DNA of 64,000 bases from positions 62,001 through 126,000 of the forward strand of contig NW_024882937.1 of NCBI RefSeq assembly GCF_019059575.1, written 5' to 3'. This document shows, piece after piece, positions 1-64,000 of this stretch. The position numbers and the translations under genes were made by a program. The notes beneath the pieces were generated by a model, which did no database searches, had not been told where the DNA came from, and saw only the letters and a program-made list of their open reading frames with translations. Source of the DNA: Amphibalanus amphitrite (Eukaryota; Arthropoda; Thecostraca; Balanomorpha; Balanidae). Each line of letters starts with the position of its first letter. Position 1 is the first letter of the stretch.

Positions 1-1245
1 TGTCGGTATGGAATGGTTTTGTTTATGACCTGTTATGTCTCTTAAAATTTTATGATATTTGTGAGGGTCGTGTTTGTTCTGAAGTAGAAGTGATACTTTA
101 TTTTTTAAATGTTCGTCGTAAAGTTGTCTATTCAAATTTGTCACGAAGTTGCGTTGGGTTTTCCATTTTGCCCACGCTTGTTTGTCGGTTTTTCGTTTTC
201 GGGCAGCATTAAATAAACGTTCACGTTTCCTAATTTCCTTCAGAAGTTCTGGTGTCACCCAAGGTTTGTCATGTCTTCGTTTGCTTTGTTTTATCGGTAT
301 GCACTCTTTGGCTGCGTCAATTATACGGTTAGTAAAATCAGTCGCTGCGTCATCAGTGTCCTTGTTAAGAATTGTTGTCCAGTCTGTTTGTTGTAAAATG
401 TGTGTTAATTTATCGGCGTCTGTATTTGCATAGTCCCAGTACTCGGTTACATATTTGTCATCATTCCTTTCTCCCTGGATTGATAGCGTCACAAATACAG
501 GAAAGTGGTCAAGTGTTGAAAATGAAGAGAGAAGTCCGCTATCAATGATAAATTTAGTATTGGATGTAAAAAAGAGGTCTCGTAGGTTGTATGTGTCATT
601 TTCAATACGCGTAGGTTGGTCGATGAGTTGCGTTAGTCCAATGGTGTCAGTTGCGTCTCTTAATTTTCGGTCGAAAGCTGTCAGTCCACTATGTTGATAG
701 GTATCTGGAGGGAGGAATAGGTTGCCAACATTTAAGTCGCCTGTCAATAATACATTTGGGGAGTAGAGATGTGCACGAGTCACACTGTCGGTTAGTCTGT
801 CTATAAACTCTTCTTGTCGATGTGCTGGAATATTGGGTGGGAGATAGATTGAGCACAGTAAAAATGTAGAGTCTTTTGTTTTTATTTTTATCCAAATCCA
901 TTCTTCACCAGGCAATTCGAGTGAGGAAATTCTGGAAAATGTAAGTGAGCTGTGAATGTATACTGCCGTGCCTCCTCCGTGTCTGTCTCTGTGTCTTGTA
1001 ATGGGTGGATGAAAATTGTCAATAGTATAAAGGTTCGGGTTAATTGAGTCGTCCAATTTAGTTTCAGTGAGTGCGAGAATTGTGATTTTATTAACGTCGA
1101 CAAAATTTGTTAGCTCTTGGACCTTGCCAGTGGCCGTTATACTGTTTATATTTACATGGGCTATCGTAATATTATTCGATAATTTCTTGTTATTTATTGG
1201 CCCAGGGTTTGATTCAATTCCTCCGATAATCAAAAGAATACGCAT
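1..1245 (-). CDS. Non-LTR retrotransposon (LINE) ORF2, N-terminal part with AP-type endonuclease; runs off the left edge
   Basis: A frame of 415 codons is open from ATG 1245-1243 to the window edge with no stop or frameshift. The N-terminus reads MRILLIIGGIESNPGP, a hydrophobic run ending in a 2A-like motif. An endonuclease/exonuclease/phosphatase domain follows at about residues 30-255. Its usual catalytic positions are visible: HVNINS (32 and 34 are Asn), TETKLD (Glu61), SIYLPP (Tyr134), TGDLN (169-172), NLRDLFFTS, and STLDHFPV (Asp246, His247). After it comes the linker typical of this group (DKPWVTPELL, then a basic helix-rich stretch); the reverse transcriptase would lie beyond position 1. 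In this family the domain nicks target DNA to prime reverse transcription. The frame stays open upstream to 1674 (stop at 1677-1675) but has no Met there, so 1245 is the best start. The CR1/L2 assignment rests on the N-terminal motif plus domain order and is less certain than the LINE call. Confidence 0.9.
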   Translation of the reverse strand, partial: MRILLIIGGIESNPGPINNKKLSNNITIAHVNINSITATGKVQELTNFVDVNKITILALTETKLDDSINPNLYTIDNFHPPITRHRDRHGGGTAVYIHSSLTFSRISSLELPGEEWIWIKIKTKDSTFLLCSIYLPPNIPAHRQEEFIDRLTDSVTRAHLYSPNVLLTGDLNVGNLFLPPDTYQHSGLTAFDRKLRDATDTIGLTQLIDQPTRIENDTYNLRDLFFTSNTKFIIDSGLLSSFSTLDHFPVFVTLSIQGERNDDKYVTEYWDYANTDADKLTHILQQTDWTTILNKDTDDAATDFTNRIIDAAKECIPIKQSKRRHDKPWVTPELLKEIRKRERLFNAARKRKTDKQAWAKWKTQRNFVTNLNRQLYDEHLKNKVSLLLQNKHDPHKYHKILRDITGHKQNHSIPT

Positions 1246-2511
1246 GTCTGGAGGATAATTAAATAGTTTCAATGATGCATGATTTGACACAGAATCGGGA
1301 GAGAATTGGGTAAGGTTGAAGCGGGTTTTGGGAAGCGTTGGGGGAAAGGAGAGGAGGGGAGAGGCGGCCTGAGCGTGTGCTAGAGGGCGGCGGGGCGTCC
1401 ACCGCGGTCCGGACGAAAGAGAGGAGGAGCAAACGTGCAGAGATACACTATGCAATTGGGTCAGGGGATCAATGAAGCTGACGGAGAACAAAGTAGTATA
1501 ACAACGTTTCAGAGAAAGAAAGGAAAAATAGGACCGGGATGAGGGATGTTCCGCAGTCGGACGGTGGCCCGGCGCAGGGACAAAAGTCACAGGTGGGGCG
1601 GGCCGAGCGCCCGGGTCGTTGGGCGGGCGGCCAATCGCGAAGCTCGCAAGTAGTTGGAATAGATATATGATAAACTAGTATGCAGATGCAGCCAAATCAT
1701 AAATAAATATACGGGGAACAAAAATACAGCGGTCGAGGACTTAACGAACTCGTTATCAATCACGGACATCGAAATCATCAAACGGACACACTCGTTATCA
1801 ATCAATGACTAAACCAATCCATCGACCTGTCATCGAAACCAGACACCTCGACACAAAATAAGAGGGAAAAACACACTCTTCAACCTACCATCTGAGTTAA
1901 CTGAAATTAACTGGGTCAAACTGACCGAAAAACAGACACGAAGCGAGTTACTTGCCGCAGCACTCGGAATAACTTACTAACTACATACATATCATCCGGG
2001 TAAGTATATAGAAGCGCCCTGAGCGGGCGACCTGACGCTCAGTGAAAGCAGTGGACATCAACAGTCAAGTCCAAGTACCGCGGCACTACACAACATTCAT
2101 TGTTTACTTTTTCTTTACTTTGTCCGCTCGGGTTTTGCGGGTTTTTCCGACCCGCTTCCCGTGCTTACAGCAGTGGACAACAGCCCAGCAGTGTGACGGA
2201 AGAATCTCCAACGGAGCGCGTCGGTAGATAGCGCGGTGACAGGATGCTGAAGCGGCGGCGCTGTGGTGAACCGGACACCGGTGGGCGTGTGTCACCGGTA
2301 AAAACTGGCCAGAATCGGGGCGACGACAGACGGACGGCGGCCTCGCGGCCGACGGGGAGGCCGTCAGACAACACCAGCTGCCGCCAGCTGATGTAGATTG
2401 ATGAGATGGGGTCCCTAAGTGAATCCAAACGGCCCTGAGAGCCAGACCAGTAGGTGTTTGGGCTAATAAAACGATGACAACAATGTAGCCATCATAGCCA
2501 CTGCTACGCGC
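1246..2511. other. 5' flank of the LINE; no gene recognised
   Basis: This should contain the LINE 5' region, because the element reads leftward. It is GC-rich at 1320-1640 and 2200-2400. I found no ORF1 domain, target-site duplication or element end. A short open frame on the minus strand (2428-2165) is Arg/Pro/Ser-rich and resembles nothing I know. Confidence 0.4.
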
Positions 2512-2548
2512 ATGCAGATAGACACATTGAGCTTTTATCTATCTGCAT
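2512..2548. repeat. Short perfect inverted repeat (hairpin)
   Basis: Arms ATGCAGATAGA at 2512-2522 and its exact reverse complement at 2538-2548, separated by a 15-bp loop. It lies just upstream of a 17-bp tandem repeat. The function is unknown; a foldback remnant is possible. Confidence 0.6.
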
Positions 2549-2570
2549 CGTTCTGGACGTTGATTGGTAA

Positions 2571-2615
2571 TGCCGTTTATTGACACCTGCCGTTTACTGA
2601 CACCTGCCGTTTATC
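2571..2615. repeat. 17-bp tandem repeat, about 2.6 copies
   Basis: The unit TGCCGTTTAYTGACACC occurs at 2571-2587 and 2588-2604, with a partial third copy at 2605-2615. The two full copies differ at one base. It is a simple minisatellite. Confidence 0.8.
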
Positions 2616-4974
2616 ATCTCATTAATTTCGGTGCGCCATAATTGGTATGACATGCCCAATAACTTTAACTTTTTAGTTATAAAGAGCGAATAAAAAAGAA
2701 TGGCTGCAAGTACCTAAAACATCCCCCCAAAATGTTGCAAGGTACGTTGAGCCCACCAAACTCTAATTTTCCATGACAATTCTTGCAGTACATATTGCAC
2801 GTCTAGGCCATGTGGAGCCGGCGCAACTTGCGACTTTTTTCAACCGTCGCGCTACAAGCTGTGTTTAATGACAACTCGTTGCCATGTTTATATCGCTCCG
2901 ACAGATTGTTATGTCTGGAATGACTGCTGCTGCTGTGTTATGATTGCAATACCAAGCGACCATGCCTGTACCGTGACGCATGCACCGTTTGTGAAACAAC
3001 GCCACCCGGCCCGTGACGCCAGCGTCTGTTTGAATAAAAACACCGTAAAGCACGACGGGACGACCGGAGAACATGGGAAGGGAATGCCGGCTGCAAAAAC
3101 GATCGCATCGCTGGCATAAAAGGCCATTGTTTCGGACAAAATGGAGATCGAAGTCACGATGGCATTTCGTTTCAGCAGTGAACTGCGCTGGCTGGAAAAG
3201 TTAAAAATATAGTGCATGTGCATTTGGAGCTGGCTTCCTAATGTATTTTTTCATTATGTTTCTCCTCAAATAAAAAATTTCAATAACTACCAGAGTAAAA
3301 TTTCCAGCAGTTATAGGTAAAAAGGTCCCGTCGCCAACCGATGCGGGCCTAGACCGTGAATGCTTCAGCTCTTTTCTAAGCATGGAGTATGGTCAGCCAG
3401 CTTAAAAATAGAAACAAAATATATTTCCTTCGAATGACTCAAGCAATCGTTACCCTATCTAGCTCCCGTAAAATTGTAGCGCAAGAACCTGGTACAGCAG
3501 GCTGAACCAGCCGGCACTGACGGGTGGTTCCGTTTGTTTTTGGTACGACTACTGTCTGAAACGCCGAGAGAATAGCGATAAAAGATAACGGTAAGAGGAT
3601 GGCTCTCAGCTCTCTCATATATGTACACTGAGCGTTCAAAACTGTATTTGAAAAACAATCTCCTTTTGCAGCTGTTGCCGTTCTACTATAGCCTAAAATA
3701 ACCACAGTAAATGGCCCAAGACAAAAATTATTCCGGAACTGGATATGAAATACCGATTTATTGATAGTGAATAAATAGCCAGGTAAGTACTTAAATTCGC
3801 CAGTTTCCTTCAATGGCTCAGTCACGTTCCCATCAGCGCTCTGATGAGCATTGAGCAATGACCCCCCCCCCCCTAATTCAGAGGCCTCTTATCCGACAGA
3901 GGGCAATGTTTACCGAGCCACGTCACCTCGTGCTCAGAGCGGCCGTGCCCTGCTGTTATAGCCAGCCCCTGAGCCAGCTCTGCTGCATGCACAGTGAACA
4001 CCCTCGTCTCGCCCTCAAGCCCTGGTTAGGTCATCTCCCATGCAGATAATCGGGGGAATCATGTCGCTGGCCGAGTCAGAGCCAGAATTCGGTAAACACC
4101 TAAGTATGGTGCAAAAATCGCATGGGCAAGAGTCGAAAACAATAGATATTGAAATAGAGATACTGGTAGTGACATGATGGTTCACTCGGGACCAAACAAA
4201 GGCTTTCTACACTATAGTGTCACTTGGTAACTAAATAAAAACGGAAAACTGGTCTGTGTCTCAATCCCGCTGCCCGTATCGGTGTCGTGAGGCGTGAGTC
4301 GGTGAAAGTGAGGACCTCCGGCTTTGGAGATGCTCGGTCTCACGAGATACGGATCAGGGGACGGGCCGGGCACCTCACCGGATGTGGATTAGAGGTGGCC
4401 GTGACAGTACAGAGGGGCCAGGGGCGGATGGGCAGAGCGGCAGAGCTATACAGGTGCACGGCTCAACCGTCTGGCCAAAGTGGGCATATATAGCCAGCGA
4501 TAGGAGAGTCCAGCGGACATAGAAGGGGATTAAAGAAATACATGTCACAGCTCAGTGGACAGAGTCATCTTGGCAACAGTATCGCATAACAAAGGGCCCA
4601 AAAATAAGGAGCCTAAAGCCGTTTTAAAACGTATTTCTGGTTTACAACTTGTGCCCTTAAAGGTAGTGTGCCAGCTTTCCTGGACCGTATGGAGTTAATG
4701 GCCCAGATAAGGAGAACCGGATTTTTAGAACTTATCCATACCTTCAAAACTCATGGAAACGTCTTAAATTCTTCAAATTTTGAGTACCCCAGTGCGAAAT
4801 TCGCCCCGACGGGTTGTCGGTCGTACCCCAACCACATTTCACACCACTATGAACAATAAATGCACACACTGAAATCGCTATTACCGATATGCTCATCCAA
4901 TCAAATTTCGATAAACCCGTTCATCATCAGCTCCTGCGGTTTCGAACACGCCTGTTAGGTGGTGCGGTAGACCA
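2616..4974. other. No gene recognised
   Basis: I see a 12-C run at 3862-3873 and several short, unrelated open frames. None has a recognisable motif, a convincing start, or splice signals next to a conserved protein pattern. It is best read as intergenic or intronic DNA. Confidence 0.4.
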
Positions 4975-5190
4975 CGCCCAAAGCCAGGGCCCCGGTAACG
5001 TGAGGTAGCCGAGTCAGGGCAGCGTGCGCTGACCCAAGCCGGAGCCGCGCGTCCTCCCGGTGTCATGTGATAGCCCGGGGCTGCCCGCGGGGATGCGGTA
5101 GACCGCGCCCAAAGCCGCGGCCCCGGCTTGGGTCAGCGCACGCTGCCCCGACTCGGCTACCTCACGTTACCGGGGCCCTGGCTTTAGGCG
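4975..5190. repeat. Long foldback (inverted repeat, arms of about 72 bp)
   Basis: The left arm (about 4979-5049) and right arm (about 5116-5188) are reverse complements with roughly three mismatches; the loop is about 66 bp. A shorter direct repeat of the GCGGTAGACC type starts near 4963 and again near 5095, overlapping the arm edges. The region is very GC-rich. No terminal motif or target duplication identifies a known transposon family. It could be a foldback MITE or a local inverted duplication. Confidence 0.8.
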
Positions 5191-5838
5191 CGGCTTCTGC
5201 TCATACTTTGTGGTGCGGTGGTGGCGCGTCGGGCCGCGCTCTGACTTCGGCCAAGAAAAATGCGTCAGCTGATCATTGTCATTTCTGCCACTTTCATGTG
5301 GTGAGATGGGGTCATAACTTTAGAGACGGCTGTTTCATATCAATTATTTTACATAAAATAATATTTCAAACCATAAATTAATGTTCGACAGCCAAATTAA
5401 AGAAACAATACCAATACAGGCTTACAGTTTAAATTCGACATTGTGTTGTCTACGATTAGACAGCTGATAACTCATTCCGGTACGTCGCAACTCTATAATG
5501 ACCTTTGCTTATTGTCACATGTGCGCCGCATTCGTGATTGTTGCCGACGCCTGTTTGCAGGTCAGTCCACTACTGTTGTTATACATATCGAAAAACCGAT
5601 AAACTTTTAGGCGAAAAAAGCACTATTTTAGGCCCATTTTCGATTTTTTTGCGATATTACGTAAAAACAGAAGCTTCTTATCCTAGGAAAAATAAAATGG
5701 GAAATCATTCGAAGGTGGCACACTACCTTTAATCTCTCTCCACTCGGTCCCCACCCGTATACCCTGGTATATGGTAAGATCCCTTGCCCACCACATCCAC
5801 CCGGCCCATGTGGGGTGGCTGATCCCCGATGAGCCCAC
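5191..5838. other. No gene recognised; probable intron downstream of the EGF-like exon
   Basis: AT-richer sequence with no protein pattern that I recognise. The splice donor of the exon at 5839-6039 points into it on the minus strand, so at least its right part should be intron. Confidence 0.4.
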
Positions 5839-6039
5839 CTTTGACGCAGGCGTTGGACTCTGCCTGGAAGCTGAAGCCGGGCGGGCAGCTGCAGACCGGC
5901 CGGTGGTTGCGCGTGCGACACACACCGTTCTTCAGTGAGTTGTTGCACGGATCGAGAATGGTGCACGGGTCGAAACACACTCCGCCCAGACAGAACCGGT
6001 CACTGGCACACTCGCCGTCACTGCGACACGTCTTCTCGT
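5839..6039 (-). CDS. Internal exon of a Dumpy/EGF-like cysteine-rich extracellular protein
   Basis: The exon is 201 nt, exactly 67 codons. Upstream is a pyrimidine-rich acceptor ending TTCTCTGTTTCAG (AG at 6041-6040); downstream is the donor AAAG|GTGGGC (GT at 5838-5837). Both introns fall in phase 1, the usual arrangement for shuffled EGF-type modules. The peptide has regularly spaced cysteines: TC-x5-C-x5-C-x4-C-x3-C, then LDPC, NGVC and RNHRPVCSCPPGF, ending at NACVK. The pattern C-x-SD-x-EC...C...C-x-DPC followed by an NH-x-P-x-CSCPPG EGF-like half is the repeated module of arthropod Dumpy-like proteins, large apical extracellular matrix proteins, so an extracellular structural role is inferred. 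No flanking exon could be recognised in the window. A different EGF-repeat protein is possible. Confidence 0.75.
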
Positions 6040-6372
6040 CTGAAACAGAGAAAAACGGTCAACGGCCAGCCGCCAGCGGTCAGAACCGGAGCGCTAAGGC
6101 TGAGGTCAGGTCATCGGAAACACTGACAAAAACATGAACGCCATGATGATGCAGCGACACGTATGAATCTCGGTGCCTGTAGCGTTACATCTTGCAGAAA
6201 ACATAGGTGTATAACTGTAATAGATATATAGCATAGATGTATAACATTACCCAAGCAACAAGCACTTGCTAGAACATAACGTTATCCTGAATCCTGATTG
6301 CCGATAAATTGGTCCTCACACTAAGGCCTCTTCTCGACTTAAAACATTCGTTTCGCAGATTCCCATATCGCT

Positions 6373-6374
<2 letters not shown>
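6040..6374. other. Probable intron upstream of the EGF-like exon
   Basis: On the minus strand this sequence leads into the splice acceptor at 6041-6040. It contains nothing else I recognise. Confidence 0.45.
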
Positions 6375-6464
<90 letters not shown>

Positions 6465-6490
6465 CCCCATCTCTCTCTCTCTTTCTCTTC
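6375..6490. repeat. (TC)n microsatellite
   Basis: An essentially pure TC tract runs from 6375 to about 6460 (about 43 units), then continues imperfectly with CCCC and TTT interruptions to about 6490. Apparent Ser/Leu- or Arg/Glu-repeat open frames here are artefacts of the dinucleotide. Confidence 0.97.
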
Positions 6491-7199
6491 CTACTCGATT
6501 GCTTACATCACGGAGCTTACTTTCTTTGTTTCTCGGCACCCGTTTGCAAACCTCATCTAATGCTATCTGCAACTCAGATAGGCGAGAAACACGAGACTAA
6601 TAAGCTCCTGACCACACCACCGCAGACTGATTGCGCCCGGTTTCGAATCTCTCTCCTGTATCGTGTTCACTTTATCTCAGTGATGTGTCGATTGTATGCG
6701 GGTCACGGCAACCGTTTTTCACCGTTTTTTAATCGATTGCAAAAATGGACTTTGAAAGACTTCAGGGGTTTGCACACTTTTGCTATTCATCCCGATCTAC
6801 AAATGTTTCAAACTTAATATAAGCGCAACGCAAATTTATTCGATATCCATGGCATTCGAAATAATCGGAAGTGAGAAAGCGCAGCGAACTAACTGCCCAC
6901 TCTCGTATTGTCACACACGAAACGACTGCATGTATGACGTTGCAAGAAGTGAAGTGCAGCATAAGGTCATCAAAAATACACGCTGCCGGCTCATGGAGAA
7001 CAGTCCGGAACAGAAAATCAGTCGGGTCGTTACTCGTTACACACAGAGAGAATGTAGGAGCAATTCAGAGTTGACGTTTCTACCAGCCCTATAGGTAGAC
7101 TCCCGCAACCGGCAACCTCCCTCCCGGCCAAGGAGTGGTGGGAGGAGCAAATGCATTCGTTTGACACCGCACTTCTTTAGGGCTAATGTCGCTGGTCGT
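6491..7199. other. Unique sequence up to the satellite edge; no gene recognised
   Basis: No protein pattern or repeat that recurs elsewhere in the window. The array begins abruptly after TCGCTGGTCGT, which ends at 7199. Confidence 0.45.
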
Positions 7200-7249
7200 A
7201 CCAGCATCTGCGATGCTGGGCTCCGCATCGCGGGACCGCAGGTTGTTTG
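7200..7249. repeat. H: palindromic 5' terminus of a unit with subterminal inverted repeat
   Basis: This first copy abuts unique DNA and so marks the 5' end of the unit. It holds the stem CCAGCATC-TGC-GATGCTGG, an alternative overlapping stem GCGATGC...GCATCGC, and ACCGCAGGTTGTTTG at 7235-7249, which is complementary to the unit's 3' terminus. Further copies begin near 10179, 12951, 16027, 18859, 21704, 25982, 32752, 46691, 52827, 57102 and 61379. The copies at 23866, 28143, 54988 and 59263 lack the first 8 or so bases. Confidence 0.85.
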
Positions 7250-7464
7250 AGCAAGCACCTTTGAAAACGCAGCAAAAACGCCCGCCGCCAAACGAGAGGA
7301 TGAGCCTTGCACGTGCAGACCGGAGTCGGTGTGCTATCTTGAAGCGACCCCTACACGTGCGCACGTGCAGCTGCACCCCAACCGTGGCACATGAAAATAC
7401 ATAGGCCCGGGCAGCGCTTATCGAACAGCACTGCGGATCCGAAGGTTGGGACTTTAATTGTGAA

Positions 7465-8190
7465 AAACCGACCGACCGCCGCAAAACGCAAAACCACAAA
7501 ACGCGCAAAACGCACGCCCAACACGCCAACGCAAACTTCGCAAAAAAATCAAAGAAACAATCGTCCGCCCGCGGCAAAAAAAAAAACGCAAAAAACGCCG
7601 CAAAAATGCGCGTCCGCGCAAAACCGCAAAACGCACGCCCAAAACGCTAACGCAGACCTCGCAAAAAAACAATCGCCCGCCCGCCGAAAATCGCAGAAAA
7701 AAGCAAAAAAAAAAACGCCGCAAAAAAACGCCCGTCCGCCGCAAAACGCAAACATCGCCGCCGCCGCAAAAAAAACCGCGTCGCCCGCCGCCAACCGCGC
7801 AACGCCGCAAATAAACGGCCGCCCGCCGCAAACAGCAACACCGCAAATAACGGTCGGCCGCCGGCAACCGCAAAACGCCGCAAAAAACGGCCGGCCGCCG
7901 GCAACCGCAAATCGCCGCAAAAAACGGCCGGCCGCCGCCCGCCGCAAACCGCCGCAAGAAACGGCCGCCCGCAGCCAAACGCAAACACCGCAAAAACGCA
8001 AATACCGCCGCAAAAAAAAACGCCCGCATCGCACGCCCGCACGCCGCCAACCGCAAAACGCCGCAAAAAACGTCCGCCCGCCGCGAAACGAACACCACAA
8101 AAAACGCAAAATCGGCCGCCCGCCGACAAACGCAAACACCGAAAAAAACGCAAACACTGCCGCAAAAAACGCATGCCGTCCGTTAAACGT
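7465..8190. repeat. T-depleted, CpG-rich low-complexity segment
   Basis: The + strand is made of CGCAAAA, CGCCGCAAAAAACG and CGGCCGCC words with very few thymines. A roughly 35-40-bp tandem motif (CGGCCGGCCGCCGGCAACCG and neighbours) is clear at about 7850-7930. Because every stop codon and every reverse-complement stop needs a T or A in specific combinations with T, frames on both strands stay open for hundreds of bases. The 299-codon Lys/Arg/Pro/Ala-rich + frame (7391-8290) and the Cys/Phe/Arg-rich minus frames are therefore expected by composition and are not called as genes. Confidence 0.85.
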
Positions 8191-10080
8191 AAACACTGAC
8201 GCATTAAGACAAATATGGCGCCTTGCGGCAAGTAAGGTGCATTCATATCTGCCGTTTAAGCAGCCATCCCTCAATCAAAGCGCATCCTAATCGTCCCATG
8301 TTCGATAAAGTTAGGCACATTCTGTGATTTGCGGCAAAAATGGCGCTTTGAGACAAACGTGGCGCACTGCGACAAACGTGGCGCATTCGTTCCTGTCGCT
8401 TAACAATTTTATCCACCCACCAAAATCTAGCCCAATTGGACTTAAACTGACAAAGTTATGTTCATTTGAATATTTCACGATAAAATATCTCCGCAACGGA
8501 GGTGCCCAAATTTGCACGTGTGCCACGTGACCGCCGGTGGTGTAAGCAGGACTTGTCCCCTCACTGATTGCACCATTTCAGTGTTCCTGGCTTGTGCTGT
8601 TTCCGTGCTATAAGGCCACAAATCGGCAAACACACGATAATCTGGGAGGTACGCGACTCAAACACGTGGCCACGTGGCACGTGCCGGACCTCTGATAGCT
8701 TCACCGTTCACGCCACGTGATGACCCATCGACGTGGCCATCAGCATGTAAAAGATGACCCCGGCCGGTGTCACCGTCTCTGAACAGTGGACGGCTAAGCT
8801 CGAAAAACGGGAAAATTTAGGGAAATTTCACCTTTCGAATATATAACTTCCCCATAATTTTAAATTTTTCATTTTACAAAAAATCCGAGATAGCAGTTTT
8901 TTAGACCCCTTCATTCTGTGCCTAAACCCGTTTTCAGATCGACCCTATCATAAAAACTGACGGCCTGACGGCTATTTCCCCCACTCCTTGCATTTCACAA
9001 TGCTAGTATATTTAAGCACCAAAATTGACCCCGTGCCACGGCACGTGCAATAGCACGTGCGACACGTGACCACTAGTGCGACAAGCTGGACTCATCTGCT
9101 CACCGGCTGCACTGATTTGGTGTCGCTAGTTGAAGTCGTTTCCACGCCAGAGGACCCCGAGTAGGCCAATGTCGGATTTTCCCGGAGGTTACCCCATCAA
9201 ACACGTTTGCACGTGGCACGTGCTTTTCAATCGCCCCATATCTGACCCATACCATGTGGTAGCCGACACCCTGGGGCACAACATATTGGAACATTTTCAA
9301 AATCTAACGTGGAAATTTTTGACAAAATCGATTTGAAAATAATTTTTCGAAATCGCCATAGGCTCAACATGGGGTAACTGTTCGTGACGATTACCCGAAA
9401 TTTTGTCAATTATATTTTAAATAATTACCAACGTCAGTTGGGGTGCCAGCCCGAGATCCGACCCTAAAAATATCAGCAAATATAATTGACGAAATTTTTC
9501 GCAAATCGAATTTTTAATTTTACCCCATGTTAACCCTATGGGAAAATGCACGTGCCGATTACCCCAAAACAACGAATTCTGACATCTTAACGAAGGATAA
9601 CAACATGTTCTATGGTCGTTTCTCAACAGGTCCTGAAAGTTTAAACAAAATCGTATCATATAATTTTGTGCAATGAACGAAAGAAAATGTCTCTGCAAAA
9701 ACGTCCATTGACTTAGCATGGGGAGCAAAAAAACTTCAACTTCAAACTCGTGCAACTCAAGTTAACGAATTCTGACGGGTATACGGCGCACACGGACGTG
9801 TACCTGAACGTGTCGGTCATAAAATGGTGTGCAGCAAACCATACCTTGATCGGCGATTTTTTCCGCTATTCGCGATCGCGCAAAAAGTGTCCAAAACCCC
9901 ATTGACTTAACATGGGCGAAAATTGAAACGCACGTGCCACGTGCCACGAGGTTTTAAGCGAGTAGCGACCGGTGCCAACAGGTAGATCGCCTGCGGGAGC
10001 CCATACCCTGAAATTTTTACGAAAATCGAGCCACAAGTTTAGGCCCCTACCAAGTTGCCCCAATTCGCGGCCAGACATGC

Positions 10081-10178
10081 AAAACATAGCCCGGAGAAGG
10101 ACCGCTCCGGTTGTTTTTCAATAGAAAAACACAATTCTAACGAATAGTGTTTGTCAATGAAGAAACAACCTGCGGTTA
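10081..10178. repeat. J: hairpin-rich 3' terminus of a unit (A-type variant)
   Basis: The first J copy contains the stem CCGGAG/CTCCGG, then the 8-bp stem TGTTTTTC-AATA-GAAAAACA, and ends GAAACAACCTGCGGTTA. The A-type variant has GTCAATGAAGAAACAACC before the end; the B-type variant has GTCTTTTCAAACAACC. J is the most constant part of the array, and the base after GGTTA is where units differ most. Confidence 0.9.
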
Positions 10179-10298
10179 CCAGCATCTGCGATGCTGGGCT
10201 CCGCATCGCGGGACCGCAGGTTGTTTGAGCAAGCACCTCTGTAACGCCGCTAAAGGTGTGCCGAATTTGAATGCAATCAGCCCAGCCGTTTCTGAGAT

Positions 10299-10945
10299 CT
10301 GAAAGCCTCACCCTGCACGTGCGCACGTGCAAGCTGGGTCCCAAATGACTTGTGGACGGCACCCTAGTTGCCGGTCTCTAGCGGTGTACCGAATTTAAGC
10401 TCAATCGGCCCAGCCGTTTTCAAGATCTGGAAGCGACCCATACACGTGCGCACGTGCAGTTGCACCCCAACCGAGACACATGAGTATACATACTAACTGA
10501 CTTGTGCACAGCACCCTACTAACCGGTCTCTAAAGGTGTGCCGAATTTGAATGCAATCGGCCCAGCCGTTCCTGAGATCTGGAAGCGTCACCCTGCACGT
10601 GCGCACGTGCAACCTGGGGCCCAGCAGACCTGTGCAAGACACCCTACTACGCGATCTCTAGCGGTGTGCCAAATCTGAGCACAAATGGCCCGGCCGTTCT
10701 CGAGATCTGGAAGCGTCACCCTGCACGTGCGCACGTGCAGTTGCACCCCAATCGTGGCACATGGAAATACATACTAAATGACTGCAACCTACTGATCGGT
10801 ATCAAGCGTTATGCCAAATTTGAACACAATCGGTCCAGCCGTTCTCGAGATCTGGAAGCGTCACCCTGCACGTGCGCACGTGCAGTTGCACCCCTACCAA
10901 GACACATGGAAATGCATCGCCTGGAAAGTGTCTACCTCCATGCCA
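10299..10945. repeat. Subrepeat block of about 127/150-bp units with an 18-bp CACGTG palindrome
   Basis: Five consecutive copies have palindrome centres near 10322, 10450, 10602, 10730 and 10875, so spacing alternates between about 127 and 145-153 bp. The longer form has an extra tail of the TTGCACCCCAACCG...ACATACTAA type. Each copy reads roughly: CGGTCTCTAGCGGTGTGCC, AAATTTGAGC, AATCGGCCCAGCCGTT, GAGATCTGGAAGCG, then TGCACGTGCGCACGTGCA, which is a perfect palindrome. Similar blocks follow H in every B and C unit. Confidence 0.9.
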
Positions 10946-11261
10946 AGTTTTAGCGCAATCGGCCCAGTAATTACCGCGAGCTATTGCGCTTATTACAAAA
11001 CAGGCACCTCTTGGCTTTGCACGTGGAACGTGCGTTAGGGGTCACCCATATGCATCGAGAGTAGCACACTATGTGAAAGAAGGGAAAAAGCTACCCCACA
11101 CCATAAACCGCACGTGTATCAGCCCAGTGGTTGCCGAGATATAAGTCGTACAAAAACGTCCCCACGGCGGCCGGCCGCTATTTAGCAGTAAAATCGTGTC
11201 GCATCCTTCTATGGGAGGTATCCCCGTCACCTGTTCGTATACTGTCTGAGCAAAGGCCATA

Positions 11262-12058
11262 CGTTACGGTCCAAACTCCATAGGTGAGGCGGACATACGA
11301 ATTTACGAGAGTTTAGCGACGAAATGATTCACTTAATTGTTAAGTAATGGGTACCATTAGGTAGACCATAAATTTTATCTAGCATCTCACCGTAGATGCA
11401 GTAAAAAGTGCTTTACTTTTCAATGTATATAAAGACTTGCTCAGCTCAATCAGTTCACTCTGTATTGGCTCAAGCCGTATCATGCGAACGCAATACAAAC
11501 TAGAGCACCGACAGCGCAGCGCTCCCCAACTCACTGCTCGCCCAGTCCACCCGGGCCGCCGCCACGACGGCCCCCCGCAAGTAGGCATCCCGCACTGCAC
11601 CGACAGCCGCGGGCGACCAGCTGACCGGCCAGCTGACCGGCCAGCAGCCGGCGGGCGGCAAGCCGCGGATGGCCGACCCGCCGGCGCGGCGAGGGAGGGG
11701 AGGGACGCAGCTGAAAGACCCGACTACATATATATCAAAGAAACATTATATGTAATCATCGATGACGCGACATAAATCTGCTTTATTGGGGTTAGCGGTG
11801 TAGTCTGTGATGCCATCACAATGAAAATAGCCTAGTTTTGTAGAGCATCAAATTCTGATTCCATAACGACTCTCGCTAGTCCATTTTCAATTGTAAATAA
11901 GCCTTTTATTGCGATGCAAAGTCCCGAAATGGTGCCGACGGCGGCCGGTCCCCCGATGGTACCATACCATAGATGGTAAACAGGTTAGTTCACATTCCCG
12001 CCGCTATGCGGGCGGCGGCGGCGCCACCTGTCCTCGTGTCCGCCTGACACCGTAACGA
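11262..12058. mobile_element. TIR-bounded module specific to B units (fossil DNA transposon/MITE-like)
   Basis: The module starts CGTTACGGT and ends ACCGTAACG(A), a 9-bp terminal inverted repeat. A second inverted match, GAGGCGGACA on the left and TGTCCGCCTGA on the right, lies just inside. C12 and C14 lack the module and read CCATATATAGG at its place, while B units read CCATA[module]TATAGG. It contains a TATA-like site, a GC-rich block with CAGCTGACCGGC repeats, a variable poly-C and a CCCGC/GCGGG stem. Other copies: 14141-15185, 17210-18016, 19897-20695, 31102-31911, 33790-34588, 36182-37765, 39573-40369, 42677-43486, 45097-45901, 62562-63370. I found no transposase. Confidence 0.75.
11426..11454 (+). 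promoter_or_regulatory. TATA box plus arthropod-type initiator-like site inside the B module
   Basis: TATATAAAG lies at 11426-11434 and TCAGT at 11450-11454, so the first T is about 26 bp before the initiator A, slightly shorter than the usual spacing. The same pair occurs in B2 (TATATAAAG from 14300), B4 (20060), B6 (33953), B7 (36334) and B8 (39737). In B3 (17373), B5 (31265), B10 (42839), B11 (45260) and B15 (62725) it reads TATGTAAAG; B3 and B15 also have TCACT in place of TCAGT. No downstream promoter element fits. A core promoter is plausible but unproven. Confidence 0.4.
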
Positions 12059-12897
12059 TATAGGTCTGAGCTCAAATCTCGGTAATGTCGTGCTTTTTTG
12101 CTATATTTCTCAAAAACGGCACCACGTGCAATAAAGTTGTATATATCATTGGAAAGAGCATCAAAAGTTGTATAAAATATCAACTTTTGACTTAAACATA
12201 TCTTTAACGTAAAAAGTTATAAAGCAGCAAAGACGCTCCCATTGACTTTGCATGTTAAAAAATTTCTTCTTTAAACGAGCTCAAAAAGAACAAACGAATT
12301 CTGACAGCTTAACGAAGCATAACAACATATTCTATGGTCTTTTCTCAACAAGTCCTGAAAGTTTAAACAAAATCGTATCATATAATTTTGTACAATGAGC
12401 GAATGAAAATGCCTCTGCAAAAACGCCCATTGACTTAACATGGGGAGCGAAAAAAGTTCAACTTCAAAGTCGTACTACAAAAAGTATCGACTTCTTACGG
12501 GTATACGACGCACAGGGGCGTGTACCTGAACGTGTCGGCCATAAAATGGTGTGCAGCAAACCATACCTTGACCTGCGATTTTTCCCGCTATTCGCGATCG
12601 CGCAAAAAGTGTCCAAAACCCCGTTGACTTAACATGGGGAAAATGGAATCGCACGTGCCACGTGCCACGAGGTTTTAAGCGAGTAGCGACCGGTGCCATC
12701 AGGTAGATCGCCCCCGAGAGCCCATACGCTGAACTTTTTACGAAAATCGCAATGCACGTTTAGGCCCCACCCAAAATGTCTCGATTCGCTGCCAGACTTG
12801 CAAAACATAGCCCGGAGAACGACCGCTCCGGTTGTTTTTCAATAGAAAAACACAATTCTAACGAATAGTGTTTGTCTTTTCAAACAACCTGCGGTTA

Positions 12898-12950
12898 TAG
12901 CCCGGAGAAGGACCGCTCCGGTTGTTTTTCAATAGAAAAACACAATTCTA
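12898..12950. repeat. Extra truncated J copy (tandem J duplication)
   Basis: Directly after the complete J of B1, the J sequence restarts at TAGCCCGGAG and stops at CACAATTCTA, where H of the next unit begins (ACCAGCATCTG). It is a partial second 3' terminus with no body. Confidence 0.9.
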
Positions 12951-15900
12951 ACCAGCATCTGCGATGCTGGGCTCCGCATCGCGGGACCGCAGGTTGTTTG
13001 AGCAAGCACCTTTGTAAACGCAGCAAAAACGCCCGCCGCCAAACGAGAGGATGAGCCTTGCACGTGTAGACCGGAGTCGGTGTGCTACAAACTGACGTGC
13101 ACGGCACCCTACTCGCTGATCTATAGCGGTGTGCCAAATTTGAGTGTAATCGGCTCGGCCATTTTCGAGATCTGGAAGCGTCACCCTGCACGTGCGCACG
13201 TGCAAGCTGTGTCCAATTGCATTGTGCATGGGACCCTATTCGCCGGTCTCTAGCGGTGTACCAAATTCGAGCTCAATCGGCCCAGCCGTTTTCAAGATCT
13301 TGAAACGACCCCTCCACGTGCGCACGTGCAGTTGCATCTCAACCGTGACACATGGAAACACATACTAACTGACTTGTGCACGGCACCCTACTGATCGATC
13401 TCTAGATGTTTGCCGAATTTGAGTGCAATCGGTCCAGCCGTTCTTGAGATCTGGAAGCGTCACCCTGCACGTGCGCACGTGCAAGATGGGTCCAAACTGA
13501 CTTGCGCACGGCAGTCGGCACCCTACTAATCGGTCTCTAGCGGTGTACCAAATTTGAACTCAATCGGCCCGGCCGTTCTCGAGATCTGGAAGCGTCACCC
13601 TGCACGTGCGCACGTGCAGTTGCACCCCAATCGTGGCACATGGAAATACATACTAAATGACTGCAACCTACTGATCGGTATCAAGCGTTATGCCAAATTT
13701 GAACACAATCGGTCCAGCCGTTCTCGAGATCTGGAAGCGTCACCCTGCACGTGCGCACGTGCAGTTGCACCCCTACCAAGACACATGGAAATGCATCGCC
13801 TGGAAAGTGTCTACCTCCATGCCAAGTTTTAGCGCAATCGGCCCAGTAATTACCGCGAGCTATTGCGCTTATTACAAAACAGGCACCTCTTGGCTTTGCA
13901 CGTGGAACGTGCGTTAGGGGTCACCCATATGCATCGAGAGTAGCACACTATGTGAAAGAAGGGAAAAAGCTACCCCACACAAAAAACCGCACGTGTATCA
14001 GCCCAGTGGTTGCCGAGATATAAGTCGTACAAAAACGTCCCCACGGCGGCCGGCCGCTATTTAGCAGTAAAATCGTGTCGCATCCTTCTATGGGAGGTAT
14101 CCCCGTCACCTGTTCGTATACTGTCTGAGCAAAGGCCATACGTTACGGTCCAAACTCCATAGTGAGGCGGACATACGAATTTACGAGAGTTTAGCGACGA
14201 AATGATTCACTTAATTGTTAAGTAATGGGTACCATTAGACCATAAATTTTATCTAGCATCTCACCGTAGATGCAGTAAAAAGTGCTTTACTTTTCAATGT
14301 ATATAAAGACTTGCTCAGCTCAATCAGTTCACTCTGTATTGGCTCAAGCCGTATCATGCGAACGCAATACAAACTAGAGCACCGACAGCGCAGCGCTCCC
14401 CAACTCACTGCTCGCCCAGTCCACCCGGGCCGCCGCCACGACGGCCCCCCGCAAGTAGGCATCCCGCACTGCACCGACAGCCGCGGGCGACCAGCTGACC
14501 GGCCAGCTGACCGGCCAGCAGCCGGCGGGCGGCAAGCCGCGGATGGCCGACCCGCCGGCGCGGCGAGGGAGGGGAGGGACGCAGCTGAAAGACCCGACTA
14601 CATATATATCAAAGAAACATTATATGTAATCATCGATGACGCGACATAAATCTGCTTTATTGGGTTTAGCGGTGTAGTCTGTGATGCCATCACAATGAAA
14701 ATAGCCTAGTTTTGTAGAGCATCAAATTCTGATTCCATAACGACTCTCGCTAGTCCATTTTCAATTGTAAATAAGCCTTTTATTGCGATGCAAAGTCCCG
14801 AAATGGTGCCGACGGCGGCCGGTCCCCCGATGGTACCATACCATAGATCAGAGGGCTGTTCACGGGCCCTGTGTGCGGTCGGACCGCACATAGCCTCCAA
14901 GCTCCGCCCACTGCGTCCCTACGTCAGCCTTCCGTCACCGCACACAGCGATCGCTGTGGCCGGTCGGGACTGGCCACAGCGGACCGTCCACCGCACGCAG
15001 CCGTGACGTCAGAACCGCCTACCCATCCCCTACCCCCACGCCTGCTGGACGCACCGCACACAGCGCACGCAGCAGTGTGCGGTGCCCGTGAACACCCCTC
15101 TGGTAAACAGGTTAGTTCACATTCCCGCCGCTATGCGGGCGGCGGCGGCGCCACCTGTCCTCGTGTCCGCCTGACACCGTAACGATATAGGTCTGAGCTC
15201 AAATCTCGGTAATGTCGTGCTTTTTTACTATATTTCTCAAAAACGGCACCACGTGCAATAAAGTTGTATATATCATTGGAAAGAGCATCAAAAGTTGTAT
15301 AACCTATCAACTTTTCACTTAAATATATCTCAACTGTAAAAAGTTATTAAGCAGCAAAGACGCTCCCATTCACTTTCCATGTTAAAATTTTTCATTTTTA
15401 AACGAGCCTAAAAAGAACAAACGAATTTGCACAGCTTAAAGAAGCATAACAACATGTTCTATGGTCTTTTCTCAACAAGTCCTGAAAGTTTAAACAAAAT
15501 CGTATCATATAATTTTGTACAATGAGCGAATGAAAAAGTCTCTGCAAAAACGCCCATTGACTTAACATGGGGAGCGAAAAAAGTTCAACTTTGACCTCGT
15601 GCAAAGACACGTTACGAAGTTCTGAGGGGTATACGGCGCACACTAGCGTGTACCCAAACGTGTTTGCCATAAAATGCTGGGATGAAAACCACCCCTTCCT
15701 TGGCTCGTTTTCCCGCTATTCGCGATTGCGCAAAAAGTGTCCCAAACCCCCATTGACTTACTATGGGAAAAATGGAATCGCACGTGCCACGTGCCACGAG
15801 GTTTTAAGCGAGTAGCGACCGGTGCCATCAGGTAGATCGCCTCCGGGAGCCCATACACTGAACTTTTTACGAAAATCGCAATGCACGTTTAGGCCCCGGT

Positions 15901-16026
15901 CAAGTTGCCCCAATTCGCGGCCAGACTTGCAAAACATAGCCCGGAGAAGGACCGCTCCGGTTGTTTTTCAATAGAAAAACACAATTCTAACGAATAGTGT
16001 TTGTCTTTTCAAACAACCTGCGGTTA
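12951..16026. repeat. Unit B2 (3076 bp, carrying a 254-bp insertion)
   Basis: H is followed by more subrepeats than in B1 (from about 13090 to 13820), including a local GGCAGTCGGCACC duplication near 13515. It then has the B module with six C, and J at 15931-16026. Its 3' part from about 15.1 kb matches B11 at an offset of 30716. Confidence 0.9.
14849..15102. mobile_element. 254-bp palindrome-rich TIR element inserted in B2 only
   Basis: Ends CAGAGGGCTGTTCACGGGC and GCCCGTGAACACCCCTCTG form a 19-bp terminal inverted repeat with one mismatch. Inside are the near-perfect palindrome TGTGCGGTCGGACCGCACA and the hairpin CTGTGGCC...GGCCACAG. All other B units read ATAGAT(GG)TAAACAGG without it. 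I see no clear target-site duplication, so the superfamily is open; the CAGAGG end is hAT-like but the expected 8-bp duplication is missing. Confidence 0.85.
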
Positions 16027-18858
16027 CCAGCATCTGCGATGCTGGGCTCCGCATCGCGGGACCGCAGGTTGTTTGAGCAAGCACCTTTGTAAACGCAGCA
16101 AAAACGCCCGCCGCCAAACGAGAGGATGAGCCTTGCACGTGCAGACCGGAGTCGGTGTGTTACAAACTGACGTGCACGGCACCCTACTCGCTGATCTATA
16201 GCGGTGTGCCAAATTTGAGTGTAATCGGCTCGGCCATTTTCGAGATCTGGAAGCGTCACCCTGCACGTGCGCACGTGCAAGCTGTGTCCAATTGCATTGT
16301 GCATGGGACCCTATTCGCCGGTCCCTAGCGGTGTACCAAATTCGAGCTCAATCGGCCCAGCCGTTTTCAAGATCTTGAAACGACCCCTCCACGTGCGCAC
16401 GTGCAGTTGCATCTCAACCGTGACACATGGAAATACATACTAACTGACTTGTGCACGGCACCCTACTGATCGATCTCTAGATGTTTGCCGAATTTGAGTG
16501 CAATCGGTCCAGCCGTTCTTGAGATCTGGAAGCGTCACCCTGCACGTGCGCACGTGCAAGATGGGTCCAAACTGACTTGCGCACGGCACCCTACTAATCG
16601 GTCTCTAGCGGTGTACCAAATTTGAACTCAATCGGCCCGGCCGTTCTCGAGATCTGGAAGCGTCACCCTGCACGTGCGCACGTGCAGTTGCACCCCAATC
16701 GTGGCACATGGAAATACATACTAAATGACTGCAACCTACTGATCGGTATCAAGCGTTATGCCAAATTTGAACACAATCGGTCCAGCCGTTCTCGAGATCT
16801 GGAAGCGTCACCCTGCACGTGCGCACGTGCAGTTGCACCCCTACCAAGACACATGGAAATGCATCGCCTGGAAAGTGTCTACCTCCATGCCAAGTTTTAG
16901 CGCAATCGGCCCAGTAATTACCGCGAGCTATTGCGCTTATTACAAAACAGGCACCTCTTGGCTTTGCACGTGGAACGTGCGTTAGGGGTCACCCATATGC
17001 ATCGAGAGTAGCACACTATGTGAAAGAAGGGAAAAAGCTACCCCACACAAAAAAACCGCACGTGTATCAGCCCAGTGGTTGCCGAGATATAAGTCGTACA
17101 AAAACGTCCCCACGGCGGCCGGCCGCTATTTAGCAGTAAAATCGTGTCGCATCCTTCTATTAGAGGTATCCCCGTCACCTGTTCGTATACTGTCTGAGCA
17201 AAGGCCATACGTTACGGTCCAAACTCCATAGTGAGGCGGACATACGAATTTACGAGAGTTTAGCGACGAAATGATTCACTTAATTGTTAAGTAATGGGTA
17301 CCATTAGGTAGACCATAAATTTTATCTAGCATCTCACCGTAGATGCAGTAAAAAGTGCTTTACTTTTCAATGTATGTAAAGACTTGCTCAGCTCAATCAC
17401 TTCACTCTGTATTGGCTCAAGCCGTATCATGCGAACGCAATACAAACTAGAGCACCGACAGCGCAGCGCTCCCCAACTCACTGCTCGCCCAGTCCACCCG
17501 GGCCGCCGCCACGACGGCCCCCCCCCCCCCCCGCAAGTAGGCATCCCGCACTGCACCGACAGCCGCGGGCGACCAGCTGACCGGCCAGCTGACCGGCCAG
17601 CAGCCGGCGGGCGGCAAGCCACGGATGGCCGACCCGCCGGCGCGGCGAGGGAGGGGAGGGACGCAGCTGAAAGACCCGACTACATATATATCAAAGAATG
17701 ATACATTATATGTAATCATCGATGACGCGACATAAATCTGCTTTATTGGGTTTAGCGGTGTAGTCTGTGATGCCATCACAATGAAAATAGCCTAGTTTTG
17801 TAGAGCATCAAATTCTGATTCCATAACGACTCTCGCTAGTCCATTTTCAATTGTAAATAAGCCTTTTATTGCGATGCAAAGTCCCGAAATGGTGCCGACG
17901 GCGGCCGGTCCCCCGATGGTACCATACCATAGATGTAAACAGGTTAGTTCACATTCCCGCCGCTATGCGGGCGGCGGCGGCGCCACCTGTCCTCGTGTCC
18001 GCCTGACACCGTAACGATATAGGTCTGAGCTCAAATCTCGGTAATGTCGTGCTTTTTTACTATATTTCTCAAAAACGGCACCACGTGCAATAAAGTTGTA
18101 TATATCATTGGAAAGAGCATCAAAAGTTGTATAACCTATCAACTTTTCACATAAATATATCTCAACTGTAAAAAGTTATTAAGCAGCAAAGACGCTCCCA
18201 TTCACTTTCCATGTTAAAATTTTTCATTTTTGAACGAGCCTAAAAAGAACAAACGAATTTGCACAGCTTAAAGAAGCATAATCACATGTTCTATGGTCTT
18301 TTCTCAACAAGTCCTGAAAGTTTAAACAAAATCGTATCATATAATTTTGTACAATGAGCGAATGAAAAAGTCTCTGCAAAAACGCCCATTGACTTAACAT
18401 GGGGAGCGAAAAAAGTTCAAATTTGACCTCGTGCAAAGACACGTTACGAAGTTCTGAGGGGTATACGGCGCACACTAGCGTGTACCCAAACGTGTTTGCC
18501 ATAAAATGCTGGGAAGAAAACCACCTCTTCCTTGGCTCGTTTTCCCGCTATTCGCGATTGCGCAAAAAGTGTCCCAAACCCCCATTGACTTACTATGGGG
18601 AAAATGGAATCGCACGTGCCACGTGCCACGAGGTTTTAAGCGAGTAGCGACCGGTGCCAACAGGTAGATCGCCTGCGGGAGCCCATACACTGAAATTTTT
18701 AAGAAAATCGAGCCACAAGTTTAGGCCTGACCCAAGTTGCCCCAATTCGCGGCCAGACATGCAAAACATAGCCCGGAGAAGGACCGCTCCGGTTGTTTTT
18801 CAATAGAAAAACACAATTCTAACGAATAGTGTTTGTCTTTTCAAACAACCTGCGGTTA
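16027..18858. repeat. Unit B3 (2832 bp; long-C lineage)
   Basis: B type with a 15-C run at about 17518-17532, TATGTAAAG, CTATTAGAGG and AAGAATGATACATT, the markers of the long-C lineage. J is at 18763-18858. The unit reappears as B15 at the right end of the window (offset 45352-45353), including the H junction. Confidence 0.9.
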
Positions 18859-21535
18859 CCGGCATCTGCGATGCCGGGCTCCGCATCGCGGGACCGCAGG
18901 TTGTTTGAGCAAGCACCTTTGTAAACGCAGCAAAAACGCCCGCCACCAAACGAGAGGATGAGCCTTGCACGTGCAGACCGCAGTCGGTGTGCTACGGACT
19001 GACGTGCACGGCACCCTATTCGTCGGTCTATAGCGGTGTGCCAAATTTGAGTGCAATCGACCCGGCCGTTTTCGAGATCTGGAAGCGACACCCTGCACGT
19101 GCGCACGTGCAGCCTAGGCCCCAATTGACTTGTGCACGGCACTCTATTCGCCGGTTTCTAGCGGTGTACCAAATTGGAGCTCAATCAGCCCCGTCAATTT
19201 CAAGATCTGGAAGCGACCCCTACACGTGCGCTGGTGCAACTGCACCCCAACCGTGGCACATGAAAATACATACTAACTGACTTGTGCACGGCACCCTACT
19301 AACCAGTCTCTAGCGGTATGCCAAATTTCAGCAGAGTCGGCCCAGCCGTTCTTGAGATCTGGAAGCGTCAGCCTGCACGTGCGCACGTGCATAGCGGGTC
19401 CCATCTGACTTGTGCACGGCACCCTACTTACCAGCCTCTAGCGGTGTGCCAAGTTTGATCACAATCGGCCCAGCCGTTCCCGACATCTGGAAGCGTCACC
19501 CTGCCCGTGCGCACGTGCAGTTGCACCCCTACCAAGACACGTGGAAATGCATCGCCTGGAATGTGTCTACCTCCATGCCAAGTTTTAGCGCAATCGGCCC
19601 AGTAATTACCGCGAGCTATTGCACTTATTACAAAACAGGCACCTCTTGGCTTTGCACGTGGAACGTGCGTTAGGGGTCACCCATATGCATCGAGAGTAGC
19701 ACACTATGTGAAAGAAGGAAAAAAGCTACCCAACACAAAAAACCGCACGTGTATCAGCCCAGTGGTTGCCGAGATATAAGTCGTACAAAAACGTCCCCAC
19801 GGCGGCCGGCCGCTATTTAGCAGTAAAATCGTGTCGCATCCTTCTATGGGAGGTATCCCCGTCACCTGTTCGTATACTGTCTGAGCAAAGACCATACGTT
19901 ACGGTCCAAACTCCATAGTGAGGCGGACATACGAATTTACGAGAGTTTAGCGACGAAATGATTCACTTAATTGTTAAGTAATGGATACCATTAGGTAGAC
20001 CATAAATTTTATCTAGCATCTCACCGTAGATGCAGTAAAAAGTGCTTTACTTTTCAATGTATATAAAGACTTGCTCAGCTCAATCAGTTCACTCTGTATT
20101 GGCTCAAGCCGTATCATGCGAACGCAATGCAAACTAGAGCACCGACAGCGCAGCGCTCCCCAACTCACTGCTCGCCCAGTCCACCCGGGCCGCCGCCACG
20201 ACGGCCCCCCGCAAGTAGGCATCCCGCACTGCACCGACAGCCGCGGGCGACCAGCTGACCGGCCAGCTGACCGGCCAGCAGCCGGCGGGCGGCAAGCCGC
20301 GGATGGCCGACCCGCCGGCGCGGCGAGGGAGGGGAGGAACGCAGCTGAAAGACCCGACTACATATATATCAAAGAAACATTATATGTAATCATCGATGAC
20401 GCGACATAAATCTGCTTTATTGGGGTTAGCGGTGTAGTCTGTGATGCCATCACAATGAAAATAGGCGCCTAGTTTTGTAGAGCATCAAATTCTGATTCCA
20501 TAACGACTCTCGCTAGTCCATTTTCAATTGTAAATAAGCCTTTTATTGCGATGCAAAGTCCCGAAATGGTGCCGACGGCGGCCGGTCCCCCGATGGTACC
20601 ATACCATAGATGGTAAACAGGTTAGTTCACATTCCCGCCGCTATGCGGGCGGCGGCGGCGCCACCTGTCCTCGTGTCCGCCTGACACCGTAACGATATAG
20701 GTCTGAGCTCAAATCTCGGTAATGTCGTGCTTTTTTACTATATTTCTCAAAAACGGCACCACGTGCAATAAAGTTGTATATATCATTGGAAAGAGCATCA
20801 AAAGTTGTATAAAATATCAACTTTTCACTTGAATATGTCTTCAAGGTACAAAGTTATTAAGCACCAAAGACGCTCCCATTGACTTTCCATGTTAAAATTT
20901 TTCATTTTTAAAGAAGCCTAAAGACAACAAACGAATTTGCACAGCTTAAAGAAGCATAACAACATGTTCTATGGTCTTTTCTCAACAAGTCCTGAAAGTT
21001 TAAACAAAATCGTATCATATAATTTTGTACAATGAGCGAATGAAAAAGTCTCTGCAAAAACGCCCATTGACTTAACATGGGGAGCGAAAAAAGTTCAACT
21101 TTGACCTCGTGCAAAGACACGTTACGAAGTTCTGAGGGGTATACGGAGCACACTAGCGTGTACCTGAACGTGTTTGCCATAAAATGCTGGGAAGAAAACC
21201 ACCTCTTCCTTGGCTCGTTTTCCCGCCATTGGCGATCGCGCAAAAAGTGTCCAAAACCCCATTGACTTAACATGGGGAAAATGGAATCGCACGTGCCACG
21301 TGCCACGAGGTTTTAAGCGAGTAGCGACCGGTGCCAACAGGTAGATCGCCTGCGGGAGCCCATACACTGAAATTTTTAAGAAAATCGAGCCACAAGTTTA
21401 GGCCTGACCCAAGTTGCCCCAATTCGCGGCCAGACATGCAAAACATAGCCCGGAGAAGGACCGCTCCGGTTGTTTTTCAATAGAAAAACACAATTCTAAC
21501 GAATAGTGTTTGTCTTTTCAAACAACCTGCGGTTA
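18859..21535. repeat. Unit B4 (2677 bp; short-C lineage)
   Basis: H with CCGGCATC/GATGCCGG, a compensatory stem variant of the usual CCAGCATC/GATGCTGG. Subrepeats here are more divergent (for example GCGCTGGTGCA replacing the palindrome near 19230). J is at 21440-21535. B6 is a near-identical copy of the same length at an offset of 13893. Confidence 0.9.
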
Positions 21536-21704
21536 CAAAACATAGCCCGGAGAAGGACCGCTCCGGTTGTTTTTCAATAGAAAAACACAATTCTAACGAA
21601 TAGTGTTTGTCTTTTCAAACAACCTGCGGTTACAAGATCTTGAAACGACCCCTCCACGTGCGCACGTGCAGTTGCATCTCAACCGTGACACATGGAAATA
21701 CATA
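21536..21704. repeat. Second J copy plus a 72-bp subrepeat fragment
   Basis: A complete J is repeated at 21537-21632, then a piece of subrepeat (CAAGATCTTGAAACGACCCC to AAATACATA, 21633-21704), then a new H. It is a unit reduced to almost nothing between two termini. Confidence 0.9.
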
Positions 21705-23865
21705 CCAGCATCTGCGATGCTGGGCTCCGCATCGCGGGACCGCAGGTTGTTTGAGCAAGCACCTTTGAAAACGCAGCAAAAACGCCCGCCGCCAAACGAG
21801 GGGATGAGCCTTGCACGTGCACACGGGAGTCGGTGTGCTACAAACACTGCCGCAAAAAAACGCACGCCGTCCGTTAAACTAAACACTGACGCATTAAGAC
21901 AAATATGGCGCCTTGCGGCAAGTGTGGTGAATTCATATCTGCCGTTTAAGCAGCCATCCCTCAATCAAAGCGCATCCTAATCGTCCCATGTTCGATAAAG
22001 TTAGGCACATTCTGTGATTTGCGGCAAAAATGGCGCTTTGAGACAAACGTGGCGCACTGCAACAAACGTGGCGCATTCGTTCCTGTCGCTTAACAATTTT
22101 ATCCACCCACTAAAATCTAGCCCAATTGGACTTAAACTGACAAAGTTATGTTTATTTCAATATTTCACTATAAAATATCTCCGCAACGGAGGTGCACAAA
22201 TTTGCACGTGTGCCACGTGACCGCCGGTGGTGTAAGCAGGACTTGTCCGCTCACTGATTGCACCATTTCAGTGTTCCTGGCTTGTGCTGTTTTCGTGCTA
22301 TAAGGCCACAAATCGGCAAACACACGATAATCTGGGAGGTACGGGACTCAAACACGTGGCCACGTGGCACGTGCCGGACCTCTGATAGCTTCACCGTTCA
22401 CGCCACGTGATGACCCATCGACGTGGCCATCAGCATGTAAAAGATGACCCCGGCCGGTGTCACCGTCTCCGAACAGTGGACGGCTAAACTCGAAAAACGG
22501 GAAAATTTAGGGAAATTTCACCTTTCGAATATATAACTTCCCCAGAATTTTAAATTTTTCATTTTACAAAAAATCCGAGATAGCAGTTTTTTAGACGTCT
22601 TCATTCTGTGCCTAAACCCGTTTTCAGATCGACCCTATCATAAAAACTGACGGCCTGACGGCTATTTCCCCCACTCCTTGCATTTCACAATGCTAGTATA
22701 TTTAAGCACCAAAATTGACCCCCTGCCACGGCACGTGCAATAGCACGTGCGACACGTGACCACTAGTGCGACAAGCTGGACTCATCTGCTCACCGGCTGC
22801 ACTGATTTGGTGTCGCTAGTTGAAGTCGTTTCCACGCCAGAGGACCCCGAGTAGGCCAATGTCGGATTTTCCCGGAGGTTACCCCATCAAACACGTTTGC
22901 ACGTGGCACGTGCTTTTCAATCGCCCCATATCTGACCCATACCATGTGGTAGCCGACACCCTGGGGCACAACATATTGGAACATTTTCAAAATCTAACGT
23001 GGAAATTTTTGACAAAATCGATTTGAAAATAATTTTTCGAAATCGCCATAGGCTCAACATGGGGTAACTGTTTGTGACGATTACCCGAAATTTTGTCAAT
23101 TATATTTTAAGTAGTTACCACCGTCAGTTGGGGTGCCAGCCCGAGATCCGACCCTAAAAATATCAGCAAATATAATTGACGAAATTTTTCGCAAATCGCA
23201 TTTTATTTTTTTCCCATGTTAACCCTATGGGAAAATGCACGTGCCGATTACCCCAAAACGGGCCATTATATTTCATAACGAAGCATAACAACATGTTCTA
23301 TGGTCGTTTCTCAACAGGTCCTGAAAGTTTAAACAAAATCGTATCATATAATTTTGTGCAATGAACGAATGAAAATGTCTCTGCAAAAACGTCCATTGAC
23401 TTAGCATGGGGAGCAAAAAAAGTTCAACTTCAAACTCGTGCAACTCAAGTTAACGAATTCTGACGGGTATACGGCGCCCACGGGCGTGTACCTGAACGTG
23501 TCGGTCATAAAATGGGGTGCAGCAAACCCTACCTTGATCGGCGATTTTTTCCGCTATTCGCGATCGCGCAAAAAGTGTCCAAAACCCCGTTGACTTAACA
23601 TGGGGAAAATGGAATCGCACGTGCCACGCGCAAAAGAATTCTGAGCGAGTAGCGACCGGTGCCATCAGGTAGATCGCCTGCGGGAGCTCATACCCTGAAC
23701 TTTTTACGAAGATTGAGCGATTCGTTTAGGCCCCAATCAAGTTGTACTGATTCGCTGCCAACCATGCAAAACATAGCCCGGAGAAGGACCGCTCCGGTTG
23801 TTTTTCAATAGAAAAACACAATTCTAACGAATAGTGTTTGTCAATGAAGAAACAACCTGCGGTTA
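21705..23865. repeat. Unit A1 (2161 bp)
   Basis: A-type unit lacking the equivalent of A0 7337-8150, with the join at GTGTGCTA|CAAACACTGC. The start of the common 3' domain reads GGGCCATTATATTTCATAACG instead of the usual sequence. A-type J is at 23768-23865. A2, A3 and A4 have the same length of 2161 bp. Confidence 0.9.
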
Positions 23866-25981
23866 TGCGATGCTGGGCTCCGCATCGCGGGACCGCAGGT
23901 TGTTTGAGCAAGCACCTTTGTAAACGCAGCAAAAACGCCCTCCGCCAAACGGGAGGATGAGCCTTGCACGTGCAGACCGGAGTCGGTGTGCTATCTTGAA
24001 GCGACCCCTACACGTGCGCACGTGCAGCTGCACCCCAACCGTGGCACATGAAAATACATAGGCCCGGGCAGCGCTTATCGAACAGCACTGCGGATCCGAA
24101 GGTTGGGACTTTAATTGTGAAAACCGCTTTAATTGTGAAAAACGCGCTTTGAGACAAACGTGGCGCACTGCAACAAACGTGGCGCATTCGTTCCTGTCGC
24201 TTAACAATTTTATCCACCCACCAAAGTCTAGCTCAATTGGACTTAAACTGACAAAGTTATGTTCATTTGAATATTTCACTATAAAATATCTCCGCAACGG
24301 AGGTGCCCAAATTTGCACGTGTGCCACGTGACCGCCGGTGGTGTAAGCAGGACTTGTCCCCTCACTGATTGCACCATTTCAGTGTTTCTGGCTTGCGCTG
24401 TTTTCGTGCTATAAGGCCACAAATCGGCAAACACACGATAATCTGGGAGGTACGCGACTCAAACACGTGGCCACGTGGCACGTGCCGGACCTTTGATAGC
24501 TTCACCGTTCACGCCACGTGATGACCCATCGACGTGGCCATCAGCATGTAAAAGATGACCCCGGCCGGTGTCACCGTCTCTGAACAGTGGACGGCTAAAC
24601 TCGAAAAACGGGAAAATTTAGGGAAATTTCACCTTTCAAATATATAATTTCCCCAGAATTTTAAATTTTTCATTTAAAAAAAAAAATCCGAGATAGCAGT
24701 TTTTTAGCCCCCTTCATTCTGTGCCTAAACCCGTTTTCAGATCGACCCTATCATAAAAACTGACGGCCTGACGGCTCTTTCCCCCACTCCTTGCATTTCA
24801 CAATGCTAGTATATTTAAGCACAAAAATTGACCCCGTGCCACGGCACGTGCAATAGCACGTGCGCCACGCGACCAGTGGTGCAACAAGCTGGACTCATCT
24901 GCTCATCGGCTGTACTGATTTGGTGTCGCTAGGTGGAGTGGTTTCCACGCCATAGGACCCCGAGTAGGCCAATGTCGGATTTTCCCGGAGGTTACCCCAT
25001 CAAACACGTTTGCACGTGGCACGTGCTTTTCAATCGCCCCATATCTGACCCATACCATGTGGTAGCCGACACCCCGGGGCACAACATATTGGAACATTTT
25101 CAAAATCTAACGTGGAAATTTTTGACCAAATCGATTTGAAAATAATTTTTCGAAATCGCCATAGGCTCAACATGGGGTAACTGTTTGTGACGATTACCCG
25201 AAATTTTGTCAATTATATTTTAAGTAATCACCACCGTCAGTTGGGGTGCTAGCCCGAGATCCGACCCTAAAAATATCAGCAAATATGATTGACGAAATTT
25301 TTCGCAAATCGAATTTCTAATTTTACCCCATGTTAACCCTATGGGAAAATGCACGTGCCGATTACCCCAAAACAACGAATTCTGACATCTTAACGAAGCA
25401 TAACAACATGTTCTATGGTCGTTTCTCAACAGGTCCTGAAAGTTTAAACAAAATCGTATCATATAATTTTGTGCAATGAACGAATGAAAATGTCTCTGCA
25501 AAAACGTCCATAGACTTAACATGGGGAGCGAAAAAAGTTCAACTTCAAACTCGTGCAACTCAAGTTAACGAATTCTGACGGGTATACGGCGCACACGGGC
25601 GTGTACCTGAACGTGTCGGTCATGAAATGGTGTGCAGCAAACCATACCTTGATCGGCGATTTTTTCCGCTATTTGCGATCGCGCAAAAAGTGTCCAAAAC
25701 CCCATTGACTTAACATGGGCGAAAATTGAAACGCACGTGCCACGTGCCACGAGGTTTTAAGCGAGTAGCGACCGGTGCCATCAGGTAGATCGCCTGCGGG
25801 AGCCCATACCCTGAAATTTTTACGAAAATCGAGCCACAAGTTTAGGCCCCAATCAAGTTGCCCCAATTCGCGGCCAGCCATGCTAAACATAGCCCGGAGA
25901 AGGACCGCTCCGGTTGTTTTTCAATAGAAAAACACAATTCTAACGAATAGTGTTTGTCAATGAAGAAACAACCTGCGGTTA
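23866..25981. repeat. Unit A'1 (2116 bp)
   Basis: It begins inside H (GGTTA|TGCGATGCTGGG). It keeps the remnant subrepeat and lacks the equivalent of about A0 7469-8342; at the deletion a short stretch CTTTAATTGTGAAAA is duplicated (near 24109 and 24127). J is at 25884-25981. Confidence 0.9.
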
Positions 25982-28142
25982 CCAGCATCTGCGATGCTGG
26001 GCTCCGCATCGCGGGACCGCAGGTTGTTTGAGCAAGCACCTTTGAAAACGCAGCAAAAACGCCCGCCGCCAAACGAGGGGATGAGCCTTGCACGTGCACA
26101 CGGGAGTCGGTGTGCTACAAACACTGCCGCAAAAAAACGCACGCCGTCCGTTAAACTAAACACTGACGCATTAAGACAAATATGGCGCCTTGCGGCAAGT
26201 GTGGTGAATTCATATCTGCCGTTTAAGCAGCCATCCCTCAATCAAAGCGCATCCTAATCGTCCCATGTTCGATAAAGTTAGGCACATTCTGTGATTTGCG
26301 GCAAAAATGGCGCTTTGAGACAAACGTGGCGCACTGCAACAAACGTGGCGCATTCGTTCCTGTCGCTTAACAATTTTATCCACCCACTAAAATCTAGCCC
26401 AATTGGACTTAAACTGACAAAGTTATGTTTATTTCAATATTTCACTATAAAATATCTCCGCAACGGAGGTGCACAAATTTGCACGTGTGCCACGTGACCG
26501 CCGGTGGTGTAAGCAGGACTTGTCCGCTCACTGATTGCACCATTTCAGTGTTCCTGGCTTGTGCTGTTTTCGTGCTATAAGGCCACAAATCGGCAAACAC
26601 ACGATAATCTGGGAGGTACGGGACTCAAACACGTGGCCACGTGGCACGTGCCGGACCTCTGATAGCTTCACCGTTCACGCCACGTGATGACCCATCGACG
26701 TGGCCATCAGCATGTAAAAGATGACCCCGGCCGGTGTCACCGTCTCCGAACAGTGGACGGCTAAACTCGAAAAACGGGAAAATTTAGGGAAATTTCACCT
26801 TTCGAATATATAACTTCCCCAGAATTTTAAATTTTTCATTTTACAAAAAATCCGAGATAGCAGTTTTTTAGACGTCTTCATTCTGTGCCTAAACCCGTTT
26901 TCAGATCGACCCTATCATAAAAACTGACGGCCTGACGGCTATTTCCCCCACTCCTTGCATTTCACAATGCTAGTATATTTAAGCACCAAAATTGACCCCC
27001 TGCCACGGCACGTGCAATAGCACGTGCGACACGTGACCACTAGTGCGACAAGCTGGACTCATCTGCTCACCGGCTGCACTGATTTGGTGTCGCTAGTTGA
27101 AGTCGTTTCCACGCCAGAGGACCCCGAGTAGGCCAATGTCGGATTTTCCCGGAGGTTACCCCATCAAACACGTTTGCACGTGGCACGTGCTTTTCAATCG
27201 CCCCATATCTGACCCATACCATGTGGTAGCCGACACCCTGGGGCACAACATATTGGAACATTTTCAAAATCTAACGTGGAAATTTTTGACAAAATCGATT
27301 TGAAAATAATTTTTCGAAATCGCCATAGGCTCAACATGGGGTAACTGTTTGTGACGATTACCCGAAATTTTGTCAATTATATTTTAAGTAGTTACCACCG
27401 TCAGTTGGGGTGCCAGCCCGAGATCCGACCCTAAAAATATCAGCAAATATAATTGACGAAATTTTTCGCAAATCGCATTTTATTTTTTTCCCATGTTAAC
27501 CCTATGGGAAAATGCACGTGCCGATTACCCCAAAACGGGCCATTATATTTCATAACGAAGCATAACAACATGTTCTATGGTCGTTTCTCAACAGGTCCTG
27601 AAAGTTTAAACAAAATCGTATCATATAATTTTGTGCAATGAACGAATGAAAATGTCTCTGCAAAAACGTCCATTGACTTAGCATGGGGAGCAAAAAAAGT
27701 TCAACTTCAAACTCGTGCAACTCAAGTTAACGAATTCTGACGGGTATACGGCGCCCACGGGCGTGTACCTGAACGTGTCGGTCATAAAATGGGGTGCAGC
27801 AAACCCTACCTTGATCGGCGATTTTTTCCGCTATTCGCGATCGCGCAAAAAGTGTCCAAAACCCCGTTGACTTAACATGGGGAAAATGGAATCGCACGTG
27901 CCACGCGCAAAAGAATTCTGAGCGAGTAGCGACCGGTGCCATCAGGTAGATCGCCTGCGGGAGCTCATACCCTGAACTTTTTACGAAGATTGAGCGATTC
28001 GTTTAGGCCCCAATCAAGTTGTACTGATTCGCTGCCAACCATGCAAAACATAGCCCGGAGAAGGACCGCTCCGGTTGTTTTTCAATAGAAAAACACAATT
28101 CTAACGAATAGTGTTTGTCAATGAAGAAACAACCTGCGGTTA
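25982..28142. repeat. Unit A2 (2161 bp)
   Basis: A second copy of A1, 4277 bp downstream, starting directly with H after J without the fragment seen before A1. J is at about 28045-28142. Confidence 0.9.
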
Positions 28143-30258
28143 TGCGATGCTGGGCTCCGCATCGCGGGACCGCAGGTTGTTTGAGCAAGCACCTTTGTAA
28201 ACGCAGCAAAAACGCCCTCCGCCAAACGGGAGGATGAGCCTTGCACGTGCAGACCGGAGTCGGTGTGCTATCTTGAAGCGACCCCTACACGTGCGCACGT
28301 GCAGCTGCACCCCAACCGTGGCACATGAAAATACATAGGCCCGGGCAGCGCTTATCGAACAGCACTGCGGATCCGAAGGTTGGGACTTTAATTGTGAAAA
28401 CCGCTTTAATTGTGAAAAACGCGCTTTGAGACAAACGTGGCGCACTGCAACAAACGTGGCGCATTCGTTCCTGTCGCTTAACAATTTTATCCACCCACCA
28501 AAGTCTAGCTCAATTGGACTTAAACTGACAAAGTTATGTTCATTTGAATATTTCACTATAAAATATCTCCGCAACGGAGGTGCCCAAATTTGCACGTGTG
28601 CCACGTGACCGCCGGTGGTGTAAGCAGGACTTGTCCCCTCACTGATTGCACCATTTCAGTGTTTCTGGCTTGCGCTGTTTTCGTGCTATAAGGCCACAAA
28701 TCGGCAAACACACGATAATCTGGGAGGTACGCGACTCAAACACGTGGCCACGTGGCACGTGCCGGACCTTTGATAGCTTCACCGTTCACGCCACGTGATG
28801 ACCCATCGACGTGGCCATCAGCATGTAAAAGATGACCCCGGCCGGTGTCACCGTCTCTGAACAGTGGACGGCTAAACTCGAAAAACGGGAAAATTTAGGG
28901 AAATTTCACCTTTCAAATATATAATTTCCCCAGAATTTTAAATTTTTCATTTAAAAAAAAAAATCCGAGATAGCAGTTTTTTAGCCCCCTTCATTCTGTG
29001 CCTAAACCCGTTTTCAGATCGACCCTATCATAAAAACTGACGGCCTGACGGCTCTTTCCCCCACTCCTTGCATTTCACAATGCTAGTATATTTAAGCACA
29101 AAAATTGACCCCGTGCCACGGCACGTGCAATAGCACGTGCGCCACGCGACCAGTGGTGCAACAAGCTGGACTCATCTGCTCATCGGCTGTACTGATTTGG
29201 TGTCGCTAGGTGGAGTGGTTTCCACGCCATAGGACCCCGAGTAGGCCAATGTCGGATTTTCCCGGAGGTTACCCCATCAAACACGTTTGCACGTGGCACG
29301 TGCTTTTCAATCGCCCCATATCTGACCCATACCATGTGGTAGCCGACACCCCGGGGCACAACATATTGGAACATTTTCAAAATCTAACGTGGAAATTTTT
29401 GACCAAATCGATTTGAAAATAATTTTTCGAAATCGCCATAGGCTCAACATGGGGTAACTGTTTGTGACGATTACCCGAAATTTTGTCAATTATATTTTAA
29501 GTAATCACCACCGTCAGTTGGGGTGCTAGCCCGAGATCCGACCCTAAAAATATCAGCAAATATGATTGACGAAATTTTTCGCAAATCGAATTTCTAATTT
29601 TACCCCATGTTAACCCTATGGGAAAATGCACGTGCCGATTACCCCAAAACAACGAATTCTGACATCTTAACGAAGCATAACAACATGTTCTATGGTCGTT
29701 TCTCAACAGGTCCTGAAAGTTTAAACAAAATCGTATCATATAATTTTGTGCAATGAACGAATGAAAATGTCTCTGCAAAAACGTCCATAGACTTAACATG
29801 GGGAGCGAAAAAAGTTCAACTTCAAACTCGTGCAACTCAAGTTAACGAATTCTGACGGGTATACGGCGCACACGGGCGTGTACCTGAACGTGTCGGTCAT
29901 GAAATGGTGTGCAGCAAACCATACCTTGATCGGCGATTTTTTCCGCTATTTGCGATCGCGCAAAAAGTGTCCAAAACCCCATTGACTTAACATGGGCGAA
30001 AATTGAAACGCACGTGCCACGTGCCACGAGGTTTTAAGCGAGTAGCGACCGGTGCCATCAGGTAGATCGCCTGCGGGAGCCCATACCCTGAAATTTTTAC
30101 GAAAATCGAGCCACAAGTTTAGGCCCCAATCAAGTTGCCCCAATTCGCGGCCAGCCATGCTAAACATAGCCCGGAGAAGGACCGCTCCGGTTGTTTTTCA
30201 ATAGAAAAACACAATTCTAACGAATAGTGTTTGTCAATGAAGAAACAACCTGCGGTTA
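28143..30258. repeat. Unit A'2 (2116 bp)
   Basis: A second copy of A'1 at an offset of 4277, completing an (A A')x2 higher-order block. J is at 30161-30258 and is followed by a B unit lacking H. Confidence 0.9.
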
Positions 30259-32751
30259 CAAGATCTTGAAACGACCCCTCCACGTGCGCACGTGCAGTTG
30301 CATCTCAACCGTGACACATGGAAATACATACTAACTGACTTGTGCACGGCACCCTACTGATCGATCTCTAGATGTTTGCCGAATTTGAGTGCAATCGGTC
30401 CAGCCGTTCTTGAAATCTGGAAGCGTCACCCTGCACGTGCGCACGTGCAAGATGGGTCCAAACTGACTTGCGCACGGCACCCTACTAATCGGTCTCTAGC
30501 GGTGTACCAAATTTGAACTCAATCGGCCCGGCCGTTCTCGAGATCTGGAAGCGTCACCCTGCACGTGCGCACGTGCAGTTGCACCCCAATCGTGGCACAT
30601 GGAAATACATACTAAATGACTGCAACCTACTGATCGGTATCAAGCGTTATGCCAAATTTGAACACAATCGGTCCAGCCGTTCTCGAGATCTGGAAGCGTC
30701 ACCCTGCACGTGCGCACGTGCAGTTGCACCCCTACCAAGACACATGGAAATGCATCGCCTGGAAAGTGTCTACCTCCATGCCAAGTTTTAGCGCAATCGG
30801 CCCAGTAATTACCGCGAGCTATTGCGCTTATTACAAAACAGGCACCTCTTGGCTTTGCACGTGGAACGTGCGTTAGGGGTCACCCATATGCATCGAGAGT
30901 AGCACACTATGTGAAAGAAGGGAAAAAGCTACCCCACACAAAAAAAACCGCACGTGTATCAGCCCAGTGGTTGCCGAGATATAAGTCGTACAAAAACGTC
31001 CCCACGGCGGCCGGCCGCTATTTAGCAGTAAAATCGTGTCGCATCCTTCTATTAGAGGTATCCCCGTCACCTGTTCGTATACTGTCTGAGCAAAGGCCAT
31101 ACGTTACGGTCCAAACTCCATAGTGAGGCGGACATACGAATTTACGAGAGTTTAGCGACGAAATGATTCACTTAATTGTTAAGTAATGGGTACCATTAGG
31201 TAGACCATAAATTTTATCTAGCATCTCACCGTAGATGCAGTAAAAAGTGCTTTACTTTTCAATGTATGTAAAGACTTGCTCAGCTCAATCAGTTCACTCT
31301 GTATTGGCTCAAGCCGTATCATGCGAACGCAATACAAACTAGAGCACCGACAGCGCAGCGCTCCCCAACTCACTGCTCGCCCAGTCCACCCGGGCCGCCG
31401 CCACGACGGCCCCCCCCCCCCCCCCGCAAGTAGGCATCCCGCACTGCACCGACAGCCGCGGGCGACCAGCTGACCGGCCAGCTGACCGGCCAGCAGCCGG
31501 CGGGCGGCAAGCCACGGATGGCCGACCCGCCGGCGCGGCGAGGGAGGGGAGGGACGCAGCTGAAAGACCCGACTACATATATATCAAAGAATGATACATT
31601 ATATGTAATCATCGATGACGCGACATAAATCTGCTTTATTGGGGTTAGCGGTGTAGTCTGTGATGCCATCACAATGAAAATAGCCTAGTTTTGTAGAGCA
31701 TCAAATTCTGATTCCATAACGACTCTCGCTAGTCCATTTTCAATTGTAAATAAGCCTTTTATTGCGATGCAAAGTCCCGAAATGGTGCCGACGGCGGCCG
31801 GTCCCCCGATGGTACCATACCATAGATGGTAAACAGGTTAGTTCACATTCCCGCCGCTATGCGGGCGGCGGCGGCGCCACCTGTCCTCGTGTCCGCCTGA
31901 CACCGTAACGATATAGGTCTGAGCTCAAATCTCGGTAATGTCGTGCTTTTTTACTATATTTCTCAAAAACGGCACCACGTGCAATAAAGTTGTATATATC
32001 ATTGGAAAGAGCATCAAAAGTTGTATAACCTATCAACTTTTCACATAAATATATCTCAACTGTAAAAAGTTATTAAGCAGCAAAGACGCTCCCATTGACT
32101 TTCCATGTTAAAATTTTTCATTTTTAAACGAGCCTAAAAAGAACAAACGAATTTGCACAGCTTAAAGAAGCATAACAACATGTTCTATGGTCTTTTCTCA
32201 ACAAGTCCTGGAAGTTTAAACAAAATCGTATCATATAATTTTGTACAATGAGCGAATGAAAAAGTCTCTGCAAAAATGCCCATTGACTTAACATGGGGAG
32301 CGAAAAAAGTTCAACTTTGACCTCGTGCAAAGTCACGTTACGAAGTTCTGAGGGGTATACGGCGCACACTAGCGTGTACCCAAACGTGTTTGCCATAAAA
32401 TGCTGGGAAGAAAACCACCTCTTCCTTGGCTCGTTTTCCCGCTATTCGCGATCGCGCAAAAAGTGTCCAAAACCCCATTGACTTAACATGGGGAAAATGG
32501 AATCGCACGTGCCACGTGCCACGAGGTTTTAAGCGAGTAGCGACCGAAGCCATCAGGTAGATCGCCCCCGGGAGCCCATACCCTGAAATTTTTACGAAAA
32601 TCGCAATGCACGTTTAGGCCCCGGTCAAGTTGCCCCAATTCGCGGCCAGACTTGCAAAACATAGCCCGGAGACGGACCGCTCCGGTTGTTTTTCAATAGA
32701 AAAACACAATTCTAACGAATAGTGTTTGTCTTTTCAAACAACCTGCGGTTA
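30259..32751. repeat. Unit B5 (2493 bp; 5'-truncated, long-C lineage)
   Basis: It starts inside a subrepeat at CAAGATCTTGAAACG directly after GCGGTTA, so H and the first subrepeats are missing. It has a 16-C run (about 31410-31425), TATGTAAAG, and J at 32656-32751. B10 is the same unit at an offset of 11575, with the same start point and length. Confidence 0.9.
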
Positions 32752-35428
32752 CCGGCATCTGCGATGCCGGGCTCCGCATCGCGGGACCGCAGGTTGTTTG
32801 AGCAAGCACCTTTGTAAACGCAGCAAAAACGCCCGCCACCAAACGAGAGGATGAGCCTTGCACGTGCAGACCGCAGTCGGTGTGCTACGGACTGACGTGC
32901 ACGGCACCCTATTCGTCGGTCTATAGCGGTGTGCCAAATTTGAGTGCAATCGACCCGGCCGTTTTCGAGATCTGGAAGCGACACCCTGCACGTGCGCACG
33001 TGCAGCCTAGGCCCCAATTGACTTGTGCACGGCACTCTATTCGCCGGTTTCTAGCGGTGTACCAAATTGGAGCTCAATCAGCCCCGTCAATTTCAAGATC
33101 TGGAAGCGACCCCTACACGTGCGCTGGTGCAACTGCACCCCAACCGTGGCACATGAAAATACATACTAACTGACTTGTGCACGGCACCCTACTAACCAGT
33201 CTCTAGCGGTATGCCAAATTTCAGCAGAGTCGGCCCAGCCGTTCTTGAGATCTGGAAGCGTCAGCCTGCACGTGCGCACGTGCATAGCGGGTCCCATCTG
33301 ACTTGTGCACGGCACCCTACTTACCAGCCTCTAGCGGTGTGCCAAGTTTGATCACAATCGGCCCAGCCGTTCTCGACATCTGGAAGCGTCACCCTGCCCG
33401 TGCGCACGTGCAGTTGCACCCCTACCAAGACACGTGGAAATGCATCGCCTGGAATGTGTCTACCTCCATGCCAAGTTTTAGCGCAATCGGCCCAGTAATT
33501 ACCGCGAGCTATTGCACTTATTACAAAACAGGCACCTCTTGGCTTTGCACGTGGAACGTGCGTTAGGGGTCACCCATATGCATCGAGAGTAGCACACTAT
33601 GTGAAAGAAGGAAAAAAGCTACCCAACACAAAAAACCGCACGTGTATCAGCCCAGTGGTTGCCGAGATATAAGTCGTACAAAAACGTCCCCACGGCGGCC
33701 GGCCGCTATTTAGCAGTAAAATCGTGTCGCATCCTTCTATGGGAGGTATCCCCGTCACCTGTTCGTATACTGTCTGAGCAAAGACCATACGTTACGGTCC
33801 AAACTCCATAGTGAGGCGGACATACGAATTTACGAGAGTTTAGCGACGAAATGATTCACTTAATTGTTAAGTAATGGGTACCATTAGGTAGACCATAAAT
33901 TTTATCTAGCATTTCACCGTAGATGCAGTAAAAAGTGCTTTACTTTTCAATGTATATAAAGACTTGCTCAGCTCAATCAGTTCACTCTGTATTGGCTCAA
34001 GCCGTATCATGCGAACGCAATGCAAACTAGAGCACCGACAGCGCAGCGCTCCCCATCTCACTGCTCGCCCAGTCCACCCGGGCCGCCGCCACGACGGCCC
34101 CCCGCAAGTAGGCATCCCGCACTGCACCGACAGCCGCGGGCGACCAGCTGACCGGCCAGCTGACCGGCCAGCAGCCGGCGGGCGGCAGGGCGCGGATGGC
34201 CGACCCGCCGGCGCGGCGAGGGAGGGGAGGAACGCAGCTGAAAGACCCGACTACATATATATCAAAGAAACATTATATGTAATCATCGATGACGCGACAT
34301 AAATCTGCTTTATTGGGGTTAGCGGTGTAGTCTGTGATGCCATCACAATGAAAATAGGCGCCTAGTTTTGTACAGCATCAAATTCTGATTCCATAACGAC
34401 TCTCGCTAGTCCATTTTCAATTGTAAATAAGCCTTTTATTGCGATGCAAAGTCCCGAAATGGTGCCGACGGCGGCCGGTCCCCCGATGGTACCATACCAT
34501 AGATGGTAAACAGGTTAGTTCACATTCCCGCCGCTATGCGGGCGGCGGCGGCGCCACCTGTCCTCGTGTCCGCCTGACACCGTAACGATATAGGTCTGAG
34601 CTCAAATCTCGGTAATGTCGTGCTTTTTTACTATATTTCTCAAAAACGGCACCACGTGCAATAAAGTTGTATATATCATTGGAAAGAGCATCAAAAGTTG
34701 TATAAAATATCAACTTTTCACTTGAATATGTCTTCAAGGTACAAAGTTATTAAGCACCAAAGACGCTCCCATTGACTTTCCATGTTAAAATTTTTCATTT
34801 TTAAAGAAGCCTAAAGACAACAAACGAATTTGCACAGCTTAAAGAAGCATAACAACATGTTCTATGGTCTTTTCTCAACAAGTCCTGAAAGTTTAAACAA
34901 AATCGTATCATATAATTTTGTACAATGAGCGAATGAAAAAGTCTCTGCAAAAACGCCCATTGACTTAACATGGGGAGCGAAAAAAGTTCAACTTTGACCT
35001 CGTGCAAAGACACGTTACGAAGTTCTGAGGGGTATACGGAGCACACTAGCGTGTACCTGAACGTGTTTGCCATAAAATGCTGGGAAGAAAACCACCTCCT
35101 TCTTGGCTCGTTTTCCCGCTATTCGCGATCGCGCAAAAAGTGTTCAAAACCCCATTGACTTAACATGGGGAAAATGGAATCGCACGTGCCACGTGCCACG
35201 AGGTTTTAAGCGAGTAGCGACCGGTGCCATCAGGTAGATCGCCTCCGGGAGCCCATACACTGAACTTTTTACGAAAATCGCAATGCACGTTTAGGCCCCG
35301 GTCAAGTTGCCCCAATTCGCGGCCAGACTTGCAAAACATAGCCCGGAGACGGACCGCTCCGGTTGTTTTTCAATAGAAAAACACAATTCTAACGAATAGT
35401 GTTTGTCTTTTCAAACAACCTGCGGTTA
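32752..35428. repeat. Unit B6 (2677 bp; copy of B4)
   Basis: Matches B4 unit-wide at an offset of 13893, with scattered substitutions (for example GGCAGGGCGCGG for GGCAAGCCGCGG near 34184). J is at 35333-35428. Confidence 0.9.
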
Positions 35429-36660
35429 CAGCACCCTACTAACCGGTCTCTAAAGGTGTGCCGAATTTGAATGCAATCGGCCCAGCCGTTCCTGAGATCT
35501 GGAAGCGTCACCCTGCACGTGCGCACGTGCAACCTGGGGCCCAGCAGACCTGTGCAAGACACCCTACTACGCGATCTCTAGCGGTGTGCCAAATCTGAGC
35601 ACAATTGGCCCGGCCGTTCTCGAGATCTGGAAGCGTCACCCTGCACGTGCGCACGTGCAGTTGCAGCCCAATCGTGGCACATGGAAATACATACTAAATG
35701 ACTGCAACCTACTGATCGGTATCAAGCGTTATGCCAAATTTGAACACAATCGGTCCAGCCGTTCTCGAGATCTGGAAGCGTCACCCTGCACGTGCGCACG
35801 TGCAGTTGCACCCCTACCAAGACACATGGAAATGCATCGCCTGGAAAGTGTCTACCTCCATGCCAAGTTTTAGCGCAATCGGCCCAGTAATTACCGCGAG
35901 CTATTGCGCTTATTACAAAACAGGCACCTCTTGGCTTTGCACGTGGAACGTGCGTTAGGGGTCACCCATATGCATCGAGAGTAGCACACTATGTAAAAGA
36001 AGGGAAAAAGCTACCCCACACAAAAAACCGCACGTGTATCAGCCGAGTGGTTGCCGAGATATAAGTCGTACAAAAACGTCCCCACGGCGGCCGGCCGCTA
36101 TTTAGCAGTAAAATCGTGTCGCATCCTTCTATGGGAGGTATCCCCGTCACCTGTTCGTATAATGTCTGAGCAAAGGCCATACGTTACGGTCCAAACTCCA
36201 TAGTGAGGCGGACATCGAATTTACGAGAGTTTAGCGACGAAATGATTCACTTAATTGTTAAGTAATGGGTAGACCATAAATTTTATCTAGCATCTCACCG
36301 TAGATGCAGTAAAAAGTGCTTTACTTTTCAATGTATATAAAGACTTGCTCAGCTCAATCAGTTCACTCTGTATTGGCTCAAGCCGTATCATGCGAACGCA
36401 ATACAAACTAGAGCACCGACAGCGCAGCGCTCCCCAACTCACTGCTCGCCCAGTCCACCCGGGCCGCCGCCACGACGGCCCCCCGCAAGTAGGCATCCCG
36501 CACTGCACCGACAGCCGCGGGCGACCAGCTGACCGGCCAGCTGACCGGCCAGCAGCCGGCGGGCGGCAAGCCGCGGATGGCCGACGCGCCGGCGCGGCGA
36601 GGGAGGGGAGGGACGCAGCTGAAAGACCCGACTACATATATATCAAAGAAACATTATATA

Positions 36661-37458
36661 CAGGGTGATCCAAAAAAATTGGAACCCCTAACTTAAAATT
36701 TCTGTTGTTTCAGAAATTTTTCACTTTATTGATAAATTGCAAACACCATTAGAAAGAGCGTTCAATTCTCTATCAAACCAAGTTGATTGTACTTACTTAT
36801 TATTATAAATATTGCCCTAGACATATGCCTATAAATTTGTGTCACGAAACTCAGTGAAACGGTTTTGAACATTCTATGCGCGAATCAGTGATTGACGGTT
36901 TGCTGTTCTGACCATGTCGCTTGTTGGAGGTTCATGAATAAAAATAGCTCATTCACGTGCTATTGTAAGGAAAGAAAAGGCTGACGGCCTGCTGGGACCA
37001 GTTGTCCCCCAGAGACTGCTGGCCCGCGCAGTCGGGGCTGTCCCCAAGCAACTGCAGGCCTTCGTGACGGCCCCCGGAGCTCGCGTTGAGCACATGCTGT
37101 GATGAACTGCAGAAGCTAGGACGCGTGTATCTGTTCTACTGTGTGCTTCTGTGTTAACTTTTATGAAATAAAATTGAATTTGGATGTGGTGTTATTCGCA
37201 AAAAGACAACAGATAGAGTGCTAACGGATTTCAGCGCATTGTTAACATTTGGCGATTGCGTTTCACTCAGTTTTCTGACTTTCATTCCAAAAGCTAAAAG
37301 TGTGCCAATGCTTTACAACATACATACACCAATTTGACGTGATTTTATAGAGGATTTAATGCTCTTTCTAATGGTGCTCGCAATTTGTCAATAAAGTGAA
37401 TACTTTCGGACTTAGAGACATTTTAAGTTAGGGGTTCCAAATTTTTTGGATCACCCTG
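36661..37458. mobile_element. Mariner/Tc1-like non-autonomous element (MITE), 798 bp
   Basis: The ends CAGGGTGATCC and GGATCACCCTG are flanked by TA (36659-36660 and 37459-37460). The terminal inverted repeats extend about 98 bp (36661-36759 and 37361-37458), both reaching the inner motif CACCATTAGAAAGAGC. Uninterrupted B units read ACATTATATGTAATC at this place, which fits insertion at a TA. The interior keeps a transposase C-terminal remnant and a polyadenylation signal, so it is an internally deleted relative of an autonomous element, present in only one unit. Confidence 0.92.
36938..37102 (+). pseudogene. Remnant of a Tc1/mariner-type transposase C-terminus
   Basis: 54 codons are open between a stop at 36935-36937 and TGA at 37100-37102. 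The end reads QAFVTAPGARVEHML, resembling the Tc1/mariner C-terminal pattern in which a helix with Arg is followed by G-x-x-hE-H-h-L. An AATAAA lies at 37167-37172, about 65 bp after the stop, as expected for the 3' end of the original gene. The catalytic DDE part is absent. Confidence 0.55.
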
Positions 37459-38605
37459 TATGTAATCATCGACGTGACATAAATCTGCTTTATTGGGGTT
37501 AGCGGTGTAGTCTGTGATGCCATCACAATGAAAATAGCCTAGTTTTGTAGAGCATCAAATTCTGATTCCATAACGACTCTCGCTAGTCTATTTTCAATTG
37601 TAAATAAGCCTTTTATTGCGATGCAAAGTCCCGAAATGGTGCCGACGGCGGCCGGTCCCCCGATGGTACCATACCATAGATGGTAAACAGGTTAGTTCAC
37701 ATTCCCGCCGCTATGCGGGCGGCGGCGGCGCCACCTGTCCTCGTGTCCGCCTGACACCGTAACGATTTAGGTCTGAGCTCAAATCTCGGTAATGTCGTGC
37801 TTTTTGACGAAATTTCTCAAAAACGGCAGCACGTGCAATAACGTTGTATATATCATTGGAAAGAGCATCAAAAGTTGTATAAAATATCAACTTTTGACTT
37901 AAACATATCTTAAACGTAAAAAGTTATTAAGCAGCAAAGACGCTCCCATTGACTTTCCATGTTAAAATTTTTCATTTTTAAACGAGCTTCAAAAGAGCAA
38001 ACGAATTCTGACAGCTTAACGAAGCATAACAACATGTTCTATGGTCTTTTCTCAACAAGTCCTGAAAGTTTAAACAAAATCGTATCATATAATTTTGTAC
38101 AATGAGCGAATGAAAAAGTCTCTGCAAAAACGCCCATTGACTTAACATGGGGAGCGAAAAAAGTTCAACTTTGACCTCGTGCAAAGACACGTTACGAAGT
38201 TCTGAGGGGTATACGGCGCACACTAGCGTGTACCTGAACGTGTTTGCCATAAAATGCTGGGAAGAAAACCACCTCCTTCTTGGCTCGTTTTTCCGCTATT
38301 GGCGATCGCGCAAAAAGTGTCCAAAACCCCGTTGACTTAACATGGGGAAAATGGAATCGCACGTGCCACGTGCCACGAGGTTTTAAGCGAGTAGCGACCG
38401 GTGCCATCAGGTAGATCGCCCCCGAGAGCCCATACACTGAACTTTTTACGAAAATCGCAATGCACGTTTAGGCCCCACCCAAAATGTCTCGATTCGCGGC
38501 CAGACTTGCAAAACATAGCCCGGAGACGGACCGCTCCGGTTGTTTTTCAATAGAAAAACACAATTCTAACGAATAGTGTTTGTCTTTTCAAACAACCTGC
38601 GGTTA

Positions 38606-41208
38606 AGATCTGAAAGCCTCACCCTGCACGTGCGCACGTGCAAGCTGGGTCCCAAATGACTTGTGGACGGCACCCTAGTTGCCGGTCTCTAGCGGTGTAC
38701 CGAATTTAAGCTCAATCGGCCCAGCCGTTTTCAAGATCTGGAAGCGACCCATACACGTGCGCACGTGCAGTTGCACCCCAACCGAGACACATGAGTATAC
38801 ATACTAACTGACTTGTGCACAGCACCCTACTAACCGGTCTCTAAAGGTGTGCCGAATTTGAATGCAATCGGCCCAGCCGTTCCTGAGATCTGGAAGCGTC
38901 ACCCTGCACGTGCGCACGTGCAACCTGGGGCCCAGCAGACCTGTGCAAGACACCCTACTACGCGATCTCTAGCGGTGTGCCAAATCTGAGCACAATTGGC
39001 CCGGCCGTTCTCGAGATCTGGAAGCGTCACCCTGCACGTGCGCACGTGCAGTTGCACCCCAATCGTGGCACATGGAAATACATACTAAATGACTGCAACC
39101 TACTGATCGGTATCAAGCGTTATGCCAAATTTGAACACAATCGGTCCAGCCGTTCTCGAGATCTGGAAGCGTCACCCTGCACGTGCGCAGGTGCAGTTGC
39201 ACCCCTACCAAGACACATGGAAATGCATCGCCTGGAAAGTGTCTACCTCCATGCCAAGTTTTAGCGCAATCGGCCCAGTAATTACCGCGAGCTATTGCGC
39301 TTATTACAAAACAGGCACCTCTTGGCTTTGCACGTGGAACGTGCGTTAGGGGTCACCCATATGCATCGAGAGTAGCACACTATGTGAAAGAAGGGAAAAA
39401 GCTACCCCACACCATAAACCGCACGTGTATCAGCCCAGTGGTTGCCGAGATATAAGTCGTACAAAAACGTCCCCACGGCGGCCGGCCGCTATTTAGCAGT
39501 AAAATCGTGTCGCATCCTTCTATGGGAGGTATCCCCGTCACCTGTTCGTATACTGTCTGAGCAAAGGCCATACGTTACGGTCCAAACTCCATAGGTGAGG
39601 CGGACATACGAATTTACGAGAGTTTAGCGACGAAATGATTCACTTAATTGTTAAGTAATGGGTACCATTAGGTAGACCATAAATTTTATCTAGCATCTCA
39701 CCGTAGATGCAGTAAAAAGTGCTTTACTTTTCAATGTATATAAAGACTTGCTCAGCTCAATCAGTTCACTCTGTATTGGCTCAAGCCGTATCATGCGAAC
39801 GCAATACAAACTAGAGCACCGACAGCGCAGCGCTCCCCAACTCACTGCTCGCCCAGTCCACCCGGGCCGCCGCCACGACGGCCCCCCGCAAGTAGGCATC
39901 CCGCACTGCACCGACAGCCGCGGGCGACCAGCTGACCGGCCAGCTGACCGGCCAGCAGCCGGCGGGCGGCAAGCCGCGGATGGCCGACCCGCCGGCGCGG
40001 CGAGGGAGGGGAGGGACGCAGCTGAAAGACCCGACTACATATATATCAAAGAAACATTATATGTAATCATCGATGACGCGACATAAATCTGCTTTATTGG
40101 GGTTAGCGGTGTAGTCTGTGATGCCATCACAATGAAAATAGCCTAGTTTTGTAGAGCATCAAATTCTGATTCCATAACGACTCTCGCTAGTCCATTTTCA
40201 ATTGTAGATAAGCCTTTTATTGCGATGCAAAGTCCCGAAATGGTGCCGACGGCGGCCGGTCCCCCGATGGTACCATACCATAGATGGTAAACAGGTTAGT
40301 TCACATTCCCGCCGCTATGCGGGCGGCGGCGGCGCCACCTGTCCTCGTGTCCGCCTGACACCGTAACGATATAGGTCTGAGCTCAAATCTCGGTAATGTC
40401 GTGCTTTTTTGCTATATTTCTCAAAAACGGCACCACGTGCAATAAAGTTGTATATATCATTGGAAAGAGCATCAAAAGTTGTATAAAATATCAACTTTTG
40501 ACTTAAACATATCTTTAACGTAAAAAGTTATAAAGCAGCAAAGACGCTCCCATTGACTTTGCATGTTAAAAAATTTCTTCTTTAAACGAGCTCAAAAAGA
40601 ACAAACGAATTCTGACAGCTTAACGAAGCATAACAACATATTCTATGGTCTTTTCTCAACAAGTCCTGAAAGTTTAAACAAAATCGTATCATATAATTTT
40701 GTACAATGAGCGAATGAAAATGCCTCTGCAAAAACGCCCATTGACTTAACATGGGGAGCGAAAAAAGTTCAACTTCAAAGTCGTACTACAAAAAGTATCG
40801 ACTTCTTACGGGTATACGACGCACAGGGGCGTGTACCTGAACGTGTCGGCCATAAAATGGTGTGCAGCAAACCATACCTTGACCTGCGATTTTTCCCGCT
40901 ATTCGCGAACGCGCAAAAAGTGTCCAAAACCCCTTTGACTTAACATGGGGAAAATGGAATCGCACGTGTCACGTGCCACGAGGTTTTAAGCGAGTAGCGA
41001 CCGGTGCCATCAGGTAGATCGCCCCCGAGAGCCCATACGCTGAACTTTTTACGAAAATCGCAATGCACGTTTAGGCCCCACCCAAAATGTCTCGATTCGC
41101 TGCCAGACTTGCAAAACATAGCCCGGAGAACGACCGCTCCGGTTGTTTTTCAATAGAAAAACACAATTCTAACGAATAGTGTTTGTCTTTTCAAACAACC
41201 TGCGGTTA
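38606..41208. repeat. Unit B8 (2603 bp; copy of B1 with a later start)
   Basis: It starts at AGATCTGAAAGCCTCACCC after J, with no H. From there it follows B1 at an offset of 28311. Short-C lineage with TATATAAAG. J is at 41113-41208. Confidence 0.9.
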
Positions 41209-41833
41209 CAAGATCTTGAAACGACCCCTCCACGTGCGCACGTGCAGTTGCATCTCAACCGTGACACATGGAAATACATACTAACTGACTTGTGCACGGC
41301 ACCCTACTGATCGATCTCTAGATGTTTGCCGAATTTGAGTGCAATCGGTCCAGCCGTTCTTGAAATCTGGAAGCGTCACCCTGCACGTGCGCACGTGCAA
41401 GATGGGTCCAAACTGACTTGCGCACGGCACCCTACTAATCGGTCTCTAGCGGTGTACCAAATTTGAACTCAATCGGCCCGGCCGTTCTCGAGATCTGGAA
41501 GCGTCACCCTGCACGTGCGCACGTGCAGTTGCACCCCAATCGTGGCACATGGAAATACATACTAAATGACTGCAACCTACTGATCGGTATCAAGCGTTAT
41601 GCCAAATTTGAACACAATCGGTCCAGCCGTTCTCGAGATCTGGTCGCCCCCGGGAGCCCATACCCTGAAATTTTTACGAAAATCGCAATGCACGTTTAGG
41701 CCCCACCCAAAATGTCTCGATTCGCTGCCAGACTTGCAAAACATAGCCCGGAGAACGACCGCTCCGGTTGTTTTTCAATAGAAAAACACAATTCTAACGA
41801 ATAGTGTTTGTCTTTTCAAACAACCTGCGGTTA
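41209..41833. repeat. Unit B9 (625 bp; large internal deletion)
   Basis: It begins at CAAGATCTTGAAACG like B5 and B10. About 434 bp later, at GAGATCTGG, it jumps into the end of the common 3' domain (TCGCCCCCGGGAGCCC) and ends with J at 41738-41833. About 1.87 kb is missing relative to B10, including the B module. Confidence 0.92.
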
Positions 41834-44326
41834 CAAGATCTTGAAACGACCCCTCCACGTGCGCACGTGCAGTTGCATCTCAACCGTGACACATGGAAAT
41901 ACATACTAACTGACTTGTGCACGGCACCCTACTGATCGATCTCTAGATGTTTGCCGAATTTGAGTGCAATCGGTCCAGCCGTTCTTGAAATCTGGAAGCG
42001 TCACCCTGCACGTGCGCACGTGCAAGATGGGTCCAAACTGACTTGCGCACGGCACCCTACTAATCGGTCTCTAGCGGTGTACCAAATTTGAACTCAATCG
42101 GCCCGGCCGTTCTCGAGATCTGGAAGCGTCACCCTGCACGTGCGCACGTGCAGTTGCACCCCAATCGTGGCACATGGAAATACATACTAAATGACTGCAA
42201 CCTACTGATCGGTATCAAGCGTTATGCCAAATTTGAACACAATCGGTCCAGCCGTTCTCGAGATCTGGAAGCGTCACCCTGCACGTGCGCACGTGCAGTT
42301 GCACCCCTACCAAGACACATGGAAATGCATCGCCTGGAAAGTGTCTACCTCCATGCCAAGTTTTAGCGCAATCGGCCCAGTAATTACCGCGAGCTATTGC
42401 GCTTATTACAAAACAGGCACCTCTTGGCTTTGCACGTGGAACGTGCGTTAGGGGTCACCCATATGCATCGAGAGTAGCACACTATGTGAAAGAAGGGAAA
42501 AAGCTACCCCACACAAAAAAACCGCACGTGTATCAGCCCAGTGGTTGCCGAGATATAAGTCGTACAAAAACGTCCCCACGGCGGCCGGCCGCTATTTAGC
42601 AGTAAAATCGTGTCGCATCCTTCTATTAGAGGTATCCCCGTCACCTGTTCGTATACTGTCTGAGCAAAGGCCATACGTTACGGTCCAAACTCCATAGTGA
42701 GGCGGACATACGAATTTACGAGAGTTTAGCGACGAAATGATTCACTTAATTGTTAAGTAATGGGTACCATTAGGTAGACCATAAATTTTATCTAGCATCT
42801 CACCGTAGATGCAGTAAAAAGTGCTTTACTTTTCAATGTATGTAAAGACTTGCTCAGCTCAATCAGTTCACTCTGTATTGGCTCAAGCCGTATCATGCGA
42901 ACGCAATACAAACTAGAGCACCGACAGCGCAGCGCTCCCCAACTCACTGCTCGCCCAGTCCACCCGGGCCGCCGCCACGACGGCCCCCCCCCCCCCCCCC
43001 GCAAGTAGGCATCCCGCACTGCACCGACAGCCGCGGGCGACCAGCTGACCGGCCAGCTGACCGGCCAGCAGCCGGCGGGCGGCAAGCCACGGATGGCCGA
43101 CCCGCCGGCGCGGCGAGGGAGGGGAGGGACGCAGCTGAAAGACCCGACTACATATATATCAAAGAATGATACATTATATGTAATCATCGATGACGCGACA
43201 TAAATCTGCTTTATTGGGGTTAGCGGTGTAGTCTGTGATGCCATCACAATGAAAATAGCCTAGTTTTGTAGAGCATCAAATTCTGATTCCATAACGACTC
43301 TCGCTAGTCCATTTTCAATTGTAAATAAGCCTTTTATTGCGATGCAAAGTCCCGAAATGGTGCCGACGGCGGCCGGTCCCCCGATGGTACCATACCATAG
43401 ATGGTAAACAGGTTAGTTCACATTCCCGCCGCTATGCGGGCGGCGGCGGCGCCACCTGTCCTCGTGTCCGCCTGACACCGTAACGATATAGGTCTGAGCT
43501 CAAATCTCGGTAATGTCGTGCTTTTTTACTATATTTCTCAAAAACGGCACCACGTGCAATAAAGTTGTATATATCATTGGAAAGAGCATCAAAAGTTGTA
43601 TAACCTATCAACTTTTCACATAAATATATCTCAACTGTAAAAAGTTATTAAGCAGCAAAGACGCTCCCATTGACTTTCCATGTTAAAATTTTTCATTTTT
43701 AAACGAGCCTAAAAAGAACAAACGAATTTGCACAGCTTAAAGAAGCATAACAACATGTTCTATGGTCTTTTCTCAACAAGTCCTGGAAGTTTAAACAAAA
43801 TCGTATCATATAATTTTGTACAATGAGCGAATGAAAAAGTCTCTGCAAAAATGCCCATTGACTTAACATGGGGAGCGAAAAAAGTTCAACTTTGACCTCG
43901 TGCAAAGTCACGTTACGAAGTTCTGAGGGGTATACGGCGCACACTAGCGTGTACCCAAACGTGTTTGCCATAAAATGCTGGGAAGAAAACCACCTCTTCC
44001 TTGGCTCGTTTTCCCGCTATTCGCGATCGCGCAAAAAGTGTCCAAAACCCCATTGACTTAACATGGGGAAAATGGAATCGCACGTGCCACGTGCCACGAG
44101 GTTTTAAGCGAGTAGCGACCGAAGCCATCAGGTAGATCGCCCCCGGGAGCCCATACCCTGAAATTTTTACGAAAATCGCAATGCACGTTTAGGCCCCGGT
44201 CAAGTTGCCCCAATTCGCGGCCAGACTTGCAAAACATAGCCCGGAGACGGACCGCTCCGGTTGTTTTTCAATAGAAAAACACAATTCTAACGAATAGTGT
44301 TTGTCTTTTCAAACAACCTGCGGTTA
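41834..44326. repeat. Unit B10 (2493 bp; copy of B5)
   Basis: Same start, length and markers as B5 at an offset of 11575; the poly-C run is 17 (about 42984-43000) against 16 in B5. J is at 44231-44326. Confidence 0.9.
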
Positions 44327-46690
44327 CTAACTGACTTGTGCACGGCACCCTACTGATCGATCTCTAGATGTTTGCCGAATTTGAGTGCAATCGGTCCAGC
44401 CGTTCTTGAAATCTGGAAGCGTCACCCTGCACGTGCGCACGTGCAAGATGGGTCCAAACTGACTTGCGCACGGCACCCTACTAATCGGTCTCTAGCGGTG
44501 TACCAAATTTGAACTCAATCGGCCCGGCCGTTCTCGAGATCTGGAAGCGTCACCCTGCACGTGCGCACGTGCAGTTGCACCCCAATCGTGGCACATGGAA
44601 ATACATACTAAATGACTGCAACCTACTGATCGGTATCAAGCGTTATGCCAAATTTGAACACAATCGGTCCAGCCGTTCTCGAGATCTGGAAGCGTCACCC
44701 TGCACGTGCGCACGTGCAGTTGCACCCCTACCAAGACACATGGAAATGCATCGCCTGGAAAGTGTCTACCTCCATGCCAAGTTTTAGCGCAATCGGCCCA
44801 GTAATTACCGCGAGCTATTGCGCTTATTACAAAACAGGCACCTCTTGGCTTTGCACGTGGAACGTGCGTTAGGGGTCACCCATATGCATCGAGAGTAGCA
44901 CACTATGTGAAAGAAGGGAAAAAGCTACCCCACACAAAAAAACCGCACGTGTATCAGCCCAGTGGTTGCCGAGATATAAGTCGTACAAAAACGTCCCCAC
45001 GGCGGCCGGCCGCTATTTAGCAGTAAAATCGTGTCGCATCCTTCTATTAGAGGTATCCCCGTCACCTGTTCGTATACTGTCTGAGCAAAGGCCATACGTT
45101 ACGGTCCAAACTCCATAGTGAGGCGGACATACGAATTTACGAGAGTTTAGCGACGAAATGATTCACTTAATTGTTAAGTAATGGGTACCATTAGGTAGAC
45201 CATAAATTTTATCTAGCATCTCACCGTAGATGCAGTAAAAAGTGCTTTACTTTTCAATGTATGTAAAGACTTGCTCAGCTCAATCAGTTCACTCTGTATT
45301 GGCTCAAGCCGTATCATGCGAACGCAATACAAACTAGAGCACCGACAGCGCAGCGCTCCCCAACTCACTGCTCGCCCAGTCCACCCGGGCCGCCGCCACG
45401 ACGGCCCCCCCCCCCGCAAGTAGGCATCCCGCACTGCACCGACAGCCGCGGGCGACCAGCTGACCGGCCAGCTGACCGGCCAGCAGCCGGCGGGCGGCAA
45501 GCCACGGATGGCCGACCCGCCGGCGCGGCGAGGGAGGGGAGGGACGCAGCTGAAAGACCCGACTACATATATATCAAAGAATGATACATTATATGTAATC
45601 ATCGATGACGCGACATAAATCTGCTTTATTGGGTTTAGCGGTGTAGTCTGTGATGCCATCACAATGAAAATAGCCTAGTTTTGTAGAGCATCAAATTCTG
45701 ATTCCATAACGACTCTCGCTAGTCCATTTTCAATTGTAAATAAGCCTTTTATTGCGATGCAAAGTCCCGAAATGGTGCCGACGGCGGCCGGTCCCCCGAT
45801 GGTACCATACCATAGATGGTAAACAGGTTAGTTCACATTCCCGCCGCTATGCGGGCGGCGGCGGCGCCACCTGTCCTCGTGTCCGCCTGACACCGTAACG
45901 ATATAGGTCTGAGCTCAAATCTCGGTAATGTCGTGCTTTTTTACTATATTTCTCAAAAACGGCACCACGTGCAATAAAGTTGTATATATCATTGGAAAGA
46001 GCATCAAAAGTTGTATAACCTATCAACTTTTCACTTAAATATATCTCAACTGTAAAAAGTTATTAAGCAGCAAAGACGCTCCCATTCACTTTCCATGTTA
46101 AAATTTTTCATTTTTAAACGAGCCTAAAAAGAACAAACGAATTTGCACAGCTTAAAGAAGCATAACAACATGTTCTATGGTCTTTTCTCAACAAGTCCTG
46201 AAAGTTTAAACAAAATCGTATCATATAATTTTGTACAATGAGCGAATGAAAAAGTCTCTGCAAAAACGCCCATTGACTTAACATGGGGAGCGAAAAAAGT
46301 TCAACTTTGACCTCGTGCAAAGACACGTTACGAAGTTCTGAGGGGTATACGGCGCACACTAGCGTGTACCCAAACGTGTTTGCCATAAAATGCTGGGATG
46401 AAAACCACCCCTTCCTTGGCTCGTTTTCCCGCTATTCGCGATTGCGCAAAAAGTGTCCCAAACCCCCATTGACTTACTATGGGAAAAATGGAATCGCACG
46501 TGCCACGTGCCACGAGGTTTTAAGCGAGTAGCGACCGGTGCCATCAGGTAGATCGCCTCCGGGAGCCCATACACTGAACTTTTTACGAAAATCGCAATGC
46601 ACGTTTAGGCCCCGGTCAAGTTGCCCCAATTCGCGGCCAGACTTGCAAAACATAGCCCGGAGAAGGACCGCTCCGGTTGTTTTTCAATAG
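44327..46690. repeat. Unit B11 (2364 bp; truncated at both ends)
   Basis: It starts at CTAACTGACTTGTGC after GCGGTTA and ends in a J cut off inside its hairpin loop (TTTTTCAATAG at 46690), directly joined to ACCAGCATCTG of the next unit. It has an 11-C run and TATGTAAAG. The 3' half matches B2 at an offset of 30716. Confidence 0.9.
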
Positions 46691-49230
46691 ACCAGCATCT
46701 GCGATGCTGGGCTCCGCATCGCGGGACCGCAGGTTGTTTGAGCAAACACCTTTGTAAACGCAGCAAAAACGCCCGCCGCCAAACGAGAGGATGAGCCTTG
46801 CACGTGCAGACCGGAGTCGATGTGCTACGGACTGACGTGCACGGCACCCTATTCGCCGGTCTATAGCGGTGTGCCAAATTTGAGTGCAATCGACCCGGCC
46901 ATTTTTGAGATCTGGAAGCGTCGCCCACACTGCACTGCACGTTCGCACGTGCAGCCTGGGTCCCAATTGACTTGTGCACGGCACTTTATTCGCTGGTTTC
47001 TAGCGATGTACCAAACTTAATCTGAATCGGCCCAGCCGTTTCCAAGATCTGGAAACGACCCCTACACGTGCGCACGTGCAGCTGCACCCCAACCGTGGCA
47101 CATGAAAATACATACTTACTGACTTGTACACGGCACCCTACTAACCAGTCTCTAGCGGTATGCCAAATTTGAGCACAGTCGGCCCAGCCGTTCTTGAGAT
47201 CTGGAAGCGTCAGCCTGCACGTGCGCACGTGCCAAATGGGTCCCATCTAAGTTGTGCACGGCACCCTACTCGCCGATCCCTAACGGTGTGCCAACTTTGA
47301 TCACAATCGGCCCAGCCGTTCTCGAGATCTGGAAGCGTCACCCTGCCCGTGCGCACGTGCAGCTGCACCCCAACCGTGACACACGGAAATGTACGTGCGC
47401 ACGTGCAACGTGGGTCCCAATCGACTTGTGCACGGCATCCCATTCGCCGGTTTCTAGCGATGTACCAAATTTGAGTTCAATCGGCCCAGTCAATTTCAAG
47501 ATCTGGAAGCGACCCCTGGACGTGCGCACGTGCAGCTGCACCCCAACCGTGGCACATGAAAATACATACTAACTGACTTGTGCACGGCACCCTACTAACC
47601 AGTCTCTAGCGGTATGCCAAATTTGAGCACAGTCGGCCCAGCCGTTCTTGAGATCTGGAAGCGTCAGCCTGCACGTGCGCACGTGCAAACTGGGACCCAT
47701 CTGATTTGTGCACTGCACCCTACTCGCCGATCCCTGGCGGTTTGCCAACTTTGGTCACAATCGGCCCGGCCGTTCTCGAGATCTGGAAGCGTCACCCTAC
47801 ACGTGTGCACGTGCAATAGCACCCCAACCGTGACACATGGAAATGCATTGCGCTGCGGGTGCCTACATCCAGGCCAAGGATCATGCCCAAGGATGCGGAG
47901 CCCAACTGACTTGTGCAGGGCACCCTACTAAACGGTCTCTAGCAGTGTATTAAATCTGAGCACAATCGGCACCTCCATTCTCGAGATCTGGAAGCGTGAC
48001 CCTGCTCGTGCGCACGTGCAGCAGCACCCCGACCGCAGCACACGGAAACGCATCGCCCGGTATGTGCCTACATCCCTGCCAAGTTTCAGCAGAATCAACC
48101 CAGCAATTACCGTGTTATTGTCATTACAACAAAAGTGACACCTCTCCGTTTTACACGGGTCACGTGCAGTAGGGGTCACCCGCAAGCATCGTGCGTAGTA
48201 AAATACTTGTAAGAAGGGTATACGCTACCCCACACAAAAACCGCAAGTGTATCGGTCCCCTGGTTGCGGAGATAGAAGTCGTACAAAAGCGTCCCCACGA
48301 CGGCCGGCCGCTAATATTTAGCATTTAATCGCATCCTTCAATGGGAGGTATCCCCGTCACCTGTTCGTATACTCTCTGAGCCAAGGCCATATATAGGTCT
48401 GAGCTCAAATCTCGGTAATGTCGTGCTTTTTTACTAAATTTCTCAAAAACGGCACAACGTGCAAGAACGATCTATACATCATTGGAAAGAGCATTAAAAG
48501 TCGTATAATCTATAAACTTTTCACTTAAATATATGTTCAACGTACAAAGTTATTAAGCACCAAAGACGCTCCCATTGACTTTCCATGTTAAAAATTTTCA
48601 ATTTTAAACGAGCTTAAAAAGAACAAACGAATTCTGACAGCTTAACGAAGCATAACAACATGTTCTATGGTCGTTTCTCAACAAGTCCTGAAAGTTTAAA
48701 CAAAATCGTATCATATAATTTTGTACAATGAACAAATGAAAATGTCTCTGCAAAAACGCCCATTGACTTAACATGGGGAGCGAAAAAAGTTCAACTTCAA
48801 ACTCGTGCATCTCAAGTTAACGAATTCTGACGGGTATACGGCGCACACGGGCGTGTACCTGAACGTGTCGGTCATAAAATGGTGGGCAGCAAGCCATACC
48901 TTGTTCCGCGATTTTTTCCGCTATTCCCGATCGCGCAAAAAGTGTCCAAAATCCCGTTGACTTAACATGGGGAAAATGGAATCGCACGTGCCACGTGCCA
49001 CGAGGTTTTAAGCGAGTAGCGACCGGTGCCATCAGGTAGATCGCCTGCGGGAGCCCATACCCTGAACTTTTTACGTAGATTGAGCGATTCGTCTAGGCTG
49101 CGACCAAGTTGTACTGATTCGCGGCCAGACTTGCAAAACATAGCCCGGAGAAGGACCGCTCCGGTTGTTTTTCAATAGAAAAACACAATTCTAACGAATA
49201 GTGTTTGTCTTTTCAAACAACCTGCGGTTA
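46691..49230. repeat. Unit C12 (2540 bp; B-like unit without the TIR module)
   Basis: H is followed by the longest subrepeat block in the window (about 46830-48100) with more sequence divergence between copies. At 48386-48396 it reads CCATATATAGG, the empty site of the B module. B-type J is at 49135-49230. I take C units as the older form. Confidence 0.88.
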
Positions 49231-51035
49231 GGACCGCAGGTTGTTTGAGCAAGCACCTTTGTAAACGCAGCAAAACGCCCGCCGCCAAACGAGAGGATGA
49301 GCCTTGCACGTGCAGACCGGAGTCGGTGTGCTACGGACTGACGTGCACTGCACCCTATTCGCTGGTCTATAGCGGTGTGCCAAATTTGAGTGCAATCAGC
49401 CCGGCCATATTTGAGCTCTGGAAGCGTCATCCTGCACGTGCGCACGTGCAAGCTGGGTCCCAATTGAGTTGTGCACGGCACCCTATTCACCGGTCTCTAG
49501 CGGTGTACCAAATTTGAGCTAAATCAGCCCAGCCGTTTTCAAGATCTGGAAGCGACCCCTACACCTGTGCACGTGCAGTTGCAACCCAACCGTGACACAT
49601 GAAAAACATACTAACTGACTTGTGCCCGGTGCCTTACTGATTGGTCTCTAGAAATGTGCCGGATTTCAGTGCAACCGGCTGAGACGTTCCTGAGATCTGA
49701 AAGCATTACCCTGCACGTGCGCACGTGCAAACTGGGGTCCAGCTGACCTGCCCAAGGCACCCTACTAAGCGGTCTCTAGCGGTGTGCCAAATCTAAGCAT
49801 AATCGGCCCGGCCGTTCTCGAGATCTGGAAGCGTCACCCTGCACGTGCGCACGTGCAAAATGGGTCCCATCTGACTTGTGCACGACACCCTACTCGCCGA
49901 TCCCTAACGGTGTGCCAAATTTGATCACAATCGGCCCAATCGTTCTCGAGATATGGAAGCGTCACCCTGCCCGTGCACACGTGCAGCGGCACCCCAACCG
50001 TGACACATGGAAATACATTGTCCGGCGGGTGCCTGAATCCATGCCAAGTATCAGCGCAATCGGCAAACTAACTACAGAATTATTAGACTTGTTACCAAAC
50101 TGACGCCATGCACGTGTCACGTGCATTAGGGGTCACCCATACGCATCGAGAATAGCACACTACGTGTAAGAAAGGAAGAGGCTATCCCACACAAAAGACC
50201 GCGATTGAATCGGTCAAGCAGATGTAGAGATATAAGCTTTGCAAAGGCGCCCTCACGGCGGCCGACTGCCAATATTTAGCAATAATCAATGTCGCATCCG
50301 CACACGGGAGGTATCCCCGTCACCTGTTCGTATACTCTAATGTGGTTGGGTTCAATTTTACCCGCTAGATGGCAGAAGTGTCAAACGCCTGAATGTATGC
50401 TGTGCCGCAATGCCGGCTCTATTGTATATAACCGCCTAAATGAATGGCCGAGTAATGATGGATCCGGGAAAACCACTATCTCTTTAGAACTGATGACTCG
50501 CACGAAACTGAAGCTTTTGAGGACGATTACCGAGTGTGGTAAATGCGTCTGGCATTTTAGCCAAACATTCCGTTTTACTCGCTAGATGACGCATAAGTGT
50601 CAAACGCCTGAAAGCATGTTGTGCCGCAGTGCCACCTCTTCCGTATGTTGCCGCATGAGTGAAGATTTAAACGCAATTTTGCGCTGCCGTTGTCGCCGGT
50701 GTGCCTACATAGAGGTCCAACCATGCCGCTGAAATTGATCTATCATACAAAGCTTTATAACAATGCACGTAGTAATTTTCTTAACAAACGCAAAAAAAAC
50801 AAATAGGTGTCGCTAAAAACGCCCCCGCCCCACTCGGGCGGTGGTTAATGTGTTTTAGTAGCAAACTCACCGATTGTTTCCTGGTCTAGTCTTCTACGGC
50901 AATCACAAACACATTTCGATCCGCAGCCAACCATGCAAAACATAGCCCGGTGAAGGACTGCTCCCGTTGTTTTTCAATAGAAAAACACAATTCTAACGAA
51001 TAGTGTTTGTCTAATGAAGAAACAGCCTGCGGTTA
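49231..51035. repeat. Unit C13 (1805 bp; 3' domain replaced)
   Basis: It starts within H (GCGGTTA|GGACCGCAGGTTG), leaving the two inverted repeat arms separated by only 4 bases. Subrepeats run to about 50060. The common 3' domain is missing and unrelated sequence fills 50339-50916. The terminal J (50936-51035) is diverged (CCCGGTGAAGGACTGCTCCC) and of the A-type variant (AATGAAGAAAC). Confidence 0.85.
50339..50916. other. Unrelated 0.58-kb segment within C13, with an internal 216-bp duplication
   Basis: It diverges from other units after CGTATACTCT and rejoins just before GCCAACCATGCAAAACATAG. Two related stretches of about 60 bp begin at CCCGCTAGATGGC (50361) and CTCGCTAGATGAC (50579), about 216-218 bp apart; both contain GTGTCAAACGCCTGAA. 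Ends AATGTGGTTGGG and the inverse of CACAAACACATT are weakly similar, so it might be a TIR element. I do not recognise its family. Confidence 0.6.
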
Positions 51036-52826
51036 CCCGCCGCCAAACGAGAGGATGAGCCTGGCACGTGCAGACCGGAGTGGGTGTGCTACGAACTGAC
51101 GAACATGACACTCTACTAACCACTCTAGCGGTGTGCAAAGTTTGAGTGCGATCGGCCAAGCCGTTTTCGAGATCTTGAAGCGGCACCCTTCACGTGCGCA
51201 CGTGCAAGCTGGGTCCCAAATGTGTTGTGCACGACACCCTAGTTGCCGGTCTCTAGCGGTGTACCGAATTTGAGCTAAATCGGCCCAGTCAATTTCAAGA
51301 CATGGAAGCGACCCCTGCACGTGCGCACGTGCAGTTGCAATCCAACCGTGACACATGAATATACATACTAGCTGACTTGTGCACGGCACCCTACTAACCA
51401 ATCTCTAGCGGTATGCCAAATTTGAGTACAGTCGGCCCAGCCGTTCCTGAGATCTGGAAGCGTCACCCTGCACGTGCGCACGTGCAACCTTGGGCCCATC
51501 TGACTTGCGCACGGCACCCTACTGCGCGGTCTCTAGCGGTGTGTCAAATCTGAGCACAATCGGCCCGGCCGTTCTCGAGATCTGGAAGCGTCACCCTGCA
51601 CGTGCGCACGTGCAGTTGCACCCCAACCGTAGCACATGGAAACGCATGGTTCGGTGTGTGCCTACAACCTTGTCAAGTTTCAGCGCCATCAGCCCAGCAC
51701 TTACCGTGACATTGTCATTACAACAAAAGTGACACCTCTCCGTTTTACACGTGTCACGTGCAGTAGGGGTCACCCGCATGCATCGTCCATAGTAAAATAC
51801 TTGTAAGAAGGGTATAAGCTACCCCACACAAAAAAACCGCAAGTGTATCGGTCCAGTGGTTGCGGAGATATAAGTCGTACAAAAACGTGCCCACGGCGGC
51901 CGGCCGCTAATATTTAGCATTAAATCGCATCCTTCAATGGGAGGTATCCCCGTCACCTGTTCGTATGCTGTCTGAGCCAAGACCATATATAGGTGTGAGC
52001 TCAAATCTCGGTAATGTCGTGCTTTTTTACTAAATTTCTCAAAAACGGCACAACGTGCAATAACGCTCTATATATCATTGGAAAGAGCATCAAAAGTTGT
52101 ATATCCTATCAACTTTTCACTTAAATATATCTTCAACGTACAAAGTTATTAAGCACCAAAGACGCTACCATTGACTTTCAATGTTAAAAATTTTCACTTT
52201 TAAACGAGCTTAAAAAGAACAAACGAATTCTGACAGTTTAACGAAGCATAACAACATGTTCTATGGTCGTTTCTCAACAGGTCCTGAAAGTTTAAACAAA
52301 ATCGTATCATATAATTTTGTGCAATGTGCGAATGAAAATGTCTCTGCAAAAACGCCCATTGACTTAACATGGGGAGCGAAAAAAGTTCAACTTCAAAGTC
52401 GTACTACAAAAAATATCGACTTCTTACGGGTAGACGGCGCATATGGGCGTGTACCTGAACGTGTCGGTCATAAAAAGGTGTGCAGCAAACCATACCTTGA
52501 TCCGCCATTTTTTCCGCTATTCGCGATCGCGCAAAAAGTGTCCAAAACCCCGTTGACTTAACATGGGGAAAATGGAATCGCACGTGCCACGTGCCACGAG
52601 GTTTTAAGCGAGTAGCGACCGGTGCCATCAGGTAGATCGCCTGCGGGAACCCATACCCTGAACTTTTTACGAAAATCGCAATGCACGTTTAGGCCCCGGT
52701 CAAGATGTCTCGATTCGCTGCCAGACTTGCAAAACATAGCCCGGAGAAGGACCGCTCCGGTTGTTTTTCAATAGAAAAACACAATTCTAACGAATAGTGT
52801 TTGTCTTTTCAAACAACCTGCGGTTA
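51036..52826. repeat. Unit C14 (1791 bp; 5'-truncated)
   Basis: It starts downstream of H at CCCGCCGCCAAACGAG. Subrepeats reach about 51660. The empty site reads CCATATATAGG at 51983-51993. The common 3' domain and J (52731-52826) are present. Confidence 0.88.
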
Positions 52827-54987
52827 CCAGCATCTGCGATGCTGGGCTCCGCATCGCGGGACCGCAGGTTGTTTGAGCAAGCACCTTTGAAAACGCAGCA
52901 AAAACGCCCGCCGCCAAACGAGGGGATGAGCCTTGCACGTGCACACGGGAGTCGGTGTGCTACAAACACTGCCGCAAAAAAACGCACGCCGTCCGTTAAA
53001 CTAAACACTGACGCATTAAGACAAATATGGCGCCTTGCGGCAAGTGTGGTGAATTCATATCTGCCGTTTAAGCAGCCATCCCTCAATCAAAGCGCATCCT
53101 AATCGTCCCATGTTCGATAAAGTTAGGCACATTCTGTGATTTGCGGCAAAAATGGCGCTTTGAGACAAACGTGGCGCACTGCAACAAACGTGGCGCATTC
53201 GTTCCTGTCGCTTAACAATTTTATCCACCCACTAAAATCTAGCCCAATTGGACTTAAACTGACAAAGTTATGTTTATTTCAATATTTCACTATAAAATAT
53301 CTCCGCAACGGAGGTGCACAAATTTGCACGTGTGCCACGTGACCGCCGGTGGTGTAAGCAGGACTTGTCCGCTCACTGATTGCACCATTTCAGTGTTCCT
53401 GGCTTGTGCTGTTTTCGTGCTATAAGGCCACAAATCGGCAAACACACGATAATCTGGGAGGTACGGGACTCAAACACGTGGCCACGTGGCACGTGCCGGA
53501 CCTCTGATAGCTTCACCGTTCACGCCACGTGATGACCCATCGACGTGGCCATCAGCATGTAAAAGATGACCCCGGCCGGTGTCACCGTCTCCGAACAGTG
53601 GACGGCTAAACTCGAAAAACGGGAAAATTTAGGGAAATTTCACCTTTCGAATATATAACTTCCCCAGAATTTTAAATTTTTCATTTTACAAAAAATCCGA
53701 GATAGCAGTTTTTTAGACGTCTTCATTCTGTGCCTAAACCCGTTTTCAGATCGACCCTATCATAAAAACTGACGGCCTGACGGCTATTTCCCCCACTCCT
53801 TGCATTTCACAATGCTAGTATATTTAAGCACCAAAATTGACCCCCTGCCACGGCACGTGCAATAGCACGTGCGACACGTGACCACTAGTGCGACAAGCTG
53901 GACTCATCTGCTCACCGGCTGCACTGATTTGGTGTCGCTAGTTGAAGTCGTTTCCACGCCAGAGGACCCCGAGTAGGCCAATGTCGGATTTTCCCGGAGG
54001 TTACCCCATCAAACACGTTTGCACGTGGCACGTGCTTTTCAATCGCCCCATATCTGACCCATACCATGTGGTAGCCGACACCCTGGGGCACAACATATTG
54101 GAACATTTTCAAAATCTAACGTGGAAATTTTTGACAAAATCGATTTGAAAATAATTTTTCGAAATCGCCATAGGCTCAACATGGGGTAACTGTTTGTGAC
54201 GATTACCCGAAATTTTGTCAATTATATTTTAAGTAGTTACCACCGTCAGTTGGGGTGCCAGCCCGAGATCCGACCCTAAAAATATCAGCAAATATAATTG
54301 ACGAAATTTTTCGCAAATCGCATTTTATTTTTTTCCCATGTTAACCCTATGGGAAAATGCACGTGCCGATTACCCCAAAACGGGCCATTATATTTCATAA
54401 CGAAGCATAACAACATGTTCTATGGTCGTTTCTCAACAGGTCCTGAAAGTTTAAACAAAATCGTATCATATAATTTTGTGCAATGAACGAATGAAAATGT
54501 CTCTGCAAAAACGTCCATTGACTTAGCATGGGGAGCAAAAAAAGTTCAACTTCAAACTCGTGCAACTCAAGTTAACGAATTCTGACGGGTATACGGCGCC
54601 CACGGGCGTGTACCTGAACGTGTCGGTCATAAAATGGGGTGCAGCAAACCCTACCTTGATCGGCGATTTTTTCCGCTATTCGCGATCGCGCAAAAAGTGT
54701 CCAAAACCCCGTTGACTTAACATGGGGAAAATGGAATCGCACGTGCCACGCGCAAAAGAATTCTGAGCGAGTAGCGACCGGTGCCATCAGGTAGATCGCC
54801 TGCGGGAGCTCATACCCTGAACTTTTTACGAAGATTGAGCGATTCGTTTAGGCCCCAATCAAGTTGTACTGATTCGCTGCCAACCATGCAAAACATAGCC
54901 CGGAGAAGGACCGCTCCGGTTGTTTTTCAATAGAAAAACACAATTCTAACGAATAGTGTTTGTCAATGAAGAAACAACCTGCGGTTA
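52827..54987. repeat. Unit A3 (2161 bp)
   Basis: Copy of A1 at an offset of about 31122. Unlike A1 it follows J directly with H. J is at 54890-54987. Confidence 0.9.
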
Positions 54988-57101
54988 TGCGATGCTGGGC
55001 TCCGCATCGCGGGACCGCAGGTTGTTTGAGCAAGCACCTTTGTAAACGCAGCAAAAACGCCCTCCGCCAAACGGGAGGATGAGCCTTGCACGTGCAGACC
55101 GGAGTCGGTGTGCTATCTTGAAGCGACCCCTACACGTGCGCACGTGCAGCTGCACCCCAACCGTGGCACATGAAAATACATAGGCCCGGGCAGCGCTTAT
55201 CGAACAGCACTGCGGATCCGAAGGTTGGGACTTTAATTGTGAAAACCGCTTTAATTGTGAAAAACGCGCTTTGAGACAAACGTGGCGCACTGCAACAAAC
55301 GTGGCGCATTCGTTCCTGTCGCTTAACAATTTTATCCACCCACCAAAGTCTAGCTCAATTGGACTTAAACTGACAAAGTTATGTTCATTTGAATATTTCA
55401 CTATAAAATATCTCCGCAACGGAGGTGCCCAAATTTGCACGTGTGCCACGTGACCGCCGGTGGTGTAAGCAGGACTTGTCCCCTCACTGATTGCACCATT
55501 TCAGTGTTTCTGGCTTGCGCTGTTTTCGTGCTATAAGGCCACAAATCGGCAAACACACGATAATCTGGGAGGTACGCGACTCAAACACGTGGCCACGTGG
55601 CACGTGCCGGACCTTTGATAGCTTCACCGTTCACGCCACGTGATGACCCATCGACGTGGCCATCAGCATGTAAAAGATGACCCCGGCCGGTGTCACCGTC
55701 TCTGAACAGTGGACGGCTAAACTCGAAAAACGGGAAAATTTAGGGAAATTTCACCTTTCAAATATATAATTTCCCCAGAATTTTAAATTTTTCATTTAAA
55801 AAAAAATCCGAGATAGCAGTTTTTTAGCCCCCTTCATTCTGTGCCTAAACCCGTTTTCAGATCGACCCTATCATAAAAACTGACGGCCTGACGGCTCTTT
55901 CCCCCACTCCTTGCATTTCACAATGCTAGTATATTTAAGCACAAAAATTGACCCCGTGCCACGGCACGTGCAATAGCACGTGCGCCACGCGACCAGTGGT
56001 GCAACAAGCTGGACTCATCTGCTCATCGGCTGTACTGATTTGGTGTCGCTAGGTGGAGTGGTTTCCACGCCATAGGACCCCGAGTAGGCCAATGTCGGAT
56101 TTTCCCGGAGGTTACCCCATCAAACACGTTTGCACGTGGCACGTGCTTTTCAATCGCCCCATATCTGACCCATACCATGTGGTAGCCGACACCCCGGGGC
56201 ACAACATATTGGAACATTTTCAAAATCTAACGTGGAAATTTTTGACCAAATCGATTTGAAAATAATTTTTCGAAATCGCCATAGGCTCAACATGGGGTAA
56301 CTGTTTGTGACGATTACCCGAAATTTTGTCAATTATATTTTAAGTAATCACCACCGTCAGTTGGGGTGCTAGCCCGAGATCCGACCCTAAAAATATCAGC
56401 AAATATGATTGACGAAATTTTTCGCAAATCGAATTTCTAATTTTACCCCATGTTAACCCTATGGGAAAATGCACGTGCCGATTACCCCAAAACAACGAAT
56501 TCTGACATCTTAACGAAGCATAACAACATGTTCTATGGTCGTTTCTCAACAGGTCCTGAAAGTTTAAACAAAATCGTATCATATAATTTTGTGCAATGAA
56601 CGAATGAAAATGTCTCTGCAAAAACGTCCATAGACTTAACATGGGGAGCGAAAAAAGTTCAACTTCAAACTCGTGCAACTCAAGTTAACGAATTCTGACG
56701 GGTATACGGCGCACACGGGCGTGTACCTGAACGTGTCGGTCATGAAATGGTGTGCAGCAAACCATACCTTGATCGGCGATTTTTTCCGCTATTTGCGATC
56801 GCGCAAAAAGTGTCCAAAACCCCATTGACTTAACATGGGCGAAAATTGAAACGCACGTGCCACGTGCCACGAGGTTTTAAGCGAGTAGCGACCGGTGCCA
56901 TCAGGTAGATCGCCTGCGGGAGCCCATACCCTGAAATTTTTACGAAAATCGAGCCACAAGTTTAGGCCCCAATCAAGTTGCCCCAATTCGCGGCCAGCCA
57001 TGCTAAACATAGCCCGGAGAAGGACCGCTCCGGTTGTTTTTCAATAGAAAAACACAATTCTAACGAATAGTGTTTGTCAATGAAGAAACAACCTGCGGTT
57101 A
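54988..57101. repeat. Unit A'3 (2114 bp)
   Basis: Copy of A'1, two bases shorter in the A-run near 55798. J is at 57004-57101. Confidence 0.9.
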
Positions 57102-59262
57102 CCAGCATCTGCGATGCTGGGCTCCGCATCGCGGGACCGCAGGTTGTTTGAGCAAGCACCTTTGAAAACGCAGCAAAAACGCCCGCCGCCAAACGAGGGG
57201 ATGAGCCTTGCACGTGCACACGGGAGTCGGTGTGCTACAAACACTGCCGCAAAAAAACGCACGCCGTCCGTTAAACTAAACACTGACGCATTAAGACAAA
57301 TATGGCGCCTTGCGGCAAGTGTGGTGAATTCATATCTGCCGTTTAAGCAGCCATCCCTCAATCAAAGCGCATCCTAATCGTCCCATGTTCGATAAAGTTA
57401 GGCACATTCTGTGATTTGCGGCAAAAATGGCGCTTTGAGACAAACGTGGCGCACTGCAACAAACGTGGCGCATTCGTTCCTGTCGCTTAACAATTTTATC
57501 CACCCACTAAAATCTAGCCCAATTGGACTTAAACTGACAAAGTTATGTTTATTTCAATATTTCACTATAAAATATCTCCGCAACGGAGGTGCACAAATTT
57601 GCACGTGTGCCACGTGACCGCCGGTGGTGTAAGCAGGACTTGTCCGCTCACTGATTGCACCATTTCAGTGTTCCTGGCTTGTGCTGTTTTCGTGCTATAA
57701 GGCCACAAATCGGCAAACACACGATAATCTGGGAGGTACGGGACTCAAACACGTGGCCACGTGGCACGTGCCGGACCTCTGATAGCTTCACCGTTCACGC
57801 CACGTGATGACCCATCGACGTGGCCATCAGCATGTAAAAGATGACCCCGGCCGGTGTCACCGTCTCCGAACAGTGGACGGCTAAACTCGAAAAACGGGAA
57901 AATTTAGGGAAATTTCACCTTTCGAATATATAACTTCCCCAGAATTTTAAATTTTTCATTTTACAAAAAATCCGAGATAGCAGTTTTTTAGACGTCTTCA
58001 TTCTGTGCCTAAACCCGTTTTCAGATCGACCCTATCATAAAAACTGACGGCCTGACGGCTATTTCCCCCACTCCTTGCATTTCACAATGCTAGTATATTT
58101 AAGCACCAAAATTGACCCCCTGCCACGGCACGTGCAATAGCACGTGCGACACGTGACCACTAGTGCGACAAGCTGGACTCATCTGCTCACCGGCTGCACT
58201 GATTTGGTGTCGCTAGTTGAAGTCGTTTCCACGCCAGAGGACCCCGAGTAGGCCAATGTCGGATTTTCCCGGAGGTTACCCCATCAAACACGTTTGCACG
58301 TGGCACGTGCTTTTCAATCGCCCCATATCTGACCCATACCATGTGGTAGCCGACACCCTGGGGCACAACATATTGGAACATTTTCAAAATCTAACGTGGA
58401 AATTTTTGACAAAATCGATTTGAAAATAATTTTTCGAAATCGCCATAGGCTCAACATGGGGTAACTGTTTGTGACGATTACCCGAAATTTTGTCAATTAT
58501 ATTTTAAGTAGTTACCACCGTCAGTTGGGGTGCCAGCCCGAGATCCGACCCTAAAAATATCAGCAAATATAATTGACGAAATTTTTCGCAAATCGCATTT
58601 TATTTTTTTCCCATGTTAACCCTATGGGAAAATGCACGTGCCGATTACCCCAAAACGGGCCATTATATTTCATAACGAAGCATAACAACATGTTCTATGG
58701 TCGTTTCTCAACAGGTCCTGAAAGTTTAAACAAAATCGTATCATATAATTTTGTGCAATGAACGAATGAAAATGTCTCTGCAAAAACGTCCATTGACTTA
58801 GCATGGGGAGCAAAAAAAGTTCAACTTCAAACTCGTGCAACTCAAGTTAACGAATTCTGACGGGTATACGGCGCCCACGGGCGTGTACCTGAACGTGTCG
58901 GTCATAAAATGGGGTGCAGCAAACCCTACCTTGATCGGCGATTTTTTCCGCTATTCGCGATCGCGCAAAAAGTGTCCAAAACCCCGTTGACTTAACATGG
59001 GGAAAATGGAATCGCACGTGCCACGCGCAAAAGAATTCTGAGCGAGTAGCGACCGGTGCCATCAGGTAGATCGCCTGCGGGAGCTCATACCCTGAACTTT
59101 TTACGAAGATTGAGCGATTCGTTTAGGCCCCAATCAAGTTGTACTGATTCGCTGCCAACCATGCAAAACATAGCCCGGAGAAGGACCGCTCCGGTTGTTT
59201 TTCAATAGAAAAACACAATTCTAACGAATAGTGTTTGTCAATGAAGAAACAACCTGCGGTTA
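57102..59262. repeat. Unit A4 (2161 bp)
   Basis: Copy of A2 at an offset of 31120. J is at 59165-59262. Confidence 0.9.
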
Positions 59263-61378
59263 TGCGATGCTGGGCTCCGCATCGCGGGACCGCAGGTTGT
59301 TTGAGCAAGCACCTTTGTAAACGCAGCAAAAACGCCCTCCGCCAAACGGGAGGATGAGCCTTGCACGTGCAGACCGGAGTCGGTGTGCTATCTTGAAGCG
59401 ACCCCTACACGTGCGCACGTGCAGCTGCACCCCAACCGTGGCACATGAAAATACATAGGCCCGGGCAGCGCTTATCGAACAGCACTGCGGATCCGAAGGT
59501 TGGGACTTTAATTGTGAAAACCGCTTTAATTGTGAAAAACGCGCTTTGAGACAAACGTGGCGCACTGCAACAAACGTGGCGCATTCGTTCCTGTCGCTTA
59601 ACAATTTTATCCACCCACCAAAGTCTAGCTCAATTGGACTTAAACTGACAAAGTTATGTTCATTTGAATATTTCACTATAAAATATCTCCGCAACGGAGG
59701 TGCCCAAATTTGCACGTGTGCCACGTGACCGCCGGTGGTGTAAGCAGGACTTGTCCCCTCACTGATTGCACCATTTCAGTGTTTCTGGCTTGCGCTGTTT
59801 TCGTGCTATAAGGCCACAAATCGGCAAACACACGATAATCTGGGAGGTACGCGACTCAAACACGTGGCCACGTGGCACGTGCCGGACCTTTGATAGCTTC
59901 ACCGTTCACGCCACGTGATGACCCATCGACGTGGCCATCAGCATGTAAAAGATGACCCCGGCCGGTGTCACCGTCTCTGAACAGTGGACGGCTAAACTCG
60001 AAAAACGGGAAAATTTAGGGAAATTTCACCTTTCAAATATATAATTTCCCCAGAATTTTAAATTTTTCATTTAAAAAAAAAAATCCGAGATAGCAGTTTT
60101 TTAGCCCCCTTCATTCTGTGCCTAAACCCGTTTTCAGATCGACCCTATCATAAAAACTGACGGCCTGACGGCTCTTTCCCCCACTCCTTGCATTTCACAA
60201 TGCTAGTATATTTAAGCACAAAAATTGACCCCGTGCCACGGCACGTGCAATAGCACGTGCGCCACGCGACCAGTGGTGCAACAAGCTGGACTCATCTGCT
60301 CATCGGCTGTACTGATTTGGTGTCGCTAGGTGGAGTGGTTTCCACGCCATAGGACCCCGAGTAGGCCAATGTCGGATTTTCCCGGAGGTTACCCCATCAA
60401 ACACGTTTGCACGTGGCACGTGCTTTTCAATCGCCCCATATCTGACCCATACCATGTGGTAGCCGACACCCCGGGGCACAACATATTGGAACATTTTCAA
60501 AATCTAACGTGGAAATTTTTGACCAAATCGATTTGAAAATAATTTTTCGAAATCGCCATAGGCTCAACATGGGGTAACTGTTTGTGACGATTACCCGAAA
60601 TTTTGTCAATTATATTTTAAGTAATCACCACCGTCAGTTGGGGTGCTAGCCCGAGATCCGACCCTAAAAATATCAGCAAATATGATTGACGAAATTTTTC
60701 GCAAATCGAATTTCTAATTTTACCCCATGTTAACCCTATGGGAAAATGCACGTGCCGATTACCCCAAAACAACGAATTCTGACATCTTAACGAAGCATAA
60801 CAACATGTTCTATGGTCGTTTCTCAACAGGTCCTGAAAGTTTAAACAAAATCGTATCATATAATTTTGTGCAATGAACGAATGAAAATGTCTCTGCAAAA
60901 ACGTCCATAGACTTAACATGGGGAGCGAAAAAAGTTCAACTTCAAACTCGTGCAACTCAAGTTAACGAATTCTGACGGGTATACGGCGCACACGGGCGTG
61001 TACCTGAACGTGTCGGTCATGAAATGGTGTGCAGCAAACCATACCTTGATCGGCGATTTTTTCCGCTATTTGCGATCGCGCAAAAAGTGTCCAAAACCCC
61101 ATTGACTTAACATGGGCGAAAATTGAAACGCACGTGCCACGTGCCACGAGGTTTTAAGCGAGTAGCGACCGGTGCCATCAGGTAGATCGCCTGCGGGAGC
61201 CCATACCCTGAAATTTTTACGAAAATCGAGCCACAAGTTTAGGCCCCAATCAAGTTGCCCCAATTCGCGGCCAGCCATGCTAAACATAGCCCGGAGAAGG
61301 ACCGCTCCGGTTGTTTTTCAATAGAAAAACACAATTCTAACGAATAGTGTTTGTCAATGAAGAAACAACCTGCGGTTA
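59263..61378. repeat. Unit A'4 (2116 bp)
   Basis: Copy of A'2 at an offset of 31120. J is at 61281-61378 and is followed by a B unit with full H, whereas A'2 is followed by a truncated one. Confidence 0.9.
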
Positions 61379-64000
61379 CCAGCATCTGCGATGCTGGGCT
61401 CCGCATCGCGGGACCGCAGGTTGTTTGAGCAAGCACCTTTGTAAACGCAGCAAAAACGCCCGCCGCCAAACGAGAGGATGAGCCTTGCACGTGCAGACCG
61501 GAGTCGGTGTGTTACAAACTGACGTGCACGGCACCCTACTCGCTGATCTATAGCGGTGTGCCAAATTTGAGTGTAATCGGCTCGGCCATTTTCGAGATCT
61601 GGAAGCGTCACCCTGCACGTGCGCACGTGCAAGCTGTGTCCAATTGCATTGTGCATGGGACCCTATTCGCCGGTCCCTAGCGGTGTACCAAATTCGAGCT
61701 CAATCGGCCCAGCCGTTTTCAAGATCTTGAAACGACCCCTCCACGTGCGCACGTGCAGTTGCATCTCAACCGTGACACATGGAAATACATACTAACTGAC
61801 TTGTGCACGGCACCCTACTGATCGATCTCTAGATGTTTGCCGAATTTGAGTGCAATCGGTCCAGCCGTTCTTGAGATCTGGAAGCGTCACCCTGCACGTG
61901 CGCACGTGCAAGATGGGTCCAAACTGACTTGCGCACGGCACCCTACTAATCGGTCTCTAGCGGTGTACCAAATTTGAACTCAATCGGCCCGGCCGTTCTC
62001 GAGATCTGGAAGCGTCACCCTGCACGTGCGCACGTGCAGTTGCACCCCAATCGTGGCACATGGAAATACATACTAAATGACTGCAACCTACTGATCGGTA
62101 TCAAGCGTTATGCCAAATTTGAACACAATCGGTCCAGCCGTTCTCGAGATCTGGAAGCGTCACCCTGCACGTGCGCACGTGCAGTTGCACCCCTACCAAG
62201 ACACATGGAAATGCATCGCCTGGAAAGTGTCTACCTCCATGCCAAGTTTTAGCGCAATCGGCCCAGTAATTACCGCGAGCTATTGCGCTTATTACAAAAC
62301 AGGCACCTCTTGGCTTTGCACGTGGAACGTGCGTTAGGGGTCACCCATATGCATCGAGAGTAGCACACTATGTGAAAGAAGGGAAAAAGCTACCCCACAC
62401 AAAAAAACCGCACGTGTATCAGCCCAGTGGTTGCCGAGATATAAGTCGTACAAAAACGTCCCCACGGCGGCCGGCCGCTATTTAGCAGTAAAATCGTGTC
62501 GCATCCTTCTATTAGAGGTATCCCCGTCACCTGTTCGTATACTGTCTGAGCAAAGGCCATACGTTACGGTCCAAACTCCATAGTGAGGCGGACATACGAA
62601 TTTACGAGAGTTTAGCGACGAAATGATTCACTTAATTGTTAAGTAATGGGTACCATTAGGTAGACCATAAATTTTATCTAGCATCTCACCGTAGATGCAG
62701 TAAAAAGTGCTTTACTTTTCAATGTATGTAAAGACTTGCTCAGCTCAATCACTTCACTCTGTATTGGCTCAAGCCGTATCATGCGAACGCAATACAAACT
62801 AGAGCACCGACAGCGCAGCGCTCCCCAACTCACTGCTCGCCCAGTCCACCCGGGCCGCCGCCACGACGGCCCCCCCCCCCCCCCCGCAAGTAGGCATCCC
62901 GCACTGCACCGACAGCCGCGGGCGACCAGCTGACCGGCCAGCTGACCGGCCAGCAGCCGGCGGGCGGCAAGCCACGGATGGCCGACCCGCCGGCGCGGCG
63001 AGGGAGGGGAGGGACGCAGCTGAAAGACCCGACTACATATATATCAAAGAATGATACATTATATGTAATCATCGATGACGCGACATAAATCTGCTTTATT
63101 GGGTTTAGCGGTGTAGTCTGTGATGCCATCACAATGAAAATAGCCTAGTTTTGTAGAGCATCAAATTCTGATTCCATAACGACTCTCGCTAGTCCATTTT
63201 CAATTGTAAATAAGCCTTTTATTGCGATGCAAAGTCCCGAAATGGTGCCGACGGCGGCCGGTCCCCCGATGGTACCATACCATAGATGTAAACAGGTTAG
63301 TTCACATTCCCGCCGCTATGCGGGCGGCGGCGGCGCCACCTGTCCTCGTGTCCGCCTGACACCGTAACGATATAGGTCTGAGCTCAAATCTCGGTAATGT
63401 CGTGCTTTTTTACTATATTTCTCAAAAACGGCACCACGTGCAATAAAGTTGTATATATCATTGGAAAGAGCATCAAAAGTTGTATAACCTATCAACTTTT
63501 CACATAAATATATCTCAACTGTAAAAAGTTATTAAGCAGCAAAGACGCTCCCATTCACTTTCCATGTTAAAATTTTTCATTTTTGAACGAGCCTAAAAAG
63601 AACAAACGAATTTGCACAGCTTAAAGAAGCATAATCACATGTTCTATGGTCTTTTCTCAACAAGTCCTGAAAGTTTAAACAAAATCGTATCATATAATTT
63701 TGTACAATGAGCGAATGAAAAAGTCTCTGCAAAAACGCCCATTGACTTAACATGGGGAGCGAAAAAAGTTCAAATTTGACCTCGTGCAAAGACACGTTAC
63801 GAAGTTCTGAGGGGTATACGGCGCACACTAGCGTGTACCCAAACGTGTTTGCCATAAAATGCTGGGAAGAAAACCACCTCTTCCTTGGCTCGTTTTCCCG
63901 CTATTCGCGATTGCGCAAAAAGTGTCCCAAACCCCCATTGACTTACTATGGGGAAAATGGAATCGCACGTGCCACGTGCCACGAGGTTTTAAGCGAGTAG
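61379..64000. repeat. Unit B15, cut by the right window edge
   Basis: Copy of B3 from H onward (offset 45352-45353) with a 16-C run where B3 has 15. The window ends in the common 3' domain at GCGAGTAG, before J. The array therefore continues. Confidence 0.9.

Follow-up and report, generated by a model that had tools for sequence, protein, structure and literature searches.

Tandem arrays of truncated Helitrons were reportedly described in plant centromeres by Xiong, Dooner and Du in 2016, and the Helitrons of these centromeric arrays are of the canonical type. Excerpts of published accounts describe the plant arrays as head-to-tail, with many 5' ends and few 3' ends, the inner copies being cut short on their 3' side (PMC12628747, PMC5148889). 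Helentron-associated elements (HINEs) are characterized, in the excerpts that deal with them, as non-coding, with an inverted repeat that lies close to the 5' end and recurs within the 3' end, a 3' palindrome, internal tandem repeats and an empty site without target duplication (PMC4067079, PMC7492417). In the part of the Helraiser account used here, the 5' end of this bat Helitron is essential, whereas its 3' end or hairpin is dispensable, though activity drops; with these deleted, the products had truncated ends reading CTTG beside T and two-nucleotide target overlaps, and the intact transposon captured its 3' flank in about 11.7% of events (PMC4778049). For Fusarium Helitron2, a partial account reports asymmetric terminal repeats, joined-end circles and occasional tandem copies (PMC5148889).

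With tandem arrays of 3'-truncated Helitrons known from plants, the locus presented here is their counterpart in an animal, of Helentron type and with junctions of unusual clarity. It lies in the window, the whole 64,000-nucleotide stretch of DNA that was analysed. As in the plant arrays, insofar as these excerpts describe them, the units are head-to-tail, 5' ends outnumber 3' ends and inner copies are cut at the 3' end. In contrast to them, the ends are of Helentron type (subterminal repeats, terminal hairpin, T or TA site), the genome is that of an arthropod, and the array mixes subfamilies and shows dozens of different stops. The units share with HINEs, as excerpted, the non-coding state, the paired inverted repeats, the 3' palindrome and the internal tandem repeats. 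Target duplication is absent at one empty site, that of elem0, a sister element, and present at one truncated solitary copy (L085). The units differ from HINEs in having the hairpin as the very 3' terminus, a site that is mostly TA and not TT, and long arrays of whole units. The resemblance to the Helraiser account, as far as that part reaches, lies in the fixed 5' end and in the outcome of lost hairpin recognition, namely truncations with G beside T, overlaps of two nucleotides and transduction of the 3' flank. That account, however, concerns a canonical Helitron with TC..CTAG ends that had been reconstructed and whose insertions were obtained by experiment, and arrays are not described in the part used. 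Fusarium Helitron2 is alike in its asymmetric terminal repeats and occasional tandem copies; its tandem cases are few, and the partial account treats mostly solo copies.

The passage from transposon to satellite generally has to be deduced from old arrays that have become blurred; in the present one the joins are sharp and the 5' end is exact. The combination of one exact end with many break points suggests faulty stopping, and not unequal crossing-over, as a way in which a jumping element can give rise to a satellite.

Architecture and orientation of the units

We refer to the fixed unit end as J (a 16-mer) and to the other end as H (a 29-mer), both written on the forward strand; a slash within a sequence marks a cut or join. 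All 23 J ends in the window, located between 10178 and 61378, terminate in GCGGTTA. The 16-mer is exactly AAACAACCTGCGGTTA in 22 of them and AAACAGCC at 51035, and none of the 23 is followed by poly-A or a simple tail, in agreement with the earlier note. As that note had also stated, what follows J varies. An intact H start was found in eight cases (CCAGCATC in six, CCGGCATC in two) and truncated starts of nine kinds in the other 15. Two kinds occur four times each, namely TGCGATG, the start of A' units, which is 8 nt shorter than the intact one, and CAAGATCTTG (21633, 30259, 41209 and 41834). The others occur once: TAGCCCGG (12898), CAAAACATAG (21536), CAGCACCC (35429), AGATCTGAAAG (38606), CTAACTGAC (44327), GGACCGC (49231) and CCCGCCGCC (51036). 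The start points listed earlier were all recovered, and those at 12898 and 21536 had been omitted.

When the unit is reverse-complemented, it starts with TAACCGCAGGTTGTTTGA and its 3' terminus is a perfect 8-bp hairpin, CCAGCATC-GCA-GATGCTGG. The exact 15-bp inverse pair claimed previously holds for B-type units (CCGCAGGTTGTTTGA and TCAAACAACCTGCGG, for example at 16062-16076 and 18841-18855); in A-type units, where J reads ..AATGAAGAAACAACCTGCGG, it is just 13 bp. HINEs carry an inverted repeat of 12-15 bp a few nucleotides inside the 5' end, and here it lies 3 nt from the end (TAA/CCGCAGGTTGTTTGA); a second copy lies some 35 bp inside the 3' end and is followed by the terminal hairpin. The published mite HINEs differ slightly in spacing, with the repeat 38-60 bp and the palindrome 8-35 bp from the end. 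The architecture is, judged by these sequence features, Helentron/HINE-like and of the rolling-circle type, as the earlier note had proposed for what it took to be copies of a mobile element. It follows that the fixed J end is the 5' end and that the truncations are 3', the reverse of the orientation given in that note, so that its comparison with LINEs fails.

The array occupies 7200-64000 and comprises 26 complete pieces and one cut by the window end, all with the Helentron 5' to 3' direction on the minus strand. Twenty-three of the complete pieces end at J, and the other three (ends 12950, 21703 and 46690) pass into an intact H start instead. The 12 intact H starts are the eight after J and those at 7201 (beside host flank), 12952, 21705 and 46692, against 23 J ends. 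The complete pieces measure 53 to 3177 bp, with no uniform monomer as in a classical satellite, and Rfam gave no matches on the window at gathering scores.

The edge unit, of A type (7200-10178), has an intact 3' hairpin end adjoining host sequence, with the border reading CTGGTCGTA/CCAGC, or CTGG/TACG in the Helentron reading. A both-ended unit (10179-12897) is followed by a 53-bp internal fragment (12898-12950), which lies between the intact 3' end at 12952 and the next 5' end at 12897. The both-ended unit at 12951-16026 has its 3' end within older element sequence at G/TTAG, and the reference B unit (16027-18858) carries both ends, with its 3' hairpin at 16027-16045. Next to it lies a both-ended hairpin variant with both arms altered (CCGGCATC..GATGCCGG; 18859-21535), then a 3'-truncated unit of 97 bp (21536-21632) and an internal fragment of 71 bp (21633-21703), after which comes an intact 3' end. 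Two A/A' dimers (2162+2116+2161+2116 bp), in which A' lacks one hairpin arm, occupy 21704-30258. Beyond them are a 3'-truncated unit cut at CAAGATCTTG (30259-32751), a both-ended unit (32752-35428), 3'-truncated units cut at CAGCACCC (35429-38605, with extra sequence inside) and AGATCTGAAAG (38606-41208), one of 625 bp with an internal deletion (41209-41833) and another cut at CAAGATCTTG (41834-44326). The 3'-truncated unit at 44327-46690 has no 5' end of its own, and an intact 3' end takes over, joined at TTCAATAGA/CCAGC. A both-ended unit (46691-49230) precedes 3'-truncated units with GGACCGC (49231-51035), cut directly past the 3' subterminal repeat, and with a cut at CCCGCCGCC (51036-52826). 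Two A/A' dimers at 52827-61378 are near-identical to those at 21704-30258, and a B unit (61379-64000) continues beyond the window end.

Insertion sites and truncation points

Exact matches to J number 3665 in the genome, against 1336 for H (patterns of 16 and 29 letters), and the reversed patterns, which served as a control for chance matches, gave none for either. These 3665 exact 5' ends are a potential large data set on where rolling-circle transposases stop and which targets they accept, choices that are difficult to examine in cells. Solitary copies, for which a search had been proposed, do exist: a full copy is present at L039, and the complete list of a sister J variant holds 83 copies over 81 contigs.

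Where an intact 3' end follows neither J nor a J-like end, it is adjoined by T in 24 of 24 rows and by TA in 20; joints to J-like ends of another family were counted as following J, and the 24 rows represent 23 distinct flanks because one flank occurs twice at L088. A recount including altered hairpin ends found 26 of 30 exact, the other four having one extra base ahead of TA; L001-L008 were included in this recount and excluded from the 24 rows and the junction lists. A fuzzier 3' end at tandem joints (8/14 exact against 26/30 elsewhere, p=0.051) is not claimed. Insertion without target duplication, which the earlier note had proposed to look for, is seen at one empty site, that of elem0, where the match spans just 15 bp of one flank and 81 bp of the other; an 81-bp 3' flank is identical after two units. 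L085, a truncated solitary copy, has a 13-bp flanking duplication. No abutting duplication was seen at L088 or at L039, the latter lying in a 5-bp repeat able to mask one. In four loci (L086, L094, L101 and L102), intact 3' ends are joined to the 5' terminus of another Helentron-like family; the flanks are of three distinct kinds, L101 and L102 being alike, and fewer than four events may lie behind these joints.

Junctions that agreed in the 18 nt following J were treated as one, which reduced 169 J occurrences (overlapping loci included) to 92 distinct junctions: 50 internal, 11 at or near H and 31 with host or other sequence. In one tally of 76 distinct sequences, internal context was lacking for 21. 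At the 50 internal truncation points, the sequence common to both sides of the join was 0 nt in 24, 1 nt in 14, 2 nt in nine and 3 nt in three. The truncation points prefer G/T and N/TA, a preference they share with the intact end and with failed termination in Helraiser. The next base is T in 26 of 50 (background 0.278, p=2.6e-4), the last base is G in 26 (0.263, p=9.8e-5), TA comes next in 12 (0.05, p=5.5e-6) and G/T stands at the cut in 14 (0.069, p=4.7e-6; all one-sided binomial), and these tests are not independent of the discovery of the bias, which was first noticed in 45 of the 50 points. At 18 other offsets, taken as controls, the count did not exceed six for G/T and three for TA. That wrong 3' stops tend to share their context with the right stop suggests the enzyme itself as the cause, rather than recombination at a later stage.

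Growth of the array

We consider it probable that the array has accumulated from non-autonomous rolling-circle transposons of a Helentron-like (HINE-like) kind and grew by faulty stops and by re-use of 5' acceptors. A Rep-type transposase, supplied in trans, would start at the J end, the fixed 5' terminus (T/AACCGCAGG...), and copy toward the 3' hairpin. If the hairpin were recognised, the copy would end at CTGG and join beside T(A); if it were missed, copying would stop early or late at a cryptic N/T(A), preferably G/T, which would give 3'-truncated units or units with host 3' flank. Helentron 5' termini, which present TA and would be the enzyme's own nicking site, may serve repeatedly as acceptors for new copies, and the arrays would grow because of this re-use. 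Later duplication would multiply blocks such as the A/A' dimers. The architecture, the exact 5' ends, the variable 3' ends with their G/T and N/TA bias, the TA placement of intact 3' ends, the joints to the other family and the presence of Rep genes are directly observed; from there we infer the acts of the enzyme, a resident 5' end as acceptor rather than one long concatemer, and the Rep family at work. A further proposal, which we offer tentatively and regard as somewhat doubtful, is that a Helentron-type transposase builds satellite DNA by strand transfer, with 5' termini of its own and of sister families as preferred acceptors, stopping at cryptic G/TA. If this reading is true, each wrong stop is one join, and the arrays would be a natural archive of very many independent termination events.

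Several observations stand against this mechanism. Host sequence of 10-154 bp on the 5' side, within tandem duplications at L082 and L076, is not predicted by plain 5' initiation. Further contrary observations are the duplication at L085, the 4-bp overlap CTAG at the truncated solitary copy L033 and the solitary copies with 5'-side truncation (L085, L090 and L091).

In the model put forward for plant centromeres, a circular or nicked template is copied repeatedly, the 3' stop is missed and the chain is inserted at once. Such a one-run concatemer would account for many 5' ends with fewer 3' ends and for the near-exact A/A' dimer repeats, and Rep elements do stand in tandem in the genome, at a distance of 13.0 kb on C2217. 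We regard it as unlikely here, as neighbouring units are barely more similar than shuffled ones (0.921 vs 0.908, P=0.083; 20 units, the pieces ending at 21632, 41833 and 51035 being excluded), A- and B-type units lie in mixed blocks, successive truncation points are mostly unlike, and a single template cannot yield intact 3' ends joined to another family's 5' end.

Ordinary satellite amplification, in which the joins would form without a transposase, through replication slippage and unequal exchange that break preferentially at J, is very improbable. The block 21703-30266 does recur at 52825-61387 with 99.95% identity, and the stretches at C7 and C9 represent simple tandem duplication across the J/host border; unequal exchange is retained for duplication of the A/A' blocks. 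As an origin of the joins it was rejected in view of the 0-3 nt shared at 50 distinct truncation points, longer shared sequence being what the earlier note had named as contrary evidence, and J ending at the identical base throughout the window and the end-like context of the truncations also argue against it. Least probable of all is LINE-like insertion, with J as the 3' end and 5' truncation through incomplete reverse transcription: the fixed end with variable truncation, the short overlaps at joins and the duplication at L085 favour it, but it was dropped as the main reading given the lack of an A-rich or simple tail at the 23 J ends and of a reverse transcriptase-like open frame of at least 200 aa in the units, the terminal hairpin with subterminal inverted repeats, the intact H end before T/TA, the presence of host flank past H at L088 and the empty site of elem0, which has no duplication.

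Rep genes in the genome

The genome contains 148 Rep matches, with open frames of up to 1960 aa. An autonomous relative sharing both unit termini, which the earlier note had proposed to look for, was not found in the Rep samples read, a further point against the transposase-based mechanism. Neither a J nor an H terminus was present in the 5' regions read for four Rep families (a, b, c and d), at second copies of families a and b, or in the sequence that separates tandem Rep copies on C2217 and on C64. Of the 148 Rep matches, 101 places were compared, close neighbours and the second half of any split match being dropped, and none of them lies within 120 kb of any of the 83 sister J copies. The only link seen is an internal repeat that one Rep family shares with the units, at 76-77% identity and in the same orientation.

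Array structure in the window

A head-to-tail array of 27 pieces, of which 26 are complete (53-3177 bp), spans position 7200 to the window end. The claim of the earlier note that nearly all units end exactly at GCGGTTA and are followed by varied sequence was confirmed: this terminus, J, closes 23 of the 26 complete pieces, and the exact 16-mer AAACAACCTGCGGTTA is present at 22 of these 23 ends. J is directly followed by an intact start of the opposite, hairpin-bearing terminus H (CCAGCATC or CCGGCATC) in eight instances, by a start 8 nt shorter than intact in four and by CAAGATCTTG in four, while the remaining ends show seven start points, each seen once. Intact H starts without a preceding J are located at 7201, 12952, 21705 and 46692. 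The units form two subfamilies with different middle parts; the sequence common to both covers about 136 bp next to H and about 610 bp next to J. Open frames of at least 200 aa within the array are confined to a single low-complexity stretch (7391-8290), and an Rfam scan at gathering scores gave no match. The block of A/A' units at 21703-30266 recurs at 52825-61387 with 99.95% identity, a result of later duplication. The minus strand of 1-1590, near the array, encodes the endonuclease portion (Exo_endo_phos, E=2.9e-9) of a LINE-type reading frame that is still open where the window cuts it. At 6375-6488, the dinucleotide TC is repeated about 57 times.

Orientation and variable ends

On the minus strand, the units read T-AACCGCAGGTTGTTTGA ... 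TCAAACAACCTGCGG-TCCCGCGATGCGGAGC-CCAGCATC-GCA-GATGCTGG. Single-strand folding predicts two hairpins, a perfect one of 8 bp at their extreme 3' end and another located 20 nt in from the 5' end. PMC4067079 describes Helentron-associated non-autonomous elements (HINEs) as carrying an inverted repeat 2-4 nt from the 5' end, its counterpart at a distance of 38-60 bp from the 3' end, and a palindrome on the 3' side; their sites are T-rich, and the target is left unmodified. The array units resemble this description in minus-strand orientation only. The exact unit end is therefore the 5' end and the variable one the 3' end, which reverses the earlier reading of a fixed 3' end and a variable 5' start.

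The examined loci contain 36 distinct intact H starts, 12 of which adjoin J or a J-like end. The other 24 (23 distinct flanks) are preceded by TA (20), AA (3) or GA (1) in window orientation, and all 24 read CTGG abutting T in Helentron orientation. A recount that added altered hairpin ends and loci L001-L008 gave 30 H starts not adjoining the J of the array family, including three that adjoin the end of another family; the end is exact in 26 of these 30, and in the other four a single additional base stands ahead of TA. The sequence after J takes 92 distinct forms: 50 internal truncations, 11 starts at or close to H, and 31 of host or unplaced sequence. At the truncation points, the last base is G in 26/50 and the next base T in 26/50; G followed by T occurs in 14 and a following TA in 12. 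These G-T and TA preferences are absent at other offsets, and the joins share 0-3 nt. According to PMC4778049, Helraiser transposons deprived of the hairpin or of the 3' end yielded truncated ends CTTG beside T, with new ends overlapping the target by two nucleotides, and intact Helraiser carried 3' flank in ~11.7% of events. Two sequences after J (L021 and L079) are hairpin 3' ends that carry 1-2 further nt complementary to the opposite arm (CCCAGC, GCCCAGC), a pattern that self-primed extension of the hairpin would leave.

Genome-wide copies, putative acceptors and interpretation

In the 807.55-Mb assembly containing the window, the exact J 16-mer has 3665 matches and an exact H 29-mer 1336, with none for either reversed control. 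By rough estimate rather than measurement, the units, at about 2.1 kb per piece, would occupy in the region of 1% of the genome. The solitary copies that the earlier note had proposed to seek do exist: a full one (L039, C1:81300-86299) lies 81 kb from a contig end inside a (CCTAA)n (TTAGG-type) tract. This is a telomere motif of arthropod type, which makes an arthropod host probable. A sister J variant has 83 copies over 81 contigs, mostly single. Other arrays include pieces down to 18, 36, 45 and 74 bp, and fillers of 8 (L093), 12 (L098), 43 (L065) and 76 bp (L016) separate J from the next H. At L095 and L103, pieces of about 20-31 bp of the 5' end are joined to an intact 3' end.

On four contigs, the neighbour of an intact H end is the 5' terminus ...CAAACCTTCGGTTA of another family; the join is direct at L094, L101 and L102 and contains an additional C at L086. 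That family has the block AATAGAAAAACACAATTCTAA in common with the array units. Since the flanks of L101 and L102 are identical, fewer than four events are possible. One member, elem0 on C13 (1529 bp as bounded here), has its own repeats, CCGAAGGTTTG/CAAACCTTCGG, and its own hairpin, and interrupts a host stretch found unbroken between two neighbouring units. The empty site matches over 15 bp on one side, past which the flanks diverge, and over 81 bp without a mismatch on the other. The target, GACAAAA joined to TATGAACCC in Helentron orientation, is not duplicated. On C13, two units have this 81-bp host piece after their 3' ends, as read-through would give.

The simplest account, which we consider probable, is that a HINE-like element was moved by a Rep enzyme, with Helentron 5' ends as acceptors. 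Such an enzyme would start exactly at the 5' end and stop badly at the 3' end, and the 5' ends of existing elements would receive the copies. Concatemers made in one run are an alternative close in kind; similarity between neighbouring units does not clearly exceed that between shuffled ones (P=0.083), which favours piecewise growth or shuffling over a single recent concatemer. Ordinary satellite amplification is very unlikely, though it gains slightly, and the Rep-based account loses slightly, from the shortness of one flank at the empty site and from the likeness of two among the four foreign joints. A literature search at the level of titles and abstract openings, covering few subscription papers, found no animal Helentron array of such form with mapped stops.

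Several loci do not fit the Rep-based account. Insertion without target duplication, another check suggested earlier, is seen at the elem0 site of the sister family, whereas the 300-bp piece L085, whose 3' end is intact, sits between 13-bp copies of AAACGAGCTAATA within a host tandem repeat. The truncated side of L033 has a 4-bp overlap, CTAG, and L090 and L091 are without the 5' end. L082 (C9:68600-69200) and L076 (C7:1980458-1982020) hold tandemly duplicated segments made of 23-75 bp from the 5' end plus 10-154 bp of adjoining 5'-side host sequence, which 5' initiation does not explain.

Rep-coding elements

The Rep domain PF14214 has at least 148 matches in the genome (160 candidates, 150 scored), with open frames reaching 1960 aa; 14 control genomes gave no match. 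Contig C2217 carries three Rep copies spaced 13.0 kb on the same strand. Of the sequence separating two of these copies, 10 kb was examined: segments upstream of the Rep domain recur there two or three times, two segments match the internal repeat of the array units at 76-77% identity and in the same orientation, and neither a J nor an H motif was seen. The autonomous relative sharing both termini that the earlier note had proposed to look for was not seen among the Rep samples examined. The HINE-like character it had suggested holds for the minus-strand architecture; membership is provisional because no partner with the same termini was seen there and because the insertion site, unlike that of HINEs, is TA more than TT. 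At L144 (C2217:9000-18999), a Rep-coding Helitron family is itself tandem, with stretches upstream of Rep repeated, and an 18-bp-stem hairpin lies beside the inverted repeat ACGGCGCACCCCTG/CAGGGGTGCGCCGT.
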